A DNA stretch of 64,000 nucleotides. Origin: Sinomonas sp. ASV322. Lineage in GTDB: Bacteria > Actinomycetota > Actinomycetes > Actinomycetales > Micrococcaceae. Position numbers and translations under genes: made by a program. The stretch is taken from the NCBI RefSeq assembly GCF_030908245.1, contig NZ_JAVFJJ010000007.1, positions 1 through 64,000 on the forward strand, written 5' to 3'. Positions 1 to 64,000 of this stretch are shown here, one piece after another. Numbering within the stretch: the stretch's first letter is position 1; every line of letters begins with the position of its first letter. The notes beneath the pieces are model-generated. The model had not been told where the DNA came from and searched no databases. It worked only from the letters and a program-made list of their open reading frames with translations.

Positions 1-2
1 GG

Positions 3-824
3 CACCACCTCGAGCTCGGCTACAAGTCCATCCGCGTCCAGACCGCGGTCCCGGGGATCAAGGCCGTCTACGGCGTCGCGGCCCAGGCCCAGGCCTCGGG
101 CGAGCGGTACGACTACGAGCCGGCCGGGCGCGGGGCCTACCCGCTCGAGGAGGACTGGGACACGCGCGCGTACCTGCGCCACCTGCCCACCGTGTTCGAG
201 GCCGTGCGCAACGAGTTCGGCCCCGAGATCCCGCTCCTGCACGACGGCCACCACCGCATGACCCCGATCCAGGCCGCCAAGCTCGGCAAGGCCCTCGAGC
301 CCTACGACCTGTTCTGGCTCGAGGACTGCACCCCGGCGGAGAACCAGGAGGCCCTGCGCCTGGTCCGCAGCCACACCACGACCCCGCTGGCGATCGGGGA
401 GGTCTTCAACACGGTGTACGACTTCCAGTCGCTCATCAAGGAACAGCTCATCGACTACGTCCGCGCGGCCTCGACCCACTTCGGCGGCATCTCCCCGCTG
501 AAGAAGGTCATGGACTACGCGGCCCAGTACCAGGTCAAGTCCGGCTTCCACGGGCCCACGGACATCTCCCCGGTCGGCTTCGCCGCCCAGCTGCACGTGG
601 GCCTGGCGATCCACAACTACGGGATCCAGGAGTACATGCAGCACTCGGACGCGACGAACACCGTGTTCGAGCAGTCCATGACCTTCACCGACGGCTACCT
701 CCACCCCGGGGACAAGCCCGGCCTCGGCGTCGAGTTCAACGAGGAGGCCGCGAACTCGTACCCGTACCAGCAGGCCTACCTCCCGTACAACCGCCTCATC
801 GACGGCACCGTCCACGACTGGTGA
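3..824 (+). CDS. manD: D-mannonate/sugar-acid dehydratase (ManD/RspA type), 5' truncated
   Basis: Enolase-superfamily dehydratase that removes water from an aldonic acid such as D-mannonate, giving the 2-keto-3-deoxy sugar acid in the cytoplasm. The frame is open from the window edge, so the N-terminal lid domain is missing. What remains shows GYKSIRVQ, the metal-ligand segments LLHDGHHR, WLEDCTPAE and IGEVFNT, and GFHGPTDISPV near the active site. The C-terminus, ending in the residues VHDW, is complete. A strong terminator follows, so this is the last gene of an operon lying mostly outside the window. ManD and RspA members differ in substrate and activity, so the substrate is not certain. 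Confidence 0.88.
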   Translation, partial: HHLELGYKSIRVQTAVPGIKAVYGVAAQAQASGERYDYEPAGRGAYPLEEDWDTRAYLRHLPTVFEAVRNEFGPEIPLLHDGHHRMTPIQAAKLGKALEPYDLFWLEDCTPAENQEALRLVRSHTTTPLAIGEVFNTVYDFQSLIKEQLIDYVRAASTHFGGISPLKKVMDYAAQYQVKSGFHGPTDISPVGFAAQLHVGLAIHNYGIQEYMQHSDATNTVFEQSMTFTDGYLHPGDKPGLGVEFNEEAANSYPYQQAYLPYNRLIDGTVHDW

Positions 825-847
825 CCCCGTAGTTCGCTTCGCACCAC

Positions 848-893
848 CGCGCCGTCCTCTCCTGTCCGCGGACAGGGGAGGACGGCGCGTTTT
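848..893 (+). terminator. Rho-independent terminator after the dehydratase
   Basis: An almost perfect inverted repeat of about 20 bp per arm with a GC loop (core GTCCTCTCCTGTCC / GGACAGGGGAGGAC) is followed directly by TTTT. It separates the dehydratase from pyrE. Confidence 0.9.
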
Positions 894-916
894 GCGCACC
901 AACTAGAATCGAAGCC

Positions 917-1504
917 ATGACTGCGCCCCTCGACTCTGCCCTGCCCGACCTGGCGACCGCGCGCGCTCGCCTCCTCGAGCTCATCAAGGAACTCGCGGTG
1001 GTGCACGGCCGCGTGACGCTCTCGAGCGGCAAGGAGGCGGACTACTACATCGACCTTCGCCGCATCACGCTCCACCACGAGGCCTCGCAGCTCGTCGGCC
1101 GTGTGATGCTCGACCTTGTCGATCGCGCAGGCGTCTCGGTCGAGGCCTCGGGCGGCCTCACGATGGGGGCGGATCCCGTCGGGACGGCCATGATGCACGC
1201 CGCGCGGGAGGCCGGCCGGAACATCGACGCGTTCGTGGTCCGCAAGGCGCAGAAGTCGTACGGCATGGGCCGCCAGGTCGAGGGCCCCTCGGTCGAGGGG
1301 CGGAAGGTCGTCGTCGTCGAGGACACGTCGACGACGGGCGGGTCGGCGCTGACCGCCGTCGAGGGCGTCCGCAACGCGGGCGGCGACGTGACCGCCGTCG
1401 CCGTCATCGTGGACCGCGCGACGGGAGCGAAGGAGCGCATCGAGGCCGAGGCCGGTGTCCCCTACCTCTACGCGTTCAGCAAGGATGAGCTCGGACTCGA
1501 CTGA
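917..1504 (+). CDS. pyrE: Orotate phosphoribosyltransferase
   Basis: Transfers the phosphoribosyl group of PRPP to orotate, making OMP in pyrimidine synthesis. At 195 residues it has the usual family length. The PRPP-binding loop VVVVEDTSTTGGS lies at residues 131-143. The N-terminal segment around SGKEADYYIDLR (about 37-49) matches the orotate-binding side. The ATG follows closely on the upstream terminator. In related actinobacteria pyrE stands near a HAD phosphatase, a SpoU methyltransferase and class II aldolase. All of these occur here but are separated by inserted islands. Confidence 0.96.
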   Translation: MTAPLDSALPDLATARARLLELIKELAVVHGRVTLSSGKEADYYIDLRRITLHHEASQLVGRVMLDLVDRAGVSVEASGGLTMGADPVGTAMMHAAREAGRNIDAFVVRKAQKSYGMGRQVEGPSVEGRKVVVVEDTSTTGGSALTAVEGVRNAGGDVTAVAVIVDRATGAKERIEAEAGVPYLYAFSKDELGLD

Positions 1505-2552
1505 GAGGCGCCACGGACCCCCCGCCCTCGACGAGGGCGGGGTCCGTGAGCTGGCCGCGGGCCTTCGCGCCGTCGACGGACTGCGGCGCGTGAGCCGGCG
1601 CGCGTTTGTAGGCGGCACGCTTGCGGCGGGCCTTCTCGCCGTCGACATGTTCGCGACGCGCGCGATCCAGGAGCAGCGGCGGCAAACGGTCGTGCTCACG
1701 GCGAACGACGACGACACCCGGCGGCGCTTCCCCGGAACCTCGTGGATCCTGTTCCCCGGCTACAAGACGAGCTGGGAAGAGGCCCAGCTCATCATCACCC
1801 TCCTGCGCCCGTCGCTCGGCGAGCGCGGGCAGCTCGCGGCGGTGGGCTACTCGAACAACGGCCTCGACGTGGGCGAGGTCATGAGCGCAATCCGCAATCA
1901 TGCCGCGCGCAACAGGCTGACCGAACTCCACCTCTACGGCCACTCGTTCGGCGGCATGCTCGCCGTCGACGTCGCGTCGCGGCTCCTGCGCGAGAGCTCC
2001 GGGCCCTCGGTCGGGGCCATCGTGCTCGACTCGACCCCGGCCTCGAAATACGACGTCAAGGATCTCTCGTGGTTCGAGGGCGTCGTCGAGCTCTACGAGC
2101 TGGGCTTCCGCGTGCCGAGCGTGCTGCGCGGCGGCTACGAGCTCGGCGAGCGGATCGTCAACAAGCACGAGCGGACGTGGACGCAGGTGGTTGACCAGAC
2201 GCTCGAACAGCTCACGCCGCTTGCGCCGTCGAGCGTGCTCATTCAGACCGAGTCCGAGTACATCTACAACTGGGACGTCACGCGGTTCAGGGGGGAGCTC
2301 GGGCACACACAGCTGGGGTTCATCGGCAACCCCGGCGATCAGACCGTCGACTACCTGGCGGCCCGTGCCCGCTGGGGAGAGAACTTCCCCGACAACCTCG
2401 TCTCGTCGTCGCTCCAGACTCTCGGCGCGTTCCCGGCCCATGCGAGTCCCGAGTGGAGCGCATTCGTGTACAACTCCGTCCTCGCGAAGCTGCTCCCACA
2501 GCTCCTGCCGCTGCCGCGGAAGCTCGGCGGCGCGGGCGGCGGGGTGGGTTAA
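1455..2552 (+). CDS. Membrane-anchored alpha/beta-hydrolase-like protein
   Basis: A 365-residue protein with a basic N-terminus (VSRRAF, about 46-51) followed by a hydrophobic segment (about 51-67), suggesting a membrane anchor or Tat-like signal. The rest resembles an alpha/beta hydrolase, with nucleophile elbow GHSFGG (Ser164), a preceding strand LHLYG and a later LDSTP. The likely reaction is ester or lipid hydrolysis, but no substrate can be read. The GTG start overlaps pyrE by 50 bp and has GAGG 9 nt upstream. An ATG at 1485 is the alternative. The stop codon lies inside a 19-bp tandem repeat. Confidence 0.75.
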   Translation: MSPTSTRSARMSSDSTERRHGPPALDEGGVRELAAGLRAVDGLRRVSRRAFVGGTLAAGLLAVDMFATRAIQEQRRQTVVLTANDDDTRRRFPGTSWILFPGYKTSWEEAQLIITLLRPSLGERGQLAAVGYSNNGLDVGEVMSAIRNHAARNRLTELHLYGHSFGGMLAVDVASRLLRESSGPSVGAIVLDSTPASKYDVKDLSWFEGVVELYELGFRVPSVLRGGYELGERIVNKHERTWTQVVDQTLEQLTPLAPSSVLIQTESEYIYNWDVTRFRGELGHTQLGFIGNPGDQTVDYLAARARWGENFPDNLVSSSLQTLGAFPAHASPEWSAFVYNSVLAKLLPQLLPLPRKLGGAGGGVG

Positions 2553-2602
2553 GAGGAGGGCGGTGGGTTAAGAGGAGGGCGGTGGGTTAAGAGGAGGGCG
2601 GT
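2546..2602. repeat. Three perfect 19-bp tandem repeats
   Basis: The unit GGGTTAAGAGGAGGGCGGT occurs three times without a mismatch. The first copy provides the TAA stop of the hydrolase gene. G-rich degenerate sequence continues to about 2640. From there to 2773 I see no gene or clear signal. Confidence 0.95.
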
Positions 2603-2773
2603 GGGGTGAGGGCGGCGGGGTGGGTGAGGGCGGCCGGCCGGTCGGCAGCGTCCGACGACGCCGCCTCCACCGCGGTCCCGCCCGGTTGTGATTCCTCAAT
2701 CACTCGCTACCGCAGCGTGTTGCCCCGGGACGCGATTTTCGCGGCTCAGAAGCGGGCTGGATCGCGTTGCGGC

Positions 2774-5107
2774 CTAGTTCACCGGCGCGAGAGCGCTGAG
2801 CCCTGCGGTCGGGAAAGGCCGGGGGAAGACGCTCGGCGCGGGCACGGCCACGGGCCCGAGCGCAACGACCGTTGGCTCGGTGCCGACCGCCACGATGCTG
2901 CCTCGCACGCTCACCTCTAGCGGGTCGCCGCCCTCGACGGCCAGCTCGATATCGTCCGAGGTCAAGCGCACGCTCAGGGTCCGACCGTGGAGCTGGAGCC
3001 GGAACGAGAGGCTCTCCCATTCCTGAGGAAGCCGCGGATCGAAGTGCGGAAGCGTGCCCTGGTCCCGGAAGCCCGCGAAACCGTTGATCAGCGCCGACCA
3101 CACGCCGCCCGCGGACGCGGTGTGCACGCCGTCGATCGTGTTGCGGTGGAGATTGTCGAGATCGATGAACACGGCATGCGTGAAGTGCCGCATGGCCTCG
3201 TCGAGGTAGCCGACCTCGGCGGCCATGATGCCTTGGACGCACGCCGAGAGCGTCGAGTCGCCCGTCGTGATCGGGTCGTAGAAATCGAACGCGCGCTGCT
3301 TCTCCTCGGCCGTGAAGTCCTGCCACTGGAGGAACATCGCGAGCACCGCGTCTGCCTGCTTGATCACCTGGTGGCGGTAGATGACGAGGGGGTGGAAGTG
3401 GAGCAGGAGCGGGTACTTCGAGCGCGGCGTCTCCCAGTCCCATGGTTCGAGGGTCATGAAGTCGGCGTCCTGCGCGTGGACACGCATGTCCGAGTCGTAC
3501 GGGACCGCGATCCGCTCCGCGATGTGGGACCACAGGAGCCGCTCGGTGTCCGAGATGCTCGGGTGGTCGAGCGCCGCGGCCGCGCGCAGGTTGAACCGCG
3601 CCATGACGTTGGTGTACAGGTTGTCGTTCACGACCGCCGTGTACTCGTCTGGACCGGTCACGCCGTGGATGTGGAACTGGCCGTTCTTGCCAAAGAAGCC
3701 GAGCGACGCCCACATGCGGGCCGTCTCGACGAGGAGGTCAGCACCGGGCCCCACGCGGAAGCCCGCGTCCCCGGACGCCCATGCGTAGCGCGCCGCCGCG
3801 AAGGCGATCGCCGCATTGATGTGGAACTGCGCCGTGCCTGCGGCGTAGTAGGCGCTCGCCTCTTGGCCGTTGATCGTGCGCCATGGGAAGAGCGCGCCGT
3901 CGACGTTGAGCTCCGCTGCCCGCTCCGTCGCCGCCGGAAGCATCCGGTGCCGGAATTCGAGGACCTTCCGGGCTGCCGCGGGCGCCGTATACGTGAGATA
4001 GGGGAGGAGATAGACCTCCTGATCCCAGAAGTAGTGGCCCTCGTAGCCAGAACCCGTCACGCCCTTCGCCGGGATGCCCGCGATGCCGGCCTGCGACGTC
4101 GCCTGCGCGAGCTGGAAGAGGTTCCACCGGACGGCCTGCTGAAGGTCGTCGGACGCGCCGACCTGGATATCTGCCGCGGCCCAATAGCGGGCGTAGTGCG
4201 CCGCGCTCTCGGCGAGCAGCTCGTGGAAGCCGCGGGCGGCGGAGACCGCGGCGTCGAGGAGTCCGGCCGAGCTCGACTGTGCGGCGGCGTACCCCACCCG
4301 CTTCTCGAGGCGGAACGTCTCGCCCGGGTCGAGGGGGAGGACGTACCGGACGCCGCTGCGATCCGAGCCGGGTTCGGTTGAGAAGGGCGGCATCGGGCTG
4401 TTGGCCGAATGGTCGACGGCGACGGCGATGTGCTGGCGCGACGCGACCGTCGCCCATTCGAGGCGGAGGCTACCGTTCGATCCCTCGGCCGCGATCGGCT
4501 CGAGGACGCGCCCCGCGTGCCGGCCCGCACGGCGCGGATCGTGCTCGGAGTGATCGTCCCGGGGCTGGTCCTGGCGATTGACGACGTACGACTCGACATC
4601 GGCCACGATGCGGCGATCCGCGCTGATGACGAGCTCGATGCCGAGGCTCGAGCGCGAGGCGGCGCCCACGACGCGGCGTTCGGTCGTTGTCACGATCGCC
4701 CCGGAGACGGCCTTCCACACGACCGTGCACTCGTAGACCCCCGTCGCGAAGTCGAGCCGCCGCCGGTACTCGAGGACCTCCGAGCCCGCAAGGGTGAGGT
4801 GCTCGCCGTCGACCCGCACGACCGATTCCTGCGCGTCCGGCACGTAGAGGATGCGCTGCCCCTGCTTCGCGAAGCCATACGCGTTCTCCGCATGGCGGAT
4901 GTCGAAGATCTCGTGGAAGCCGTTGACGAAAGTGCCCGGAAGCCCCGCGTCGGCCTCGGCGAGGTGCGCGCCGCGCACGCCGAGATGGCCGTTGCCGAGG
5001 CTGAAGAGCGTCTCGAGGGCGCCCTCGGAACCGGGGGCGTGACTCGTTTCGACGAGGGCCCACGGGTCGACGGGGAAGCGGGTGCGGTCTGCGGAGACGA
5101 GGGTCAT
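2774..5107 (-). CDS. Glycoside hydrolase family 65 disaccharide phosphorylase
   Basis: Cytoplasmic phosphorolysis of an alpha-glucosyl disaccharide (maltose, trehalose, kojibiose or similar) to beta-glucose 1-phosphate and a free sugar. The 777 residues fit GH65: N-terminal beta-sandwich (about 10-260), then the (alpha/alpha)6 barrel with GSGYEGHYFWDQEVY at about 352-366, the general-acid motif TGPDEY (Glu488), and HQVIKQAD further on. The ATG is the first possible start, because the open frame upstream encodes only a proline-rich translation of a G-rich spacer. The HAD phosphoglucomutase upstream handles the expected product, which supports phosphorylase over hydrolase activity. The substrate is unresolved. 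Confidence 0.9.
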   Translation of the reverse strand: MTLVSADRTRFPVDPWALVETSHAPGSEGALETLFSLGNGHLGVRGAHLAEADAGLPGTFVNGFHEIFDIRHAENAYGFAKQGQRILYVPDAQESVVRVDGEHLTLAGSEVLEYRRRLDFATGVYECTVVWKAVSGAIVTTTERRVVGAASRSSLGIELVISADRRIVADVESYVVNRQDQPRDDHSEHDPRRAGRHAGRVLEPIAAEGSNGSLRLEWATVASRQHIAVAVDHSANSPMPPFSTEPGSDRSGVRYVLPLDPGETFRLEKRVGYAAAQSSSAGLLDAAVSAARGFHELLAESAAHYARYWAAADIQVGASDDLQQAVRWNLFQLAQATSQAGIAGIPAKGVTGSGYEGHYFWDQEVYLLPYLTYTAPAAARKVLEFRHRMLPAATERAAELNVDGALFPWRTINGQEASAYYAAGTAQFHINAAIAFAAARYAWASGDAGFRVGPGADLLVETARMWASLGFFGKNGQFHIHGVTGPDEYTAVVNDNLYTNVMARFNLRAAAALDHPSISDTERLLWSHIAERIAVPYDSDMRVHAQDADFMTLEPWDWETPRSKYPLLLHFHPLVIYRHQVIKQADAVLAMFLQWQDFTAEEKQRAFDFYDPITTGDSTLSACVQGIMAAEVGYLDEAMRHFTHAVFIDLDNLHRNTIDGVHTASAGGVWSALINGFAGFRDQGTLPHFDPRLPQEWESLSFRLQLHGRTLSVRLTSDDIELAVEGGDPLEVSVRGSIVAVGTEPTVVALGPVAVPAPSVFPRPFPTAGLSALAPVN

Positions 5108-5109
5108 GA

Positions 5110-5232
5110 GGCGCCGTTTCGGGTGGTGGGGTGGGTAGGGGTGGGCGGGTGGGTTCGGGTGGTCGGGTGGGTTCGGGAGGTGGGGTGGGTTCCGGGGGGA
5201 ACCGGGGTCGGTTCGGAGTAACCGGGGGTTCG
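5110..5232. repeat. G-tract-rich spacer between HAD and GH65 genes
   Basis: About 120 bp of GGGTGG/GGGTTCGG-like runs on the plus strand, which is the template for the flanking minus-strand genes. Several runs of 3-6 G occur within short distance, so G-quadruplex formation is possible. It holds no gene of its own. Confidence 0.7.
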
Positions 5233-5240
5233 GGTGCGAC

Positions 5241-5972
5241 TCAGAGCAGCTCGGCGAGGTCGCCGACGACGAACGTCGCGCCTGCGGCGAGCAGCTGGTT
5301 CGGGCCCGCGCCGCGGTCGACGCCGACGACGGCGCGGAATCCGCCCGCCGCCCCGGCCTGGACACCCGAGACGGCGTCCTCGACGACGACGCATGCCGAG
5401 CGTGGCGCCCCGAGCAGCTCCGCCGCGTGGAGGAATGTCGCTGGGTCGGGTTTGCCGGGGAGCCCTTCGCGTGCCGCGAGCGAGCCGTCGACCACGACAG
5501 GGAAGGCACCGTCGAGTCCCGCCGCGCGCAGGACGGCGGGCGCGTTGCGGGAGGACGAGACGACGGCGAGTTTGACTCCGCGCTCGCGTGCCGCCTCGAC
5601 AAGCCGGACGGACCCCTCGTAGGGGGCTACGCCGTCGTTCTCGATGATCGTGTTGAAGATCCGGTTCTTCCGGTTCCCGAGGCCCTGGACGGTTTCGTGG
5701 GCGGGGTCGTCGTCGAGCGGGCCCTCGGGCAGGACGATGCCCCGGGAGGCGAGGAAGTCGCGGACTCCGTCGAAGCGGGGCTTGCCGTCGATGTGGTCGA
5801 AATAGTCCGCGTCGGAGTACGCCGGGCCGCGGCCGACGGCGGCGAGGTATTCCTCGAAGAGGCGTCGCCAGGCGAGCTCGTGCACGATCGCGGTCGGGGT
5901 GAGCACGCCGTCGAGGTCGAAGAGCAGGGCTTCGGTTCCGGTCCAGAGGTCGAGTCGGGTCTCGGGGGGCAT
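5241..5972 (-). CDS. pgmB: Beta-phosphoglucomutase-like HAD phosphatase
   Basis: HAD superfamily subfamily IA protein of 243 residues. Motif I is LLFDLDGVLTP near residues 17-27, with a helical cap following, motif II VVSSSRN and a late acidic motif VVVEDAVSG. In GH65 loci this family converts beta-glucose 1-phosphate to glucose 6-phosphate. The gene lies 18 bp after the LacI regulator and before the GH65 gene on the same strand, which supports that role. A generic sugar-phosphate phosphatase is the alternative. Confidence 0.85.
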   Translation of the reverse strand: MPPETRLDLWTGTEALLFDLDGVLTPTAIVHELAWRRLFEEYLAAVGRGPAYSDADYFDHIDGKPRFDGVRDFLASRGIVLPEGPLDDDPAHETVQGLGNRKNRIFNTIIENDGVAPYEGSVRLVEAARERGVKLAVVSSSRNAPAVLRAAGLDGAFPVVVDGSLAAREGLPGKPDPATFLHAAELLGAPRSACVVVEDAVSGVQAGAAGGFRAVVGVDRGAGPNQLLAAGATFVVGDLAELL

Positions 5973-5990
5973 GAGGAGGCCTTCCGGGGT

Positions 5991-7022
5991 TCAGTGCCGT
6001 GAACGGCGGGTGGTCTTGCGCTCGATGAGGGGGGTGGGGAGGCGGTGGTCTTCGGGGTTGGCGCCGTCGTCGGGATTCTGGAGCCGTTCGGTGAGCAGCG
6101 TGGCGGCGAACGCGCCTTGGTCCGGGACCGGCTGGGCGACGGTCGTGAGCCCGAGGAATGAGCTCATGGGGTGGTCGTCAAGCCCGATGATCGAGACCTT
6201 CTTCGGGGCGGAGAGCCCGTGCTCGCGCATCGCCTTGAGTGCGCCGAAAGCCGCCTCGTCGCAGCCCGCAAAGACCGCGCTGGGGACGCGCCTCGTCGAC
6301 ATGAGCTCGGTCATCGCCCGGTAGCCGCCGTCGATCGTCGAGGGTGCGCTCACGACGAGGTCCGGATCCGTGTCGAGGTGCTCCTGGGCGAGGGCCCGCT
6401 CGAAGCCCGCGCGTCGCTGCGCCGCGGTCGTCACCGTCCCGTGGCTCTCCTCGTCCCCGGTGAGCATCGCGAGGTCCCAGTGGCCGAGGTCGAGCAGGTG
6501 CCGCGTCGCGGCCCGCGCGGCGGCCTCGTCGTCGATGCCGACGTTGTCCCACGGGACGCCCTCGAGGCCGACGCTCGCGACCGCGAGCCGCGATTCTGAA
6601 AGCGCTTCCACGTGGGCGGGGCCAAGATTGACGCCGAGGAGCAGGACGCCGTCGACCCGCTGGGAGAGTTCGGTGGGGTCATCGAAGAGCCGGTCCCTGA
6701 CCTTGCCCTGGCCCCGGAGGCTCACGAGCACGGTATCGAGCCCGCTGTCCGCGAAGACTTCTTCTGCCGCCTCGACGGCTTCGGCGAAGAACCAGCTCGT
6801 GGCCTTCGGCGCGACGATCGCGACCTGTCCCGTGCGCCCGCCTGCGAGGCGGGAAGCGGCCGACGACGCGCGGTAGCCGAGCTTTTCGGCGGCGTCCTCG
6901 ATGCGCTGCTGGGCGTCGTGGGAGACGTTTGGCAGGCCCCGGAGGGCCCGCGAGACGGTGCAGATGGAGAGACCCGAGAGGGTCGCGACGTCACGGATCG
7001 TCGCCCGAGTGCGCTCAGTCAC
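5991..7022 (-). CDS. LacI-family regulator of the GH65 operon
   Basis: A 343-residue LacI repressor. The HTH is at the N-terminus (ATIRDVATLSGLSICTVSRA), followed by the hinge and a periplasmic-binding-protein-like sugar domain from about residue 65. The GTG start directly precedes the HTH and has GAGG about 10 nt upstream. The longer frame adds a low-complexity N-terminus that I discount. It is the first gene of the lacI-HAD-GH65 operon. An operator-like palindrome lies in its promoter, suggesting autorepression relieved by a disaccharide or its product. Confidence 0.93.
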   Translation of the reverse strand: MTERTRATIRDVATLSGLSICTVSRALRGLPNVSHDAQQRIEDAAEKLGYRASSAASRLAGGRTGQVAIVAPKATSWFFAEAVEAAEEVFADSGLDTVLVSLRGQGKVRDRLFDDPTELSQRVDGVLLLGVNLGPAHVEALSESRLAVASVGLEGVPWDNVGIDDEAAARAATRHLLDLGHWDLAMLTGDEESHGTVTTAAQRRAGFERALAQEHLDTDPDLVVSAPSTIDGGYRAMTELMSTRRVPSAVFAGCDEAAFGALKAMREHGLSAPKKVSIIGLDDHPMSSFLGLTTVAQPVPDQGAFAATLLTERLQNPDDGANPEDHRLPTPLIERKTTRRSRH

Positions 7023-7087
7023 ACAACACGGCCTCAACCCTTTCACTTGAGCGGAACGGAAGAGGGCGCTCGACCGCGCCCGGAAAA

Positions 7088-7116
7088 GTGTAAGCAGGTA
7101 CTGTAAGCGTTTACAA
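7088..7116 (-). promoter_or_regulatory. Promoter and operator of the lacI-pgmB-GH65 operon
   Basis: Read on the minus strand, TTGTAA, a 17-bp spacer and TTACAC form a plausible -35/-10 pair. The near-palindrome TGTAAACGCTTACA with central CG, typical of LacI operators, overlaps the -35 end and the spacer (7102-7115). Confidence 0.6.
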
Positions 7117-7304
7117 GATCGCCTGATTTCGGTGCTTTCACCGATTTCCCCGGTCTCCCCGGTTTCCCGTCCGAGCTCCCCAGCCTTCAGACGACGACGG
7201 CGCGACACGCCGGCGCCCGGGCACAACACACCGCGGGTTGAAGCGTGAAGTTGGGGAGGGCGGAGTTGAACTAGGGGAGGACGGAGGGCAGGGCGGCCGA
7301 CTCC

Positions 7305-8156
7305 TCAGAGCTGCTTGAGCAGGTCCGCGACCGAGTTGAGCACCTGGTTGGGGCGGAACGGATACGTGGCAATGTCCGTCCGCTGCGTGATGCCAGAGAG
7401 CACGAGCACCGTGTGAAGGCCCGCCTCCATGCCCGCGACGATGTCCGTGTCCATGCGGTCGCCGATCATCGCGGTCGTCTCCGAATGCGCGTCGATCTGG
7501 TTCATCGCGGACCGGAACATCATGGGGTTCGGCTTGCCGATTGTGTACGGCTCGCGGCCCGTGGCCTTCGTGATGAGGGCCGTGATCGCGCCCGTCGCGG
7601 GAAGGACGCCCTCCTTGGACGGCCCGGTCGCGTCGGGGTTCGTCGCGATGAAGCGCGCGCCGCCCACGATGAGCCGGATGGCGGTCGTGATCGCGTTGAA
7701 CGAGTACGTACGCGTCTCGCCGAGCACCACATAGTCGGGGTCCTGATCGGTGAGGATCATGCCAGCCTCGTGCAGCGCCGTCGTGAGCCCGGCTTCGCCG
7801 ATGCAGTAGACGCGCGCGCCCGGCATCTGGTCCTTGATGAAGACCGCCGTGGCGAGGGCCGAGGTCCAGATGTTCTCCTCGGGGATCGAGAGGCCCGAGG
7901 ACGCGAGGCGGGCCGCGAGGTCGCGCGGCGTGAAGATCGAGTTGTTGGTCAGGACGAGGAAGCGGCGGGACGTGTCGACCCAGCGCCGGATGAGCTCGGG
8001 CGCACCGGGGATTGGGTGGTTCTCGTGCACGAGAACCCCATCCATGTCCGTGAGCCAGCACTCGATCTCCTCGCCGCTGCGGTACACGACCTTCGAGGGT
8101 GCAGGCGCCGGAACGGCGGGGGAGGCGTCGGTGGTCGGGGCGACAGTTTCAGCCAT
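7305..8156 (-). CDS. HAD-IIA (NagD-like) phosphatase
   Basis: A 283-residue HAD phosphatase of the NagD / p-nitrophenyl phosphatase group. Motif I is LTDMDGVLVHENHP (about 35-48), motif II LTNNS (about 74-78), the lysine motif is IGKPNP and motif III IGDRMDTD. NagD relatives dephosphorylate nucleotides or sugar phosphates, and the physiological substrate is unknown. It is transcribed divergently from the molybdate operon across about 135 bp. Related actinobacterial genomes carry a HAD gene near pyrE, so this may be a backbone gene. Confidence 0.87.
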   Translation of the reverse strand: MAETVAPTTDASPAVPAPAPSKVVYRSGEEIECWLTDMDGVLVHENHPIPGAPELIRRWVDTSRRFLVLTNNSIFTPRDLAARLASSGLSIPEENIWTSALATAVFIKDQMPGARVYCIGEAGLTTALHEAGMILTDQDPDYVVLGETRTYSFNAITTAIRLIVGGARFIATNPDATGPSKEGVLPATGAITALITKATGREPYTIGKPNPMMFRSAMNQIDAHSETTAMIGDRMDTDIVAGMEAGLHTVLVLSGITQRTDIATYPFRPNQVLNSVADLLKQL

Positions 8157-8237
8157 GATGCCTCCTGCTCAGGGGACGATTCAGTGTCAGTCTTTCATCC
8201 CCCGCCCCCGGAGGCGGACATGGCATTGGTCACCCGT

Positions 8238-8281
8238 CGCATATGCGGATGATGTAGGCGGAAGTGCCCGCATATGCGGAT
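8238..8281. promoter_or_regulatory. Two palindromic operator copies upstream of the molybdate regulator
   Basis: CGCATATGCGGAT occurs at 8238-8250 and again at 8269-8281, exactly 31 bp apart (three helical turns). The second copy is centred on the perfect palindrome CCGCATATGCGG. The second ends 11 bp before the ATG of the HTH-TOBE gene. A half-site ATCCGCAT lies inside the coding start. Autoregulation by that protein is inferred. Confidence 0.7.
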
Positions 8282-8292
8282 AGACTTTCCCT

Positions 8293-8700
8293 ATGCCCCT
8301 CATCCGCATTGCCGAGGCCGCGAGCCTCCTCGGCGTGAGCGACGACACCGTGCGGCGATGGGTCGACGCCGGAACGCTCACCGCCGCGAAGGATGCCTCC
8401 GGCCGCGCCGCGGTCGACGGCGCCGAACTCGCCGAGCTCGCGCGGCGGCAGGCGACGGCGCCGCGGGACGCGAGCGGCGTGGCCCGCTCGGCGCGCAACA
8501 GCTTCGTGGGCCTCGTGACGAACGTCGTCGAGGACAAGGTCATGGCCCAGGTTGAGCTCCAATGCGGGCCGTATCGCGTCGTGTCGCTCATGAGCTCCGA
8601 GGCGGTCCGCGAGCTCGGGCTTGAGCCCGGAAGCGTGGCGACCGCCGTCATCAAGGCCACCAACGTCATCGTCGAGACTCCAGGAGGCAAGGGCACGTGA
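8293..8700 (+). CDS. Putative molybdate-responsive regulator (HTH + TOBE/Mop domain)
   Basis: A 135-residue fusion. Residues 1-50 form a BldC/excisionase-like HTH (LIRIAEAASLLGVSDDTVRR). From about 66 on there is a molybdate-binding TOBE/Mop fold (NSFVGLVTNVVEDKVMAQVE and GLEPGSVATAVIKATNVIVE). It stands directly in front of modABC, and its TGA overlaps the modA GTG, so it is co-transcribed with the transporter. Role inferred: oxyanion-dependent control of uptake. It differs from E. coli ModE, which carries a larger winged HTH and two Mop units. Confidence 0.82.
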   Translation: MPLIRIAEAASLLGVSDDTVRRWVDAGTLTAAKDASGRAAVDGAELAELARRQATAPRDASGVARSARNSFVGLVTNVVEDKVMAQVELQCGPYRVVSLMSSEAVRELGLEPGSVATAVIKATNVIVETPGGKGT

Positions 8701-9494
8701 CGAGACCCCGACGCATCTGGTCCCTGCTGGCGGTCGCGGCCGCGGTGCTCGCTTTCCTGCTCACAGCGTGCGGCGAGATTCCGGCGTCGGGGGGTGCGGC
8801 GTCGTCGTTCGCTGCACGCGGCGTCACGCTCCGGGTCTTCGCGGCCGCGTCGCTCAAGGCGACGTTCACCCAGCTGGCCCAGGAATTCGAGGACGACCAC
8901 CCGGGCACGACCGTGAGCATCAACGTCGGCGGATCCTCCGACCTCGTCTCGCAGCTCCAGAACGGCGCGCCGGCCGACGTCTTCGCTTCCGCCGACGAGG
9001 CCACCATGGCCAAGGCGACGAACGCAGGCCTCGTGAACGGCACGCCGCAGGTCTTTGCGACCAACGTGCTCGAACTCGCGGTCCCGAAGGGCAACGCGAC
9101 GGGGATCCATTCGCTCCAGGATCTTTCGAGGCCCGGGGTCAGGCTCGTCGTGTGCGCGAAGCAGGTGCCGTGCGGGGCCGCGGCCCAGAAGGCGGCGCAG
9201 GCCGCGGGCGTCACGCTCAAGCCCGTGAGCGAGGAGCAGTCGGTCACGGATGTGCTCGCCAAGGTGATGTCCGGCGACGCCGATGCGGGGCTCCTATACA
9301 TGACCGACGTGAAGAGCACGGCGGGGAAGGTCGACGGCGTGCCGTTCCCTCAGGCGACCGCCGCCGTCAACCGATACCCGATCGCAGCTCTCAAACAGTC
9401 CAAGGAGGCGGCCCTTGCCCAGGCGTTCGTCGACTTCATCGGCGGAGACAGCGGCCGGAAGGTCCTCGGAGATGCCGGCTTCGGCGCCCCGTGA
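8697..9494 (+). CDS. modA: Molybdate ABC transporter substrate-binding lipoprotein
   Basis: Extracytoplasmic molybdate/tungstate-binding protein of 265 residues. A lipoprotein signal ends at the lipobox LLTAC (Cys25). The mature protein shows [13 protein letters not shown], where the ligand-binding serine of ModA sits, and [20 protein letters not shown]. The GTG start overlaps the stop of the HTH-TOBE regulator by 4 bp, and the 3' end overlaps modB. Confidence 0.95.
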
Positions 9495-10323
9495 CCCGGC
9501 CCCTGCCGCTTCCCGCCCGCGGGCCGCGACCCGCGCGTATTCGGGCCTCCCGCGCTGGATCTACATCCCGGCAGCCGCGGGCGCGCTCTTCGTGCTCATT
9601 CCGTTCCTCGGGATCCTCGCGCGGGTCGACTGGCTCCACTTCGTTCCCCTCATCACGTCGGCGTCCTCGCTCACGGCACTCGGGCTGAGCCTCGAGACGG
9701 CCCTCGCGAGCACCGCCGCGTGCCTGGTCTTGGGGGTGCCGATGGCCCTCGTCCTCGCGCGGGGGCCGGTGCGCGGGCGCCGTTGGCTGCGCTCGCTCGT
9801 GCTGCTTCCGCTCGTGCTTCCGCCGGTCGTCGGAGGTCTCGCGCTCCTCTATACGTTCGGGCGGCTCGGCCTCGTGGGTCGCTGGCTCGACGTGCTCGGC
9901 GTCCACCTTGCCTTCACGACGACGGCGGTCGTCATGGCCCAGGCCTTCGTCTCGCTCCCGTTCCTCGTCGTGAGCCTCGAGGGCGCGCTGCGGACGGCGG
10001 GCGGGCGGTACGAGGCGGTCGCGGCGACCCTCGGCGCCGCGCCCACCCACGTCTTCCGGCGCGTCACGCTCCCGCTCGTCCTCCCGGGCCTGGCCTCGGG
10101 GCTCGTGCTCGCGTTCGCCCGCAGCCTCGGCGAGTTCGGCGCGACGCTGACCTTCGCGGGGAGCCTCGAGGGCGTCACCCGCACGCTTCCGCTTGAGGTG
10201 TACCTCCAACGCGAGGTCGATCCGGACGCCGCAGTCGCGCTCGCGCTCGTTCTCGTCGTGGTCGCGGCGGCTGTGGTCGGGGTGGCGTACGGACGGCGCG
10301 TGGACCGGGCGGCCGGCGCATGA
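9472..10323 (+). CDS. modB: Molybdate ABC transporter permease
   Basis: Inner-membrane permease of 283 residues with about six transmembrane segments. The cytoplasmic loop [18 protein letters not shown] is the ATPase-contact EAA-type motif, and [18 protein letters not shown] is characteristic of ModB. The chosen ATG overlaps modA by 23 bp and has GGAAGG about 9 nt upstream. A longer frame begins at 9415. modC starts 4 bp before its stop. Confidence 0.94.
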
Positions 10324-11393
10324 GCTTCCGGATGCGGGCGGCGGTGGGGGAACGCGGCGTCGACGCGTCGCTCGACGTCGGGGACGGCGAGACCCTCGCC
10401 CTCCTTGGGCCCAACGGCGCCGGGAAGTCCACGCTGTTCGATCTCGCCGCCGGACTCGTGCGCGCGGATTCCGGCCGCGCCGAGCTCGATGGCCGGGTCC
10501 TCTTCGATGCGGCGTCCGGCGAATGGCTTCCCCCGCACGCGCGCGGCGTCGCGCTCCTCGCGCAGGAGCCGCTCCTCTTCCCGCACCTTTCGGTGCTCGA
10601 CAACGTGGCGTTCGGGCCCCGCGCGTCGGGCGTCTCACGCACCGATGCCCGGACCGCGGCGGCGCATTGGCTCGGCGAGGTCGACGCCGTCGCCCTCGCC
10701 GAACGACGCCCCGCCCAGCTCTCCGGCGGGCAGGCGCAGCGCGTCGCCGTCGCACGTGCCCTGGCCGCGGAGCCCAGCCTGCTCCTCCTCGACGAGCCGT
10801 TCGCCGCGCTCGACGTGGCCGCAGCGCCAGCGCTCCGCCGCCTCCTGGGGCGCGTCCTCGCGGGCCGCACAGCGATCGTCATCACGCACGAGGTGCTCGA
10901 CGCGCACCTGCTCGCGGACCACGTCGTTGTGCTCGAGGGCGGGCGCGTGGCCGAGGAAGGCCCGACGGCGGCACTCCTCGAGCGCCCGCGGAGCCGCTTC
11001 GCCGCGGGGCTCGCGGGCCTCAACTTGGTGCGAGGACCGGCGACGGCGGAGAGTGCCCTGTTCGTTGCGGGCCTCGGCGAGGTCGTCGGAGTCGTTCCGG
11101 CGGGTGACGAGGCGCCGTCGTCCGGCGACGACGCCGTCGCCGTGTTCCGGCCTGCCGACATCGCGGTGTTCAGGCCCGACGACGTGCCGCATGGTTCGCC
11201 GCGGAACGCATGGCGCGCCGTCGTCCGGGAGCTCGAGCCGCGGGGCCCGCAGGTGAGGGTGCACGCCGCGTCCCCGGGGACTGCGCTCGTCGCGGACCTC
11301 ACCCCGGCCGCTGCCGCCGAGCTCGACCTTGCGCCGGGTACCGACGTCGTGCTTGTCGTCAAGGCCGCGGCGGTTGCGCTGTACGCGGCGTAG
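10320..11393 (+). CDS. modC: Molybdate ABC transporter ATPase
   Basis: ATPase of 357 residues driving molybdate import. Walker [10 protein letters not shown] is at residues 30-38. The signature is LSGGQAQR, Walker B LLLLDEP, and the switch histidine lies in VITHEV. The C-terminal ~90 residues form a Mop/TOBE-like domain ending [16 protein letters not shown]. The ATGA overlap with modB indicates translational coupling. Confidence 0.94.
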
Positions 11394-11456
11394 CTCGCCC
11401 GCCGCGCATGACTGGGCGAGTCAAGGTCTTGACCAATGTGACACGGGTCGCCAAGA

Positions 11457-12962
11457 GTGGGGGCCGTGTCCCCTTCACGAATCTTCGCCTTCGCCGCGTG
11501 CGTGGCCGCGGCACTCTCGCTTCTCGTCGGCCAGCCAGCCGGAGCGGAACCCGGCAGCCCGCCGGGAACTCCGCCCCTGCACTCCGCCGCAGACCAGCAC
11601 TCGCCCCAGCATTTCAAGGACGTCATCGCGAATCTCTGGGAGTGGAACTGGCTCTCGGTCGCGAAGGAATGCACCAACGTCCTCGGGCCGAACGGGTATG
11701 CGGGCGTCCAAGTCGCCCCGCCCCAAGACTCCCTGACCCGCAGCGGACACCCGTGGTGGGAGGTCTACCAGCCTGTCGACTACAAGCTCACGAGCCGCAT
11801 GGGCAGCGAGGACCAGTTCAAGGCGATGGTCTCGACGTGCCGAGCGGCGGGCGTCAAGGTCTACGTCGACGCCGTCATCAACCACATGACCGGCCAGGGG
11901 AACATCTCCTACGGGGGCGTCTCATACACCCACTACAGCTACCCGGATTACGGCTACGCGGACTTCCACCACTACCCGGCGGACTGCCCTGAACCGGACA
12001 ACGGGATCCATGACTGGAACAGCTTCCAGGAGGTCACGCACTGCGAGCTCCTCGGCCTCGCGGACCTCCGCACGGAGTCGGACACCGTTCGCGCGACCCT
12101 TGCCGGCTACCTCAACAAGCTCATCGGCTACGGCGTCTCGGGCTTCCGCGTCGACGCCGCCAAGCACATCGGCCAGACGGACCTGGCGGCCTTGGAGAGC
12201 CGCTTGAACAACACCCTCGACGGCGACCGGCCCTACATGGCCCTCGAGGTGTTTCCGGGCAGTCCCGGACAGCTCGCCCCCGAGGCGTTCGAAGGCCAGG
12301 GCTCGCTGCTCGGCTTCGACACGGCCTACGAGCTCAAGTCCGCGTTCATGGGAAGCATCGCCTTGCTCAAGGGCTTCGGCGCGGGCCTCCTGCCCTCCGA
12401 CAAGGAACTCGCGTTCGTCCAGAACCACGACACCGAACGCAACGGCTCGACCCTGAGCTACAAGGACGGGGCCACGAATTCGCTCGCAACGCAGTTCCTT
12501 CTCGCGAGCGGCTACGGCACGCCGCAGGTCTACTCGGCCTTCAAATTCGCGGGCGGGGACGACTCTCCGCCCGCTGACGCGAATGGGTATGTGACGGGCA
12601 CCGACTGCTCGACGACGTGGGCGTGCGTTGACCGAGACCCCGCAATCCTCCATCTGGTCGCGTGGCACAACGCTGCCGCGCGCGCCGACGTCGCCAACTG
12701 GTACGACGACGGCGCGAACCTCGTCGCGTTCAGCCGCGGTGACAAGGCGTGGATCGCGATCAACAACGGGACGGCCGCGGGCACGATCGACGTGCAGACG
12801 GGGATGCCGCCTGGCACGTATTGCGACGTCATCAGCGGCAGTTCCGCGGGCGGGATGTGCACGGGGCCGACAATCACGGTGGATCCGCGCGGATTCGCGG
12901 TCGTGACTGTTCCCGCGAAGGGCTCGCTCGCGTTCACGCTCGGGGACCGGGCGCACGCGTAA
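11457..12962 (+). CDS. Secreted alpha-amylase, GH13
   Basis: Extracellular endo-acting starch hydrolase of 501 residues. A Sec signal peptide (about 1-30) ends near GQPAGA. GH13 regions are visible: VDAVINH (about 137-143), GFRVDAAKH with nucleophile Asp233, MALEVFP with acid/base Glu264, and FVQNHD with Asp325. A C-terminal all-beta domain follows. There is no starch-binding domain. GTG at 11457 or 11466 is the start, neither with a strong ribosome-binding site. It could feed maltose to the GH65 pathway upstream, though no maltose importer adjoins. Confidence 0.93.
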   Translation: MGAVSPSRIFAFAACVAAALSLLVGQPAGAEPGSPPGTPPLHSAADQHSPQHFKDVIANLWEWNWLSVAKECTNVLGPNGYAGVQVAPPQDSLTRSGHPWWEVYQPVDYKLTSRMGSEDQFKAMVSTCRAAGVKVYVDAVINHMTGQGNISYGGVSYTHYSYPDYGYADFHHYPADCPEPDNGIHDWNSFQEVTHCELLGLADLRTESDTVRATLAGYLNKLIGYGVSGFRVDAAKHIGQTDLAALESRLNNTLDGDRPYMALEVFPGSPGQLAPEAFEGQGSLLGFDTAYELKSAFMGSIALLKGFGAGLLPSDKELAFVQNHDTERNGSTLSYKDGATNSLATQFLLASGYGTPQVYSAFKFAGGDDSPPADANGYVTGTDCSTTWACVDRDPAILHLVAWHNAAARADVANWYDDGANLVAFSRGDKAWIAINNGTAAGTIDVQTGMPPGTYCDVISGSSAGGMCTGPTITVDPRGFAVVTVPAKGSLAFTLGDRAHA

Positions 12963-12987
12963 GAGGGGCCGTTCCGGCCTGCGGGCT

Positions 12988-13173
12988 GTCCTGTACGCGT
13001 ACACGAGGGGACGCGTCCGGAGCGTACGCGTTTCGCGGAAAAGCGGGGCCGCTGGCACGAACGCACGGCGGAAGATCCCCATAATTCCACGGATTAGAGG
13101 ACGGACTAGCCTGTGTTCCGTCCCGTACTCGTACACAAAGGAACAGGTTCCTTCGTGTACGCGTACGGGACGG
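12988..13173. repeat. Three copies of a 21-22-bp element, two forming a long hairpin
   Basis: Copies lie at 12988-13008 (+), 13120-13141 (+) and 13150-13171 (-), with consensus GTCCYGTACKCGTACACR(A)RGG. The last two form an inverted repeat of 27-bp arms (two mismatches) around a 2-nt AG loop at 13118-13173. Between amylase and methyltransferase genes this could be a terminator, though no T-run follows, or a protein-binding array. Confidence 0.85.
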
Positions 13174-13203
13174 GACGCTGAGCCGCTCGAATAGGCTGGT
13201 GCG

Positions 13204-13836
13204 GTGACGGTAGAGCGTGAGCATGAGGTGGGCGTCGGCCCGTGGGAGGGGCGCTGGCCCGAGGGCGAGCACTGGGACCCCGACCTCCTCGCGCACGGCG
13301 ACCGCCGCAACGTGCTCGACCGCTACCGCTATTGGAAGCACGAGGCGATCGTGGCCGAGCTTGATGCGCGCCGCCACGAATTCCACGTCGCGATCGAGAA
13401 CTGGCAACACGACCTCAACATCGGCACGGTCGTGCGCACAGCGAATGCCTTCCTCGCCAAAGAGGTGCACATCATCGGACGACGGCGATGGAACCGGCGC
13501 GGCGCGATGGTCACCGACCGCTACCAGCACATCCGCCACCACGCGACCGTCGAGGACTTTGTCGCGTGGGCGCGGTCGGAGGACCTGCCGATCCTCGGCG
13601 TCGACATCTTCCCCGACTCCGTGCAGCTCGAGACGTACGAGCTTCCCCGACGCTGCGTCCTCGTCTTCGGTCAGGAGGGCCCGGGCCTGACGCCCGAGGT
13701 GCACGCGGCCGCCGAGGCCACGCTCTCGATCGAGCAGTTCGGCTCGACTCGATCGATCAACGCCGCCTCGGCCGCCGCCATCGCGATGCACGCCTGGATC
13801 CGCCGGCACGTCTTTGGGCAGACGCCGAGCGCCTGA
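13204..13836 (+). CDS. TrmH/SpoU-family RNA 2'-O-methyltransferase
   Basis: SPOUT-class methyltransferase of 210 residues with the three SpoU motifs: NIGTVVRTANAF (motif 1), LVFGQEGPGL (motif 2), and IEQFGSTRSINAASAAAIAM (motif 3, forming the trefoil-knot SAM site). It methylates a ribose in tRNA or rRNA, but the target nucleotide cannot be read. The GTG start is about 30 bp after the long hairpin. It is probably part of the housekeeping backbone. Confidence 0.9.
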   Translation: MTVEREHEVGVGPWEGRWPEGEHWDPDLLAHGDRRNVLDRYRYWKHEAIVAELDARRHEFHVAIENWQHDLNIGTVVRTANAFLAKEVHIIGRRRWNRRGAMVTDRYQHIRHHATVEDFVAWARSEDLPILGVDIFPDSVQLETYELPRRCVLVFGQEGPGLTPEVHAAAEATLSIEQFGSTRSINAASAAAIAMHAWIRRHVFGQTPSA

Positions 13837-13854
13837 ATCGTAGCCCGACGATCC

Positions 13855-13883
13855 TTGACGCTGCCCTCGGCTGGGCTTACATT
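13855..13883 (+). promoter_or_regulatory. Promoter of the small secreted protein gene
   Basis: TTGACG, a 17-bp spacer and TACATT give a good sigma70-type promoter. It leaves an untranslated leader of roughly 145 nt before the ATG. Confidence 0.6.
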
Positions 13884-14034
13884 CGCGGCAGCTGGGTGCT
13901 CAGGACGGCTCTTGGACGAACCATCGCCCGCAGGGTCGCCCGATGAAAATACATCGGGGCAGGGTCTCCGTCCGGGCCAGCCCGGCGGCTGCGCGCAGCG
14001 GTGTCCCGCCAATCGGAATGAGGAAGGGCGAGAC

Positions 14035-14520
14035 ATGCTCACCAGAACGATGGCCAGCCTTGGCGCGAGTGGACTCTTGGCGGCCGCGATTGCAGCCGGG
14101 GCTGCGGCACCGGCCAACGCGACGACAACCCAGACGTGGCATTCCACCACGGTCGCGGACGTCATCCCAGTGACGTGCGACGGACCGGGAGCGAACACAT
14201 CATTCTCCGGCACGGGCACCTCCGTGGCGCACCTGACGGTAAACAACGCCGGAGACAGTTGGTTTACCGAGACCCAGGAGGGCACGGTCACGCTCACCAC
14301 GTTGTGGGGCGGCGTCTGGGGCACGTGGACCGGGCACCTCCAAGAGTGGTTCGGGTCCGAGGACAACAGGCAAAGCAGCGTTCAGCACGCGACGGTCAAC
14401 TTCCAAGGCACGGGCGTGGCGGATCCGTCCAGGACTCTCGCCCTGCACGGCGCCTTCACCGCGACCGTCAACGCCAACGGGGTTCTCGTAGTGAACAACC
14501 TGACCGTCACCTGCCAGTGA
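14035..14520 (+). CDS. Secreted protein of unknown function
   Basis: A 161-residue protein with a signal peptide (about 1-29, ending PANA). The mature part is rich in Thr, Ser, Gly and short beta strands, with aromatic clusters (GGVWGTWTGHLQEWFG). One cysteine lies near its start (VTCDG) and one at its end (TVTCQ), so a single disulfide is possible. AGGAAGGG precedes the chosen ATG. I do not recognise the family. It stands at the edge of the fructan island, but nothing in its sequence ties it to fructans. Confidence 0.8.
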   Translation: MLTRTMASLGASGLLAAAIAAGAAAPANATTTQTWHSTTVADVIPVTCDGPGANTSFSGTGTSVAHLTVNNAGDSWFTETQEGTVTLTTLWGGVWGTWTGHLQEWFGSEDNRQSSVQHATVNFQGTGVADPSRTLALHGAFTATVNANGVLVVNNLTVTCQ

Positions 14521-14530
14521 CGTCACCTCC

Positions 14531-14560
14531 GTGTGGGCGGGCTCTGGGACCCGCCCGCAC
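14531..14560. terminator. Hairpin between convergent genes
   Basis: GTGTGGGCGGG and CCCGCCCGCAC form an 11-bp stem (one G-U) around an 8-nt loop. It could end transcription from either side. From 14561 to 14738 I see no gene or further signal. Confidence 0.6.
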
Positions 14561-14738
14561 GGCATCCAGGGGGCCCTATCGCTCCCTAGGCCCGACCCGC
14601 CGCGGTCATGCAGGCGCTCTCGCCGGGTTCAGCGCGCGGCGCGGAACGCCGGGCGGAAGCGCAGGGCCGACCACACCTCGTCGAGTGAGACCGCATTCTG
14701 AGGGCGGCTCCGGGCGCAGCACCCCGGTCCGCAAATGC

Positions 14739-16079
14739 CTAGAAGCCGATCGTGGGTGTGGCCCTCACGGCGTTGACAGCCCTATCTGCGATAACTTCGG
14801 CGTCACGTCCGGAATCAAGAATTGTATTCCGATCCGATTCGGAATCGACCATCACCGTCGTCACCGCGAGGCCGTCCGAAGCCGCGGTCGTCAACAGGGC
14901 GTCTACCTGGGCCGAGAAGCAGGAGTCGCTGGACTTCGAGCGGACGTCCATCGCCACCACGTGGTTGTTGGAGACGAAGTTCCCACCCCCCGCCATCAGC
15001 CGGATGATGACCGGTGCCGCGCCTGTCGGCCGGATGCGCTGGGAGTCGATGATCTGAGAGAAATGGTTGCCGACGACGGAGTTGTTGCTGCCGCTGATAC
15101 GGAGAAGTCCGTTGAGGTCGTCCAGCCCGTTGTCGACTTCCAGGAAGGGCGTCCAGGGCTCATGGTCACGCAAGAAGTGATTCGTGGCCACGAGGTTCTC
15201 CGAGCTATTCGCCGCGAGAATCAGCATCCCAGGGTAGAACGAATGCAAACGGTTGTTGGTGACGCTTGAACGCGTGACGCCGTCGAGATGGACGCTGCTC
15301 GCACCCCGGGGGAAGACATTGTTAGCGGTGATCAGGAGCCCGCCATGGTTCTCGGCGTAGATCGAGCGGCCCTTGAAGCCTGCGCCGACCAAGTTGTCGG
15401 TGATCTTTGATGCCTGTCCCCATCCGCGCAGCTCAACGCAGCTTCCACATTCGGCGATGAAGTTGTCGTGAACGGAAAGCGCGTCCGCGTGGTAGGCAGT
15501 GAGAGCGTTCTCAAGGTAGACGAACCCCATGCCGGTTACCCGGAATGAGTCATTGGCGCTCGCGACGTAGATGCCGGTCTTGCCGTTGACGTAAGTGTTC
15601 TCGGGATGGAGGCCCGAGCCATCCGAGTTGAAGTGCAACCCGTCGATGCAGAAGTTGGAGAACTCGACCGAGCTGATGCGCGGACTCCCGCTTCGTTCAA
15701 CGTAGAAGGCGGCTCCCTCGGATTCCTCCCCGTCTCCGCTGAGGGGAATGTCGACGAGAATGCGACTCCCTCCGGGCCACAGCTCATGCAAGTCGGGCCA
15801 TTCGTCGTCGGGAACATTGAACCGGATGCTCGACGACGTAAAGCCGTGCCCCGAGCCGTGGATCCTGAAGAAGCTGACGTCGATCACCACCTGCGTACGA
15901 AGGGGGTAGTCCCCGGGCGGGATGTAGATCACCGCGCCCGGCTTTCCGCCATGGTTCGCATCGCTGCCGGTCTGCCGGTCCTTGATGTCGGCGATGATGC
16001 TGTTGATGACTTCACCGACGTCCTCAGACGGATTGCCAACGGGCCACGCAGTGACGTCGTAGTAGTTGTTGCTTGACAT
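14739..16079 (-). CDS. GH91 protein, probable difructose-anhydride III hydrolase
   Basis: A 446-residue right-handed beta-helix protein clearly related to the inulin fructotransferase further along the window (shared PGAVIYIPPG, VVIDVSF, GSGHGF, GMGFVYLE, NFIAECG, SIYAEN). It has no signal peptide, so it should act in the cytoplasm. The length fits DFA III hydrolase, which opens imported difructose anhydride III to inulobiose. Asp205 and Glu216 (HDNFIAECGSCVEL) match, by spacing and as I recall, the catalytic Asp/Glu pair of the Arthrobacter hydrolase. The fructotransferase has Asn instead of the Asp. It is the last gene of the importer-LacI-GH32-GH91 operon. A DFA I-forming lyase is a less likely alternative. 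Confidence 0.8.
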   Translation of the reverse strand: MSSNNYYDVTAWPVGNPSEDVGEVINSIIADIKDRQTGSDANHGGKPGAVIYIPPGDYPLRTQVVIDVSFFRIHGSGHGFTSSSIRFNVPDDEWPDLHELWPGGSRILVDIPLSGDGEESEGAAFYVERSGSPRISSVEFSNFCIDGLHFNSDGSGLHPENTYVNGKTGIYVASANDSFRVTGMGFVYLENALTAYHADALSVHDNFIAECGSCVELRGWGQASKITDNLVGAGFKGRSIYAENHGGLLITANNVFPRGASSVHLDGVTRSSVTNNRLHSFYPGMLILAANSSENLVATNHFLRDHEPWTPFLEVDNGLDDLNGLLRISGSNNSVVGNHFSQIIDSQRIRPTGAAPVIIRLMAGGGNFVSNNHVVAMDVRSKSSDSCFSAQVDALLTTAASDGLAVTTVMVDSESDRNTILDSGRDAEVIADRAVNAVRATPTIGF

Positions 16080-16108
16080 TGGTTGTTCCCTTTGCGATGT
16101 GGCGGAGT

Positions 16109-17452
16109 TCAGCCGAGCGGATAGGCCGTGCCTGCGGCGTCCCGGGCCGCGAGCGTGGCGTCGCCCTCCCGGGGCGCCGGGAACGCCAGAGCGCCGAAGG
16201 AGCCGATGATTTCAACGATGGGTCCGTCGACGACGACTCTCACCGCGCCGCTGCAGGGCATCGACCACCGTCCCAGGTCGGATGTCGCTGTCAGAGTGCC
16301 TCCCTCGGGCCCCCGGGTTCGCTCGAGCCGGAAAATGTTCCGGATCCCCTCGTCGAGGGACAGTCTCCCTCCGTGCGACCACTCGATGTCGAACGCGCCA
16401 CTCACCGAAATCTCGGGCTTCTGAAGGGCAGCGAGCGGCTGGCCGAACCCCCGGCGTCCCAGCAGGCTCAACGGGAGGCGGATCTCCAGCCGGTCTCCGA
16501 CGAGGGCGAGCCGATGCGGCAGGCTGTGCGCTCCGGCCCAGCCTGCGTCAGGGTCGGAGACGTGGCGGAGCCAGTAGATGATCCCCGGATTGCCGTCCTT
16601 GTCGCGGTAGACCGCGCCCGCATAGTAGGAGGGGCCATAGGTGAGCCGCCGCCAGGGCGTCTCTGCCACGAAGCGTCCGCAGACGATGTCACCGAGGGCG
16701 TAGGCCTCGTAGTGGGGCCGGATCGGCTCCCAGACGGAGACGAGCAGCGCCCACTTCTCCCCGACGCGGACGGCCTGAGGGCATTCCCACACCGAGCCGG
16801 TCCACACGCCGTCGGCCTCGCTCGAATGGCGTGAGGCGAACACGCCGTCGTAGCGCCATGCGGAAAGGTCGTCGGAGGCCCACGAATACGCGACCGCGGT
16901 CCCGTCGGGGCGGCCGGACCCCATGATCATGCGCCAGCAGGTGCCGTCGTGGAAGACCAGCGGGTCCCGAAACGCCACCGATTCCTCGCCTTCGGGGAGA
17001 TCGGCGACGACGGGGCCTTTCACCCAGCGCTCCCAGCTGGCCTCGCTCCCGGGCGCGGGGCGCGCCAGCCGCGCCTTGCCGATCTCGGGGGCGTCGTCGT
17101 CGACCGAGGTGTAGAACATGGTGCTCTCGCCGCCGGGCCCGGACGCGATGCTGCCGGACCAGCAGCCGCCGTCGCCCTCTCCCGGTTCGAGGGCTACGGG
17201 CCTGGTCTTCCACGCCAGGAGGTCGTCTGAGGTGGCGTGGCCCCAGCGGCACTGCGGGGCCCAGTCGGTGGCTCCGGGGACGTGCTGGTAGAAGAGGTGG
17301 TATTGGCCGCCGTGGAACGTCAGTCCCAGGGGATCGTTGATCCATCCCGAGGGGGAGGTGAAGTGGAAGGCCGGGCGCGAGAGCTGTTGTCCCGAACCGC
17401 TGCCGTGGTCTACGGCGGCGGGGGTTTCGTCAGTCGCGGAATGTTGTGGCAT
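16109..17452 (-). CDS. Cytoplasmic GH32 beta-fructosidase
   Basis: A 447-residue GH32 enzyme without signal peptide. The beta-propeller motifs are WINDPLG (nucleophile Asp40), FRDP (Asp163) and WECPQ (acid/base Glu223), followed by a C-terminal beta-sandwich. Predicted to split short fructosides, here probably inulobiose released by the neighbouring GH91 hydrolase, into fructose. The ATG (MPQHS...) has GAGAGAG just upstream. It lies 29 bp before the GH91 gene and 84 bp after the LacI gene in the same operon. Confidence 0.92.
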   Translation of the reverse strand: MPQHSATDETPAAVDHGSGSGQQLSRPAFHFTSPSGWINDPLGLTFHGGQYHLFYQHVPGATDWAPQCRWGHATSDDLLAWKTRPVALEPGEGDGGCWSGSIASGPGGESTMFYTSVDDDAPEIGKARLARPAPGSEASWERWVKGPVVADLPEGEESVAFRDPLVFHDGTCWRMIMGSGRPDGTAVAYSWASDDLSAWRYDGVFASRHSSEADGVWTGSVWECPQAVRVGEKWALLVSVWEPIRPHYEAYALGDIVCGRFVAETPWRRLTYGPSYYAGAVYRDKDGNPGIIYWLRHVSDPDAGWAGAHSLPHRLALVGDRLEIRLPLSLLGRRGFGQPLAALQKPEISVSGAFDIEWSHGGRLSLDEGIRNIFRLERTRGPEGGTLTATSDLGRWSMPCSGAVRVVVDGPIVEIIGSFGALAFPAPREGDATLAARDAAGTAYPLG

Positions 17453-17536
17453 GAAAGTCTCTCTCGTGAATCGTTTTGTTCGCGGCGAGGCTAGGCACTC
17501 CGCAGGGCAGAGCACCGCGGGTCACGGGCCTTCGGA

Positions 17537-18592
17537 TCAGGTGGGGACCGATGGGCGGAACTCCCGAGGGGGCGCGACAGAGTCTCGCGTCACCAAGGGG
17601 CACGGCAGCAACGCTGAGACCCATTCGTGGTCGGATCGGTTCTCCCCGTCAGCAAGCATCTCGACGACGGTCTCGAGCGCCCAGGAGCCCATCTCGTAGT
17701 GGGGCAAGGCCACGGTAGTCAGCGCGGGGAAGAGGTTCGCCGCGATGATCTCCTGGTTGTCGAAGCCCACGATGGAGAGGTCCTCCGGGATTCTCAGGGA
17801 GAGCTCGGCCGCTGCCCGATAGGCGCCCATGGCCATGCGGTCGTTGTAGCAGAAGAGGGCCGTCGGTGCGGAGCGGGCGAGGATCTCTTTGGCGAGCTCG
17901 TAGCCTTCGGGGGTCTCCGACACTGTCTCGCCCACGAGCTTCCCGTCGTAGGGGACGTCGTACTCGGCGAGGACCTGCCGGTATCCGGCCAGGCGCCCGT
18001 GGGTCGCAGGGACGTCGTCATTGTTGTTGAGGAAGGCGATCCGCCGGTGGCCTGCCTCGGCCAGATGGCGGACCGCGGCAACAGCCCCGCCGACCTCATC
18101 GGGCACGACGGCGGGCAGCATGCCAGCGGTGTCTGTCGCGTCGATGAGAACGGCGGGCACCGCGTCGAGGTTCGGGGGGAGGGTGATTCTCCGGTGATAC
18201 ATCGTCGCGTAGAGGATGGCATCGACCTGCCGGTCGAGGAGGGCCTGCACGTCGGCTTGGTGCGCGGCGGCGCCGTCGCCCCGTTCAGCGCTGACGATGA
18301 CTAGGGTGAGGCCGTGGGCGCGTGCGGCCTCCTGGGCCCCGAGGATGATCCTGCCCGCGTGTGGAGTGGTCGCGATCTCCTCGCTCAGGAGCCCGATCAG
18401 CCCAGATCGGCGGGTCCGCAGAGCCTGCGCGACCCTGTTCGGTCCGTAGCCGAGCGATTTCGCGGCCTCGCGGACACGGCTCCTCGTCTCTTCGGCCACG
18501 CGCGTGTGCGGCGTCTCGTTGAGCACATGCGAGACCGTCGTCACGGACACGCCCGCCATCTTGGCGACATCTCGGATGCCCGCAGTCTTCAC
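17537..18592 (-). CDS. LacI-family regulator inside the DFA III operon
   Basis: A 351-residue LacI repressor. The HTH is GIRDVAKMAGVSVTTVSHVL (about 5-24), followed by hinge and sugar-binding domain with FLNNNDDVPATHGRLAGY and IVGFDNQEIIA. It is encoded between the permease and GH32 genes rather than apart, so it probably controls its own operon through the tandem operator-like repeats in front of the binding-protein gene. Confidence 0.93.
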   Translation of the reverse strand: MKTAGIRDVAKMAGVSVTTVSHVLNETPHTRVAEETRSRVREAAKSLGYGPNRVAQALRTRRSGLIGLLSEEIATTPHAGRIILGAQEAARAHGLTLVIVSAERGDGAAAHQADVQALLDRQVDAILYATMYHRRITLPPNLDAVPAVLIDATDTAGMLPAVVPDEVGGAVAAVRHLAEAGHRRIAFLNNNDDVPATHGRLAGYRQVLAEYDVPYDGKLVGETVSETPEGYELAKEILARSAPTALFCYNDRMAMGAYRAAAELSLRIPEDLSIVGFDNQEIIAANLFPALTTVALPHYEMGSWALETVVEMLADGENRSDHEWVSALLPCPLVTRDSVAPPREFRPSVPT

Positions 18593-18655
18593 GCGGATCC
18601 TTCCCCCGAGTTTCTCATCAGATCACATCCTTTCAGGGGACCGGTGTGGCGGGCG

Positions 18656-19495
18656 TCAGCCCTTGACCGCGCCGAGGGTCAGCCCAGCGACGATGTGTCG
18701 CTGGAGGAGCAGGGTCAGGAGGATCACCGGGACGGAGTAGACGACCGCAAGAGCGGTCATCGAGCCCCAATCGAGGCCGAACTGGGTCTGGAAATTGGCG
18801 ATGACCACGGGCGTCGTCTGAGCCCGAACCGCTGTCAGGAGCAGGGCGAAGAGGAACTCGTTCCACGAGGCGAGGAAGGCGAAGATCGCCGTGACGGCCA
18901 CCCCTCCGGACGTGACGGGGATGACCACCCGCCACAGCGCGCCGAGCCGGGAGCACCCGTCGATCTTGGCCGCCTCCTCGAGCTCGGAGGGTACGGCTTC
19001 GAAGAAGCTGGACATGAGCCAGATCGACAGCGGCAGGGAGATCGTGGTGTGTGCGACGGCCAGGGCGATCGAGGTGTCGGAGAGGCCGAGATTCCGGAAG
19101 ATGGAGAGCATCGGCACGCCGACGACGATCGGGGGCACCATCCGGGTCACGAGTGCCGCGACGATGAAGAACCGTCCGAGCCTTGTGCGGAACCGGGTCA
19201 CTGCGTACGCAGCGGGCAGGCCTAACGTGAGCGAGATCGCGGTGCTGAGCGTCGCCGTCACGATGCTGTTGACGAACGAGGCGGTCACGCCGCTGCGCGA
19301 GAGCGCGGAGACGTAGTTTGCGACCGTCCATTCGCTGGGCAGGAGTCGCGGGGGCACGGCGATGGTCTCTATGGGTGCCTTGAACGAAGTCAGGAGCATG
19401 TACACGAACGGGAAGCCGTAGAGCACCACGACTGCAGCGAGGATGATCCACAGAATCGTCTTCGAGCTCAGCTTGCGGACCTCGAGCCCGTTCAT
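18656..19495 (-). CDS. ABC sugar permease 2 (MalG type)
   Basis: A 279-residue permease with about six membrane segments. The EAA loop is EEAAKIDGCSRLGALWRVVI, and the usual C-terminal AGLTLGAVKG is present. Its ATG overlaps the stop of the first permease (ATGA). It forms the DFA III importer with the upstream permease and binding protein. The operon has no ATPase gene, as is common where a shared MsiK-type ATPase energises sugar importers. Confidence 0.92.
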   Translation of the reverse strand: MNGLEVRKLSSKTILWIILAAVVVLYGFPFVYMLLTSFKAPIETIAVPPRLLPSEWTVANYVSALSRSGVTASFVNSIVTATLSTAISLTLGLPAAYAVTRFRTRLGRFFIVAALVTRMVPPIVVGVPMLSIFRNLGLSDTSIALAVAHTTISLPLSIWLMSSFFEAVPSELEEAAKIDGCSRLGALWRVVIPVTSGGVAVTAIFAFLASWNEFLFALLLTAVRAQTTPVVIANFQTQFGLDWGSMTALAVVYSVPVILLTLLLQRHIVAGLTLGAVKG

Positions 19496-20448
19496 CGCTT
19501 TTCCTCGCTTCCGGGGCGCCAGATAGACAGGATCGCCGCGACGGCGACGGCGAGCATGGCGATCAGGTAGACAGTGCCCATGGCGCTCGCGAGGCCTGGG
19601 TCGCCGAAGCGTACCATCGTCCGGTAGATCAGCAGCGAGAGGGTCTCGGTGCTCGACTGCGGCCCGCCGTTGGTTTGAATGAGGATGACGTCGAAGGCCC
19701 TGGCGGCATCGATCCCGCGCACGATGAGCGCGACGGCGATGACCGGGCGCAGCAAGGGCAGCAGAATCCGGAACAGAATCGTGGAGTACCGGGCCCCATC
19801 GATGCGGGCCGCCTCGATCAGGTCCCCTGGGATGTTCTGCAGGCCGGCGAACAGGACGAGGGTGATGAACGAGGTGGTGAGCCAGATGTCCGGAATCGCG
19901 ACAGAGAACAGGGCGATGTTCGGGTTCGACAGCCACTGGATATCCGTGCTCGAGTGCAGGACTCCGACTCTCGTGAAGAGCTCGTTGACGATGCCGAAGT
20001 TGTCGATGAGCAGGAACCGCCAGAGCAGGCCCGCCACGATCGGGGCGATCATCAGCGGGTAGAGGAACACCGTCCTGAAGACCCGCGACGCGTTGCCCAA
20101 GGCCGAGAACAGCAGCGCCACTGCCAGGCCGAGGACGAACTCGAGGGTCACGACGATGACGGCGTACAGCACGGTGCGCCACGCGGCATCGATGAAGTCC
20201 GCGTCCTGGAAGAGCCTGACGTAGTTCCCGAAGCCGACGAATTCGCGTGGGCCTCCGGCGATAGGGGCGATCTTGAAGAATCCATCGATGACGAACTGCA
20301 GGAGCGGCCAGCCGATGAAGACCGCCAGGAACGCCCCTGCGGGCAGCATCAGGAGTGCCGCGAACCGGCGGTCGGTCAGGCGGGTCCGGGATGTGCTTCC
20401 AGCGGGCCGGCGCGGGTGGCTGGTGAGGCCACCCGCGCGGTCCACCAC
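19492..20448 (-). CDS. ABC sugar permease 1 (MalF type)
   Basis: A 318-residue permease with a cytoplasmic basic N-terminus, about six membrane segments and the EAA loop EAARIDGARYSTILFRILLP. The GTG start overlaps the stop codon of the binding-protein gene, and a second GTG follows directly. Paired with the downstream MalG-type permease. Confidence 0.92.
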   Translation of the reverse strand: MVDRAGGLTSHPRRPAGSTSRTRLTDRRFAALLMLPAGAFLAVFIGWPLLQFVIDGFFKIAPIAGGPREFVGFGNYVRLFQDADFIDAAWRTVLYAVIVVTLEFVLGLAVALLFSALGNASRVFRTVFLYPLMIAPIVAGLLWRFLLIDNFGIVNELFTRVGVLHSSTDIQWLSNPNIALFSVAIPDIWLTTSFITLVLFAGLQNIPGDLIEAARIDGARYSTILFRILLPLLRPVIAVALIVRGIDAARAFDVILIQTNGGPQSSTETLSLLIYRTMVRFGDPGLASAMGTVYLIAMLAVAVAAILSIWRPGSEEKR

Positions 20449-21719
20449 TACTTGACTAGCGATTGGACCTGCTCCTTCGCAGCGTTCAGCAGGGCCTGGT
20501 CATCGGCCCCCGGCTGAAGCGACTTCTGGATCATCGGGACGAGCACCTTGTCCACGATCTGCTGCCACTTGGGCGTTGCCGGCCGCGGAATGGTGGCCGA
20601 GGCGTTGAGCGTGTCGATCAGCGGCTTGTAGTTCTCATAGCCGGCCTGGTTTTCGTACTTGGCGAGAGCGGACTTCCGCGCCACGAGGCCAAGGGTCGTC
20701 TGGGCGGACAGCTCGTTGTGGTCGTAGGCGAACTTCAGGAAGTCGTTCGCGGCCTGCTGTTGCTGGCCGGCTTTGGGCACCGAGAGGTACCACGCACCGG
20801 GGACGCCGGCGACGCCGCCAGGGCCAGCGATCATCTCGGCGACGCCGACTTTGCCGTTCACTGGAGCATCCTTGGGGATCGACCGGTATTCGTGCGCCCA
20901 GAAGAGCGACATGGCGGTCTTGCCCTGGTTGAACAGGTTCTGGGCTGCCGCCCAGTCGACCTGCGCACCGCCGGGAGGTGCGTACTTGGCCAGGCTGTCG
21001 TCGAACTGGAGAGCCTTGAGGCTGTTCGCGTTCCCGAGCGAGACGCTGGACCCGTCGGGGCTGACGACCATGGTCTTTTCCCCGGTCTGGGAGAGCATCG
21101 CGAGCCATTCGGTCTCGACGGCGCCTTTCACGTCCGTGCCGAACATGCCGTCCTTGGTGAAGAACGCGGCCGCGTCCAAGTACTGCTGCCACGTTGTGGG
21201 CGGCTTGAGGTCGTACCCGTACTTCGCTTTGAAGGCGGTCTGGTTGGCCGGATCGTTGAAGAGGTCTTTGCGGTAGTACAGGATTTCCGAGTTGGTCCAC
21301 ACCGGCATGCCGATGTATTTGCCCCCTACGTTGGCCTCATTCACGAGAGCCGGGAACAGGTCCTTCTTCACATCGTCCGTGAACAGGCTGTCCAGCGGGG
21401 CGACGGCGTCCTTGAACGCGGGCAGCCAGACGGCGTCCAACGCGGCGACGTCGAAGGAGACACTGCCAGAGGTGAACTCGCTGTTGAGCCTGTTGTACAG
21501 GCCGTCGTATGGCAGCTCGACGAAGGAGACCTTCGTGCCCGTTGCTTTGGTGAACTCGTCCGCGATCGGCTGCAGCTCGGCGTGGCCGCCGGCCTCCACG
21601 AGCACGGTGATGGTCTTCCCCGTGGCCGACGACGTGCTGCCGCCGACGCCGCAGCCGCTCATGGCCAACGCGGCAGCCGTGGCGACCGATGCGGCCACGG
21701 CGATTTTCTTGCGAAGCAT
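20448..21719 (-). CDS. ABC sugar-binding lipoprotein, probable DFA III/fructoside receptor
   Basis: A 423-residue extracellular solute-binding protein (family 1). A lipoprotein signal ends at ALAMSGCG (Cys23). The body has the two-lobe SBP pattern (ITVLVEAGGHAELQPIADEF at its start). It is the first gene of the operon that continues with two permeases, LacI, GH32 and GH91, so the cargo is probably difructose anhydride III or a short inulo-oligosaccharide. This ligand is inferred from context only. Confidence 0.9.
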   Translation of the reverse strand: MLRKKIAVAASVATAAALAMSGCGVGGSTSSATGKTITVLVEAGGHAELQPIADEFTKATGTKVSFVELPYDGLYNRLNSEFTSGSVSFDVAALDAVWLPAFKDAVAPLDSLFTDDVKKDLFPALVNEANVGGKYIGMPVWTNSEILYYRKDLFNDPANQTAFKAKYGYDLKPPTTWQQYLDAAAFFTKDGMFGTDVKGAVETEWLAMLSQTGEKTMVVSPDGSSVSLGNANSLKALQFDDSLAKYAPPGGAQVDWAAAQNLFNQGKTAMSLFWAHEYRSIPKDAPVNGKVGVAEMIAGPGGVAGVPGAWYLSVPKAGQQQQAANDFLKFAYDHNELSAQTTLGLVARKSALAKYENQAGYENYKPLIDTLNASATIPRPATPKWQQIVDKVLVPMIQKSLQPGADDQALLNAAKEQVQSLVK

Positions 21720-21745
21720 CCTTACTCCGAATCTTTCGTGTCCAG

Positions 21746-21804
21746 ATGGATCAGTGCTCTGGGTGTCCTGATGAATCAGCGCTCTGTATGGAATCAGTGC
21801 TCTG
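21746..21804. repeat. Three imperfect direct repeats in the leader of the importer operon
   Basis: ATGGATCAGTGCTCTG, ATGAATCAGCGCTCTG and ATGGAATCAGTGCTCTG occur within 59 bp, between the predicted promoter and the binding-protein start. A regulator-binding array or RNA-level element is possible. Confidence 0.75.
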
Positions 21805-21834
21805 TGCGTTTCCCCGGGGTTGGGACTTCGTGCG

Positions 21835-21894
21835 AAAACGTCTTGGCAAAACGTCTTGGCAACGAAGCTAGGGGTGCCTGAAGAAGTGCGTCAA
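21835..21894 (-). promoter_or_regulatory. Promoter with tandem LacI-type operators for the DFA III operon
   Basis: On the minus strand TTGACG, an 18-bp spacer and TAGCTT (21865-21894) form a promoter. Immediately downstream, over the expected start point, AAAACGTCTTGGC is repeated twice head to tail (21835-21860). Each copy holds the near-palindrome CAAAACGTCTTG with central CG. Repression by the LacI protein of this operon is inferred. Confidence 0.65.
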
Positions 21895-22070
21895 GTGCCA
21901 AACAGGAGCCAAAATTCCGGATCTGCAGCCAAACATTTTGGCTTCCCGACAGTTCTCGGAGGGCTTGGCCGCGACTCTGGGAGTGGGCCAGTCCCGCCCG
22001 CGGGAGAGCTTTGCTGCTCGACCGTGGGCCACGTTTCAGCGTGGTTGGCGTTCTTCGGCTAGTCCAAGTG

Positions 22071-22153
22071 TCGAAACGTTTACGGCCATAATTCTCGCGG
22101 GAACCATTGACATGAACAAAGGGTGACAGTAGCTTTTCGTCGAAACGTTTGCG
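22071..22153 (+). promoter_or_regulatory. Promoter and two operators for the fructotransferase operon
   Basis: TTGACA (22107-22112), a 17-bp spacer and TAGCTT (22130-22135) form a strong promoter. TCGAAACGTTTACG lies upstream (22071-22084), and TCGAAACGTTTGCG covers the expected start point (22140-22153). The two sites are 69 bp apart, an arrangement that could loop. The same 13-mer core recurs before the GH172 gene. Confidence 0.72.
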
Positions 22154-22280
22154 TGACTCCGTCCGCCCGGGCGGCGCAAACGGCCCTCTGTTCGATCGAA
22201 GACGAACCGATTCATGCGTGGCAGCGCGCGAGGCGATTCAGACGATCGGGCAGTGCTTTCCCCTCGAGAGGAGAGTCTCC

Positions 22281-22475
22281 TTGAATCCTGCGAAGCGACC
22301 TGTCGCCCGGCGCAGCATCCTGCTCGGGATGGTCGCGAGTCTCGTGTCCTTCGGCGCCGTACAGCAGGCGCCTGCGCTCGCCCAGACGCCGCCCGCACCG
22401 GCGGTTCCCGACGCCGGGCACCCGGTTCAGCACGCGGACCATCCGCCGTACCACGCGATCGTCGGCGTCCTCTGA
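22281..22475 (+). CDS. Tat signal peptide ORF with short His-rich tail
   Basis: A 64-residue ORF starting at TTG, with the strong ribosome-binding site GAGAGGAGAG about 6 nt upstream. PVARRSILLG is a twin-arginine-like motif, followed by a hydrophobic core and a predicted cut after APALA. Only about 30 residues would be exported, with His in GHPVQHADHPPYHA. The stop comes 46 bp before the fructotransferase ATG, and the frames differ by +1. It may be a leader separated from the enzyme by mutation, or a genuine small exported protein. I recognise no family. Confidence 0.6.
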   Translation: MNPAKRPVARRSILLGMVASLVSFGAVQQAPALAQTPPAPAVPDAGHPVQHADHPPYHAIVGVL

Positions 22476-22521
22476 TCGTCGCGTTGCTCGCCCTCGAATC
22501 CCACACCTCGAAAGGACCACC

Positions 22522-23706
22522 ATGGCCAACACCGTCTACGACGTCACGACGTGGACCGGCACCCCGTACATCGACCCCCACACGGACATCGGAGCCGTGA
22601 TCAACCAGATCATCGCGAATATCAAGGCCAATCAGACGACCCAGACGACGCGCCCCGGTGCCGTCATCTACATCCCGCCTGGACACTACAACCTCTTGAC
22701 CCGGGTCGTCATCGACGTCAGCTTCCTCCAGATCAAGGGCTCTGGGCACGGCTTCCTCTCCGAGGCGATCCGCGACGGGTCGTCGACCGGCTCGTGGACC
22801 GAGACGCTGCCGGGCGCCAGCCATATTCAAGTCATGAACACCGACGGCAATCTCGAGGCCTTCCTCGTCTCGCGCACCGGCGATCCCAATGTGGTCGGTC
22901 GCCTCAATAGCATCGAGTTCAAGGACTTCTGCCTCGACGGCGTGACGGACAGCAAGCCGTATCTCCCCGGGAACTCCAAGATCGGCATTTCCGTGCAGTC
23001 GGACAACGACTCCGTGCGGATCGAGGGCATGGGATTCGTGTACCTGGCGCACGCGATCATCATCAAAGGCGCCGACGCCCCCAACATCACCAACAACTTC
23101 ATCGCCGAATGCGGCAATTGCATCGAGCTGACCGGCGCATCCCAGGTCGCCAAGATCACCAACAACTTCCTCATCAGCGCGTGGGCGGGCTACTCGATCT
23201 ATGCGGAGAACGCCGAAGGGCCGCTCATCACGGGCAACAGCATCCTGTGGGCCGCCAACATCACGATGAACAACTGCAATCGCGTGACGATCAGCTCCAA
23301 CAAACTGCTGAGCAACTTCCCCAGCATGATCGCCCTCTTGGGGACATGCACCGAGAATCTCATCTCCGCCAACCACTTCCGACGGGTCTACGGGGACGGC
23401 ACGTCCACCCGCTTCGACGACCTCTTCGGGCTCGTCCACCTCGAGGGGAGCAACAACACGGTCACGGGCAACATGTTCTCCTTCAATGTGCCAGCCGCGA
23501 ACATCACGCCCGCCGGCGCCAACCCGACGATCGTTCTGGTGAAGAGCGGGGACGGCAACTACCTCGCGACCAACAACATCGTGAGCAATGTGCCCACCAT
23601 GGTGGTCCTGGACGCGAGCACGACTGCAACACGGATCATCTACAGCGCAAAGAGCGGACAGTTCAACCCTTACACCACCAACTACTCCTTCATCGCTACG
23701 CCGTAA
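22522..23706 (+). CDS. Inulin fructotransferase (DFA III-forming), GH91
   Basis: A 394-residue beta-helix enzyme. It cuts the terminal difructose of inulin by intramolecular transfer, releasing difructose anhydride III (EC 4.2.2.18). The sequence agrees closely with the Arthrobacter/Bacillus enzymes I remember: PGAVIYIPPGHYNLLTRVV, GSGHGFLSEAIRD, NNFIAECGNCIELTG, SIYAENAEGPLITGNS. Known enzymes are secreted with a ~30-40-residue signal. This ORF begins at what is normally the mature start and has its own GAAAGG ribosome-binding site. It therefore appears to lack a signal, unless the Tat ORF upstream supplies one in some way. DFA I-forming specificity cannot be excluded. Confidence 0.93.
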   Translation: MANTVYDVTTWTGTPYIDPHTDIGAVINQIIANIKANQTTQTTRPGAVIYIPPGHYNLLTRVVIDVSFLQIKGSGHGFLSEAIRDGSSTGSWTETLPGASHIQVMNTDGNLEAFLVSRTGDPNVVGRLNSIEFKDFCLDGVTDSKPYLPGNSKIGISVQSDNDSVRIEGMGFVYLAHAIIIKGADAPNITNNFIAECGNCIELTGASQVAKITNNFLISAWAGYSIYAENAEGPLITGNSILWAANITMNNCNRVTISSNKLLSNFPSMIALLGTCTENLISANHFRRVYGDGTSTRFDDLFGLVHLEGSNNTVTGNMFSFNVPAANITPAGANPTIVLVKSGDGNYLATNNIVSNVPTMVVLDASTTATRIIYSAKSGQFNPYTTNYSFIATP

Positions 23707-23723
23707 CGGCGGACGGCGACAGG

Positions 23724-23750
23724 GCGGCGCGGTCCTTGCGGCCGCGCCGC
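23724..23750 (+). other. Intercistronic stem-loop
   Basis: GCGGCGCGG and CCGCGCCGC pair across a 9-nt loop between the fructotransferase and the secreted GH32 gene. No T-run follows, so it is more likely a stabilising or attenuating hairpin than a full terminator. Confidence 0.5.
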
Positions 23751-23800
23751 TCTGCAATGACCTGCCTACCAGTCAATGACGACGAGAAAGGCCCGCACCA

Positions 23801-26320
23801 TTGGTGAAGAAAACATGGAGGGCTGTCGCGGCGATAGCCATGGCCAGCGGAATCCTCCTGCCAACGCTCCCGGCTTCGGCCGGAACCACCTATACCGAGA
23901 CCTACCGGCCACAATTCCACTACAGTCCGGCACAGAATTGGATGAACGATCCCAACGGGCTCGTCTACGCCAATGGGAAATACCACCTCTTCTACCAGTA
24001 CAACCCGTTGGGAAGCACGTGGGGCAACATGTCGTGGGGCCACGCGGTGAGCACCGACCTCGTCCATTGGACTGAGCTCCCGGTAGCCATTCCCCAAGAC
24101 GCGAACACCATGATCTTCTCGGGTAGCGCCGTCCTCGACACAGGCAACACGAGCGGATTCGGCACGAGCACGAATCCTCCGCTTGTCGCGATCTACACCG
24201 CGGTGAACAAGACCACGGGAAACCAATCCCAGGCCCTCGCGTACAGCACCGACGGCGGCCAGACCTTCACCAAATACGCGGGGAATCCCGTCCTCGACAT
24301 CGGCTCGACCAACTTCCGCGATCCGAAAGTCTTCTGGTACGCGCCGGGAAATGAGTGGCTCATGGCGGCCGCGCTGTCGGATCAGCACAAGGTCACGTTC
24401 TACACCTCGCCCGATCTCAAGCAATGGACTCACGTGAACGATTTCGGCCCGGCCGGGGCGACGGGCGGGCCGTGGGAGTGCCCGGACCTATTCCAGCTTC
24501 CGGACCCCGCGAATCCAGGCCAACAGAAATGGGTCCTGATCGTGAATCTCAACCCGGGCGGGGTGGCCGGCGGCTCGGGCGCGCAATACTTCACGGGCAG
24601 TTTCGATCCGGTGCACGGGTTCACGCCCGACGGCGTCCCGCCCGTCGGGAGGGCGCTCGGGAGTTTCGATTCGGGCACCTTCGACGGCTGGACGGTCACG
24701 GGTACCGCTTTCGGCGCGGCCCCCGCGACGGGCACGCTGCCAAACCAGATGCCCGTCTCGGGCTGGTCGGGCGCCGGCTATGCGAGCAGCTTCAATGGTG
24801 GCGACGCCTCGACGGGATCATTGAGCTCGCCCAACTTCACGATCGATCACCGCTACCTGAACTTCCTCGTCGGCGGCGGAAACCACCCCTATGTCTCAGG
24901 ATCCGTGACACCGGGCGGGATACCCGACGGGGTCACGTTCGCCGACTTCGAAGGCACGACCTATGGTGCGGGGTGGCAGGCTACGGGAGATTTCGCGGCC
25001 ACCGGCCCAGCTGCCGGCACCCTGCCGAACCAGAACCCGGTCAGCGGCTACATCGGAAGACAGCTCGTCAACACGTTCACCAATGGCGACGCGTCGATGG
25101 GAACCATCACGTCGCCGTCGTTCACTATCTCCAAGCGCTACGTGAACCTGCTCGTCGGCGGCGGGAACCACCCGTGGGGCTCGCCGAACCCGACGTCCGT
25201 GAACCTCGTCGTCAACGGCCAGGTCGTGGCGACGGCGACAGGCCAGAACAGCGAACACCTTGATTGGGTCAGCTGGGACCTCAATGCCTACGCAGGCCAG
25301 GCGGCGACGATCCAGATTGTCGACCAGAACAACGGACCGTGGGGGCACATCCTCGTGGACCAGATCATGTTCGGCGACAGCCCCGTCTCGGTGGCCCAAG
25401 ATACGGCAGTGCGGCTCGTCGTCGACGGCCAAGTCGTCCGCAGCGCGACGGGCCAGAACACCGAGCACCTCGACTGGACGACGTGGGATCTCAGCGACCT
25501 GCAGGGAAAGACCGCGCACATCGACATCGATGACAACAACAGCGGCACGGGCGGAGGCGCATGGGCCCACATCCTCGCCGACCAGTTCTCGCTTGCTGAC
25601 GCCTCCGTGTCCTCGGCCCTGCAGACCACCCATTGGGTGGACTTCGGCAGGGACGACTATGCCGCCGTCACCTACAACAACACCCCGGACGGCAAGCGGA
25701 TCATGATCGGCTGGATGAACAACTGGGACTATGGACAGTCGATCCCCACGTCACCGTGGCGGAGCGCCATGACGGTTCCCCGGGAGCTCACCCTCAGCCT
25801 GGTCAACGGCTCGGACGTCCTCGTGCAGAAGCCGATCGATCAGCTGGGCCAGCTGAGTGCTGGCCCGCCCGTCACCCAGCAGAACGTCTCCGTCCCGCCC
25901 GGCACGACGCCGCTCGCCACGAGCGGTGAGACGCTCGATCTCACCGCGACCTTCTCGCCCGGGACGGCGAGTTCCTTCGGACTCGAAGTGCGGACCGGGA
26001 CGGGGCAGCAGACGATCATTGGCTACGACAACGTGGCAGGTCAGGTGTACATCGACCGGACCAGTTCGGGGAATGTGGGCTTCTCGTCGAACTTCGCGGG
26101 AGTCCAGCGGGCTCCACTGACGCTGAGCAGCGGAACGGTCAAGCTCAGGGTGCTCGTGGACTGGTCCTCCGTCGAGGTATTCGCCAACGATGGGCAAGCC
26201 GTCTTGAGCGATCAGATCTTCCCCGATCCCTCGAGCCAGGGAGTGTCTGCCTTCGCCCAGGGCGGGACGGCGACCCTCGTCTCGTTCTCGGCGACGCACC
26301 TGAACTCTGCATGGGGCTAG
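23801..26320 (+). CDS. Secreted GH32 exo-fructanase (inulinase/levanase) with nested accessory modules
   Basis: An 839-residue extracellular fructan hydrolase. Signal peptide about 1-27. GH32 motifs WMNDPNG (Asp50), FRDP (Asp174) and WECPD (Glu226) are present. The propeller is interrupted at about 285 and resumes at about 608 (THWVDFGRDDY), ending in the C-terminal sandwich. The insert is a split module (287-372 and 533-600) that itself contains a second complete copy (380-526). Paired segments include GTLPNQMPVSG/GTLPNQNPVSG and ATGQNSEHLDW/SATGQNTEHLDW. TTG at 23801, or GTG three bases later, is the start. It would release fructose from inulin or levan. Confidence 0.92.
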   Translation: MVKKTWRAVAAIAMASGILLPTLPASAGTTYTETYRPQFHYSPAQNWMNDPNGLVYANGKYHLFYQYNPLGSTWGNMSWGHAVSTDLVHWTELPVAIPQDANTMIFSGSAVLDTGNTSGFGTSTNPPLVAIYTAVNKTTGNQSQALAYSTDGGQTFTKYAGNPVLDIGSTNFRDPKVFWYAPGNEWLMAAALSDQHKVTFYTSPDLKQWTHVNDFGPAGATGGPWECPDLFQLPDPANPGQQKWVLIVNLNPGGVAGGSGAQYFTGSFDPVHGFTPDGVPPVGRALGSFDSGTFDGWTVTGTAFGAAPATGTLPNQMPVSGWSGAGYASSFNGGDASTGSLSSPNFTIDHRYLNFLVGGGNHPYVSGSVTPGGIPDGVTFADFEGTTYGAGWQATGDFAATGPAAGTLPNQNPVSGYIGRQLVNTFTNGDASMGTITSPSFTISKRYVNLLVGGGNHPWGSPNPTSVNLVVNGQVVATATGQNSEHLDWVSWDLNAYAGQAATIQIVDQNNGPWGHILVDQIMFGDSPVSVAQDTAVRLVVDGQVVRSATGQNTEHLDWTTWDLSDLQGKTAHIDIDDNNSGTGGGAWAHILADQFSLADASVSSALQTTHWVDFGRDDYAAVTYNNTPDGKRIMIGWMNNWDYGQSIPTSPWRSAMTVPRELTLSLVNGSDVLVQKPIDQLGQLSAGPPVTQQNVSVPPGTTPLATSGETLDLTATFSPGTASSFGLEVRTGTGQQTIIGYDNVAGQVYIDRTSSGNVGFSSNFAGVQRAPLTLSSGTVKLRVLVDWSSVEVFANDGQAVLSDQIFPDPSSQGVSAFAQGGTATLVSFSATHLNSAWG

Positions 26321-26324
26321 CGGG

Positions 26325-26906
26325 TCAGAGGAAAGAGCGGGCGAGCGTCGCGAGCCCGACGGCGATGTAGGCGAGCGGGACCACGCGTCCCGCTCGCCAT
26401 CGCCGCTCGCCGCGCGGCCTCCAGACGGCGCGCCCCGCGAAGGACGCGAGAGCGCACCACAGGACGGTCAGGGCGGCAAAGCACGCGACGGCGGCGGCGC
26501 CGTCGGCCGCGTTCAGGTCATGGAAGAGGGGGACGTAGAGGGCCAGATTGTCCCCGCCGTTGGCGACGGTGAAGGCGATGACGGCGAGAGTCGAGTTGGC
26601 GCTGTGACGGCCGCTCGCGCCGTCGTCGTCCTTCGCGGGACGCAGCAGCGAGGTGAGCCCGATGACTATGGGAACGAGGGCGAGCCACCGGACCCACGAC
26701 GACGGCGCACTCGCCACAGCGCGCGCCGCCAGGATCGCCGCTGCCGTAAGCACGCCCATGCCGACGAGCTGGCCGGCCCAAATCCTGAGGGTATTCCGGC
26801 CGCCCGCCGCCCGATCGACGGCGAAGAAAGCCGTCAGCCCCACGAAATCATCGAGGTTCGTTGCCGCAAACGTGCTTGCCGCGACGGCGAGAATTCCGAT
26901 GTCCAT
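26325..26906 (-). CDS. CadD-like membrane protein
   Basis: A 193-residue protein with about five to six membrane segments and the two conserved signatures of the cadmium-resistance transporter family: ATNLDDF near residue 15 and TVANGGDN in the middle. Family members export divalent metal ions. It follows the second sugar permease by 27 bp on the same strand, so it may be co-transcribed with a sugar importer, an odd partner. Its stop lies 5 bp from the stop of the convergent GH32 gene. Confidence 0.85.
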   Translation of the reverse strand: MDIGILAVAASTFAATNLDDFVGLTAFFAVDRAAGGRNTLRIWAGQLVGMGVLTAAAILAARAVASAPSSWVRWLALVPIVIGLTSLLRPAKDDDGASGRHSANSTLAVIAFTVANGGDNLALYVPLFHDLNAADGAAAVACFAALTVLWCALASFAGRAVWRPRGERRWRAGRVVPLAYIAVGLATLARSFL

Positions 26907-26933
26907 GAGGCTGACGGCTCTTTGTCTCGGGGG

Positions 26934-27848
26934 TTAGCCCTTCACCGCGCCGACCGTCATGCCGGCGATGACCTGCTTCTGGAACACGGCGTAGATGACG
27001 AGCTGCGGCAGGAGCACGAGGGTGGCCGCGGCCATCATTCCACCGTAGTCCACCGTGTATTGGCCCTGGAACCGCGAGACGGCGAGCGAAACCGTCACCA
27101 TATCCGGGTTGTTGATGAGGATGGACGCGAAGGGGAATTCGTTGAAGACGTAGACCACATTGAAGATGAGGATGGTGGCGATCACCGGCCGCATGAGTGG
27201 AAGGACCACCGTCCAGCACAATCGCGCCAACCCGGCTCCGTCAATGATGGCAGCCTCCTCGAGCTCGGTCGGGAATTCCCGGAGGAAGCCCGTCAGGAGC
27301 AGCGTGTTGAAGGGAATCGACACGGCAATATAGGGGAGGATCAGCGCTGCATAAGTGCCGAACACGCCGAATGCCAGATCGAGCCGGTAGACCGGGAACA
27401 GGAGAATGTAGACCGGCACCGCGAGGCCCGCGAGGAGATAGAAGCGAAGGCTCGACTGGACCTTTCGGCGGCGGAAGGTCATACGCGTGAGCGCGAAAGC
27501 GGACATGAACGAGACGGCCGTTCCGATGGTGACCGAGACGATCGCAATGAGCATCGTGTTCCCATACATCCGCAGCAGCGGGAGTGAGCCGATGACCTTG
27601 ACGTAATTGTCGAGGGTCAGCTGGCTGAGCGAGAACGGGTTCCCGAGGATGTTCCCGCTCGGCTGGAAGGAGAGCAATGCAATCCACAGGATCGGGAGAA
27701 TGATGAGGAACGTCACGAGGTAGGCGACGGCACCCGCAACGAGGGCAAACGGGCGACGGCGGGGCCTCGCCTTCCGGGGCGCAGCCACGGATTCTTCGAA
27801 ACGGGTGGCGCGATAATGCTCGATGCGCTCGGGCATGGCCGTTCTCAT
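26934..27848 (-). CDS. ABC sugar permease (MalG type), second importer
   Basis: A 304-residue permease with about six membrane segments, a long basic N-terminal tail, the EAA loop EEAAIIDGAGLARLCWTVVL and C-terminal AGMTVGAVKG. The ATG overlaps the stop of the preceding permease by 4 bp (ATGA). No ATPase gene adjoins. Confidence 0.92.
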   Translation of the reverse strand: MRTAMPERIEHYRATRFEESVAAPRKARPRRRPFALVAGAVAYLVTFLIILPILWIALLSFQPSGNILGNPFSLSQLTLDNYVKVIGSLPLLRMYGNTMLIAIVSVTIGTAVSFMSAFALTRMTFRRRKVQSSLRFYLLAGLAVPVYILLFPVYRLDLAFGVFGTYAALILPYIAVSIPFNTLLLTGFLREFPTELEEAAIIDGAGLARLCWTVVLPLMRPVIATILIFNVVYVFNEFPFASILINNPDMVTVSLAVSRFQGQYTVDYGGMMAAATLVLLPQLVIYAVFQKQVIAGMTVGAVKG

Positions 27849-28714
27849 GACGCCTTCCGCTCTCGGGATAGTGCGAGGTAGGCGATGGAAACGACCGCGC
27901 CCAGCACCGTGATGATGACGGCCAAGGCCATTCCCAAGCCGTACTTCTGGTTCGTGAAAGTGGTGAAGTACATGTAGCTCACGAGGGTTTCCGAGCGGTG
28001 GACCGGCCCGCCGCCCGTGAGCATGTAGACGAGTTCGAAGATCTTGAACACGTTGGTGATCATGAGGATTGTGACGATCGCGAACGTCTCGCGCATCATC
28101 GGAATCGTGACGTAGCGCAATTGCTGGAATCCCGTGGCGCCGTCGAGCTCGCTCGCCTCCATGACGTCGTGGGGAAGCAATTGGCGTCCGGCATAGAAGA
28201 TCGTCATCGCGAATCCGATGCTGCTCCAGATGAAGACGAGGGCCACGGCGTAGGGCGTGAGAGTGTCGCCGCCGATCCACTGAACGGACGGCAGGCCCGC
28301 AAAGCCGAGAAATCGGTTGAGCAGCCCGATCTTCGGATCGAGGATGAAGACCCAGATGAGTCCGACGAGGATCGGGGCGATGATTGCTGGCCCGAAGACG
28401 AGGGCGCGAAGCAGGCCCGCGCCGGCCACCTTGCGGCGGAGCAGGAGCGCGAGGGCGAACGATCCGGGGACGAGGACCACGACGCCGACCACGAGGATGA
28501 TGAGCGTGTTCTGCAGCGCTCGCCAGAAGAATGGATCCTGGCCGAGCGCACCGTAATTGTCGAATCCGATGAAGTCCGGGTTCCCGAAACCCCGGAATTT
28601 GGTGAAGCTGAATCCGAGCGAATAGGCGACCGGGTAGACGACGAACAGGGTGAAGAGGATCAGCGCCGGGGCGACCATCGCGAGGATCTTCCAGCGGGAG
28701 CTTATCCAGACCAT
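27845..28714 (-). CDS. ABC sugar permease (MalF type), second importer
   Basis: A 289-residue permease with six predicted membrane segments and the EAA-like loop MEASELDGATGFQQLRYVTI. The start is the ATG of MVWISSR. The longer open frame runs back through the upstream hairpin into the binding-protein gene and is not credible. A perfect hairpin separates it from the binding-protein gene. Confidence 0.91.
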   Translation of the reverse strand: MVWISSRWKILAMVAPALILFTLFVVYPVAYSLGFSFTKFRGFGNPDFIGFDNYGALGQDPFFWRALQNTLIILVVGVVVLVPGSFALALLLRRKVAGAGLLRALVFGPAIIAPILVGLIWVFILDPKIGLLNRFLGFAGLPSVQWIGGDTLTPYAVALVFIWSSIGFAMTIFYAGRQLLPHDVMEASELDGATGFQQLRYVTIPMMRETFAIVTILMITNVFKIFELVYMLTGGGPVHRSETLVSYMYFTTFTNQKYGLGMALAVIITVLGAVVSIAYLALSRERKAS

Positions 28715-28743
28715 TGGTGCGGACTTTCTGCTGATGGGGCGGA

Positions 28744-28785
28744 TCACCGGTGGCCCGGCTCTGCGAGGAGCCGGGCCACCGGTGA
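28744..28785 (-). other. Perfect 18-bp intercistronic hairpin
   Basis: TCACCGGTGGCCCGGCTC pairs without mismatch with its complement across a 6-nt loop, between the binding-protein and permease genes. No U-tract follows. Such hairpins commonly let the binding protein be made in excess over the permeases by partial termination or 3'-end protection. Confidence 0.8.
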
Positions 28786-28790
28786 GCGTA

Positions 28791-30101
28791 CTACTTGGAC
28801 TGGATGGCCTGCTGGACCAGGGCCACCGCCTGCTTGGGCGAGAGCTGGTTCTGGATGACGCCGTAGATGCTGTCGTACATCGCGTTGGCAACCGTAGTCG
28901 AGACGAGGAGGTCCGGCTGCGACTCGGGGCTCGTGACGCCTGACTGGGTCGCGGCGTCGAGCGCCGACTTGAGGGCGCTCTGCGCGGTCGCGTCGACCTT
29001 CGGCTTGTAGGTCGTCACGGGGGGCTGGCCGTTGTCGACGAGGAGCTGCTGGGCGGCGTCGCCGTAGTAGAAGGCGAGGAACTTCTTGACGGCGGCGAGC
29101 TTCGCGTTGTCCTTCGAGACCTTCGCGCTCACGACAAGCGGCGCCGACGCGACGTTCATGATGATGTTCTGGCTGCCGACCCCATCCTTGAACTGCGGCC
29201 CGGCCCAGAATCCAACGCTGCCGGCGACGGACGACTTCTGGATCGCGCTCGAGGCCCACACGCCGGCGTCGAGCATGGCCGCCTTGCCGCTCGTGAATTG
29301 GTCGACGGCCTGTTGGTAGGTCTGCGTGGAGACGTTCGAGGCGAAGGCCCCTGCGTCCCGGAGTTCGGCGATGTGCTCGTAGAGGTGCACGAAGTCGGGG
29401 TTGTCGTAGCTCTGCGTCCCCTTGAGGATGCCCTGAACCTTGTCGGCGTAGCCGAAGCGGTCAAGGTCCGTCAGGAAGCTCCACACGCTGAAGGAGGACT
29501 GGTTGGCTCCGTCGGAGATGGTGGTGATCCCCTTCTCCTTGAGCTTCTTGGCAACGGCGAGCAGCTCGTCGAACGTCGTGGGGACCTGGAGGCCGTTGTC
29601 CTGGAGGATCTTCTTGTTGTACCAGAGGCCCGTCAGGAGGCCCTGATAGGGGACGCCGTAGACCGCGTCGCCCGAGGTGAAGTTGGACACCGTGCTCTTG
29701 GGGAACTTGTTGGTGAGGCCGAGATCGCCCAGCACGGGGCCGAGGTTCATGACCTTCCCGCCCTGAAGCATCTCCTCGGCGTTGGACTTGTACACCCAGA
29801 ACACGTCCGGCAGCGTGTCGCTCTGGGCTGCGATCGAGAGCTTCTGCAGATGCTCGGCGACGGCCTCTCCCGTGACCTCCACCTTGATGTTCGGGTTTTC
29901 CTTCTCGAAGGCCTGGACGATGGCCCACGTCGCGGGGTCGGCGGTCTTGACGTCGGGGTTCTGCATGGACAGCGAGATCGTGGTGGGGCCGTCGCTCGGC
30001 GACGAGTTCGAGGACGAGCAGGCCGCGAGGCCTCCCATGGTGGCCGAGGCAGCGATGACTGCTGCAGCGACACGGATGGTGAACGGGAAGGACACTTTCA
30101 T
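28791..30101 (-). CDS. ABC sugar-binding lipoprotein, second importer
   Basis: A 436-residue family 1 solute-binding protein with a lipoprotein signal ending at MGGLAACSS (Cys28). It begins the importer operon and has an excellent promoter and operator directly upstream. Lying between the secreted fructanase and the GH172/GH32 pair under one LacI regulator, it probably takes up a fructo-oligosaccharide or difructose dianhydride. The ligand is inferred. Confidence 0.9.
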   Translation of the reverse strand: MKVSFPFTIRVAAAVIAASATMGGLAACSSSNSSPSDGPTTISLSMQNPDVKTADPATWAIVQAFEKENPNIKVEVTGEAVAEHLQKLSIAAQSDTLPDVFWVYKSNAEEMLQGGKVMNLGPVLGDLGLTNKFPKSTVSNFTSGDAVYGVPYQGLLTGLWYNKKILQDNGLQVPTTFDELLAVAKKLKEKGITTISDGANQSSFSVWSFLTDLDRFGYADKVQGILKGTQSYDNPDFVHLYEHIAELRDAGAFASNVSTQTYQQAVDQFTSGKAAMLDAGVWASSAIQKSSVAGSVGFWAGPQFKDGVGSQNIIMNVASAPLVVSAKVSKDNAKLAAVKKFLAFYYGDAAQQLLVDNGQPPVTTYKPKVDATAQSALKSALDAATQSGVTSPESQPDLLVSTTVANAMYDSIYGVIQNQLSPKQAVALVQQAIQSK

Positions 30102-30195
30102 CTCCTTTGACGAGCGTGAACGGCACCGGCCGCACGGGGGATTGGTGTGTTCTGTCGCCTGCGCGTTGGGGGGATTTTGGCAGGCAACTTCAAAC

Positions 30196-30258
30196 TTTCA
30201 GACAAACGTTTTCGCGAAACGTTTGTCTGAAATTAGAACGCCCACCCCAGGATGTCAA
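30196..30258 (-). promoter_or_regulatory. Promoter and double operator of the second importer operon
   Basis: On the minus strand TTGACA (30253-30258), a 17-bp spacer and TAATTT (30230-30235) form a near-consensus promoter. A long inverted repeat (30196-30232) with arms TTTCAGACAAACGTTTTCG and CGAAACGTTTGTCTGAAA overlaps the -10 and the start point. It contains two AAACGTTT cores, the LacI-type operator found elsewhere in the island. Confidence 0.8.
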
Positions 30259-30270
30259 GCATCGGGTTCG

Positions 30271-31281
30271 TCAGCTGTCCGACCTGCCGTAGCGTTCCGT
30301 GGATTCGCGCCATTCGATGCGCTGCCGCAGGCGCACAGTGCGCGGGCTCGCGTCGGGGGCCTTGAGCCGCTCGACGAGCAGGTTCACGGCCGCAACGCCC
30401 ATGTCGAACGCGGGCTGCCGCACGGTGGTCACCTGTGGGTGGAACAGATCCGAGTTGTCGAAGCCGTCGAAGGCGGCGAAGGCGACGTCGCCCGGTGTCG
30501 ACCGCCCGACCCGCCCAAGGGCCTGCAGGCTCAGCACCGCAAGGGGGGTGCTGCAGGCGACGACGGCGGTCGGCTCGCCGGACTTCATCACCCCTTCGAG
30601 CTCGTCAGCGACGGCCTGTGTGTCCTTTCCGGTGATGATCGCCTGATCGGCAAGCGAGAGGCGCGCGTCGAAGGCTGCGTCCGTGAAGCCGTCCATGCGC
30701 TCGCGCAACGTCGGTACGCGTGTGTCTCCGGCCACGAGCGCGAAGCGTGTGTGCCCCGACCCGATCAGGTGCGCGACGAGCTGGCGCATCGTCTCGCGGT
30801 TGTCGGCGCCCACCTGATCGAAGGGGAGTTCGGGGAAGATGCGGTCCAAGAGGATCGTGGGCGGCTTCTCGAGTTCGAGGGATTGGAGCAGGATCGGGTC
30901 CGACTGGGCAGCCCGCGCCAGGATGAGGCCGTCGACGCGCCGATTGAGCAGGGTCTGGACAGCCTTCTTCTCACGGTCCGCATCCTCGGCCGAGTTGGCC
31001 AGGACGAGCGTCAGCCCGTTCTCGACGGCGGCATGCTCAACTCCGTGGACCATCCCGGCGAACGCCGGCTCGCCGGCGTCCGAGACGACGAGGCCGATGC
31101 TGTCGGTGCGCGAGCGGCGGAGCGCCCGGGCGAGGGCGTCCTGGCGGTAGCCCGTGGCCTCGATGGCCGCGAGGACGCGCTGCCGCGTCTCGGGTTCCAC
31201 ATGTCTCGTCCCGTTCAGGACGTGGGAGACCGTCGAAACGGAAACCTTCGCCCGCCGTGCGACTTCGACCATCGTCGCCAT
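30271..31281 (-). CDS. LacI-family regulator of the fructan island
   Basis: A 336-residue LacI repressor with N-terminal HTH (MVEVARRAKVSVSTVSHVL), hinge and sugar-binding domain. GATGAGGTGAGC precedes the ATG. It stands between the importer operon and the divergent GH172-GH32 operon. Operator-like sites with core AAACGTTT lie in front of both, in front of the fructotransferase, and a related AACGTTT site before its own gene. It is the best candidate for island-wide control. Confidence 0.93.
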   Translation of the reverse strand: MATMVEVARRAKVSVSTVSHVLNGTRHVEPETRQRVLAAIEATGYRQDALARALRRSRTDSIGLVVSDAGEPAFAGMVHGVEHAAVENGLTLVLANSAEDADREKKAVQTLLNRRVDGLILARAAQSDPILLQSLELEKPPTILLDRIFPELPFDQVGADNRETMRQLVAHLIGSGHTRFALVAGDTRVPTLRERMDGFTDAAFDARLSLADQAIITGKDTQAVADELEGVMKSGEPTAVVACSTPLAVLSLQALGRVGRSTPGDVAFAAFDGFDNSDLFHPQVTTVRQPAFDMGVAAVNLLVERLKAPDASPRTVRLRQRIEWRESTERYGRSDS

Positions 31282-31302
31282 TGCTCACCTCATCGTGTCG
31301 TG

Positions 31303-31317
31303 GCGCAACGTTTGCGC
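31303..31317 (-). promoter_or_regulatory. Operator-like palindrome upstream of the LacI gene
   Basis: GCGCAACGTTTGCGC, a near-palindrome around AACGTT, lies 22 bp before the LacI start codon. It suggests autoregulation. I found no convincing -35/-10 pair with it. Confidence 0.5.
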
Positions 31318-31379
31318 ACGTGTCAGAAGTACCCTACATCCCCGCAGAGCCAGTGCAGCAAAGGGATTTCGCGCGACGC

Positions 31380-31432
31380 TTGCGTTCGGGAGGACATTCA
31401 ACCTACGATCCAGTTCAAGCAAACGTTTCGAT
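31380..31432 (+). promoter_or_regulatory. Promoter and operator of the GH172-GH32 operon
   Basis: TTGCGT, an 18-bp spacer and TACGAT (31404-31409) form a moderate promoter. GCAAACGTTTCGAT (31419-31432) covers the predicted start point. It is the reverse complement of the operator at the fructotransferase promoter over 13 bases. Confidence 0.65.
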
Positions 31433-31485
31433 GACTCTGACGGCCTTGTCGACGGAGCCATCGCGAGCAAGGTGGAAGGACAACG

Positions 31486-32841
31486 GTGACCACACATCAC
31501 ACGCCCGCAGGGATGCTGGGCGATCTCACGAGGGCGCGCCGTGCACGGACCGCGCGAGCCTCGAGCTTCGACCAGACCGGGCGGAACACCGACAACTGGA
31601 TCGTCATGCCGGGCGAAGAGCGCACGCTCGCCGACATTGAGGGCCCTGGCTACATCACGCACATCTGGATGACGCAGTCGTGCCGCATCCAGCCGGGCCC
31701 CGGCCAGATCGATCCGTACGTGGTGGGCGTCCCGATGCTCGAGATCCACAACGCGCTCGGCGTGAGCTGGGAAGTCGTGGACCCCGACTACTACCGCAAG
31801 GTCGTCCTCAAGATGTACTGGGACGATCAGGAGACGCCGAGCGTTGTGGCGCCCCTCGGCGACTTCTTCGGCCTCATGAATTCCCTCTCGGGCTCTTACG
31901 ATTCGCTGCCGCTCTCCGTCTCAGCCAAGGAGCCAGAGCTCCACACCTTCGGCGGATCGGCAGCCTTCAACAGCTACTTCCGGATGCCCTTCGGCAAGCG
32001 GGCCAGGATCGTCGTCGAGAACCAGAACGACATCCCGTACCTCCAGTACTTCTACATCGACTACGAGCTCGTCGAAGAGCCCCTCCCCGAGGACGCCCTG
32101 TATTTCCACGCCCACTGGCGCCGCGCGCTGCCCAACCAGGGTTGGGGGCCGGATCTGCAGGCCAACAGCATCGAGACGACGGTCCCCAACCTCGACGGCG
32201 CAGACAACTACGTTGCCCTCGAGACGGAGGGCCGCGGCCATTACGTGGGGTGCACCCTCGCCGTCCGCCACTTCCAAGGCTCGTGGTGGGGCGAAGGGGA
32301 CGACATGATCTTCATCGACGACGACACATGGCCCCCGAGCCTTCACGGCACCGGGATGGAGGACTACTTCGGGCACGCGTGGGGCATGCAGCACAATGCC
32401 TACCAGTTCAACGGGACGATGGTGCACGAAGAAGACGTGCCGGGCTTCCACCACAGCTACCGCTTCCACATGGCCGATCCGATCAGGTTCGAGAAGCGCA
32501 TCAAGGTCAGCTTCGAGCATGGGCACGGCAACCACCTTTCCGACGACTGGTCCTCGACGGCGTACTGGTACCAGACCCTTCCGTCCCCGGTCCTCACGAT
32601 CCCCGACGTCGAGGAGCGTCTCCCGCTCCGGCCGATTGACCGCGTGATCCAGGCCCCGCTCCCCGAGCTCAGCGAGGAGCAGCGGCAAGCCCGAGCCGCG
32701 GCGGCCCGGCGGATGGAGGATTTCGTGGCCCGCCGGGACGCCCTTCGCGAGGAGCGGCGCCGACAGGTCGATGAGTGGGAGCGCGGAAACGTCGAGATAG
32801 CCCGCCAGATCCGGGCCCGCTTCGATGGGAAGGCGAGCTGA
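31486..32841 (+). CDS. GH172 (DUF2961) glycosidase, probable alpha-fructofuranosidase / DFA I hydrolase
   Basis: A 451-residue cytoplasmic protein without signal peptide. DUF2961 was made family GH172 after a bifidobacterial member proved to be a difructose dianhydride I synthase/hydrolase. Some actinobacterial relatives are D-arabinofuranosidases. Visible motifs: NTDNWIVMPGEERTLADIEG (about 34-53), WWGEGDDMIFIDDD with Glu270, and GTGMEDYFGHAWG with Glu292. The glutamates match, as I recall, the catalytic pair Glu270/Glu291 of the founding enzyme. A charged helical tail (about 395-451) follows. It overlaps the GH32 gene (TGATG), so DFA I to inulobiose to fructose is the likely route. Confidence 0.88.
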   Translation: MTTHHTPAGMLGDLTRARRARTARASSFDQTGRNTDNWIVMPGEERTLADIEGPGYITHIWMTQSCRIQPGPGQIDPYVVGVPMLEIHNALGVSWEVVDPDYYRKVVLKMYWDDQETPSVVAPLGDFFGLMNSLSGSYDSLPLSVSAKEPELHTFGGSAAFNSYFRMPFGKRARIVVENQNDIPYLQYFYIDYELVEEPLPEDALYFHAHWRRALPNQGWGPDLQANSIETTVPNLDGADNYVALETEGRGHYVGCTLAVRHFQGSWWGEGDDMIFIDDDTWPPSLHGTGMEDYFGHAWGMQHNAYQFNGTMVHEEDVPGFHHSYRFHMADPIRFEKRIKVSFEHGHGNHLSDDWSSTAYWYQTLPSPVLTIPDVEERLPLRPIDRVIQAPLPELSEEQRQARAAAARRMEDFVARRDALREERRRQVDEWERGNVEIARQIRARFDGKAS

Positions 32842-34085
32842 TGCGCCCCGCCTTCCACTTTGCGGCCGAGCGAGGCTGGATCAACGATCCCCACGGCATC
32901 ACCGTCAAGGACGGCGCGTACCACCTCTTCTATCAATACGTCCCCGAGAGCATGGAATGGGCCCCCAACTGCCACTGGGGGCACGCGCGCGGCGCGGACC
33001 TCTTCTCCCTCCGCGGCCTCCCCGTCGCGCTCGCTCCAGGCGAGGGCGACGACGGCGTGTGGACAGGTTCGCTCGTCACCGACGGCGACGGCGGCACCCG
33101 CCTCTTCTACACGTCGACCGCGCAGCCCGACATCGGCATCGGCCGCATCCGAGTCGCGACGCCGAAGGACAGCGAGTGGATCGAGTGGTCCAAGGGCGAC
33201 TTCGTCGCGGACGTGCCGGCGGGCCTCGACATCATTGCGTACCGCGATCCGTTCCTTGTGAAGGAACCAGACGGCTGGCGCATGTTCGTCGGGGCCGGCT
33301 CGTCTGATGGCACCGCCATGGCCTTGAGCTACACGTCGGCCGATCTCGCGGCATGGGACTACGAGGGCGTCGCCCTGAAGCGCTCGACCGAGGAGCGGGA
33401 CCCCGTCTGGCTCGGGGCGCTCTGGGAGTGCCCTCAGATCTTCGAGATCGACGGCCGCCACGTCATGGTGTCCTCAGTCTGGGACGACGACGTGCTGCAC
33501 TACGCCGGCTACGCCATCGGCGACTACGCCGAGGGCCGCTTCGAGCCGACCACGTGGGGAAGGCTCACGTACGGGCCTAGCTACTACGCGCCGTCGTTCT
33601 TCCGCGACGCCGACGGGCGCCCATGCCTGACCTTCTGGATGCGTGGCATCGCGGATCCCGAAGCAGGCTGGGCGAGCGCGCACAGTGTCCCGCATGTCCT
33701 CACCCTCGACGGCGATCGCCTCGTCGCGTCTCCGCACCCGGATCTGGTCAAGTACCGCGGCGCACCGGCCGGGCAGGGCGAGCTTCCTGGCCTCTCCGGG
33801 GACATCGCGTGGTGGCCTGCGCCGGGGGACGCGCTCCGCGTGACGTGCGAAGGGGAGACGGTCTTCGTGCTCAAGGCGGGTTCGGCGGCAATCGGCGCTA
33901 TGACGGCGTCCGAGTCCCTCGAGCTTCCGTTTGGGGGAGGGGAAGTCAGAGTCGTCGTCGATGCACAGGCGATCGAGGTCTCGACGCGCGACGGCGTTCT
34001 CGGCTTCGGCGTCCGGCCCGGAGGGGCCACGTACGCGGTCGAGGCGAGCCACGCCGTCGCCTATCCGCTGTCGCATCCGAGCTGA
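32841..34085 (+). CDS. Cytoplasmic GH32 beta-fructosidase, GH172 partner
   Basis: A 414-residue GH32 enzyme lacking a signal peptide. WINDPHG (Asp16), YRDP (Asp136) and WECPQ (Glu196) are present, with a short C-terminal sandwich. It is a paralogue of the other cytoplasmic GH32 (shared EWAPNCHWGHA / DWAPQCRWGHA, RLTYGPSYYA). The ATG overlaps the GH172 stop, with GGAAGG upstream. It probably splits the inulobiose-type product of GH172. Confidence 0.92.
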   Translation: MRPAFHFAAERGWINDPHGITVKDGAYHLFYQYVPESMEWAPNCHWGHARGADLFSLRGLPVALAPGEGDDGVWTGSLVTDGDGGTRLFYTSTAQPDIGIGRIRVATPKDSEWIEWSKGDFVADVPAGLDIIAYRDPFLVKEPDGWRMFVGAGSSDGTAMALSYTSADLAAWDYEGVALKRSTEERDPVWLGALWECPQIFEIDGRHVMVSSVWDDDVLHYAGYAIGDYAEGRFEPTTWGRLTYGPSYYAPSFFRDADGRPCLTFWMRGIADPEAGWASAHSVPHVLTLDGDRLVASPHPDLVKYRGAPAGQGELPGLSGDIAWWPAPGDALRVTCEGETVFVLKAGSAAIGAMTASESLELPFGGGEVRVVVDAQAIEVSTRDGVLGFGVRPGGATYAVEASHAVAYPLSHPS

Positions 34086-34192
34086 GTCCGTGCTCCTGAC
34101 CGGTTGAAAAATCCCAATCGGTTCGAACGACGGCGTGTCGGGCACCGGCGCGAATCCGCCGGCCAAGAAGCGGACTGGACCGCGGCCGAGCC

Positions 34193-35383
34193 TCAGGCCT
34201 CGCTCCGCAAATATTGCTCGTGCCGCGCATGCGCCGCACGGACCTTGGCCCGGATCGCGTCGACGTCCTTCGCCTTGTCTCGGTACCTCTTGTCCATCGC
34301 GAGGATCGCCCTCTCCTCATCGAGGAGACCCCGGTAGATGCGCTCGCGCTCGGCAGGATCGGCCGTGTACCCGAGGTCGAGGTAGTTCTCGGCATGGCGC
34401 CGGGCGTTGTTGATGGCGGTCTGCGCCTTGCCCGCGGGGCTCACGAGCGAGGCGACGACCGTCACGGCGAGGACGGCGACGATGACCGCGAGTGAAAGCC
34501 CCGTCGTCACTTCGAACACCGGGACAGCCTGGCCGCCGTTGATGAACGGGAGCGTGTTCTCGTGCAGGGCGTGCAGCACGAGCTTCGCGCCGATGAACGC
34601 GAGGATCGCGGCGAGCCCGTAGGAAAGGTAGATGAGCCGGTCGAGGAGGCCATCGAGCAGGAAGAACAGCTGCCGGAGGCCCATGAGCGAGAACGCCGTC
34701 GCAGTGAACACGACGTACGCGTTCTGGGTGAGGCCGAAGATCGCGGGGATTGAGTCGAGCGCGAAGAGCATGTCGGTGCCGCCGATCGCGACCATGACGA
34801 GCAGCATCGGCGTGAGGACTCGCCTGCCGTTCTCCACGGTGAAGAGCCGGTCGCCGTCATAGTGCGCCGACGTGCGGAGGAACTTGCGGGCGAGCCGGAC
34901 GACGACGTTGTCCGCTTCGCCCTCGCCGTGATTGGGCTTGAGGAGCTGGCCGGCCGTGAGCAGGAGGATCGCTCCGAAGAGATAGAAGATCCACGAGAAC
35001 GCGTCGATGAGCGCGACGCCGAGGAAGATGAACACCGTGCGCGCGACGAGCGCGAACACGATGCCGAAGAGGAGCACCTTCTGCTGGTCCTCGCGCGGCA
35101 CCCGGAAGCTCGAAAGGATCACGAGGAAGACGAAGAGGTTGTCCACCGAGAGGGCCTTCTCGGTGATGAACCCGGCGAAGTACTGGCCGCCCATTTCGGT
35201 TCCGCCGAGGAGGAGGACGACGACGCCGAACAGCACCGCCGCGCCGACGTACACCGACGACCACAAGGCGGCCTCGCGCAGTGTCGGGGCGTGTGCCGTG
35301 CGGATGTGGAAGAAGTAGTCGAAGGCCAGGAGGCCGAGGATCACGGCGACCGTGATGGCCCAGATGACGGGGGAGGTGGACAC
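34193..35383 (-). CDS. TerC-family membrane protein
   Basis: A 396-residue integral membrane protein with about eight to nine transmembrane helices and the TerC signatures ALSVDNLFVFLVI (near residue 75) and FALDSIPAIFGLTQ (near 213), whose acidic residues lie in the membrane. A charged coiled tail is at the C-terminus. TerC proteins are linked to metal (Mn2+, tellurite) homeostasis and to metalation of exported enzymes. The GTG has AAGGG about 8 nt upstream. No yybP-ykoY riboswitch was recognised in its leader. It is probably a backbone gene. Confidence 0.9.
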   Translation of the reverse strand: MSTSPVIWAITVAVILGLLAFDYFFHIRTAHAPTLREAALWSSVYVGAAVLFGVVVLLLGGTEMGGQYFAGFITEKALSVDNLFVFLVILSSFRVPREDQQKVLLFGIVFALVARTVFIFLGVALIDAFSWIFYLFGAILLLTAGQLLKPNHGEGEADNVVVRLARKFLRTSAHYDGDRLFTVENGRRVLTPMLLVMVAIGGTDMLFALDSIPAIFGLTQNAYVVFTATAFSLMGLRQLFFLLDGLLDRLIYLSYGLAAILAFIGAKLVLHALHENTLPFINGGQAVPVFEVTTGLSLAVIVAVLAVTVVASLVSPAGKAQTAINNARRHAENYLDLGYTADPAERERIYRGLLDEERAILAMDKRYRDKAKDVDAIRAKVRAAHARHEQYLRSEA

Positions 35384-35674
35384 TGAACGTCCCTTTCGCA
35401 GGCAGGCGTAACCGCCGCAAGTCTTTCCATCCACCGTTTCTGTTGCCCGGAAGACCGCTGCACCCGGCCAGGCTCCCGCGCCTGACGTGTTGACGTGTGC
35501 AGCGCGTGGGATACTCCCCTGCGCCCAACCAGCCTAACCCAGCGGGCTTCCAGGCGACGAAACCGCCGCCCCAAAATTCAGGGCAAACTCACAGCTTCTA
35601 GAAGCTCCTGCAAAGGTTGTTTCACAACTAGTCTCGCTCAAGTCGGGCACATCGCGCCTGTGAGGAGAGGGTTT

Positions 35675-37681
35675 ATGGCCGTACAACAGCTTTCCCGTCG
35701 ACTGACACTTCGTTCACTGGCAGCAGGAGTCGCCGTCGCCTCCGCCGTCGGGCTGGGAGCCGCGGCAGCCGCGGTCGCCTCGCCCCCCAGCCCACCGCCG
35801 TCGCACTCCAAGTCCTATCCAGGATCCGTGCCGCCCTGGGCGGGCTCGCGCGCCAAGACGGGGATCCCCCTCTCGAACACGACCGTCGAGGGCGAGATCT
35901 ACTTCAACCTCCGCGACCTCGCAGGTGCGAAGGCCACCGCGGACGCCGTCTCGACCCCCGGCAGCGCAAGCTACGGGCAGTTCCTCGCGCCGCAGCAGTG
36001 GATCGACACGTACGCCCCGACGCAGGCGACCCTCGACGCGACCGTCGCGTGGCTCAAGGCCCAGGGCATGACCATCACGGGCATCCCGGACAGCCGCCTC
36101 TACGTCGTCTTCCGCGGAACCGTCAACCAGATCAACGCGGCGTTCAACACGGTCGAGCAGAGCTACAGCTTCCAGGGCCAGACGCTCATCGGCCCCGCGA
36201 CCGCCCCGTCCGTCCCAGCGGAGCTCGGCGACGCGATCCAGTCAGTGTCCGTCGACCAGGGCAAGCTGCTCACGCGCCCCGCGAACGTGACCCCCGACTC
36301 GGGCGAGACGCCCGCGGCAACCGGCGCCATCACGCCTCCGGTCAGCGTTCCCTGCTCCCACTACTGGGGTGAGAAGACCGCGACGCTCCCCGAGGCCTAC
36401 CAGACGACGACGTTCCCGACCTTCCTCTGCGGCTACACGCCGACGCAGCTTCAGGGCGTCTACGGGATCGCCCCGACGGGCACCGTGAACGCGACGGCGG
36501 GCGCAGGGCAGACGGTCGCCATCATCGATGCCTACGCGTCGCCGACCATCGTCGAGGACACCAACGCGTGGGCGGCCGCGAGCGGCGTACCCCAGCTCGC
36601 GCCGGGCCAGTACCAGCAGATCGTCCCGGACCCCCGCATGTTCCTCGACAAGGACCTGTGCGCCGAGCCGAGCGGCTGGCAGGGTGAGCAGTCGCTCGAC
36701 GTCCAGGCCGTGCACGGGCTCGCCCCGGCCGCCGGCATCCTGTACGTGGGCGGCAACAACTGTGGCGGCGGGCTCGATCTCGCGATGTCGAAGATCCTCG
36801 ACGGCCACCTCGCGAACATCGTCTCGAACAGCTACGGCAACGTGGGCGAGGCCCTCCCGCCGAACACGCTCATGGGCGAACAGAACATCCACCTCCAGGC
36901 CGCGGCCGAGGGTATCGGCCTCTACTTCTCGAGCGGCGACAGCGGCGACGAGAAGAAGGCGCTCGGCTACGCCTCGCCGGACTTCGCGGCGAGCTCGCCG
37001 TATGTCACGGCGGTCGGCGGCACGAGCCTCGCGGCCGGCAAGGACGGCGAGTACCTGTTCGAGACGGGCTGGGGCACGGCCCGCCAGCGCGTTGTCCCGA
37101 ATGCGTCCGGCCAGCTCGTCTACGCGGGCTCGCTGCCCGGGCCGTTCCGCTTCGGCGCAGGCGGCGGCACGAGCGCGGTCTTCGAGCAGCCGGCCTACCA
37201 GAAGGCCCTCGTTCCGACGTCGCTTGCGTGCTCCACGACGTCCGCGAAGTGCTTCCGCGTCTCGCCGGACGTCTCGGCGCTCGCCGACCCCTACACGGGC
37301 TACCGCATCGGCTACAGCCCCATCACGAACGACAACGTCCTCAAGACCGGCTCGTTCGGGCTCTCGGATATCGGCGGCACGTCCCTCGCGTGCCCGCTCA
37401 CGGCGGCCCAGATGGCCGTCGCGCAGGCGGCGACCGGCAAGGTGATCGGCTTCGCGAATCCGACGATCTACGCGGCCGCGGCATCGGGAGGCGCGCAGCG
37501 CGACGTCGTTCCGCCGTCGTCGCCCGTCTCCGTGGCCTTCTCGAGCACGGTGAGCGGCAACTCGTACCTCGTCGGCATGGATCACGACAGCTCGCTGTTC
37601 ACCGCGCCCGGCTATGACAACGTGACCGGTGTCGGCAGCATGACCGAGGCGTTCGCGCAGCAGGTCGCGCAGCAGCACTAA
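35675..37681 (+). CDS. Secreted S53 (sedolisin) family peptidase
   Basis: A 668-residue extracellular acid serine-carboxyl peptidase. The N-terminus SRRLTLRSLAAG plus hydrophobic stretch looks like a Tat or long Sec signal. A prodomain follows (about 60-200, activation peptidase type). Catalytic residues: Glu338 and Asp342 in GWQGEQSLDVQ, oxyanion Asp422 in SSGDSGD, and Ser570 in GGTSLACP. The Ca2+ site DNVTGVGS lies near the end. GAGGAGAGG precedes the ATG. It stands alone between terminators, so it was probably acquired as a single gene. Confidence 0.92.
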   Translation: MAVQQLSRRLTLRSLAAGVAVASAVGLGAAAAAVASPPSPPPSHSKSYPGSVPPWAGSRAKTGIPLSNTTVEGEIYFNLRDLAGAKATADAVSTPGSASYGQFLAPQQWIDTYAPTQATLDATVAWLKAQGMTITGIPDSRLYVVFRGTVNQINAAFNTVEQSYSFQGQTLIGPATAPSVPAELGDAIQSVSVDQGKLLTRPANVTPDSGETPAATGAITPPVSVPCSHYWGEKTATLPEAYQTTTFPTFLCGYTPTQLQGVYGIAPTGTVNATAGAGQTVAIIDAYASPTIVEDTNAWAAASGVPQLAPGQYQQIVPDPRMFLDKDLCAEPSGWQGEQSLDVQAVHGLAPAAGILYVGGNNCGGGLDLAMSKILDGHLANIVSNSYGNVGEALPPNTLMGEQNIHLQAAAEGIGLYFSSGDSGDEKKALGYASPDFAASSPYVTAVGGTSLAAGKDGEYLFETGWGTARQRVVPNASGQLVYAGSLPGPFRFGAGGGTSAVFEQPAYQKALVPTSLACSTTSAKCFRVSPDVSALADPYTGYRIGYSPITNDNVLKTGSFGLSDIGGTSLACPLTAAQMAVAQAATGKVIGFANPTIYAAAASGGAQRDVVPPSSPVSVAFSSTVSGNSYLVGMDHDSSLFTAPGYDNVTGVGSMTEAFAQQVAQQH

Positions 37682-37719
37682 GCCCTTCGGGGCTCACAGT
37701 TTGGGGGGACAGGGGGAAA

Positions 37720-37758
37720 GAGGACGACGACGGCGTAGCGGGCGCCGTCGTCGTCCTC
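37720..37758 (+). terminator. Hairpin terminator after the peptidase
   Basis: A perfect 16-bp stem (GAGGACGACGACGGCG and its complement) with a 7-nt loop follows the gene. A short AGCCC-TTCG-GGGCT hairpin sits at the stop codon itself. There is no T-run, as is common in high-GC actinobacteria. Confidence 0.7.
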
Positions 37759-37910
37759 GCCTGTGTCTGGGCTCGCTTCGGCGAGGAACGCAGCGCGCGG
37801 TCCGTCATGTGCTCGCGCGCACGTGGGCGGGCGACCGCGCTCTCGCTAGGATGTGAGTGGCCAGCACGCCTCCGCTCTGTTTGTTGCGCGGACTGAATCG
37901 AGGAGCTTCC

Positions 37911-38933
37911 ATGCCTATCGCTACCCCTGAGAAGTACGCCGAGATGATCGACGCCGCCAAGGACGGCGGCTACGCGTTCCCGGCGGTCAACGTCACGTCC
38001 TCGCAGACGCTCAACGCGGCGATCCGCGGTTTCGCAGAGGCTGGCTCGGACGGCATCATCCAGGTCTCGACGGGCGGCGCCGCGTACTGGTCCGGCGCTT
38101 CGGTCAAGAACATGGTCACGGGCTCGCTAGCGTTCGCCGCGTTCGCCCGCGAGGTCGCGAAGGGCTACGACGTCAACATCGCGCTCCACACGGACCACTG
38201 CCCGAAGGACAAGCTCGACGACTTCGTCCTCCCGCTCCTCGCAGCCTCGGAGGCCGAGGTCAAGGCCGGCCGCAACCCGATCTTCAACTCGCACATGTGG
38301 GACGGCTCGGCGGAGACGCTCGAGGAGAACCTCCGCATCGCGAAGGACCTCCTCGCCCGCACTGCCGCAGCGAAGATCATCCTCGAGGTCGAGATCGGCG
38401 CCGTCGGCGGCGAGGAGGACGGCGTCGAGAACGCCATCAACGAGAAGCTGTACTCCTCGGTGGCGGACGGCCTCGCGACCGTCGAGGCGCTCGGCGCCGG
38501 CGAGAACGGCCGCTACATCACGGCCCTCACGTTCGGCAACGTGCACGGCGTCTACAAGCCCGGCAACGTCAAGCTCCGCCCCGAGATCCTCAAGGAGATC
38601 CAGGCCGAGGTCGGCGCGACGCTCGGCAAGGACCGCCCGTTCGACCTCGTGTTCCACGGCGGCTCGGGCTCGAGCGAGCAGGAGATCGCGGACGCCGTCT
38701 CCTTCGGCGTCATCAAGATGAACATCGACACGGACACGCAGTACGCGTTCACGCGCCCCGTGGCCGGCCACATGTTCTCGAACTACGACGGCGTGCTCAA
38801 GGTCGACGGCGAGGTCGGCAACAAGAAGACCTACGACCCCCGCGTGTGGGGCGCTCTCGCCGAGAAGAGCATGGCCGCCCGTGTTGTCGAGGCCGCGCAG
38901 CAGCTCGGCTCCGAGGGCAAGTCGATCAAGTAA
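37911..38933 (+). CDS. fbaA: Class II fructose-bisphosphate aldolase
   Basis: Zn-dependent glycolytic enzyme of 340 residues interconverting fructose 1,6-bisphosphate with DHAP and glyceraldehyde 3-phosphate. Seen: YAFPAVNVTSSQT, the metal/catalytic segment ALHTDHCPKDK, EVEIGAVGGEED, TFGNVHGVY and FHGGSGSSEQEI. The start is the ATG of MPIATPEKY, with GGAG 5-8 nt upstream. A small DUF3151 gene follows in the same operon. Confidence 0.96.
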   Translation: MPIATPEKYAEMIDAAKDGGYAFPAVNVTSSQTLNAAIRGFAEAGSDGIIQVSTGGAAYWSGASVKNMVTGSLAFAAFAREVAKGYDVNIALHTDHCPKDKLDDFVLPLLAASEAEVKAGRNPIFNSHMWDGSAETLEENLRIAKDLLARTAAAKIILEVEIGAVGGEEDGVENAINEKLYSSVADGLATVEALGAGENGRYITALTFGNVHGVYKPGNVKLRPEILKEIQAEVGATLGKDRPFDLVFHGGSGSSEQEIADAVSFGVIKMNIDTDTQYAFTRPVAGHMFSNYDGVLKVDGEVGNKKTYDPRVWGALAEKSMAARVVEAAQQLGSEGKSIK

Positions 38934-38938
38934 CGCGC

Positions 38939-39367
38939 ATGAGCGACGAGTTCCGCACCAACCTTCTCGGCCCCGAGCCCGTGCGGCTCCCGGCGGAGTC
39001 CGACGTGTACCAAGGACTTGCGACCGGCCATACGGCGCGCGACCTCGTGGTGAAGCACCCGGATTCCTCGCTGCTCTGGGCGCTGCTCTCCGAGGACGCC
39101 TGGGCCGCGGGGAACACGGTCGAGTCGTACGCGTTCGCGCGGGTCGGCTACCACCGTGGGCTCGACGCGCTGCGCCGCAACGGCTGGCGCGGCGCTGGGC
39201 CGATCCCGTGGGAGCACGAGCCGAACCAGGGCTTCCTGCGTGCGCTCTACGGCCTGGGCCGCGCCGCGGCCGCGATCGGCGAGGACGGCGAGCCCGAGCG
39301 GGTCTCGAAGTTCCTCGCCGACTCGGATCCTGCGGCTCAGGCCGCGATCGAGTCACTCGGACGCTAG
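38939..39367 (+). CDS. DUF3151 family protein
   Basis: A 142-residue cytoplasmic protein starting MSDEFRTNLLGPEPVRLP, with AWAAGNTVESYAFARVGYHR and WEHEPNQGFLRALYGLGRAA. It matches DUF3151, a small actinobacterial family of unknown function that commonly follows fructose-bisphosphate aldolase, as here (5-bp gap). It is helical, with no membrane segment or known catalytic motif. Confidence 0.85.
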   Translation: MSDEFRTNLLGPEPVRLPAESDVYQGLATGHTARDLVVKHPDSSLLWALLSEDAWAAGNTVESYAFARVGYHRGLDALRRNGWRGAGPIPWEHEPNQGFLRALYGLGRAAAAIGEDGEPERVSKFLADSDPAAQAAIESLGR

Positions 39368-39381
39368 CAGGCAGCATTCAG

Positions 39382-39413
39382 GCGGGCCGCCCTTCCGGGG
39401 CGGCCCGCTTTTT
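39382..39413 (+). terminator. Rho-independent terminator of the fbaA operon
   Basis: GCGGGCCGCCC and GGGCGGCCCGC form an 11-bp stem, followed by TTTTT. Confidence 0.93.
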
Positions 39414-39427
39414 CGTTGAGCGCCATG

Positions 39428-39496
39428 CAACGACACAACTTGGGGCCGATTCGGCCACTTTCGGGGCGTTTGCGCCTTTGAATTGTGGCGGAACGA
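39428..39496. repeat. Extragenic inverted repeat, 40-nt-spacer family (copy A)
   Basis: CACAACT (39434-39440) and AATTGTG (39481-39487), extended by ACGA and GCGGAACG outward, flank exactly 40 nt that contain TTTCGGGG. The same arrangement occurs near 50.6 and 62.8 kb. Confidence 0.75.
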
Positions 39497-39526
39497 ACCC
39501 GAGCGGACTGTGGCTAGGCTGGCTCC

Positions 39527-40183
39527 ATGGCTGTCATCCATCGCGCGTCTCTTGTTCCCGGCAAGCTTGAACTCGTCGACCCGTGGCTCGCCAGACAGCC
39601 GTGGGGCGGCGGGAGCGGGCAGCTCGAACGAGTCGGGAGCTATCGCTTCGACGATCCGGAGGGCGAGGTGGGCATCGAGGGCCTGTTCGTGACGCGCGGG
39701 GAGGCGGTGTTCCACGTGCTCCTCACCTATCGCGACGCGCCGCTTGCCGAGGCCGAGGGGCGGCTGGTCGGCACGATGCAGCATTCCGTCCTGGGGACGC
39801 GCTGGGTGTACGACGGCGCGGGGGACCCCGTCGCGGTCGCGGCCCTCGTCCGGGCCGCGCGGGGCGAGCAGGCGCAGGCCGTGCTCGAAGTCCACGACGG
39901 CGACGCCGTGGTCGGCGCCGTCGAGCCGGACGTCCACGTGCGGGCCATGGCGTCCGCCGAGCGGTCGGCTTCGGCGCCAGCGGACGCGGTGGCGGCGGAG
40001 ACCGGTGCCGGGGACCCTGCCACCGCCGGGCCGGAGGTCGTGTCCGACCGACCGGTGTGCGAGGTCAGGTTCGGCGGAGCGACGCTGCGGATGGCTCGCG
40101 TGCTCGGCGCTGGGGTGGAAGGTGCGGATCAGCTCGTCGCGGACTGGCAGGGCGGCGAGGCGACCATGGCCGCCGTCCTCTGA
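39527..40183 (+). CDS. Maltokinase N-terminal cap-like domain protein
   Basis: A 218-residue protein resembling the N-terminal cap domain of maltokinase, without the kinase lobe: ELVDPWLARQPWGG, GTMQHSVLGTRWVYDGAGDPV. A low-complexity Ala/Gly segment (about 142-166) precedes a final beta-rich part. Free-standing cap proteins are common in Actinobacteria and have no assigned function. GTG/ATG choice: the ATG of MAVIHRASL fits best. It ends just before a bidirectional terminator. Confidence 0.8.
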   Translation: MAVIHRASLVPGKLELVDPWLARQPWGGGSGQLERVGSYRFDDPEGEVGIEGLFVTRGEAVFHVLLTYRDAPLAEAEGRLVGTMQHSVLGTRWVYDGAGDPVAVAALVRAARGEQAQAVLEVHDGDAVVGAVEPDVHVRAMASAERSASAPADAVAAETGAGDPATAGPEVVSDRPVCEVRFGGATLRMARVLGAGVEGADQLVADWQGGEATMAAVL

Positions 40184-40227
40184 TCCCCGGACTTCGTGGC
40201 CGCGCCTCTTGACCGCGCTTCTGCGTG

Positions 40228-40275
40228 CCAAAGCCGCTTCTCCGTGACGGATTTACGCCGGAGAAGCGGCTTTGG
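40228..40275. terminator. Bidirectional terminator between convergent genes
   Basis: CCAAAGCCGCTTCTCC and its exact complement form a 16-bp stem with a 16-nt loop. The AAAG/CTTT ends give a short T-run on either strand. Confidence 0.8.
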
Positions 40276-40292
40276 GCAGGAGAAGCGTGCGC

Positions 40293-41732
40293 TCAGACGA
40301 GGGCGGCGGCGCGCCTGCGGCGGGCCGATGTGAGGGCGACGACGGCCGCGAGGAGCGCCGCCGACACGATCGCCGACCCCCCGAACAGCAGGAAGTTCAT
40401 CACCGGGGGGATCGACTTGGTCGCGAGCATGAGGCCCGAGAGCTGCGGTGCGAGGACGGCGCCGATCCGGCCTACGCCGAGGGCCCAGCCAAGCGCCGTG
40501 CCGCGGAGCTCGTTCGGGTAGCGTGCCGTGATCGCCGCGATGACGAGAGACTGCGTGCCGTGCGTCCCAACACCAGCGATCACGAGCGCGCCGTAGACGT
40601 ACGCACTGTTGCCCGCGGGGACCACGAGGAGCGACACAAGTCCGGCGCCCGCCAGGAATGCCGCGACAACGGACGTCTGGACCGTGCCGAAGCGGTCGCC
40701 GGCCCATGCCGTCACGATCGAGCCGGCCACGGCGCCGAGGTTGAGGGCGATCGTGAACGTGAGCGCGGGGCCGAGGTCGGCGCCGGAGTCGCGCATGATC
40801 TTGGGGAGCTGGGTGCCGAGCCCGTACCACGCGAACAGCGTGAAGAGCGTCGACGCGGCAAACAGGATGCTCAGGCCGAGGAACGGCACGCGGAAGAGGC
40901 CGCGGAAGCCGCCGCCCGCCGCCGTGGGTTGCGCCGCCGTGGGCCGCGCCGCCGCGGGCTGTGCCGCTGTGGGCCGCGCCGCTGTGGGCAGTGCCGCTGT
41001 GGGCCGCGCCGCTGGGAGCTCGTTCGCCGCCGGGGGCACCGGCGTCGTCCGTTCGCCCCGCGCTCGCTCGACGGCAGGTGCGGAAGCCAGCGTCTCGGGC
41101 AGGAAGCGCCAGCCGAGCGGCACGAGCACGAGCAGTGCGACGAGGGCGAGCCAGAACATCGACTGCCAGCCGAACGCGGGAATCATGCCGAGGCCCAGGA
41201 CGGCGGCGGCCGTGCCGCCGAGCGGGACGCCGGACATCATGAGGGTGGCGATCGCGCCGCGGCGGCGGGCGGGGATGAGCTCGGCGGCGAGCGCGTTGGC
41301 GGACGGCACGAGACCGCCGAGGCCAAGGCCCGCCACGAGGCGGAGGGAACCGAACGCGACGGCACCCGGTGCGACGGCGCACAGCACCGTCGCGACGGAG
41401 AAGACGACGGCGCAGAGGAGGATCGCGTTCCGACGGCCCCACGCGTCGGAGAGCCTGCCGGCGAATACCGCGCCGATCATCATGCCGACGAACGCCATCG
41501 AGCCGATCGTTCCGGCGGACGCGGCGTTGAGGCCCCAGCCAGCCCGTTCGATGAGGTTGTTCTGGACGGTTCCGTAGACGATGAGGTCGTAGCCGTCGAA
41601 GAGGACCATGCCCCAGCAGAGGGCGACGGCGACGATCGTACGACGGCGCTCGGGGCCGGACCCTGGGCCCGCACCGTGGGCGCGCGCGGCCTCGTTGCCG
41701 TGAGCGGAAGTGGTGAGTGACATGCCATTCAT
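40293..41732 (-). CDS. MFS aromatic acid:H+ symporter (AAHS family)
   Basis: A 479-residue importer with 12 predicted transmembrane helices. TM1 carries GYDLIVYG, the AAHS-type acidic motif. The loop 2-3 motif GRLSDAWGRRNAI and ELRGTALGWALGVGRIGAV are family features. It probably imports 3-hydroxybenzoate, gentisate or benzoate for the pathway downstream. The central cytoplasmic loop (about residues 235-270) holds six PTAA-like repeats. It is divergent from the IclR gene, with an operator-like palindrome between them. Confidence 0.9.
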   Translation of the reverse strand: MNGMSLTTSAHGNEAARAHGAGPGSGPERRRTIVAVALCWGMVLFDGYDLIVYGTVQNNLIERAGWGLNAASAGTIGSMAFVGMMIGAVFAGRLSDAWGRRNAILLCAVVFSVATVLCAVAPGAVAFGSLRLVAGLGLGGLVPSANALAAELIPARRRGAIATLMMSGVPLGGTAAAVLGLGMIPAFGWQSMFWLALVALLVLVPLGWRFLPETLASAPAVERARGERTTPVPPAANELPAARPTAALPTAARPTAAQPAAARPTAAQPTAAGGGFRGLFRVPFLGLSILFAASTLFTLFAWYGLGTQLPKIMRDSGADLGPALTFTIALNLGAVAGSIVTAWAGDRFGTVQTSVVAAFLAGAGLVSLLVVPAGNSAYVYGALVIAGVGTHGTQSLVIAAITARYPNELRGTALGWALGVGRIGAVLAPQLSGLMLATKSIPPVMNFLLFGGSAIVSAALLAAVVALTSARRRRAAALV

Positions 41733-41765
41733 GCTCTCGTGCCCCAGTTCACCTCGGCACTAGCA

Positions 41766-41780
41766 TTCTGCTATGCAGAA
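41766..41780. promoter_or_regulatory. IclR operator-like palindrome
   Basis: TTCTGCTATGCAGAA is a perfect palindrome of 6-bp arms that overlaps the ATG of the IclR gene and lies upstream of the divergent transporter. An identical TTCTG-N5-CAGAA site follows the gene. Confidence 0.65.
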
Positions 41781-42564
41781 GTTCCAGATCGTCAAGAAGC
41801 CTGCCTACGCGATCGAGTCGGTGGACAACGCCCTGCAGCTCATCCTCCTGCTTCACGAGCGCGACGCGCTCCGCGTCAACGAGGCCGCCGAGCGCCTCGG
41901 CGTAGCGCCGTCTACCGCCCACCGGCTCCTCGCGACGCTCGTCTACCGAGGCTTCGCGCTCCAGGACGAGTCCCGCAGGTACACGGCAGGCCCGGCACTG
42001 CGCGGCGCGACTCGCCAGGGCCGCCTCCAAGACGTCGTTGCGGTGGCGCATCCGTCCCTCGAAGAGCTCGCGGCCGCCGTGGGCGAGACGGTGAACTTCG
42101 TGGCCCGCTTCGGAACGAGCGTGCGATTCCTCGCGAGTGTCGAGTCGACCCAGCTCCTGCGCGTGGGGGAGAGGGCCGGGACGGTCCTGCCCGCGCGGCT
42201 TTCCTCAGGCGGCAAGGCGATCCTCGCGACGCTCGACGACCAGGCGCTGCACCAGCTCTACACCGGCCGCGCCGCGCAGCTCGCGGGGGACCAGCTCGGG
42301 GCGGACGACTTCCGCGCGCTCCAGGACGAGCTCGCTGTCGTACGCACGCGTGGCTACGCGCTCAACCTCGGCCGCACAGAGCCGGACATCGCCGCGATGG
42401 GCCGCGCCGTGGGGCCAGGGCGCGCGTGGCTCGCCGTGTCGATCAGCGCGCCCAGTTCGCGCGCCGACGTGCTCGAGCGGCCGGAGACGGTCGCGGCCCT
42501 CGCGGCGGCGTGCGACGCCGCGGCCGCGGCCCTCGTCGCCGAGAAGCTCAACAGCCCACACTAG
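41773..42564 (+). CDS. IclR-family regulator of aromatic acid uptake
   Basis: A 263-residue IclR protein. The winged HTH is at about 12-75 (ALRVNEAAERLGVAPSTAHR), followed by the effector-binding domain (VGETVNFVARFGTSVRFLAS, RLSSGGKAILATL). Divergent to the AAHS transporter and near the gentisate genes, it probably senses an aromatic acid. The ATG sits inside its own predicted operator. Confidence 0.92.
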   Translation: MQKFQIVKKPAYAIESVDNALQLILLLHERDALRVNEAAERLGVAPSTAHRLLATLVYRGFALQDESRRYTAGPALRGATRQGRLQDVVAVAHPSLEELAAAVGETVNFVARFGTSVRFLASVESTQLLRVGERAGTVLPARLSSGGKAILATLDDQALHQLYTGRAAQLAGDQLGADDFRALQDELAVVRTRGYALNLGRTEPDIAAMGRAVGPGRAWLAVSISAPSSRADVLERPETVAALAAACDAAAAALVAEKLNSPH

Positions 42565-42581
42565 ATTCTGTTGGGCAGAAT
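42565..42581. promoter_or_regulatory. Second TTCTG-N5-CAGAA palindrome
   Basis: ATTCTG-TTGGG-CAGAAT lies directly after the IclR stop and 6 bp from the convergent GntR stop. Arms and spacer length match the site at the IclR start, although a 3'-end position is unusual for an operator. Confidence 0.5.
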
Positions 42582-42586
42582 TGCTC

Positions 42587-43312
42587 CTATGCGAGATTGA
42601 GCGCGGCCCGCACTTCCTGGAGGACTTCGCGCAGCGCGTCCTCGGCGCCCTGGGCATCGCCGCGCACGACGGCGGCCGCCGCGCGCTCGTGTGCGTCGAG
42701 GGCCTCGCCGCGCGGGTGGAACGGCATGAGTCCCTGGCGCGTGCGGCTCGTGAGCGCGACGGCGATCATGCCGTCGAGAGCGGCGAACATTTCGTTGCCG
42801 CTGCTTCGGAGGATGAGCCGGTGGAAGGCGATATCGACAGCGAGGAAGGCTTCGAGGTCGCCACTCTGGCCAAGGGCGCGGAGCTGGGCGGCGAGGCCTG
42901 CGAGCTCGGCGCGCTGCGCGCCGCTTGCCCGGCGGGCAGCGCAGGCCGCAGCGACGGGTTCGACGCCGATGCGCAGCTCGGTGAGGGACGCGTACTGCTC
43001 GTCGCGTCGCGCCGAGGCGAGCCGCCAGCGCACGAGCTGGGGGTCGTAGACGTTCCACAGCGAGGGGTCGTGGACGACGATGCCCACGCGCCGCTTCGAC
43101 GTCACGAGGTTCATGGTCTCGAGCACGCGTATCGTGTCCCGCGCGACCGTCCTCGAGACGCCGAATCCGTGCTGGAGCTCTTCGAGCGTGAGGCGCGTTC
43201 CCGGCGCGAGGCGGCCTGAGGCAATGTCCTCGCCCACGGCGTCGAGCATGCGCCGGTGGAGGCCTGCGCCGTCGCCCGTCGTCGCGGGCTCCTCGGGAGA
43301 TGCCGTCGCCAT
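42587..43312 (-). CDS. GntR-family (FadR/FCD) regulator, probably of gluconate genes
   Basis: A 241-residue protein with N-terminal winged HTH (LTLEELQHGFGVSRTVARDT) and C-terminal FCD domain of all-helix type, whose metal/ligand residues sit in VDIAFHRLIL and ALDAHERAAAA. It is divergent from gluconokinase across 142 bp, so gluconate control is inferred. Confidence 0.9.
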   Translation of the reverse strand: MATASPEEPATTGDGAGLHRRMLDAVGEDIASGRLAPGTRLTLEELQHGFGVSRTVARDTIRVLETMNLVTSKRRVGIVVHDPSLWNVYDPQLVRWRLASARRDEQYASLTELRIGVEPVAAACAARRASGAQRAELAGLAAQLRALGQSGDLEAFLAVDIAFHRLILRSSGNEMFAALDGMIAVALTSRTRQGLMPFHPRGEALDAHERAAAAVVRGDAQGAEDALREVLQEVRAALNLA

Positions 43313-43454
43313 CGCCGCCGCCCTTCCTCAGTGGTGACCCCCCGTAAAAGTATTATCTATCACATTCAAAGATGCTATTTTTGATGAAGCGGCGAGCCTC
43401 TTGCCGTGCTGTGCGCTTCTTCGGAAGCCGATGACGTCTTCTGGGAGGTTAGCC
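43313..43454. promoter_or_regulatory. AT-rich divergent promoter region of gntR/gntK
   Basis: About 60 bp (43343-43400) are far richer in A and T than the surroundings, including TAAAAGTATTATCTATCACA and TGCTATTTTTGATG. Promoters for both divergent genes and a GntR site should lie here, but I could not fix the -35/-10 elements. Confidence 0.45.
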
Positions 43455-43976
43455 ATGGAGTCCCTGCACATCGTGGTCATGGGTGTTGCCGGGTCCGGCA
43501 AGACGACCGTCGCCGCGGCCCTCGCCGATCGCCTCGGCTGGGTGCTCGCCGAGGCCGACGAGTTCCACCCGCCCGCCAACATCGCGAAGATGGCGAGCGG
43601 CGTGCCCCTCACCGACGAGGACCGCTGGCCATGGCTCCGCAGCATCCGCGACTGGATGACCGAGCAGGCGCGCGGCGGGCGCAGCACCGTCCTCACGTGC
43701 TCGGCGCTCAAGCACACCTACCGCGAACTGTTGGCCGAAGCCGAGGGTCGCGTCGTGTTCGCGCATCTCGACGGCTCGCCCGAGCTTCTCGCCGAGCGCA
43801 TGTCCGGCCGGTCGGGCCACTTCATGCCGACCACGCTCCTGCCGAGCCAGCTCGCAACCCTCGAGCCGCTCACCGAGGGCGAGCTCGCGTCCGGCTCCCT
43901 GCGGCTCGACATCGCGGGCAGCCCGGAGGCCATCGCTGACGAGATCATCGGGTCGCTCGGCATCACGGACGCCTGA
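43455..43976 (+). CDS. gntK: Gluconokinase
   Basis: A 173-residue kinase that phosphorylates D-gluconate to 6-phosphogluconate. The P-loop GVAGSGKTT lies at about 10-18. ADEFHPPANIAKMASGVPLT and RSGHFMPTTLLPSQLATLE are the typical GntK substrate segments. GGGAGG stands 5-10 nt before the ATG. There is no permease next to it. Confidence 0.93.
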   Translation: MESLHIVVMGVAGSGKTTVAAALADRLGWVLAEADEFHPPANIAKMASGVPLTDEDRWPWLRSIRDWMTEQARGGRSTVLTCSALKHTYRELLAEAEGRVVFAHLDGSPELLAERMSGRSGHFMPTTLLPSQLATLEPLTEGELASGSLRLDIAGSPEAIADEIIGSLGITDA

Positions 43977-44016
43977 TGGGGACGTGGCCACGCGTTGGCC
44001 GGGACGCCTGACCCTG

Positions 44017-45261
44017 TCAGCGGGTGAGCTTCCTCGGGTCGGCTGAGGGATCCGCGAGCGCGTCCGGATCCGGCACGATGCCGCGGTCGATGATCCGCCG
44101 GGCCGCCCGGACCACGAGCGGGAGGTCGACGGCGGAGCATCCGAGGAGGTGTCCGTCGGCGGCGAGCAGGAACGCGGCCTGAGGGACGCCGTCGACCATG
44201 CGCAGAACGGTGCGCGCGCCGGGGGCATGCCGCTCGTCGAGCGTTCCGACCGCCTCGACATGCACGCCGTGCCTGTCCGACCAGAGCCACGGCGCCCCGA
44301 ACTGCGGCGGCTCCGCACCGAGCATTCCCGCTGCCGCGACTTGCCCCGAATGAACGGCTGCCTCCCAGTGCTCCGACCGGCGCGCGAGGGTGCCGTCCCC
44401 GGCGCGCCGGCGACAGGTGTCGCCTGCCGCGAAGACCGCTGGGTTCGAGGTGGCGCCGGTGTCGTCGACGATCACGCCGCCCTCGGCCTCGAGGCCGGCC
44501 GCCTCGGCGAGGGCCGTGTCCGGAAGGATCCCGATGCCGGCGACCACGGCGTCGGCGGCCACGGTGCTCCCGTCGGCGAACCGGACGGAGTACGCGGAAC
44601 CCGGCGCGGCGCCGTCGTGCGCCTCGATTCCCACGGGCGCCCCGACAATGGTGCGGATGCCGCGCTCGGCGTGCATCGCGTGGAGCCGCCGAGCGAGCGC
44701 CTCGCCGACCGCGGGGACGAGCGGCGGATCGACGGGGTCGATGAGGGTCGCCTCCGCCCCGAGGACGACGGCGGCCGAGGCCACCTCCGCCCCGATGAGG
44801 CCCGCGCCGACGACGGCGACCCGCGCTCCGGGCGCGAGGGCGCGCCGGAGCGCGTCGGAATCCGCGAGGTCGCGGAGCGTGTGGGCGGCCTCGCCGCCCG
44901 GGACGCCCAGACACCGCGGGACGCCGCCCGTCGCGAGCAGCACACGGTCGGCGGGAAGCCGCCGTCCGCCGTCGAGCTCAACCGCCCCCTCCGCCGGCCG
45001 GAGGGCGACGGCGCGTTCCGGCACGAGCTCGATGCTCCGCTCCGCATACCACGCCTCAGGCGCGAGGCGGATCTTCGTGGCGTCCTCGGTGCCGAGGAGG
45101 TAGCCCTTGCTCAGGGTCGGCCGGTCGTACGGGAGGCCTTCGGGCGAGAGGAGGGTGATCGCACCATCGAAGCCGCGGCTGCGCAGCTCGCTGATCGCGC
45201 TGAAGGCGGCGACTCCGCCGCCCACGACGACGATCTGCCGCGCGGGGCCGCTCGCGCTCAT
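44017..45261 (-). CDS. FAD-dependent ferredoxin reductase
   Basis: A 414-residue pyridine-nucleotide-disulfide-type flavoprotein. FAD-binding IVVVGGGVAAFSAISELRSR (about 10-29), NAD(P)-binding VAVVGAGLIGAEVASAAVVL (about 148-167), second FAD motif PAVFAAGD, and the C-terminal reductase domain. It is 8 bp from the Rieske ferredoxin gene, so it should pass electrons from NAD(P)H to that ferredoxin. No terminal oxygenase is encoded nearby. Confidence 0.9.
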   Translation of the reverse strand: MSASGPARQIVVVGGGVAAFSAISELRSRGFDGAITLLSPEGLPYDRPTLSKGYLLGTEDATKIRLAPEAWYAERSIELVPERAVALRPAEGAVELDGGRRLPADRVLLATGGVPRCLGVPGGEAAHTLRDLADSDALRRALAPGARVAVVGAGLIGAEVASAAVVLGAEATLIDPVDPPLVPAVGEALARRLHAMHAERGIRTIVGAPVGIEAHDGAAPGSAYSVRFADGSTVAADAVVAGIGILPDTALAEAAGLEAEGGVIVDDTGATSNPAVFAAGDTCRRRAGDGTLARRSEHWEAAVHSGQVAAAGMLGAEPPQFGAPWLWSDRHGVHVEAVGTLDERHAPGARTVLRMVDGVPQAAFLLAADGHLLGCSAVDLPLVVRAARRIIDRGIVPDPDALADPSADPRKLTR

Positions 45262-45269
45262 TCGCCTGC

Positions 45270-45641
45270 CTACTCGGCTGCTTGCTCGCTCACGCGAGCG
45301 GCGTCCTCGGCATCGACGCCCGGGTAAAGCACGACGCGGCCGCCCGTGACCTCGACCTTGTGCGTCCGGGCGCTCTGGGTCGCGGGGAGGCACAGGACCC
45401 TGCCGGTCCGCAGATCGAAGCTCGACGAATGGAGCGGGCACTCGACCGCGTCCCCCTCGATCCAGCCCTCGGCGAGCGAGGCCTCCTCGTGGGTGCATGT
45501 GTCGTCGAGCGCGAAGAAACACCCGGTCTCGGTGTGGAAGACCGCGATCGGTTCGTCGAAGCCCGACTCCTCAGGCTCGATGACCCGCGCCGTGCCCTCC
45601 TCGATCTCGTCAGGGCTGCCGACGTCGATTCCCTCGCTCAT
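45270..45641 (-). CDS. Rieske [2Fe-2S] ferredoxin
   Basis: A 123-residue ferredoxin. The Rieske ligands are CTH (Cys49, His51) and CPLH (Cys68, His71). It transfers single electrons from the adjoining reductase to an oxygenase. Either the ATG used here or a GTG at 45650 may start it. Its oxygenase partner is not in this window. Confidence 0.9.
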   Translation of the reverse strand: MSEGIDVGSPDEIEEGTARVIEPEESGFDEPIAVFHTETGCFFALDDTCTHEEASLAEGWIEGDAVECPLHSSSFDLRTGRVLCLPATQSARTHKVEVTGGRVVLYPGVDAEDAARVSEQAAE

Positions 45642-45715
45642 GCTGTCCACTCTAGTCGTGGGGCACTGGCGGTGGGATCTCGAGCTTCTGAACGGTATTG
45701 CCCAGGTTCGTCCCG

Positions 45716-46000
45716 CTATTCGGGCCAGGTGCGTTTCGGGTCGGAGAGGATCCGGTCGAGTTCGAGGCCCGCCTCGTCGGAGCCCGCATCGGCGAGTCGC
45801 TGGAGCTCTAGCAGGTCACGAGCCGCGACGGCCCGGCGGGTCAGCAGTCGTCCGGCGTAGGTGCTTCCCTCGTCGAGCAACTCGTGGAGCTCGTCCAGAT
45901 CGTCGCGGGCGTCGGCCAGATCCGCCAGGCGGTCCAGCGCCAGTTCGTTTCCCTCGTCCGCGAGCGCGCGCAGCGTCTCTCGGTCAGCAGATTCGGTCAT
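45716..46000 (-). CDS. Small acidic helical protein, function unknown
   Basis: A 94-residue protein rich in Leu, Ala, Asp and Glu, with a heptad-like pattern of short helices (LADEGNELALDRLADLADAR, LHELLDEGSTYAGRLL). The spacing recalls SEL1/TPR-like repeats. The ATG has no good ribosome-binding site. I do not recognise a family. No membrane segment or signal is seen. Confidence 0.6.
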   Translation of the reverse strand: MTESADRETLRALADEGNELALDRLADLADARDDLDELHELLDEGSTYAGRLLTRRAVAARDLLELQRLADAGSDEAGLELDRILSDPKRTWPE

Positions 46001-46047
46001 GGAAACATCGTGCGCCGTCGACGCGGGCCGCTCAACTGTCGGGTCGC

Positions 46048-47421
46048 TCAACTGCCGCGCCGCATGACCGGCGCTGACCCGCTCAATCGTTGCCGGGCAG
46101 CACCTGTTGAGCGGGTTGGCACCGTTTGAACGCAGGAGGCGGCTGCCGGAGTCAGCGCATCCCGGCCGTAGAGCCAGTCCGTGTACGGGAAGCCGCCGCG
46201 GGCGTCGGCCGCCTCGAACAGCATGTTCCGGATCAGGACGGCGACCGGCTCGTCGACGTGCCACGACTCGCCCCACAGCCGCGCGGTCGTCTGGACGCGG
46301 CTCGTGCGGGGCTCGCGGGTCTCGTTGTACTCGCGCAGGGCTTCGACCCACGCGAGCCGCCGGTCGCCGTCGTCGGACGCCGGAAGGACACGGCGGCGGA
46401 CGGCCTCGCCGAGCACGTGCGCATCCTCGAGCGCCTGGCACGCGCCTTGCGCCAGGTACTGCAGCATGGGGTGCGCGGCGTCGCCGAGCAGGGCCACGTT
46501 GCCGTCGACCCAGGTCGGGAGGGGGAGCCGGTCGAACATGGGCCACGAGCGCACGCGCCACAGGTTCTCGAGCGCCTTGCGGACCTCCGGAACGCAGTCC
46601 TTGTACGCCTCCTCGAGCTCGTCCTCGGTGCCCCACACCTCTTCGCCGCGGAGGAACGCGGGCGACTGGAACACCGCCACCGTGTTGAACATCTCTCCCT
46701 TCCGCAGCGGGTACTGGACGAGGTGGCAGCGCGGACCGAGCCACACGACGACGTCGTCCATGTCGGAGGCGTGCTTGACGTCGGAGATCGGCAGGGCGCC
46801 GCGGAAGGCGACATACCCCGAGGGGATGGGTTCGTCGTCGGACATTTGGGCGCGCACGACAGAGCGGAGGCCGTCGGCGGCGATGACGGCGTCGGCGTCG
46901 AACTCGCGGCCGTCCTCGGCGACGGCCGTTGCGCCGAACGCCGTGTTCTGGGTGCGGGCGACCGTGACGCCGTTGACGAGCTCGACGCCCGCCGCGCGGG
47001 CCGCGTCGACGAGGATCGCGTGCAGGTCGGCCCGGTGGGCCACGATGTAGGGCGCGACATAGCGCGCCTCGAACTCGCCCCGGAGCCTTTTGCGGAGCAG
47101 TTCGCGGCCTGTCACGGCGTCGCGGAACACGAGGTGCTTCGGCGCGACGGCGACCTCAAGCACGCGGTCCAAGAGACCCCATTCGGCGAGGAGGCGGGTC
47201 GCGTTCGGAGCGAGTTGGAGGCCCGCTCCGACCTCGCCGAATTCGAGCGCCTGCTCGACGAGCGTGACTTTGGTGCCGAGCTGGCGGAGGCGGAGGGCGG
47301 CGGCGACCCCGCCGATACCGCCCCCGATGACGACGGCGGTGGGCCGGGGGCTGGCGGGCTGGGTGGTCTGGGCGTCGCTCGACGTCGAGGGCGCTGCGGG
47401 AGTGGGGGAAAGCTGCGACAT
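46048..47421 (-). CDS. FAD monooxygenase, probable 3-hydroxybenzoate 6-hydroxylase
   Basis: A 457-residue class A flavoprotein hydroxylase. FAD motif AVVIGGGIGGVAAALRLRQL (about 29-48), the second cofactor motif in VALLGDAAHPMLQYLAQGAC, and YVAPYIVAHRADLHAIL. The neighbours are gentisate dioxygenase, fumarylpyruvate hydrolase and maleylpyruvate isomerase, so the most likely reaction is 3-hydroxybenzoate to gentisate. Salicylate 5-hydroxylation by such a single-component enzyme is less likely. The last ~25 residues run into an extragenic inverted repeat and look non-native. It is divergent from the dioxygenase gene. Confidence 0.87.
   Translation of the reverse strand: MSQLSPTPAAPSTSSDAQTTQPASPRPTAVVIGGGIGGVAAALRLRQLGTKVTLVEQALEFGEVGAGLQLAPNATRLLAEWGLLDRVLEVAVAPKHLVFRDAVTGRELLRKRLRGEFEARYVAPYIVAHRADLHAILVDAARAAGVELVNGVTVARTQNTAFGATAVAEDGREFDADAVIAADGLRSVVRAQMSDDEPIPSGYVAFRGALPISDVKHASDMDDVVVWLGPRCHLVQYPLRKGEMFNTVAVFQSPAFLRGEEVWGTEDELEEAYKDCVPEVRKALENLWRVRSWPMFDRLPLPTWVDGNVALLGDAAHPMLQYLAQGACQALEDAHVLGEAVRRRVLPASDDGDRRLAWVEALREYNETREPRTSRVQTTARLWGESWHVDEPVAVLIRNMLFEAADARGGFPYTDWLYGRDALTPAAASCVQTVPTRSTGAARQRLSGSAPVMRRGS
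46077..46116. repeat. Inverted repeat at the 3' end of the hydroxylase gene
   Basis: ACCCGCTCAA and TTGAGCGGGT form a 10-bp stem with a 20-nt loop. GCTCAACTG is also repeated just outside (46030-46053). It lies within the C-terminal codons of the hydroxylase and probably serves as, or derives from, a terminator or extragenic repeat. Confidence 0.55.
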
Positions 47422-47488
47422 GCCACTCAGGATGAGAAGACTCCGTCCCGCCGAACAACGAGATTCTGGAGGGAGGAATCGCGTTCGA

Positions 47489-47617
47489 GGGTCACCTTCG
47501 GTGGGTGGGAACCCGCGGGAGGTGACCCTCCCGCCGGCTCCCAACCTTCCCAAGCTCAGGCCGGGTCCCTCGCCGGCGTGGGCCCCGAATGGGGCGAGAC
47601 CCGCGGGAGGTGACCCT
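47489..47617. repeat. Repeated AGGTGACCCT elements in the hydroxylase/dioxygenase gap
   Basis: ACCCGCGGGAGGTGACCCT occurs at 47511-47529 and 47599-47617. A related inverted copy (ACCCACCGAAGGTGACCCT on the minus strand) lies at 47489-47507. The rest of the 305-bp divergent gap must hold both promoters, but I could not assign them. The elements resemble the family near 54.1 kb. Confidence 0.75.
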
Positions 47618-47726
47618 TGGACGGGAACGGGATATTCTGGTGTGCGGAATATCCTTGGCCCCAGAGCTCACGGCCCCGCAGTCTCGATGGTGACCCGGAC
47701 AACAGCATCGAGCTGGCAAGGAGGCC

Positions 47727-48857
47727 ATGATGAGCATCGACGGTGAGGTCACCCACGCGAGCTCCCACAACGCGATGGTCGCGAGCGAGCCCACGCCCGA
47801 GGAGGCCGCGGAGCTCGAGGCCATGTACGCGACCATGGCGCGGGAGAACATGATCCCGCTCTGGACCCAGCTCGACGAGCTCATGCCCATGGTCCCGACC
47901 CCGGCCGCCGTCCCGCACGTGTGGCGCTGGAACACGCTTCTGCCCCTCGCGGAGCGCGCGGGCGAGCTCGTGCCGGTGGGCCGCGGCGGGGAGCGGCGCG
48001 CGATCGCGCTCGCGAACCCGGGCTTCGGCGGGCGCCCCTACGCGACCCCGACCCTGTGGGCGGCGATCCAGTACCTCGGCGGCCACGAGGTCGCGCCCGA
48101 GCACCGGCACTCGCAGAACGCGTTCCGCTTCGTGGTCGAGGGCGAGGGCGTGTGGACCGTGGTCAACGGCGACCCGGTCCGCATGAGCCGGGGCGATTTC
48201 CTCCTGACGCCGGGCTGGAACTTCCACGGCCACCACAACGAGACCGATAGGCCTATGGCGTGGATCGACGGCCTCGATATCCCGTTCGTGCACGGGATGG
48301 ATGCGGGCTTCTTCGAGTTCGGCACCGAGCGCGTCTCGGACGAGGCCACGCCGGACATCTCGCGCTCCGAGCGCCTGTGGGGGCACCCGGGCCTGCGCCC
48401 GCTGTCGCGGCTCGAGAACACCGTGAGCTCGCCGATCGGCGCGTACCGCTGGGAGCACACCGACCGCGCGCTCACGGAGCAGCTCGCGCTCGAGGACGAG
48501 GGCCACCCTGCGACCGTGGGCCAGGGCCACGCCGCGATCCGCTACGTGAACCCGACGACCGGCGGCGATGTCATGCCGACCATCCGCGCCGAGTTCCACC
48601 GCCTCCGCGCGGGCGTGGCGACCCGCACTGCGCGCGAAGTCGGTTCCTCGGTCTACCAGGTCTTCGAGGGCGAGGGCGCGTTCGTGCTCAACGGCGAGCG
48701 GACCGCCGTCGGCAAGGGCGACATGATCGTCGTGCCGTCGTGGGCCGCGTGGTCCATCGAGGCCGAGACGCAGTTCGACCTGTTCAGGTTCGGCGACCAG
48801 CCGATCTTCGAGCGACTGCACTTCAACCGCACGTTTATCGAAGGAGATACCAAGTGA
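47727..48857 (+). CDS. Gentisate 1,2-dioxygenase
   Basis: A 376-residue bicupin Fe(II) enzyme that opens gentisate to maleylpyruvate. The N-terminal cupin carries the metal motif PEHRHSQNAF (His126, His128) and the later histidines of NFHGHHN. A second, metal-less cupin (VYQVFEGEGAFVLNGERT) is at the C-terminus. AAGGAGG is 5-9 nt upstream, and ATG occurs twice in a row. First gene of the dioxygenase-hydrolase-isomerase operon. Confidence 0.94.
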   Translation: MMSIDGEVTHASSHNAMVASEPTPEEAAELEAMYATMARENMIPLWTQLDELMPMVPTPAAVPHVWRWNTLLPLAERAGELVPVGRGGERRAIALANPGFGGRPYATPTLWAAIQYLGGHEVAPEHRHSQNAFRFVVEGEGVWTVVNGDPVRMSRGDFLLTPGWNFHGHHNETDRPMAWIDGLDIPFVHGMDAGFFEFGTERVSDEATPDISRSERLWGHPGLRPLSRLENTVSSPIGAYRWEHTDRALTEQLALEDEGHPATVGQGHAAIRYVNPTTGGDVMPTIRAEFHRLRAGVATRTAREVGSSVYQVFEGEGAFVLNGERTAVGKGDMIVVPSWAAWSIEAETQFDLFRFGDQPIFERLHFNRTFIEGDTK

Positions 48858-49768
48858 AGCTCGCGACCCTGCGCCTGCCCTCTGCCGGGACCGCCGCGGA
48901 GACAATCGCCGTTCGCCAGGACGGGGACACGTTTGTGGAGATCCCCGGCTACGAGGACTTGGGCGCGCTGCTCGCCGCCGAGGGCTGGCGGGAGATCGCT
49001 GCGGCGGCCGACGGCGCCGCTCACCCCGTGCGCGGCGCGGACCTCGCGCCCGTGGTCCCGTCGCCGTCGAAGGTCCTGTGCGTGGGCCTGAACTACGCGA
49101 GCCATATCCACGAGATGGGCCGCGAGCTGCCGCAGTACCCGACGCTGTTCGCGAAGTTCGCCGAGACGCTCACCGGCCCGTTCGACGACGTCGAGCTGCC
49201 CGCCGCGGACCCGGCCATCGACTGGGAAGCCGAGCTCGTCGTCGTCGTCGGCAAGCGCGCCCGCCGCGTGTCCGAGGCCGAGGCGGGGGAATACATCGCG
49301 GGGTTCACCGTCGCGAACGACATCTCGATGCGCTCCTACCAGTTCCGCACCAAGGAGTGGCTCCAGGGCAAGCTCTGGGAGGCGTCGACGCCCGTCGGCC
49401 CGGTCATGGTCACGCCCGAGGAGCTCGACCGGAACGCCACGATCACCACCGAGGTGGACGGGGCCGAGATGCAGCGCGGCTCGATCGGCGACCTCGTGCA
49501 TGGGCCCGAGTACCTCGTCTCTTACATCTCGGAGATGATCACGCTCAACCCCGGTGACCTCATCCTCACCGGCACGACCGGCGGCGTGGGCCGCGCACGC
49601 AAGCCCGAGGTGTACATCACGGACGGCCAGACGGTCACGGTCGCGATCGAGGGCATCGGCGAGCTGCGCAACGTCGCCCGCGCCCAGGCGGAGCTGCCCG
49701 CGGTGGCGCCGGCCGGCGTCGTCCTCCCCGTGGCTGCCGCGGGCGCAGCCACAAACACCGGGGCCTGA
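48854..49768 (+). CDS. Fumarylpyruvate hydrolase (FAH family)
   Basis: A 304-residue fumarylacetoacetate-hydrolase-family enzyme, expected to split fumarylpyruvate to fumarate and pyruvate. Visible: VLCVGLNYASHIHEMG, DWEAELVVVVGK with metal-ligand glutamates, and LTGTTGGVG near the end. The GTG overlaps the dioxygenase stop (GTGA) after an ideal AAGGAGAT. A C-terminal Ala/Val-rich tail is extra to the family core. Confidence 0.9.
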   Translation: MKLATLRLPSAGTAAETIAVRQDGDTFVEIPGYEDLGALLAAEGWREIAAAADGAAHPVRGADLAPVVPSPSKVLCVGLNYASHIHEMGRELPQYPTLFAKFAETLTGPFDDVELPAADPAIDWEAELVVVVGKRARRVSEAEAGEYIAGFTVANDISMRSYQFRTKEWLQGKLWEASTPVGPVMVTPEELDRNATITTEVDGAEMQRGSIGDLVHGPEYLVSYISEMITLNPGDLILTGTTGGVGRARKPEVYITDGQTVTVAIEGIGELRNVARAQAELPAVAPAGVVLPVAAAGAATNTGA

Positions 49769-49769
49769 C

Positions 49770-50534
49770 GTGGTCGCGCGCCACGACCTCGTCGAGGACG
49801 CGGAGGTTCGCGCCGGGCTGCTCACGGCCCGGCGCGGCACGGCGTTCTTCGCGCGCAAGCTGGGCGAACTCTCCTACGCGGACCTCGACGGGCCCTCGCT
49901 CCTGCCCGGGTGGACCCGCCGCCACGTGATAGCCCACGTGGGCTACAACGCGCGGGCGGTCGCGCGGCTCGTCGAATGGGCCGCGACCGGGGTTGAGACG
50001 CCCATGTATTCCTCGCCCGAGGCACGGAACGCCGAGATCGAGTTCGGCGCGACCCTGCCGCCGGTCGCCCTGCAGAACCTGTTCGACCACTCGGCGATCC
50101 ACCTCTCGGTGGAGTGGCGCGACCTTCCGGCCGACCGCTGGGACGTCGAGGTTCGCACGGCGCAAGGGCGGCTCGTGCCGGTGTCCGAGACCGTGTGGAT
50201 GCGCACGCGCGAGGTGTGGCTCCACGCCGTCGACCTCGACAACGGCGCCCGCTTTGCAGACGTCCCCGCCGAGGTTCTGCGGCCCCTCCTCGGGGACATC
50301 TGGGGCGCGTGGGAGAAACGCGGCGAGGCCGTCGGGCTCGCGGTTCGAGTGGCCGGAGGCGAGGACGCCGGGCTCACTCTCGGCGAGCCAGCGCGAGGGG
50401 TGACGGTTGTCGAGGGGCCGCTCGCCGCCGTCGTCCGCTGGGCCGCCGGCCGTGGTGCCGAGCCCGGCGCGCCTGTCACGGCGACAAATGGTGGTCGGCC
50501 CAGCGGGTTGCCTGCGGCCCCCCGCTGGATCTGA
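49770..50534 (+). CDS. Maleylpyruvate isomerase (mycothiol-dependent, DinB-like)
   Basis: A 254-residue protein of the MDMPI N-terminal/DinB-like fold, which isomerises maleylpyruvate to fumarylpyruvate with mycothiol as cofactor. Seen: LLPGWTRRHVIAHVGYNARA near the N-terminus, HLSVEWRDL, and TREVWLHAVDLDNG, the last two supplying the other expected metal histidines. Starts 1 bp after the hydrolase stop. A mycothiol cofactor is consistent with an actinobacterial host. Confidence 0.88.
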   Translation: MVARHDLVEDAEVRAGLLTARRGTAFFARKLGELSYADLDGPSLLPGWTRRHVIAHVGYNARAVARLVEWAATGVETPMYSSPEARNAEIEFGATLPPVALQNLFDHSAIHLSVEWRDLPADRWDVEVRTAQGRLVPVSETVWMRTREVWLHAVDLDNGARFADVPAEVLRPLLGDIWGAWEKRGEAVGLAVRVAGGEDAGLTLGEPARGVTVVEGPLAAVVRWAAGRGAEPGAPVTATNGGRPSGLPAAPRWI

Positions 50535-50550
50535 ACGATCGGCGCGGGTG

Positions 50551-50620
50551 GGAACGGACACAATTCGGGGCCCCTCTTCCGTGTTTTCGCGGGATTCGGT
50601 CCCCGAATTGTGGTGTTCGA
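50551..50620. repeat. Extragenic inverted repeat, 40-nt-spacer family (copy B)
   Basis: CACAATT (50559-50565) and AATTGTG (50606-50612) flank exactly 40 nt holding GTTTTCGCGG. The arms extend to CACAATTCGGGG / CCCCGAATTGTG. It lies between the gentisate operon and the PHP gene. Confidence 0.8.
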
Positions 50621-50701
50621 CTCTGACCTCCGTCCTTCGCCGCAACGGTCGGCGGCGCAAGGCCGTCCCAGCGTCGCCCGGGGAAGGTGCAGTATGGGCG
50701 C

Positions 50702-51715
50702 ATGGACGCCGTCGAAGCCCTCAACGAGATCGCCTTCCGTCTCGAGCGCGACCTCGCCCCGGCGTACAAGGTGCGGGCTTTCCGCAACGCGGCTTCCGTG
50801 ATCGCGGGGATGACGGACGACGACGTCGCCGCCGGGGTGCGCGACGGGCGGCTTCGGCGGGTGAAGGGGATCGGGGACCGCACCTTCGAGGTGATCCGGC
50901 AGGCCGTCGACGGCCACGTGCCTGAGTACCTCCTCGCGCTGCGCGAGGGTGCTGAGCAGCTGCCCGGCAGCGAGCTTCACGGGCTGCTCCGCGGAGATCT
51001 GCACAGCCACACCGACTGGTCCGACGGCGGTTCGCCCCTCGAGACGATGGCGCAGGCCGCGAGGCTGCTGGGCCGCGAGTATCTCGCCGTGACCGACCAT
51101 TCGCCGAATCTCACGATTGCACACGGTCTTACCCCCGAGCGACTCGCCCAGCAGGTGGACCTCATCGACGCCGCCAACGAGCGGGCAGGCGATGGCTTCC
51201 GCCTGCTCGCCGGGATCGAGGTGGACATCCTCGAAGACGGGACGCTCGACCAGGAACCCGAAATGCTCTCCCAGCTCGACGTCGTCGTCGCGAGCGTCCA
51301 CTCCAAGCTGCGCTCGGACGCCCCGACCATGACGAGGCGCATGCTCCGCGCGATCGACGACCCGCACACCGACATCCTCGGCCACTGCACAGGCCGCCTC
51401 GTGACGGGCGCGCGGGGCACGCGCCCGGAATCGGAGTTCGACGCGGGGCGGGTCTTTGCCGCCTGCGCCGCGAACGGCGTCGCCGTCGAGATCAACTCGC
51501 GGCCCGAGCGGCAGGACCCGCCCGATGACCTCATCCGGCGGGCCGTCGACGCCGGCTGCCTGTTCAGCATCGACAGCGACGCGCACGCGCCCGGGCAGCT
51601 GGACTTCCTCCGCTACGGGGCTGCGCGGGCCGAGGCCAACGGCGTCCCGGCCGAACGTGTCGTGACGACGTGGCCGCGCGATCGGCTGCTCGAATGGACG
51701 GGTCGGAGGCGGTAG
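50702..51715 (+). CDS. PHP-domain protein with helix-hairpin-helix N-terminus
   Basis: A 337-residue protein. The N-terminal ~85 residues resemble the HhH part of PolX (FRLERDLAPAYKVRAFRNAA, LRRVKGIGDRTFEVI). The rest is a PHP phosphoesterase domain with metal motif DLHSHTDWSDGG, VTDHSPNL, VVVASVHSKL, ILGHCTGR and IDSDAHAPGQL. The polymerase core is missing. Likely a metal-dependent nuclease or phosphatase in DNA or nucleotide metabolism, substrate unknown. The ATG follows GGGAAGG at some distance. A GTG 15 bp upstream is less likely. Confidence 0.88.
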   Translation: MDAVEALNEIAFRLERDLAPAYKVRAFRNAASVIAGMTDDDVAAGVRDGRLRRVKGIGDRTFEVIRQAVDGHVPEYLLALREGAEQLPGSELHGLLRGDLHSHTDWSDGGSPLETMAQAARLLGREYLAVTDHSPNLTIAHGLTPERLAQQVDLIDAANERAGDGFRLLAGIEVDILEDGTLDQEPEMLSQLDVVVASVHSKLRSDAPTMTRRMLRAIDDPHTDILGHCTGRLVTGARGTRPESEFDAGRVFAACAANGVAVEINSRPERQDPPDDLIRRAVDAGCLFSIDSDAHAPGQLDFLRYGAARAEANGVPAERVVTTWPRDRLLEWTGRRR

Positions 51716-51777
51716 CGCTAGTGGATTCGCGCCTGCCATCTGCCGCACCGAAGACTCGTCATGGCAACATCGGTCAC

Positions 51778-52713
51778 ATGAAACCGAGCGAAGGTGTGAC
51801 GCCCGGGCAATCGGCTCCTTCCGTGAGCACGGGAAGCCTCGTCGCTGCGCGGTATCCCCTCCTGGTCCGCACGGCGGGGATCCTGATCTGGCTCTTGAGC
51901 GCGGTGATGGTCTTCGTAACAATCCGCCATTTCGTGCTGGGTGGCGAGCTGGGTCAGGACTCCCACGCCTACTGGCTTGCGGCCCGGAGCTCCGAGCTCT
52001 ACCGAGGCGTTCCCGGAGAGCGCGATGCTTATCTGTATTCGCCGGCGTTCGCCCTCGCGATCAAGCCGCTCGGGCTGTTGCCGTGGCCGGTCTTCCAGGT
52101 GATGTGGGTCGTGTTCGAGGCCGTAGTCGCGTGGTGGCTCGTCAAGCCGCTGCGGCTGAGGTGGGCCATCCCCCTCTTCCTGCTGTGCCTGCCGGAACTG
52201 ATCGTCAGCAACATCTACCTGCTGCTCTCGGCCTCGGCCGTGCTGGGTCTGCGTCGACCCTCGGTCTGGTCATTTCCGATCCTCACGAAGGTAACCACGG
52301 GGATCGGTCTATTGTGGTTCGCGTTCCGCGGCGAGTGGACGCGGTTTCTCGAGGGGGTCGCCGCAACCGCGCTGATCGTCGGAGTCTCTTATGTCGTCGA
52401 TCCCGCATCGTGGCGGGATTGGCTGCTATTCCTCATCGACAACAGGAGCGGGACGCCGGACGGCAGTCTGAGCTTCGTGCTGCGTGGCATCGCTGCCCTC
52501 GCTCTGGTGATCGTCGCTGCCCGCAAGGGGTGGCCGTTCCTCATCGCGCCAGCCATGGTGCTGGCATCGCCCGTCCTGACTGCCATCATCCCGTTCACGA
52601 TTCTCGCCGCCGTCCCGCGCCTTCTTTCGCTCAGGTCGGAGGGTTCCAGAAGCGGCGTCCGGTTTCGGGTCGGGACACGCCCGACCGTCGAGCGGGCAAG
52701 GCGCAGGAGGTAG
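51778..52713 (+). CDS. GT87/DUF2029-like polyprenol-phosphate-mannose glycosyltransferase, short
   Basis: A 311-residue membrane protein with about eight transmembrane helices. GQDSHAYWLAARSSELYRG and DAYLYSPAFALAIKPLGLLP correspond to the catalytic extracellular loop of GT87-type mannosyltransferases. It is shorter than typical members (about 400), so it may be a small variant or trimmed at the C-terminus. It has a basic tail. Start chosen at MKPSEGV. A GTG 57 bp upstream is possible. Confidence 0.75.
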   Translation: MKPSEGVTPGQSAPSVSTGSLVAARYPLLVRTAGILIWLLSAVMVFVTIRHFVLGGELGQDSHAYWLAARSSELYRGVPGERDAYLYSPAFALAIKPLGLLPWPVFQVMWVVFEAVVAWWLVKPLRLRWAIPLFLLCLPELIVSNIYLLLSASAVLGLRRPSVWSFPILTKVTTGIGLLWFAFRGEWTRFLEGVAATALIVGVSYVVDPASWRDWLLFLIDNRSGTPDGSLSFVLRGIAALALVIVAARKGWPFLIAPAMVLASPVLTAIIPFTILAAVPRLLSLRSEGSRSGVRFRVGTRPTVERARRRR

Positions 52714-52856
52714 GCGAGCCGGTGCGGTCTCCAACGACGGGAGAAGCGTAAGGCGATGATCCGGCGTTCGGTGCGGCGAGGCTGAGTGTGGAAACCCACA
52801 TCCTGCCGCGGCCAGGGCCTTGGCCTTCTTCGGCGTCGTCGTCCCGCGCAGCGGGT

Positions 52857-53912
52857 TCAGCCACCAGCCCTGATCCCCGGCCGCGGCGCCGTCGACTCGC
52901 GGACCACGAGCTGCGTCGCGAGCTCGACGCGGTGAGAATCGATCTGCTCGCCCCGCGACTGCCGCAGCACGGTGCGCAGGGCGGCGCGCCCCATGTCGTG
53001 CAGCGGCTGAGTCACCGAGGTCAGGGCCGGGACCGAATCCTCGGCGAGGGCAGTGCCGTCGAACCCCACGAGGCTCAGGTCCTCGGGGACGCGGATTCCC
53101 CGCCGTCGTGCCTCGCGGAGGACGCCGACGGCGATCGCGTCGTTGCCAGCGAAGATCGCACTGGGGCGCTCCTGCTCGGGCAGCGACAGCAATTTCGTGA
53201 GCCCCTCGACGCCGTGCTCGGTGCGGAACTTCCCATGGATCACGAGGTCCGGCAACACCTGGACTCCGCGCGACATCAGGGCGGACATGTAGCCGTGCAG
53301 CCTCGCCTGGTTGCACTCCGCCGATTCCGGGCCGCCAAGGTACGCGATGCGGCGATGGCCGAGGTCGAGGAGGTGTTCGGCCGCCGCTCGGCCGCCGGAC
53401 CAGTTGGTCGCCCCGACGCTGATGACGTCCGCAGGCGGCGGGTTGAGCGGGTCGATGACGACGACGGGAATCCGCCGACGTCGGAACGACGCGAGGTGCG
53501 CGTCCGTGAGGCTGGACGTCACGACGATCATGCCGGCCCGGCCCTCGTCGAGCATGCGCTGCGCGCGGCGGCCGACGTCGAGCCGCGCGGCGGGCAGGCC
53601 CCCCGTGACGCTGAGCAGGACCTCGACGCCGGCCTCCGACGCGTAGTCGAGAATCCCGCTGAGCACGGTTGAGGCGTAGTTCGAGTTGATCGAGTCGAAG
53701 ACGACGTCGACGACGCCGGTGCCGCTTGCCGTGCGCCGCTGGCCCGGCGACTGGTACCCGGCTTCCTCGAGCGCAGCGAGAACCTTGGCGCGGGTCTCTG
53801 CCGCGACATCCTCGCGCCCGTTGACCACTTTGGACACTGTGGGCGTGGATACGCCCGTGAGGCGCGCGATCGCGGCGAGCGTGGGCTTGCCGTTCGAGGG
53901 CGTGAGGGACAT
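52857..53912 (-). CDS. LacI-family regulator of the third sugar-importer island
   Basis: A 351-residue LacI repressor. HTH TLAAIARLTGVSTPTVSKVV (about 11-30), hinge, and sugar domain with IVVTSSLTDAHLASF and LVGFDGTALAED. AGGA stands about 5 nt before the ATG. It is divergent from the importer operon across a 470-bp gap that holds operator-like palindromes and a repeat array. Confidence 0.92.
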   Translation of the reverse strand: MSLTPSNGKPTLAAIARLTGVSTPTVSKVVNGREDVAAETRAKVLAALEEAGYQSPGQRRTASGTGVVDVVFDSINSNYASTVLSGILDYASEAGVEVLLSVTGGLPAARLDVGRRAQRMLDEGRAGMIVVTSSLTDAHLASFRRRRIPVVVIDPLNPPPADVISVGATNWSGGRAAAEHLLDLGHRRIAYLGGPESAECNQARLHGYMSALMSRGVQVLPDLVIHGKFRTEHGVEGLTKLLSLPEQERPSAIFAGNDAIAVGVLREARRRGIRVPEDLSLVGFDGTALAEDSVPALTSVTQPLHDMGRAALRTVLRQSRGEQIDSHRVELATQLVVRESTAPRPGIRAGG

Positions 53913-53938
53913 GCCGTTCCTGAACTCGGTCGTGGTGA

Positions 53939-53967
53939 ACTTTCGAAACAATTTCGCTACCGAAAGT
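53939..53967. promoter_or_regulatory. Operator-like inverted repeat upstream of the LacI gene
   Basis: ACTTTCG and CGAAAGT flank 15 bp that include CGAAACAATTTCG. The sequence resembles the perfect palindrome near the importer start point, so autoregulation is plausible. Confidence 0.5.
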
Positions 53968-54036
53968 CTGGGGTGGCCCGAGGGGCTTCGTCAAGCCCGG
54001 GGTCCCGTTTGCGCCGCCGGGTCCGAGTCTCCCCTG

Positions 54037-54151
54037 TTGCGCCGTCACCTTTGAAGGGTGCGGACCCACCGGAGCTGACGGCGCAAGCGGTGCGGACCCA
54101 CCAAAGGTGACGGCGCAAGCGGAGGGGACCCTCCGGAGGTGACGGCGCAAG
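54037..54151. repeat. Array of four GACCCnCCGGAGGTGACGGCGCAAG elements
   Basis: Three direct 25-bp copies start at 54063, 54095 and 54127, exactly 32 bp apart. A fourth, inverted copy lies at 54037-54059 and can pair with the first direct copy. Another inverted pair is found near 59.8 kb, so this is a dispersed extragenic element. Confidence 0.88.
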
Positions 54152-54195
54152 AGGAGGCATTTCGTCAACGATCTAAACTTTTTCATCGAGACCCC

Positions 54196-54260
54196 TTGAC
54201 CGTGATTCCCATCACGTCCTACGGTTGCAGGGCGGTCCGATAAGAATGCGAAATATTTCG
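54196..54260 (+). promoter_or_regulatory. Promoter and operator of the third importer operon
   Basis: TTGACC (54196-54201), an 18-bp spacer and TACGGT (54220-54225) form a promoter. The perfect 12-bp palindrome CGAAATATTTCG (54249-54260) sits about 20 bp downstream of the expected start point, a good place for LacI repression. A ~125-nt leader follows before the ATG. Confidence 0.65.
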
Positions 54261-54386
54261 ACATCGGCCCCCGATCAACAGAAGCAATCCCGACCACGCC
54301 GAGGGCCATTCACTCTCACTGCTGAGGGCGATGGCCCCTCCCGGCCCGGGTGGGCAGCGACGACCCCGGAGGATGAACGGAAGACT

Positions 54387-55706
54387 ATGAACATCACAAA
54401 ACTGCGCACCGCCGCGGCCACGCTGTGCGCCGGAGCACTTGCCGTCACGCTCGCAGCCTGCGGTTCGGCCGGCCCCGCTGGCTCCGCGGTGAGCGCCGAT
54501 TCGGCCACGATGTGGGGTCTGACCGGCGGCAACGAGTCCGTCCTGAAGAAGTCGATCGACTCGTGGAACAGCGCGCACTCGGGCGAGACCATCAAGCTCG
54601 ACCTCTTCGCCAACGACGCCTACAAGACCAAGGTCCGCACGGCCGTCGGCGCCGGGCAGGGCCCCACGTTCATCTACGGCTGGGGCGGCGGCGTCCTCAA
54701 GTCCTACGTCGATGCCGGCCAGGTCGCGGACCTCTCCGACTACCTCTCCCAGAACCCGGACGTCAAGGACCGCTACCTCCCGTCCGTGCTCCAGAACGGC
54801 GTCATCAACGGCAAGACCTACGCGCTCCCGAACAACAACGCCCAGCCCGTGGTCCTGTACTTCAACAAGGATCTCTTCGACAAGGTCGGCGCGCAGCCGC
54901 CCAAGACCTGGGATGACCTCATGGCCCTCGTGCCGAAGTTCAAGGCGGCGGGCATCGCGCCGTTCGCGCTCGGCGGCCAGTCGAAGTGGCCCGACCTCAT
55001 GTGGCTCGAGTACCTCACCGACCGCATCGGCGGCCCGCAGGTCTTCGCGGACATCGCGGCCAACAAGCCGAACGCGTGGTCGAACCCGGCCGTCGCCGAG
55101 GCGCTGACCAAGATCCAGCAGCTCGCCGACGCTGGCGGCTTCGTCAACGGATTCTCCTCGATCGCGGCGGACAGCAACGCCGACCAGGCCCTCGTCTACA
55201 CGGGCAAAGCCGCGATGATCCTCCAGGGCGGCTGGATCTACCAGACCCTCAAGCGCGACGCGCCGGACGCGATCAAGAGCGGCAAGATCGCGTGGACCAC
55301 GTTCCCGACCGTCGGGGGCGGCAAGGGCGACCCGACGAGCATCGTGGGCAACCCGTCGAACTTCTGGTCGGTCTCCTCGAAGGCGACCGACAGCCAGAAG
55401 AAGGCCGCGCTCGACTACATCAAGAGCGGCATGTTCTCGGATGAGAACACTCAGGGCCTCATCGACTCGGGCGCGGTGCCCGTGGTGAAGGGCATCGAGA
55501 GCAAGCTCGCCGCGTCCCCGGACAAGGACTTCCTGACCTTCGTGTACGGCATGGTCAAGAACGCCCCGAGCTTCACGCTCTCGTGGGACCAGGCGCTCAG
55601 CCCGGCCCAGGGCGACGCGATGCTGGCCAACCTTGACCAGATCTTCCTCAAGAAGATCACCCCCGAGCAGTTCGTCAGCACGATGAACGCGACGATCGGC
55701 AAGTAG
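54387..55706 (+). CDS. ABC sugar-binding lipoprotein, third importer
   Basis: A 439-residue family 1 binding protein. A lipoprotein signal ends at VTLAACGS (Cys26). Segments such as GPTFIYGWGGGVLKSYVDAG and LPNNNAQPVVLYFNKDLFDK follow the SBP fold. GGAGG and GGAAG precede the ATG. It is the first gene of a ten-gene-scale island; the cargo is unknown. Tryptophan- and glycine-rich ligand segments fit a small glycoside. Confidence 0.92.
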   Translation: MNITKLRTAAATLCAGALAVTLAACGSAGPAGSAVSADSATMWGLTGGNESVLKKSIDSWNSAHSGETIKLDLFANDAYKTKVRTAVGAGQGPTFIYGWGGGVLKSYVDAGQVADLSDYLSQNPDVKDRYLPSVLQNGVINGKTYALPNNNAQPVVLYFNKDLFDKVGAQPPKTWDDLMALVPKFKAAGIAPFALGGQSKWPDLMWLEYLTDRIGGPQVFADIAANKPNAWSNPAVAEALTKIQQLADAGGFVNGFSSIAADSNADQALVYTGKAAMILQGGWIYQTLKRDAPDAIKSGKIAWTTFPTVGGGKGDPTSIVGNPSNFWSVSSKATDSQKKAALDYIKSGMFSDENTQGLIDSGAVPVVKGIESKLAASPDKDFLTFVYGMVKNAPSFTLSWDQALSPAQGDAMLANLDQIFLKKITPEQFVSTMNATIGK

Positions 55707-55708
55707 CC

Positions 55709-56611
55709 ATGGCTCTCAGCACCACTGCCTCCCGGCGGGCCCGCGAAACGGGCCCGTCGGGGTGGCTGGCCGTCCCGGCCCTTGTGTTCTTCCTCGTCTT
55801 CGCGATCATCCCGCTCGGGGGCGTCGTCGCGCTGAGCTTCACGAAGTGGGACGGGCTCGGCGAGATAACGTTCGACGGCGTTGCAAGCTGGGCGCGCACG
55901 CTCGCCGATCCGGTGACCGGCAACGCGCTGTGGGTGACGGCGAAGATCATGGTCTTCTCCTACATCGTCCAGACCCCGATCAGCCTCCTCCTGGGCGTGT
56001 TCACGGCCGGCCGGCAGAAGTACCGGGCTGTCCTCGCGGTCCTCTACTTCGTGCCTCTCCTGCTCTCCTCCGCGGCGATCGCGATCGCGTTCAAGGCCCT
56101 CCTCGACCCGAACTTCGGGATGGGGCCCGGCCTGGGCATCCCGGCCCTCGCGCAGGACTGGCTCGGCAACTCCGACCTTGTGCTGTTCGTGGTCGTGTTC
56201 GTCATCGCGTGGCAGTTCGTGCCGTTCCATACGCTCATCTACCAAGGCGGTGTGCGGCAGATCCCGGTCTCGTTCTACGAGGCAGCGCAGATCGACGGCG
56301 CGGGCCGGATCCAGCAGTTCTTCAACATCACGCTCCCGCAGCTCAAGTACACGATCATCACGTCCTCGACCCTCATGGCGGTCGGATCCCTTGCGTACTT
56401 CGACCTCATCTTCATCCTCACGGCCGGCGGCCCGGGCTATTCGACCCGCCTCCTGCCCCTGCACATGTACCTGACCGGTTTCAAGGCCAACGACATGGGT
56501 GCCGCGAGCGCGCTCGGCGTGATCCTCGTCGTCATCGGCCTCGCCCTGGCCCTGCTCCTGCAGCGCCTCGGCGGCAAGAACCGCTCGGCAAGCCAACTGG
56601 AAGGTGCCTGA
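55709..56611 (+). CDS. ABC sugar permease (MalF type), third importer
   Basis: A 300-residue permease with about six membrane segments and the EAA loop EAAQIDGAGRIQQFFNITLP. It starts 2 bp after the binding-protein stop and shares a TGATG overlap with the next permease. Confidence 0.92.
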   Translation: MALSTTASRRARETGPSGWLAVPALVFFLVFAIIPLGGVVALSFTKWDGLGEITFDGVASWARTLADPVTGNALWVTAKIMVFSYIVQTPISLLLGVFTAGRQKYRAVLAVLYFVPLLLSSAAIAIAFKALLDPNFGMGPGLGIPALAQDWLGNSDLVLFVVVFVIAWQFVPFHTLIYQGGVRQIPVSFYEAAQIDGAGRIQQFFNITLPQLKYTIITSSTLMAVGSLAYFDLIFILTAGGPGYSTRLLPLHMYLTGFKANDMGAASALGVILVVIGLALALLLQRLGGKNRSASQLEGA

Positions 56612-57513
56612 TGGCTTCCACGACGCAAGCCCCCGCGACCCCGGCAGCGACCACGCGCCGTCGTCCGCAGGCCAGCCCCCGGTCGGTGACGCGCGGCAGG
56701 GCACGGCCGAACTTCCTCGGCGGGCTCGGCGGCTGGATCTGGCTCGCCGTGATCATCCTGCCGATCTACTACGTGGTGATCACGAGCCTCAAGAATCAAG
56801 CGGGTTTCTTCACGTCGAACCCGCTTGCCCCGCCCACCGAGCCGACGTTCGCGAACTACCAGCTCGTGCTCGAGAGCGACTTCGTGCGGTACTTCGCGAA
56901 CAGTCTCATCGTCACGGTCGGGAGCGTCCTGCCGACGCTGCTCGTCTCCTTCATGGCGGCGTACGCGATCGTGCGCGGCAAGGGCTGGTTCCTCAACTCG
57001 ACCAACAAGCTCTTCCTCCTCGGCCTCGCGATCCCGCTGCACGCGACGATCATCCCGATCTACTGGATGATCACACGGGCCCACATGTACGACACCCTGC
57101 TCGCCCTCATCCTCCCCTCGATCGCGTTCGCGATCCCCATCTCCGTTCTCATCCTGAGCAACTTCCTCCGCGACGTGCCAAACGAGCTGTTCGAGTCGAT
57201 GCGCCTGGACGGGGCGAGCGACTGGGCCATGATGTGGCGCCTCGCGCTGCCTTTGGTCCGCCCGGCCGTCGTGACCGTGGGCATCTACAACGCGCTCAAT
57301 GTCTGGAACGGCTTCCTCTTCCCGCTCATCCTCACGCAGAGCCCGGACACGCGCGTCCTGCCGCTCTCCCTGTGGACGTTCCAGGGCGAGTTCAGCGTCA
57401 ACGTGCCCGCGATCCTCGCCTCAGTGGTCCTCGCGACCTTCCCGTTGCTCGTCGTGTACGTCGTGGCCCGGCGCCAGCTCGTGAGTGGCCTGACCGCGGG
57501 CTTCAGCAAGTGA
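56611..57513 (+). CDS. ABC sugar permease (MalG type), third importer
   Basis: A 300-residue permease with a basic, Pro/Arg-rich N-terminal tail, about six membrane segments, EAA-like loop ESMRLDGASDWAMMWRLALP and C-terminal SGLTAGFSK. No ATPase gene follows. The operon goes directly on to an oxidoreductase. Confidence 0.92.
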   Translation: MASTTQAPATPAATTRRRPQASPRSVTRGRARPNFLGGLGGWIWLAVIILPIYYVVITSLKNQAGFFTSNPLAPPTEPTFANYQLVLESDFVRYFANSLIVTVGSVLPTLLVSFMAAYAIVRGKGWFLNSTNKLFLLGLAIPLHATIIPIYWMITRAHMYDTLLALILPSIAFAIPISVLILSNFLRDVPNELFESMRLDGASDWAMMWRLALPLVRPAVVTVGIYNALNVWNGFLFPLILTQSPDTRVLPLSLWTFQGEFSVNVPAILASVVLATFPLLVVYVVARRQLVSGLTAGFSK

Positions 57514-57534
57514 TTCTCCGGAAAGGACAGACCG

Positions 57535-58752
57535 ATGACTGAGAGGAATTCCATCACCGACACGAAGCCCCTGCGCGTCGGCATGGTGGGGTACGCGTTC
57601 ATGGGCGCCGCCCACTCGCACGCGTGGCGCACCGCGCCGCGCTTCTTCGACCTCCCGCTCGCACCGCGCCTCACAGCAGTTGCCGGCCGGGACCCCGAGC
57701 GCGTCGCCGCGGCCGCGGCGAAGCTGGGCTGGGAGTCCGCCGAGACGGACTGGCGGCGCCTGATCGAGCGGGACGACATCGATCTCATCGACATCTGCAC
57801 GCCGGGCAACACGCACGCGGAGATCGCGATCGCCGCGCTCGAGGCGGGCAAGCACGTGCTGTGCGAGAAGCCCCTCGCCAATTCTGTCGAGGAGGCCGAG
57901 CGGATGACGGCGGTCGCGGACTCCGCGGCGGCCCGGGGCGTCTTTTCGATGTGCGGATTCTCCTATCGGCGCACCCCGGCGCTCTCGCTCGCGAAGCGGC
58001 TCGTGGAGGCGGGCGAGCTCGGGGAGATCCGGCACGTCCGCGCGCAGTACCTCCAGGACTGGCTCACGGACGAGAACGCGCCGCTGACGTGGCGGCTCGA
58101 CAAGTCCAAGTCCGGCTCGGGCTCGCTCGGGGACATCGGCGCGCACATCATCGACGCCGCCCAGTGGGTCACCGGGCAGGACATTGCGGGGGTCTCGGCG
58201 CTGCTCGAGACGTTCGTGAAGGAGCGGCCGATTGCCGGGGACTTCGTGGGGCTCGGCGGGCGTGGTGGCGCCGATGCGCCGAAGGGGCCGGTGACGGTCG
58301 ACGACGCCGCGATCTTCTCCGCGCGGTTCGACGGCGGCGCTGGATCAGCGGGCGCCATCGGCGTGTTCGAGGCGACGAGGTTCGCCCTCGGACGGAAGAA
58401 CGCGATGCGGCTCGAGGTCAACGGCACGAAGGGTTCGCTCGCGTTCGACTTCGAGGACATGAACTCGCTATGGGTGTACGACGCCGCGCAGGAGCCCAAC
58501 GCGGGCTTCCGCCGGATCCAGGTCACCGAGCCCTCGCACCCCTACACCGGGCATTGGTGGCCGGTGGGCCACGGCCTCGGGTACGAGCACGCGTTCACAC
58601 ACCAGGTCGTGGACCTCGTCGAGGCGATCGCCGCGGGGAAGCAGCCCGCGCCGTCGTTCGCTGACGCGCTCCAGGTGCAGCGCGTCCTCGAAGCCGTCGA
58701 GGCGAGCGCCGCGGACGAGAGCCGTTGGACCAAAGTCGGAGGGAGACTCTGA
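57535..58752 (+). CDS. Gfo/Idh/MocA-family sugar dehydrogenase
   Basis: A 405-residue NAD(P)-dependent oxidoreductase. The N-terminal Rossmann domain shows [17 protein letters not shown], and the family lysine lies in LCEKPLAN. The substrate domain has [38 protein letters not shown] and [12 protein letters not shown]. The pattern recalls levoglucosan dehydrogenase-type members that oxidise the C3 hydroxyl of a glucoside. Its place after an importer and before an isomerase fits a 3-keto-sugar route. The exact substrate is unknown. GGAAAGGAC precedes the ATG. Confidence 0.9.
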
Positions 58753-59756
58753 TGGGCCGGCCGATCACGCTGTTCACCGGCCAGTGGGCCGACCTGCCGT
58801 TCGAGGAAGTCGCGCGGCTCGCGGGGGAGTGGGGCTTCGACGGGCTTGAGATCGCGTGCTGGGGCGACCACCTCGACCCCGTCCGGGCCGCCGACGACGA
58901 CGCGTATGTCCGCGACCGGCTCGACGTCCTCGAGCGGAACGGGCTGCAGGTGTTCGCGATCGCGAACCACCTCACCGGCCAGGCCGTGTGCGACGACCCG
59001 ATCGACGTCCGGCACCGTGGGATCCTCTCGGCGGAGGTATGGGGCGACGGCGACCCCGAGGGCGTGCGTCAGCGGGCCGCCGAGGCCATGAAGGCGACCG
59101 CTCGGGCAGCCGCCCGGCTGGGCGTCCGGACCGTCACGGGGTTCACGGGGTCCTCGATCTGGAAGGCGGTCGCGATGTTCCCGCCCGTGCCGGAGGGCAT
59201 GATCGAGGCCGGGTACCAGGACTTCGCGGACCGGTGGAACCCGATCCTGGACGCCTTCGACGAGGTCGGGGTGCGGTTCGCTTTGGAAGTCCACCCGTCC
59301 GAGATCGCGTACGACTACTGGACCGCGAAGCGCGCGCTCGAGGCGATCGGGCACCGGGAGTCGTTCGGGCTCAACTTCGACCCCTCGCACTTCATCTGGC
59401 AGGACCTCGACCCCGTCATGTTCCTGCAGGACTTCGCCGAGAAGATCTTCCACGTCCACGTCAAGGAGTCCGTGCGCCAGCTCGACGGTCGTAACGGCCG
59501 CCTCGGCTCGCACCTCGCGTGGGCGGATCCGAGGCGTGGCTGGGACTTCGTGACCGCCGGGCACGGGCACGTGCGGTGGGAGCCGATCTTCCGCACGCTC
59601 AACGCGATCGGCTACGACGGGCCCACGAGCGTCGAGTGGGAGGACGCCGGCATGGACCGGCTCGTCGGGGCCCCGCAGGCGCTGGCCCTTGTCAGGCAGC
59701 TCGCCAAGATCTCGCCCCCGGCCGCCGCGTTCGACGCCGCCTTCAGCAGCAGGTGA
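58752..59756 (+). CDS. TIM-barrel sugar isomerase/epimerase
   Basis: A 334-residue AP-endonuclease-2-type TIM barrel. Metal ligands are suggested in [36 protein letters not shown] and [10 protein letters not shown]. Related proteins isomerise, epimerise or beta-eliminate (3-keto-)sugars. The TGATG overlap couples it to the oxidoreductase, so it probably processes that product. Confidence 0.88.
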
Positions 59757-59814
59757 CGGGACGCCGCCGCGGCGAGCGCCGCCGTCGTACGCGCCTCCCA
59801 CGCCCGCCCCAGGG

Positions 59815-59863
59815 TGCGCCGTCACTTCCGCGGGGGTGAGCACCCCGCCGAAGTGACGGCGCA
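59815..59863. repeat. Long hairpin of the GTGACGGCGCA repeat family
   Basis: TGCGCCGTCACTTC and GAAGTGACGGCGCA form a perfect 14-bp stem. Inside it GGGGTG and CACCCC extend the pairing to a 2-nt AG loop. The arms match the repeat array near 54.1 kb. It sits within the 139-bp gap of the operon before the ThuA gene. Confidence 0.85.
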
Positions 59864-59895
59864 ACCGGAGTTTCGCAACCAACCAAAGGACACCA

Positions 59896-60594
59896 GTGAC
59901 AACCACCAAGAACGCGCTCGTGGTGCGCGGGGGCTGGGACGGGCATCAGCCCATCCAGGCCACGGACCTGTTCATCCCTTACCTCAAGGCGAACGGCTAT
60001 GAGGTGCGGGTCGAGGAATCGCCCAAGATCTACGCGGACGCCGAATACATGGCCGGGGTGGACCTCGTGATGCAGTGCATGACGATGTCCACGATCGAGA
60101 GGGACGAGTTCGAGGGGCTCCGCGCCGCCGTCGAGAACGGGACCGGGCTCGCGGGCTGGCACGGCGGGATCGCCGACTCGTACCGCAACACCTCGGACTA
60201 CCTTCACCTCATCGGCGGGCAGTTCGCGTGCCACCCGGGCAAGCATCCCGACGAGCGCACGGGCGAGCAGTCGGACAACTACGTTCCCTACACCGTCACC
60301 ATGCTCCCCGCTGCGGCCGAGCACCCGATTACCGAGGGTCTCGGGGACTTCGACCTCGTGACCGAGCAGTACTGGGTCCTCGCCGACGACTACATCGACG
60401 TCCTCGCGACCACGACCCAGAAGGTCCGCGAGTGGGACCCGTGGCACCGCGAGGTCACGTCGCCCGCGATTTGGACCCGAGAGTGGGGCGCCGGGCGGAT
60501 CTTTGTCTGCACCCCGGGCCACCGGGTCGAGGTCCTTGAGGACCCCAACGTTCGCACGATCATTGAGAGGGGCCTGCTGTGGGCAAGCCGGTAG
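59896..60594 (+). CDS. ThuA-domain protein
   Basis: A 232-residue glutamine-amidotransferase-like protein of the ThuA (trehalose utilisation) family, with LVVRGGWDGHQPIQATDLF, GLAGWHGGIADSYRNT and TREWGAGRIFVCTPGHR. ThuA proteins act in disaccharide catabolism through 3-keto intermediates, reaction not fully settled. The GTG start follows an AAAGGAC ribosome-binding site. The 3' end overlaps the next oxidoreductase by 16 bp. Confidence 0.9.
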   Translation: MTTTKNALVVRGGWDGHQPIQATDLFIPYLKANGYEVRVEESPKIYADAEYMAGVDLVMQCMTMSTIERDEFEGLRAAVENGTGLAGWHGGIADSYRNTSDYLHLIGGQFACHPGKHPDERTGEQSDNYVPYTVTMLPAAAEHPITEGLGDFDLVTEQYWVLADDYIDVLATTTQKVREWDPWHREVTSPAIWTREWGAGRIFVCTPGHRVEVLEDPNVRTIIERGLLWASR

Positions 60595-61757
60595 GTGCAG
60601 GGAATTCGATAGCTGTCGGCATTGTGGGCTGCGGGAAGATCGTGGGCCAATACCTCGAGAGCTTCCGCCGCCTCGAGGACGTGCGGCTCGTCGCCGTCGC
60701 GGACCTCGACGCGGCGCGCGCGCAGGCGGTCGCGGACGAGTGGAACGCTTCCGTTTCGGTCGGGGCGGACGACGGCGGCGTGCGTGCCGTGAGCGTCGAC
60801 GAACTACTTGCGGCGCCCGACGTCGATCTTGTCCTCAACCTGACCATCCCGGCCGCGCACGCAGAGATCGCGCTCGCGGCGATCGCCGCCGGCAAGGCGG
60901 TCTACGGCGAAAAGCCGCTCGCGGCCACGACCGCCGAAGCCAGGCAGGTGCTCGATGCGGCGCGGGAGGCGGGCGTCGTCGTCGGCTGCGCGCCGGACAC
61001 CGTGCTCGGCACCGGGATCCAGACCGCGCGCAAAGCGATCGACGACGGCCTCATCGGCGCGCCCGTCGCGGCGACGGCCACGATGGTCACGCCGGGGCAC
61101 GAGCGCTGGCACCCGAACCCGGACTTCTACTACGTCCCCGGCGGCGGGCCTTTGCTGGACATGGGGCCGTACTACGTCACGGCGTTGGTGACGCTCCTCG
61201 GGCCTGTTGTGTCGGTGATCGGGGCGGCGAGCCACACGCGCTCGGAGCGCGTGATCGGCTCCGGGCCGCGGGCCGGCGAGCACATTCCTGTGACGACGGA
61301 CACGCACGTCACGGGGGTGCTCGTGCACGAGTCGGGGGCGCTCTCGACGCTCGTGATGAGCTTCGATTCCGTCGCGACGCACTCGGCGAACATCGAGGTG
61401 CACGGCTCGCTCGGCACGCTCGCCGTGCCGGACCCCAACGTTTTCGACGGCGACACTCGCCTGTTCCGTCTCGGAGGCGAGGAGTGGGAGACGCTGCCGG
61501 TTTCGGCCGGGTACGTCGGTTCGGGCCGCGGCTACGGCATCGCGGATCTCGCCCGCACTGCGCAGGGGGAGGAGCTACGGGCCAGCGGTGCGCTCGCGTT
61601 CCATGTGCTCGAGGTCATGGAGTCGCTGCTCGACTCGGCGCACAGCGGCGTGTCAGTGGCCGTCGCGAGCCGTGCCGAGCGGCCGGGCGCAGTCCCGCTC
61701 ACCGATCTCGCGCGGGCCGATCTCGCCGCGGCGGGCCCGGGACAGCTTGGCGCGTGA
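60579..61757 (+). CDS. Second Gfo/Idh/MocA-family sugar oxidoreductase
   Basis: A 392-residue NAD(P)-dependent oxidoreductase: VGIVGCGKIVGQYLESFRRL at the N-terminus, YGEKPLAA with the conserved Lys, and PGGGPLLDMGPYYVTALVTL in the substrate domain. It differs from the first family member in the island, so the pair may oxidise and later reduce intermediates of one pathway. The GTG overlaps the ThuA gene, and its own stop overlaps the epimerase start. Confidence 0.9.
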   Translation: MGKPVGAGNSIAVGIVGCGKIVGQYLESFRRLEDVRLVAVADLDAARAQAVADEWNASVSVGADDGGVRAVSVDELLAAPDVDLVLNLTIPAAHAEIALAAIAAGKAVYGEKPLAATTAEARQVLDAAREAGVVVGCAPDTVLGTGIQTARKAIDDGLIGAPVAATATMVTPGHERWHPNPDFYYVPGGGPLLDMGPYYVTALVTLLGPVVSVIGAASHTRSERVIGSGPRAGEHIPVTTDTHVTGVLVHESGALSTLVMSFDSVATHSANIEVHGSLGTLAVPDPNVFDGDTRLFRLGGEEWETLPVSAGYVGSGRGYGIADLARTAQGEELRASGALAFHVLEVMESLLDSAHSGVSVAVASRAERPGAVPLTDLARADLAAAGPGQLGA

Positions 61758-62671
61758 GCGTCACGATCCGGGCGGGCGCGTACACCGCAGTCGTGGCCCA
61801 CAGGGGCGGCGCGCTCGCCTCGCTCCAGTACGAGGGGCGCGATCTGGTCCTCCCGTTCGACCCCGGCAGTCCGGTTCCTGACTACCGGGGGATCGTCGCG
61901 GCCCCGTGGCCGAACCGGCTCGCCAACGGGCGCTACACGGCCGGCGGCCAGAAGCTGGCCGTGCCGGTCAACGAGCCCGAGCGCGGCTGTGCGCTCCACG
62001 GACTCGTATTCGGCGAGGACTGGAGGCTCACGGCGCACGACGGCGCATCCGCCACTTTCGCGCTTGAGCTCGCCGCGAGTGAGGGCTACCCGTTCGAGCT
62101 GCGGCTCGAGGTCCAGTACAGGCTGCGTGCGGGGGCGCCCGGCGATCCTGGGGGCCTCGACTGGTCCGTGAGGGCCGTCAACGCGGGCGACGGGCGAGCG
62201 CCGTACGGGGTGTGCCCGCACCCGTATCTCGTCGCCGGGCCCTCGCCGCTCGACACGTGGACCCTCGAGGTGCCCGCCGAACGGTTCCTCGAGGTAACGT
62301 CCGACCGCCTCCTGCCGCGGCGCACCCGGAGCGTCGCGGGGCACGAGTTCGACTTCACGAGCCCGCGACCGATCGGCGCCACCGCGATCGACCACGCGTT
62401 CACGGGCATCGGGTTCGACGATCTCGGCACCGCGCGCGTGGCGATTCGCGACCCGTCCGGAACCGGCGTTGCGATGTCCTGGGACACCGGCTGCCCGTGG
62501 GTCCAGATCCACACGGCGGACCGGGAGCCGCCCGGCCCCACGCGCGAGGGTCTCGCCGTCGAGCCCATGACGTGCCCGCCCAACGCGTTCGCGAGCGGGA
62601 CGGATCTCGTGTGGCTCGAGCCCGGTAGAACGCACGCCGCTCGCTGGACGATTGCCGCGCTGGGAGCGTGA
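61754..62671 (+). CDS. Aldose 1-epimerase (galactose mutarotase-like)
   Basis: A 305-residue beta-sandwich enzyme interconverting alpha and beta anomers. Conserved segments: PWPNRLANGRYTAGG, NEPERGCALHGLV with catalytic His, PYGVCPHPYLVAG with second His, and LAVEPMTCPPNAF with Glu. The GTGA overlap links it to the oxidoreductase. It is the last gene of the third island. Confidence 0.92.
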   Translation: MSVTIRAGAYTAVVAHRGGALASLQYEGRDLVLPFDPGSPVPDYRGIVAAPWPNRLANGRYTAGGQKLAVPVNEPERGCALHGLVFGEDWRLTAHDGASATFALELAASEGYPFELRLEVQYRLRAGAPGDPGGLDWSVRAVNAGDGRAPYGVCPHPYLVAGPSPLDTWTLEVPAERFLEVTSDRLLPRRTRSVAGHEFDFTSPRPIGATAIDHAFTGIGFDDLGTARVAIRDPSGTGVAMSWDTGCPWVQIHTADREPPGPTREGLAVEPMTCPPNAFASGTDLVWLEPGRTHAARWTIAALGA

Positions 62672-62742
62672 CTCTTCGGGCTCGTCCTCGCCTCCCTGGC
62701 GATCTGCTTCCCACCACGGGTCGCGGCGGCGCCCAGAGACGG

Positions 62743-62816
62743 GTTCGTTCCGCCACAACTGAGAGCCGTTTAGCGCGAAAATGAGGGGTTCATCGCCTTG
62801 AGTTGTGGCGTAACGA
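62743..62816. repeat. Extragenic inverted repeat, 40-nt-spacer family (copy C)
   Basis: CACAACT (62754-62760) and AGTTGTG (62801-62807), extended by CGTTCCGC and GCGTAACG outward, flank exactly 40 nt that contain CATTTTCGCGC on the minus strand. It separates convergent genes and may also act as a terminator. Confidence 0.8.
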
Positions 62817-62845
62817 CCCGTGCCGCCTCTTACTCGGCCCGCGGG

Positions 62846-64000
62846 TCAGGGGAGGAGTTCGTACGGGGCCGCGAGGGCGCGGAGCAGCGCCCCGCCGGCC
62901 GCCCCGCGGAGGGCCGCCGTCGTGCCGAGCTCCGAGAACGCGACTCTGTCCGCGGGAACGAGTCCGGGAGCGAAGCCGTCGAGACTGCTGAGCAGGGCGG
63001 GCCTGATCCACGTGCCGAGGGCCGCGAAATGCCCTCCGAGGACGACCGCCGAGAGATCCACGAGGCGCCCGGCGGAGACGACGGCGATCCCGAGATAGTG
63101 GCCCGCGCGTTCAACGGCGCTCATCGCCTGGGCATCACCGGCGCCAAGGGCCGCCTGAAGCGCGGACATGCGCGCTGCCGTCGTGCTTCCGCCGTCGGTG
63201 ATGCCCGCGGCGGCGAGGATCGCCTCCTGTCCGGCGACGGTCTCGAGGCACCCTCGGCCGCCGCACGAGCATCGCCTGCCGCCCGGTTCGACGACGACGT
63301 GCCCCACCTCGCCCGCGTAACCCTGCGGTCCGGCGAACAGCTCCGATCCGATCACGAGCCCGCCACCCACGCCGACCTCGCCCGAGATGAAGAGGTAGTC
63401 CCTCAAGGAGGCCCCATGCCCGTACCAGAGTTCCGCGAGGGCGGCGCTGTTGGCTTCGTTCGAGAGGACGACGCCGAACGGCGCGTCGGGTATGAGCCCT
63501 CCGAGCGCGGTAGACAGGTCCGCGTCACGCCAGCCGAGGTTCGGCGCCGTGAGGACGGTTCCCCGTGCGGGGTTCACGAGGCCCGGGACGGCGAGGCCGC
63601 CGCCGAGGAGCGTCACGCCGGCGGTCTGGGCCGCCTCGACGCAGCGACGCGCGAGCGCGGAGAGCTCGCCGAGGACGTCTTCGGCGTCGCGGCCGCGGTT
63701 CTCTGCGTCGGCGACTTCGTGGAAGCGGAGGGTCCCGTGCAAGTCCACGACTCCGACGGCGAGATAGTCCACGTTGATCTCCGCGCCGAGCGCTCCCCGC
63801 CGGGCATCGAGGGCCAGCCCGACCCCTGGTCGGCCGCGCTCGCCGTCGCGCGTGACGCCGAGCTCTTCGACGAGACCGGTTTCGAGGAGCTCGGCCACGA
63901 GGCTCGACACCGAGGCTTTCGTGAGGCCGGTCGCGGCGGCGATGTCGGCGCGCGTCGCGCGCGTGTCCGGCCCGATGTTCCCCAGGACGAGCGCGAGATT
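62846..64000 (-). CDS. ROK-family transcriptional repressor, N-terminus beyond window
   Basis: The frame is open to the window edge, giving about 384 residues. The edge-side part is a winged HTH (RADIAAATGLTKASVSSLVA), followed by the ROK sugar-kinase-like domain with NVDYLAVGVVDLHG, NEANSAALAELWYG and the zinc motif CSCGGRGCLE. NagC/XylR-type proteins of this kind repress sugar genes. A target operon is probably outside the window or the convergent island. Confidence 0.9.
   Translation of the reverse strand, partial: NLALVLGNIGPDTRATRADIAAATGLTKASVSSLVAELLETGLVEELGVTRDGERGRPGVGLALDARRGALGAEINVDYLAVGVVDLHGTLRFHEVADAENRGRDAEDVLGELSALARRCVEAAQTAGVTLLGGGLAVPGLVNPARGTVLTAPNLGWRDADLSTALGGLIPDAPFGVVLSNEANSAALAELWYGHGASLRDYLFISGEVGVGGGLVIGSELFAGPQGYAGEVGHVVVEPGGRRCSCGGRGCLETVAGQEAILAAAGITDGGSTTAARMSALQAALGAGDAQAMSAVERAGHYLGIAVVSAGRLVDLSAVVLGGHFAALGTWIRPALLSSLDGFAPGLVPADRVAFSELGTTAALRGAAGGALLRALAAPYELLP

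Follow-up and report, generated by a model that had tools for sequence, protein, structure and literature searches.

Judged from its sequence, the island at positions 14739-34085 of the analysed window (the whole stretch of 64,000 nucleotides of DNA from the soil bacterium Sinomonas sp. ASV322) is a composite inulin locus in which a module for the salvage of difructose anhydride (DFA) III is joined to a DFA I module, and it probably encodes a trans-acting escort, a small protein that would export the GH91 inulin fructotransferase (IFT) GH91b through the Tat translocase by hitchhiking. The island contains two GH91, three GH32 and one GH172 genes together with two LacI regulators and two ABC importers. 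The six enzyme genes lie where the original prediction had placed them, and the families that it named agree with the Pfam matches, the closest solved proteins and the catalytic motifs, i.e., ADA...AEC in both GH91 proteins and W[MI]NDP, RDP and WECP in all three GH32 proteins. Its two importers were recovered as two substrate-binding proteins and four permeases; no ATPase gene was found among the island ORFs that were scanned, and two MalK-type ATPases are encoded elsewhere in the genome. Its scheme, in which inulin is depolymerised outside the cell and the products are imported and finished in the cytoplasm, was sound as an idea, and a DFA III branch does stand beside a DFA I/GH172 branch in one place. 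The left-hand DFA III module comprises the SBP1 importer, LacI1, a GH32 and the DFA-IIIase and is common to congeners, while the right-hand DFA I module comprises the escort, the DFA I-clade GH91, a secreted-type GH32, the SBP2 importer, LacI2, GH172 and a GH32, as in Leifsonia and Streptomyces.

On sequence grounds, the escort is a conserved, hitherto unnoticed small gene beside fructotransferase genes. It is a gene of its own (22281..22475, +), which begins with TTG preceded by GAGAGGAGAG and encodes 64 aa that consist of a Tat-type signal peptide, a Pro-rich linker and the C-terminal tail DHPPYHAIVGVL. This small ORF and the operator-like sites were absent from the original prediction, in which the secretion of GH91b was assumed; GH91b itself lacks a signal peptide, and the Tat-signal gene upstream had not been noticed. 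No Pfam family matched the escort above its cut-off, and an escort HMM, which was built with the window row included, matched it in its own genome with an E of 8.4e-19. The Tat signal features (RR, a hydrophobic stretch and AxA) were found in the escorts, but as RR and the hydrophobic stretch were built into the finder, their occurrence in 49/49 is no independent test. Outside the finder rule, AxA was present in 49/49 escorts, as were I/V/L at -4 and H/Y/R/K at -8. The strict TatP motif was found in 37/49, and RRSIL, which is one position off that motif, in 12/49, the window's escort included. The tail is conserved, ending in ...HAIVGVL, and its last residues mostly follow the form [HYR]xx[IL][IV]G[VLM]L. 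An ending in G[LVM]L belonged to the finder rule; without any tail requirement, an ORF with this ending was still obtained in 49/49, and five ORFs with other endings were found in 75 rows.

The escort and a fused signal were mutually exclusive. Among 71 non-duplicate fructotransferase-type GH91 genes (L146 was left out as a duplicate of L028), 49 had an escort, counted when the ORF lay within 300 nt upstream of GH91, 20 had a fused in-frame Tat-type signal, none had both and two had neither. One of these two (L024) follows another copy in tandem, and that first copy has an escort; the other (L029) has only 260 nt of contig upstream. Neither an escort nor a fused signal was found in any of the 19 DFA-IIIases. 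The loci of one genus (L108-L136), which were fetched after the finder rule had been set, had an escort in 27 of 29 cases and a fused signal in the other two; eight of these escorts had been missed when only 160 nt were scanned at first. When applied at 20000 random positions in 34 loci, the finder returned 23 ORFs, all of which were GH91-adjacent escorts. The escort profile ranked the GH91-adjacent ORF first in 8 of 15 GH91 genomes, while Tat signals of longer proteins came first in the other seven, and the profile alone is therefore insufficient to single escorts out. Because the fused-signal enzymes form one clade in the tree, the either/or pattern is, as the tree reads, one evolutionary change seen in many genomes. 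The split form is likely to be spread over the tree of the actinobacterial fructotransferases sampled, with the fused signal confined to that clade. We infer that the escort is a signal peptide in trans for an enzyme family that carries it in cis elsewhere. The GH91 of the Arthrobacter sp. H65-7 type belongs to the same family and is extracellular, but its signal, a peptide of 32 residues, is in cis (PMC5448860). In the 20 fused rows, a single clade without an escort, the signal in cis is of the Tat type.

In the proposed mechanism, GH91b would fold in the cytoplasm, the C-terminal tail of the escort would bind the folded enzyme and the twin-arginine signal of the escort would take the complex through the Tat translocase. 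A cargo without a signal and an adjacent partner gene, two of the marks of a Tat hitchhiker pair, were both found. In broader terms, it is rather likely that there are stand-alone Tat signal peptides, consisting only of a signal joined by a loose linker to a C-terminal docking tail, that export a folded glycoside hydrolase in trans. On GH91, the dock may be formed in part by the NTDG loop (106-109) together with R61 and Q41 (numbering of the window protein); these are retained in 92-96% of the escort-type enzymes and differ in both the fused-signal enzymes and the DFA-IIIases. Two AlphaFold monomer runs on natural in-frame escort-GH91 stretches gave a disordered escort, with a pLDDT of about 27-38, and no docking. 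In one genome (G1194), the escort-IFT pair is directly followed by a same-strand TatA-family gene (PF02416, E 2.4e-15), with the DFA-IIIase beyond it; no other of the 38 stretches searched showed this. Two TatA/B-family genes are present in the genome to which the window belongs. A similar arrangement is known from the Streptomyces tyrosinase operon, where, according to passages of two reports, MelC1 and MelC2 are a conserved pair of a small upstream Tat-signal gene and a signal-less secreted enzyme (PMC2758597, PMC5853079), and MelC2 is described as hitchhiking on MelC1 (PMC2758597). MelC1 also activates its enzyme with copper, whereas the escort, with its signal, linker and tail of 8-12 residues, has little room for a folded domain. 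To our knowledge, GH91 enzymes need no cofactor. In the Tat hitchhikers Ni-Fe hydrogenase and formate dehydrogenase, according to passages of a further report, the signal on one subunit serves both (PMC10924467); in those pairs the signal is borne by a subunit with a function, whereas the escort appears to be little more than signal and tail and its cargo is a glycoside hydrolase. If true, export by the escort would add a sugar-cutting enzyme to the redox and copper enzymes known as Tat hitchhikers, carried by a partner that consists almost entirely of a signal and a short tail, and such a tail could be attached to folded proteins as a small element for their secretion. A further implication is that predictors of secretion that work gene by gene would call escort-dependent enzymes cytoplasmic.

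It is unlikely, though the least unlikely of the alternatives, that the small protein is a Tat-exported peptide in its own right, i.e., a signal, an inhibitor or an outside assembly factor. By analogy with exported peptide pheromones, its hydrophobic C-terminal octamer would be the active part; the short conserved hydrophobic tail, the variable linker and AxA in 49/49 fit this. It leaves unexplained, however, the missing signal of the enzyme wherever the small gene is present and the absence of the small gene from the fused clade. Somewhat less probable still is that GH91b needs no escort and is released by lysis or non-classical export, or acts inside the cell on imported oligosaccharides. 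The one rhizobial IFT examined (L087) has neither an escort nor a clear signal, which speaks for this, but a conserved Tat-type peptide before 49 genes would then have no explanation, and the DFA I-forming enzyme of A. globiformis S14-3, whose gene lacks a signal peptide, was reported from the culture supernatant (PMC5448860). Export in trans by an escort would account for such an extracellular enzyme and thus offers a testable answer to a published question (PMC5448860).

GH91b (22522..23706, +; Pfam Beta_helix_2) was expected to be a DFA III-forming fructotransferase; identity and the tree place it instead in the DFA I-forming clade. It aligned over residues 1-394 with 8HSN (E 1.6e-201), its closest solved relative, which is titled 'DFA I-forming Inulin Lyase' (EC 4.2.2.17), and is 78% identical to that sequence vs about 50% to the DFA III-type rows. 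Going by identity alone, its product would be DFA I. Whole-genome searches of the assembly, which is 97.9% complete, revealed no GH91 genes beyond the two of the island and hence no DFA III-forming enzyme. That GH91b nevertheless forms DFA III and feeds both branches within the locus is about as improbable as a GH91b without need of an escort: the DFA-IIIase and its importer are present, but the identities point the other way, and the stretches fetched for the other 10 DFA I-clade loci yielded no DFA-IIIase, while nine of these loci have GH172 at 40% identity or above (10 of 11 with the window's).

The other genes of this module fit a DFA I route. The exo-inulinase-like GH32 (23801..26320, +; GH32N and GH32C) has an insert of about 310 residues and an N-terminal Sec-like signal, judged by eye, and its best PDB match was the exo-inulinase 8I12. 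An unrelated CadD gene lies behind it at 26325-26906. The importer comprises permease 2b (26934..27848, -; BPD_transp_1 on the longer frame 26934-28280, start inferred from an ATG overlap), permease 2a (27845..28714, -; BPD_transp_1 on 27845-28891, start inferred) and substrate-binding protein 2 (28791..30101, -; SBP_bac_1), which is 75% identical in Leifsonia (L023) and 52-54% in Streptomyces loci. LacI regulator 2 (30271..31281, -; Pfam) is 66% identical in the same Leifsonia locus. The GH172 DFA I synthase/hydrolase (alpha-fructofuranosidase; 31486..32841, +), in which no signal was seen, carries the only DUF2961 domain (=GH172) in the genome as well as the motifs WWGEG and MEDYF, and matched alpha-FFase1 7V1V (E 2.5e-159) with the catalytic pair, the acid/base and nucleophile Glu residues E270 and E291, aligned. 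The start of the last gene, a GH32 beta-fructofuranosidase (32841..34085, +; GH32N, scanned from 32775), overlaps the GH172 stop, and its ATG at 32841 is preceded by GGGAAGGCGAGCTG. Outside the cell, inulin would be attacked by GH91b with release of DFA I, and the remainder would be trimmed by the secreted GH32; imported DFA I would be opened by GH172 to inulobiose, from which GH32 would give fructose.

The arrangement of the escort and GH91 genes bears on two weaker explanations. It is very improbable that the small ORF is a regulatory leader that tunes GH91 expression by translation and whose peptide is functionless. It does lie upstream of GH91, within 100 nt in 40/49 rows, but the spacing ranges from 17 to 214 nt and the tail is conserved as protein: when nine DFA I-clade escorts were compared without gaps, their last 10 codons had 73 synonymous vs 112 non-synonymous pairwise codon differences, and the preceding 13 codons 50 vs 367. 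That a programmed frameshift or stop readthrough joins escort and GH91 into one protein, or that a sequencing frameshift in the window split them, is hardly credible: 13 of 49 pairs share a frame, including L007, L021, L022 and L023 with one stop between, but the other 36 lie in the two remaining frames (24 and 12) and the GH91 genes of ten loci have a purine-rich, ribosome-site-like sequence ahead of their own start. General readthrough was already refuted by this spread; since all three relative frames occur (24/13/12), the escort and GH91 are two proteins.

In the left-hand module, the GH91 DFA-IIIase (14739..16079, -; phmmer, tree and motif) has neither a signal nor an escort. Its Beta_helix_2 score was barely above the cut-off (30.3 vs 30 bits), but it matched the DFA-IIIase 5ZKS over residues 1-446 (E 3.7e-241), including the lid segment that IFTs lack, and clusters with DFA-IIIases in the GH91 tree. 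The catalytic residues of AaDFA-IIIase, given as D207/E218 in the passages available (PMC4640833), were mapped onto it by spacing, its Asp and Glu being 11 residues apart (ADA..AEC). The GH32 beta-fructofuranosidase (16109..17515, -; GH32N, WINDP, FRDP, WECP), which probably starts at a later codon, is 82-83% identical in the congeners L091 and L094. LacI regulator 1 (17537..18592, -; LacI and Peripla_BP_3) is 85-87% identical in congeners. Permeases 1b (18656..19495, -; BPD_transp_1, E 1.8e-19, start ATG 19495) and 1a (19492..20448, -; BPD_transp_1) lie next to substrate-binding protein 1 (20448..21719, -; SBP_bac_1), which is 62% identical in L091 and 91% in L094. As the genome searches gave no DFA III-forming enzyme, this branch appears to serve salvage: the module would import and open DFA III produced by neighbouring organisms.

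The combination of the two branches is rare. Among 34 related loci that were mapped, GH172 at at least 40% identity was found in 11 and a DFA-IIIase in 21, and only L028 from Arthrobacter nitrophenolicus had both; in L030, a DFA-IIIase is accompanied by a GH172-like gene of only 32% identity. The combination, which to the knowledge of the original prediction was undescribed as a unit, is thus not unique. Like the island, L028 holds a DFA-IIIase, a GH91 IFT, GH172 (81%), GH32 and regulators within 20 kb, but the signal of its IFT is fused and this enzyme does not belong to the DFA I clade. The DFA I branch as a locus is also already in print: passages of PMC8605356 propose such a route in S. 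davawensis with the DFA I-forming IFT BN159_0187, GH172 BN159_0193 and GH32 BN159_0194 in one region, and mention neither a DFA-IIIase module nor an escort. The same passages describe the alpha-FFase1 operon of Bifidobacterium dentium, which resembles the island in its LacI, GH32, GH172 and ABC importer, in a genome without a putative GH91 fructotransferase. The pathway is a modest extension, in which a bacterium would make one cyclic sugar from inulin and retain the means to salvage the other.

Going by the operator-like sites, the one regulated locus of the original prediction is better read as two putative regulons. The palindrome AGCCAAACATTTTGGCT (21927..21943), a candidate operator of the left module, is the single site in the window at up to three mismatches (expected 0.01). 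Two TCGAAACGTTT[AG]CG sites at 22071 and 22140 (22071..22153), candidate LacI operators, are located ahead of the escort-IFT operon. Operator-like AAACGTTT cores occur twice ahead of SBP2 (30204..30224) and once between LacI2 and GH172 (31421..31428); the window has five in all (expected 0.11), each of them in one of three intergenic regions of the right module.

In the inulin/difructose-anhydride (DFA) island of Sinomonas sp. ASV322, the gene of the DFA I-clade inulin fructotransferase (IFT), GH91b (22522-23706, plus strand), was found to start where the chain of 8HSN starts and to carry no signal of its own. The ORF directly upstream of it (22281-22475, plus strand), which is in another frame, encodes MNPAKRPVARRSILLGMVASLVSFGAVQQAPALAQTPPAPAVPDAGHPVQHADHPPYHAIVGVL, a 64-residue Tat-type signal peptide that is called the escort here. 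The first relatives that were retrieved had the same kind of peptide in front of their own GH91. A search of genome contigs with the single GH91b sequence returned no relative, and the relatives were retrieved when a two-row alignment was used as the query instead. GH91 matches were present in 10 of the 197 genomes of its own family and in 3/396 across the phylum. As this phylum-wide sample was thin, sampling was shifted to GH91-bearing genera and families, such as the genus of G218 (6/392), the family of G511 (9/249) and the genus g9 (102/198), from which only fructotransferase-type matches were retrieved, with none of its many DFA-IIIase-type matches entering the count.

When one rule was applied to 91 GH91 entries, an escort was found before 49 IFTs, while 21 (20 without a duplicate) had a Tat-type signal fused in frame to the GH91 itself, two had neither and none had both; the 19 DFA-IIIases in the same count were all without escort or fused signal. 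The two rows with neither were the second gene of a tandem pair whose first copy has an escort (L024) and a gene with 260 nt of contig upstream (L029). The escort was allowed to lie up to 300 nt away in every row, DFA-IIIases included, the initial limit having been 160 nt. Among the 29 loci of a single genus that were retrieved after the rule had been formed (L108-L136), 27 had an escort and two a fused signal (L135 and L136); under the 160-nt limit, an escort was recorded in 19/29, and in L118, L119, L121, L124, L126, L129 and L130 it lies 165-214 nt away. The fragments L018, L035 and L040-L044, L037 (a copy of L019), and L147 and L150, which the script left unplaced, were excluded from the count; L147 and L018 have an escort and L150 a fused RR signal. 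In another of these fragments, L044 (G875:C13), the fructotransferase is broken and the ORF before it keeps the tail PHPSYAPIVGLL and has no Tat signal.

Testing of 20000 random positions in 34 loci yielded 138 finder hits, and every one fell on one of 23 ORFs that precede a GH91 (a truncated one in L018). Its rule required the ending G[LVM]L, and 75 of the 91 rows (16 fused rows being omitted) were rescanned without this requirement. An ORF was then detected in 49/49 escort, 1/5 fused, 1/19 DFA-IIIase and 0/2 neither rows, and one ending in G[LVM]L was again present in all 49 escort rows. Five ORFs had other endings, and those of L007, L109, L122 and L028 are, by eye, chance reading frames. 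The exception, L053, which is the DFA-IIIase match, proved to be a TatA-family gene (PF02416, E 2.4e-15) of genome G1194. This gene (10159-10386 of L099, minus strand) is located inside a fructotransferase/DFA-IIIase operon on the same strand, flanked by the escort-IFT pair and the DFA-IIIase, and it was the single TatA-like ORF in a pattern search of 38 stretches. Elsewhere, G1194 has three more TatA/B-family matches (one below the cut-off) and the genome of the window two, so parts of the translocase are present.

In all 49 escorts, the tail residue that precedes the glycine is I, V or L, position -8 is H, Y, R or K, and AxA is present, and the linker is variable; at the protein level, the tail codons are less variable than the linker. 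The strict TatP motif, as defined in PMC2758597, occurs in 37 escorts and RRSIL in the remaining 12. A frameshift or readthrough that joins the escort and GH91 was rejected since the frames vary (24/13/12). An HMM of 11 escorts was run on 15 GH91 genomes, and its five best matches overall all lay beside GH91; the GH91-adjacent ORF ranked first in eight of these genomes and the Tat signal of a longer protein in seven. In the tree, the fused rows form one clade and the escort rows cover the remaining IFT tree. The fused state would most simply have arisen once, together with the loss of the escort. Because the fused rows fall in one clade, the either/or pattern represents one event, and the persistence of the escort on the other branches is evidence in its own right.

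We infer that the escort would mediate the Tat export of GH91b in trans, which would provisionally make it a form of Tat hitchhiking. In A. globiformis S14-3, the enzyme that forms DFA I is encoded without a signal peptide, yet it was purified from the culture supernatant (PMC5448860). MelC2 is reported to leave the cell as a hitchhiker on MelC1 (PMC2758597), and hydrogenases and formate dehydrogenases likewise hitchhike via Tat (PMC10924467). Because MAFFT gave no sensible alignment of escort-only rows to full-length GH91, folds were modelled from natural in-frame read-through escort-GH91 stretches, three such rows being used. For two read-through stretches, AlphaFold2 gave a good GH91 and a poor or disordered escort, in which only the tail formed a short helix, at low confidence. 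Q41, R61 and N106-G109 of GH91b are a candidate dock. Searches of open-licence papers found no description of the escort idea, and the escort may be undescribed so far.

The island (14739-34085), whose contig belongs to a 4.34-Mb genome, contains two genes for GH91, three for GH32 and one for GH172, and here the gene scan agrees with the original prediction; it also encodes a pair of LacI regulators and a pair of ABC importers, and no ATPase was found among the scanned island ORFs. GH91a (14739-16079, minus strand) matched the DFA-IIIase 5ZKS end to end and retains the lid segment. GH91b is 78% identical to 8HSN and scored 672 bits to it, vs 381 bits to the other-type fructotransferase 2INU; the titles of 8HSN and 8HUI name DFA I-forming inulin lyases. 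In a 77-row tree, GH91b fell within an 11-row clade (SH-aLRT 100), in which the long branches of L048 and L023 make their placement less sure. Judging from these matches, GH91a and GH91b are different enzymes, and whole-genome searches found no third GH91. The GH172 is the sole DUF2961 of the genome.

By sequence similarity, the island is a composite of two modules. In the left module, GH91a, GH32a, LacI1 and SBP1 are 87%, 82%, 87% and 91% identical to those of one congener (L094, G186) and 87%, 83%, 85% and 62% to those of another (L091, G006). In the right half, SBP2, LacI2, GH172 and GH32b are 75%, 66%, 87% and 62% identical to those of Leifsonia (L023), and Streptomyces loci are also similar. 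Within the window, AAACGTTT occurs at five sites (0.11 expected), all of them in the right module, where they precede the escort-IFT operon, SBP2 and GH172, and the left module has a different palindrome instead. Sites similar to AAACGTTT were found in L019 and L023. A promoter and terminator scan gave nothing clear.

It was also proposed that the DFA III and DFA I/GH172 branches in one locus had not been described as a unit. Both are indeed present, but the combination is not unique, as Arthrobacter nitrophenolicus (L028) has a DFA-IIIase and a GH172 and a DFA I locus had already been proposed for S. davawensis in print, and we abandoned it as a novelty. Neither the enzymes nor the two DFA routes are new (PMC8605356, PMC11538131, PMC4640833). 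Across 34 related loci, some of them cut by contig ends so that absences are soft, a DFA-IIIase was present in 21, GH172 (at least 40% identity) in 11 and both in one (L028). Among the 11 DFA I-clade loci, 10 have a GH172 at the same threshold and the remaining one, L048, lies on a contig of 7970 bases; a DFA-IIIase was seen only in the locus of the window. The mixed locus is a rare arrangement of known parts.

Other arrangements were observed as well. In L025 and L098, an IFT that is ~50% identical to GH91b accompanies a GH172 of ~41-42% identity, and the stretch has no DFA-IIIase; what this third combination would produce is not obvious. In the congener G186 (L018/L094), an escort precedes a truncated fructotransferase (71 residues) and a DFA-IIIase module adjoins it; the maker may have been lost here and salvage retained. 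In genus g9, 48 of the 102 GH91-bearing genomes had a single GH91 match by a count from the listing, mostly with E near 1e-90 as DFA-IIIases give, and these genomes might belong to scavengers of DFA III that do not produce it. On an Agrobacterium plasmid (L087, 4520-7182), DFA-IIIase and fructotransferase genes are 5 bases apart, the ABC importer has its own ATPase and the fructotransferase is without escort or clear signal.

In the window, a CadD gene (26325-26906) interrupts the island, and a secreted-type Pro-kumamolisin-domain protein and a class II fructose-bisphosphate aldolase are encoded just outside it (35495-38933). The catalytic domain of the secreted-type GH32 (23801-26320) has an insert of ~310 residues (289-606) that consists of two similar segments, 'GTLPNQxPVSG...GDASxGxxxSPxFTI...VGGGNHP', possibly a duplicated module.
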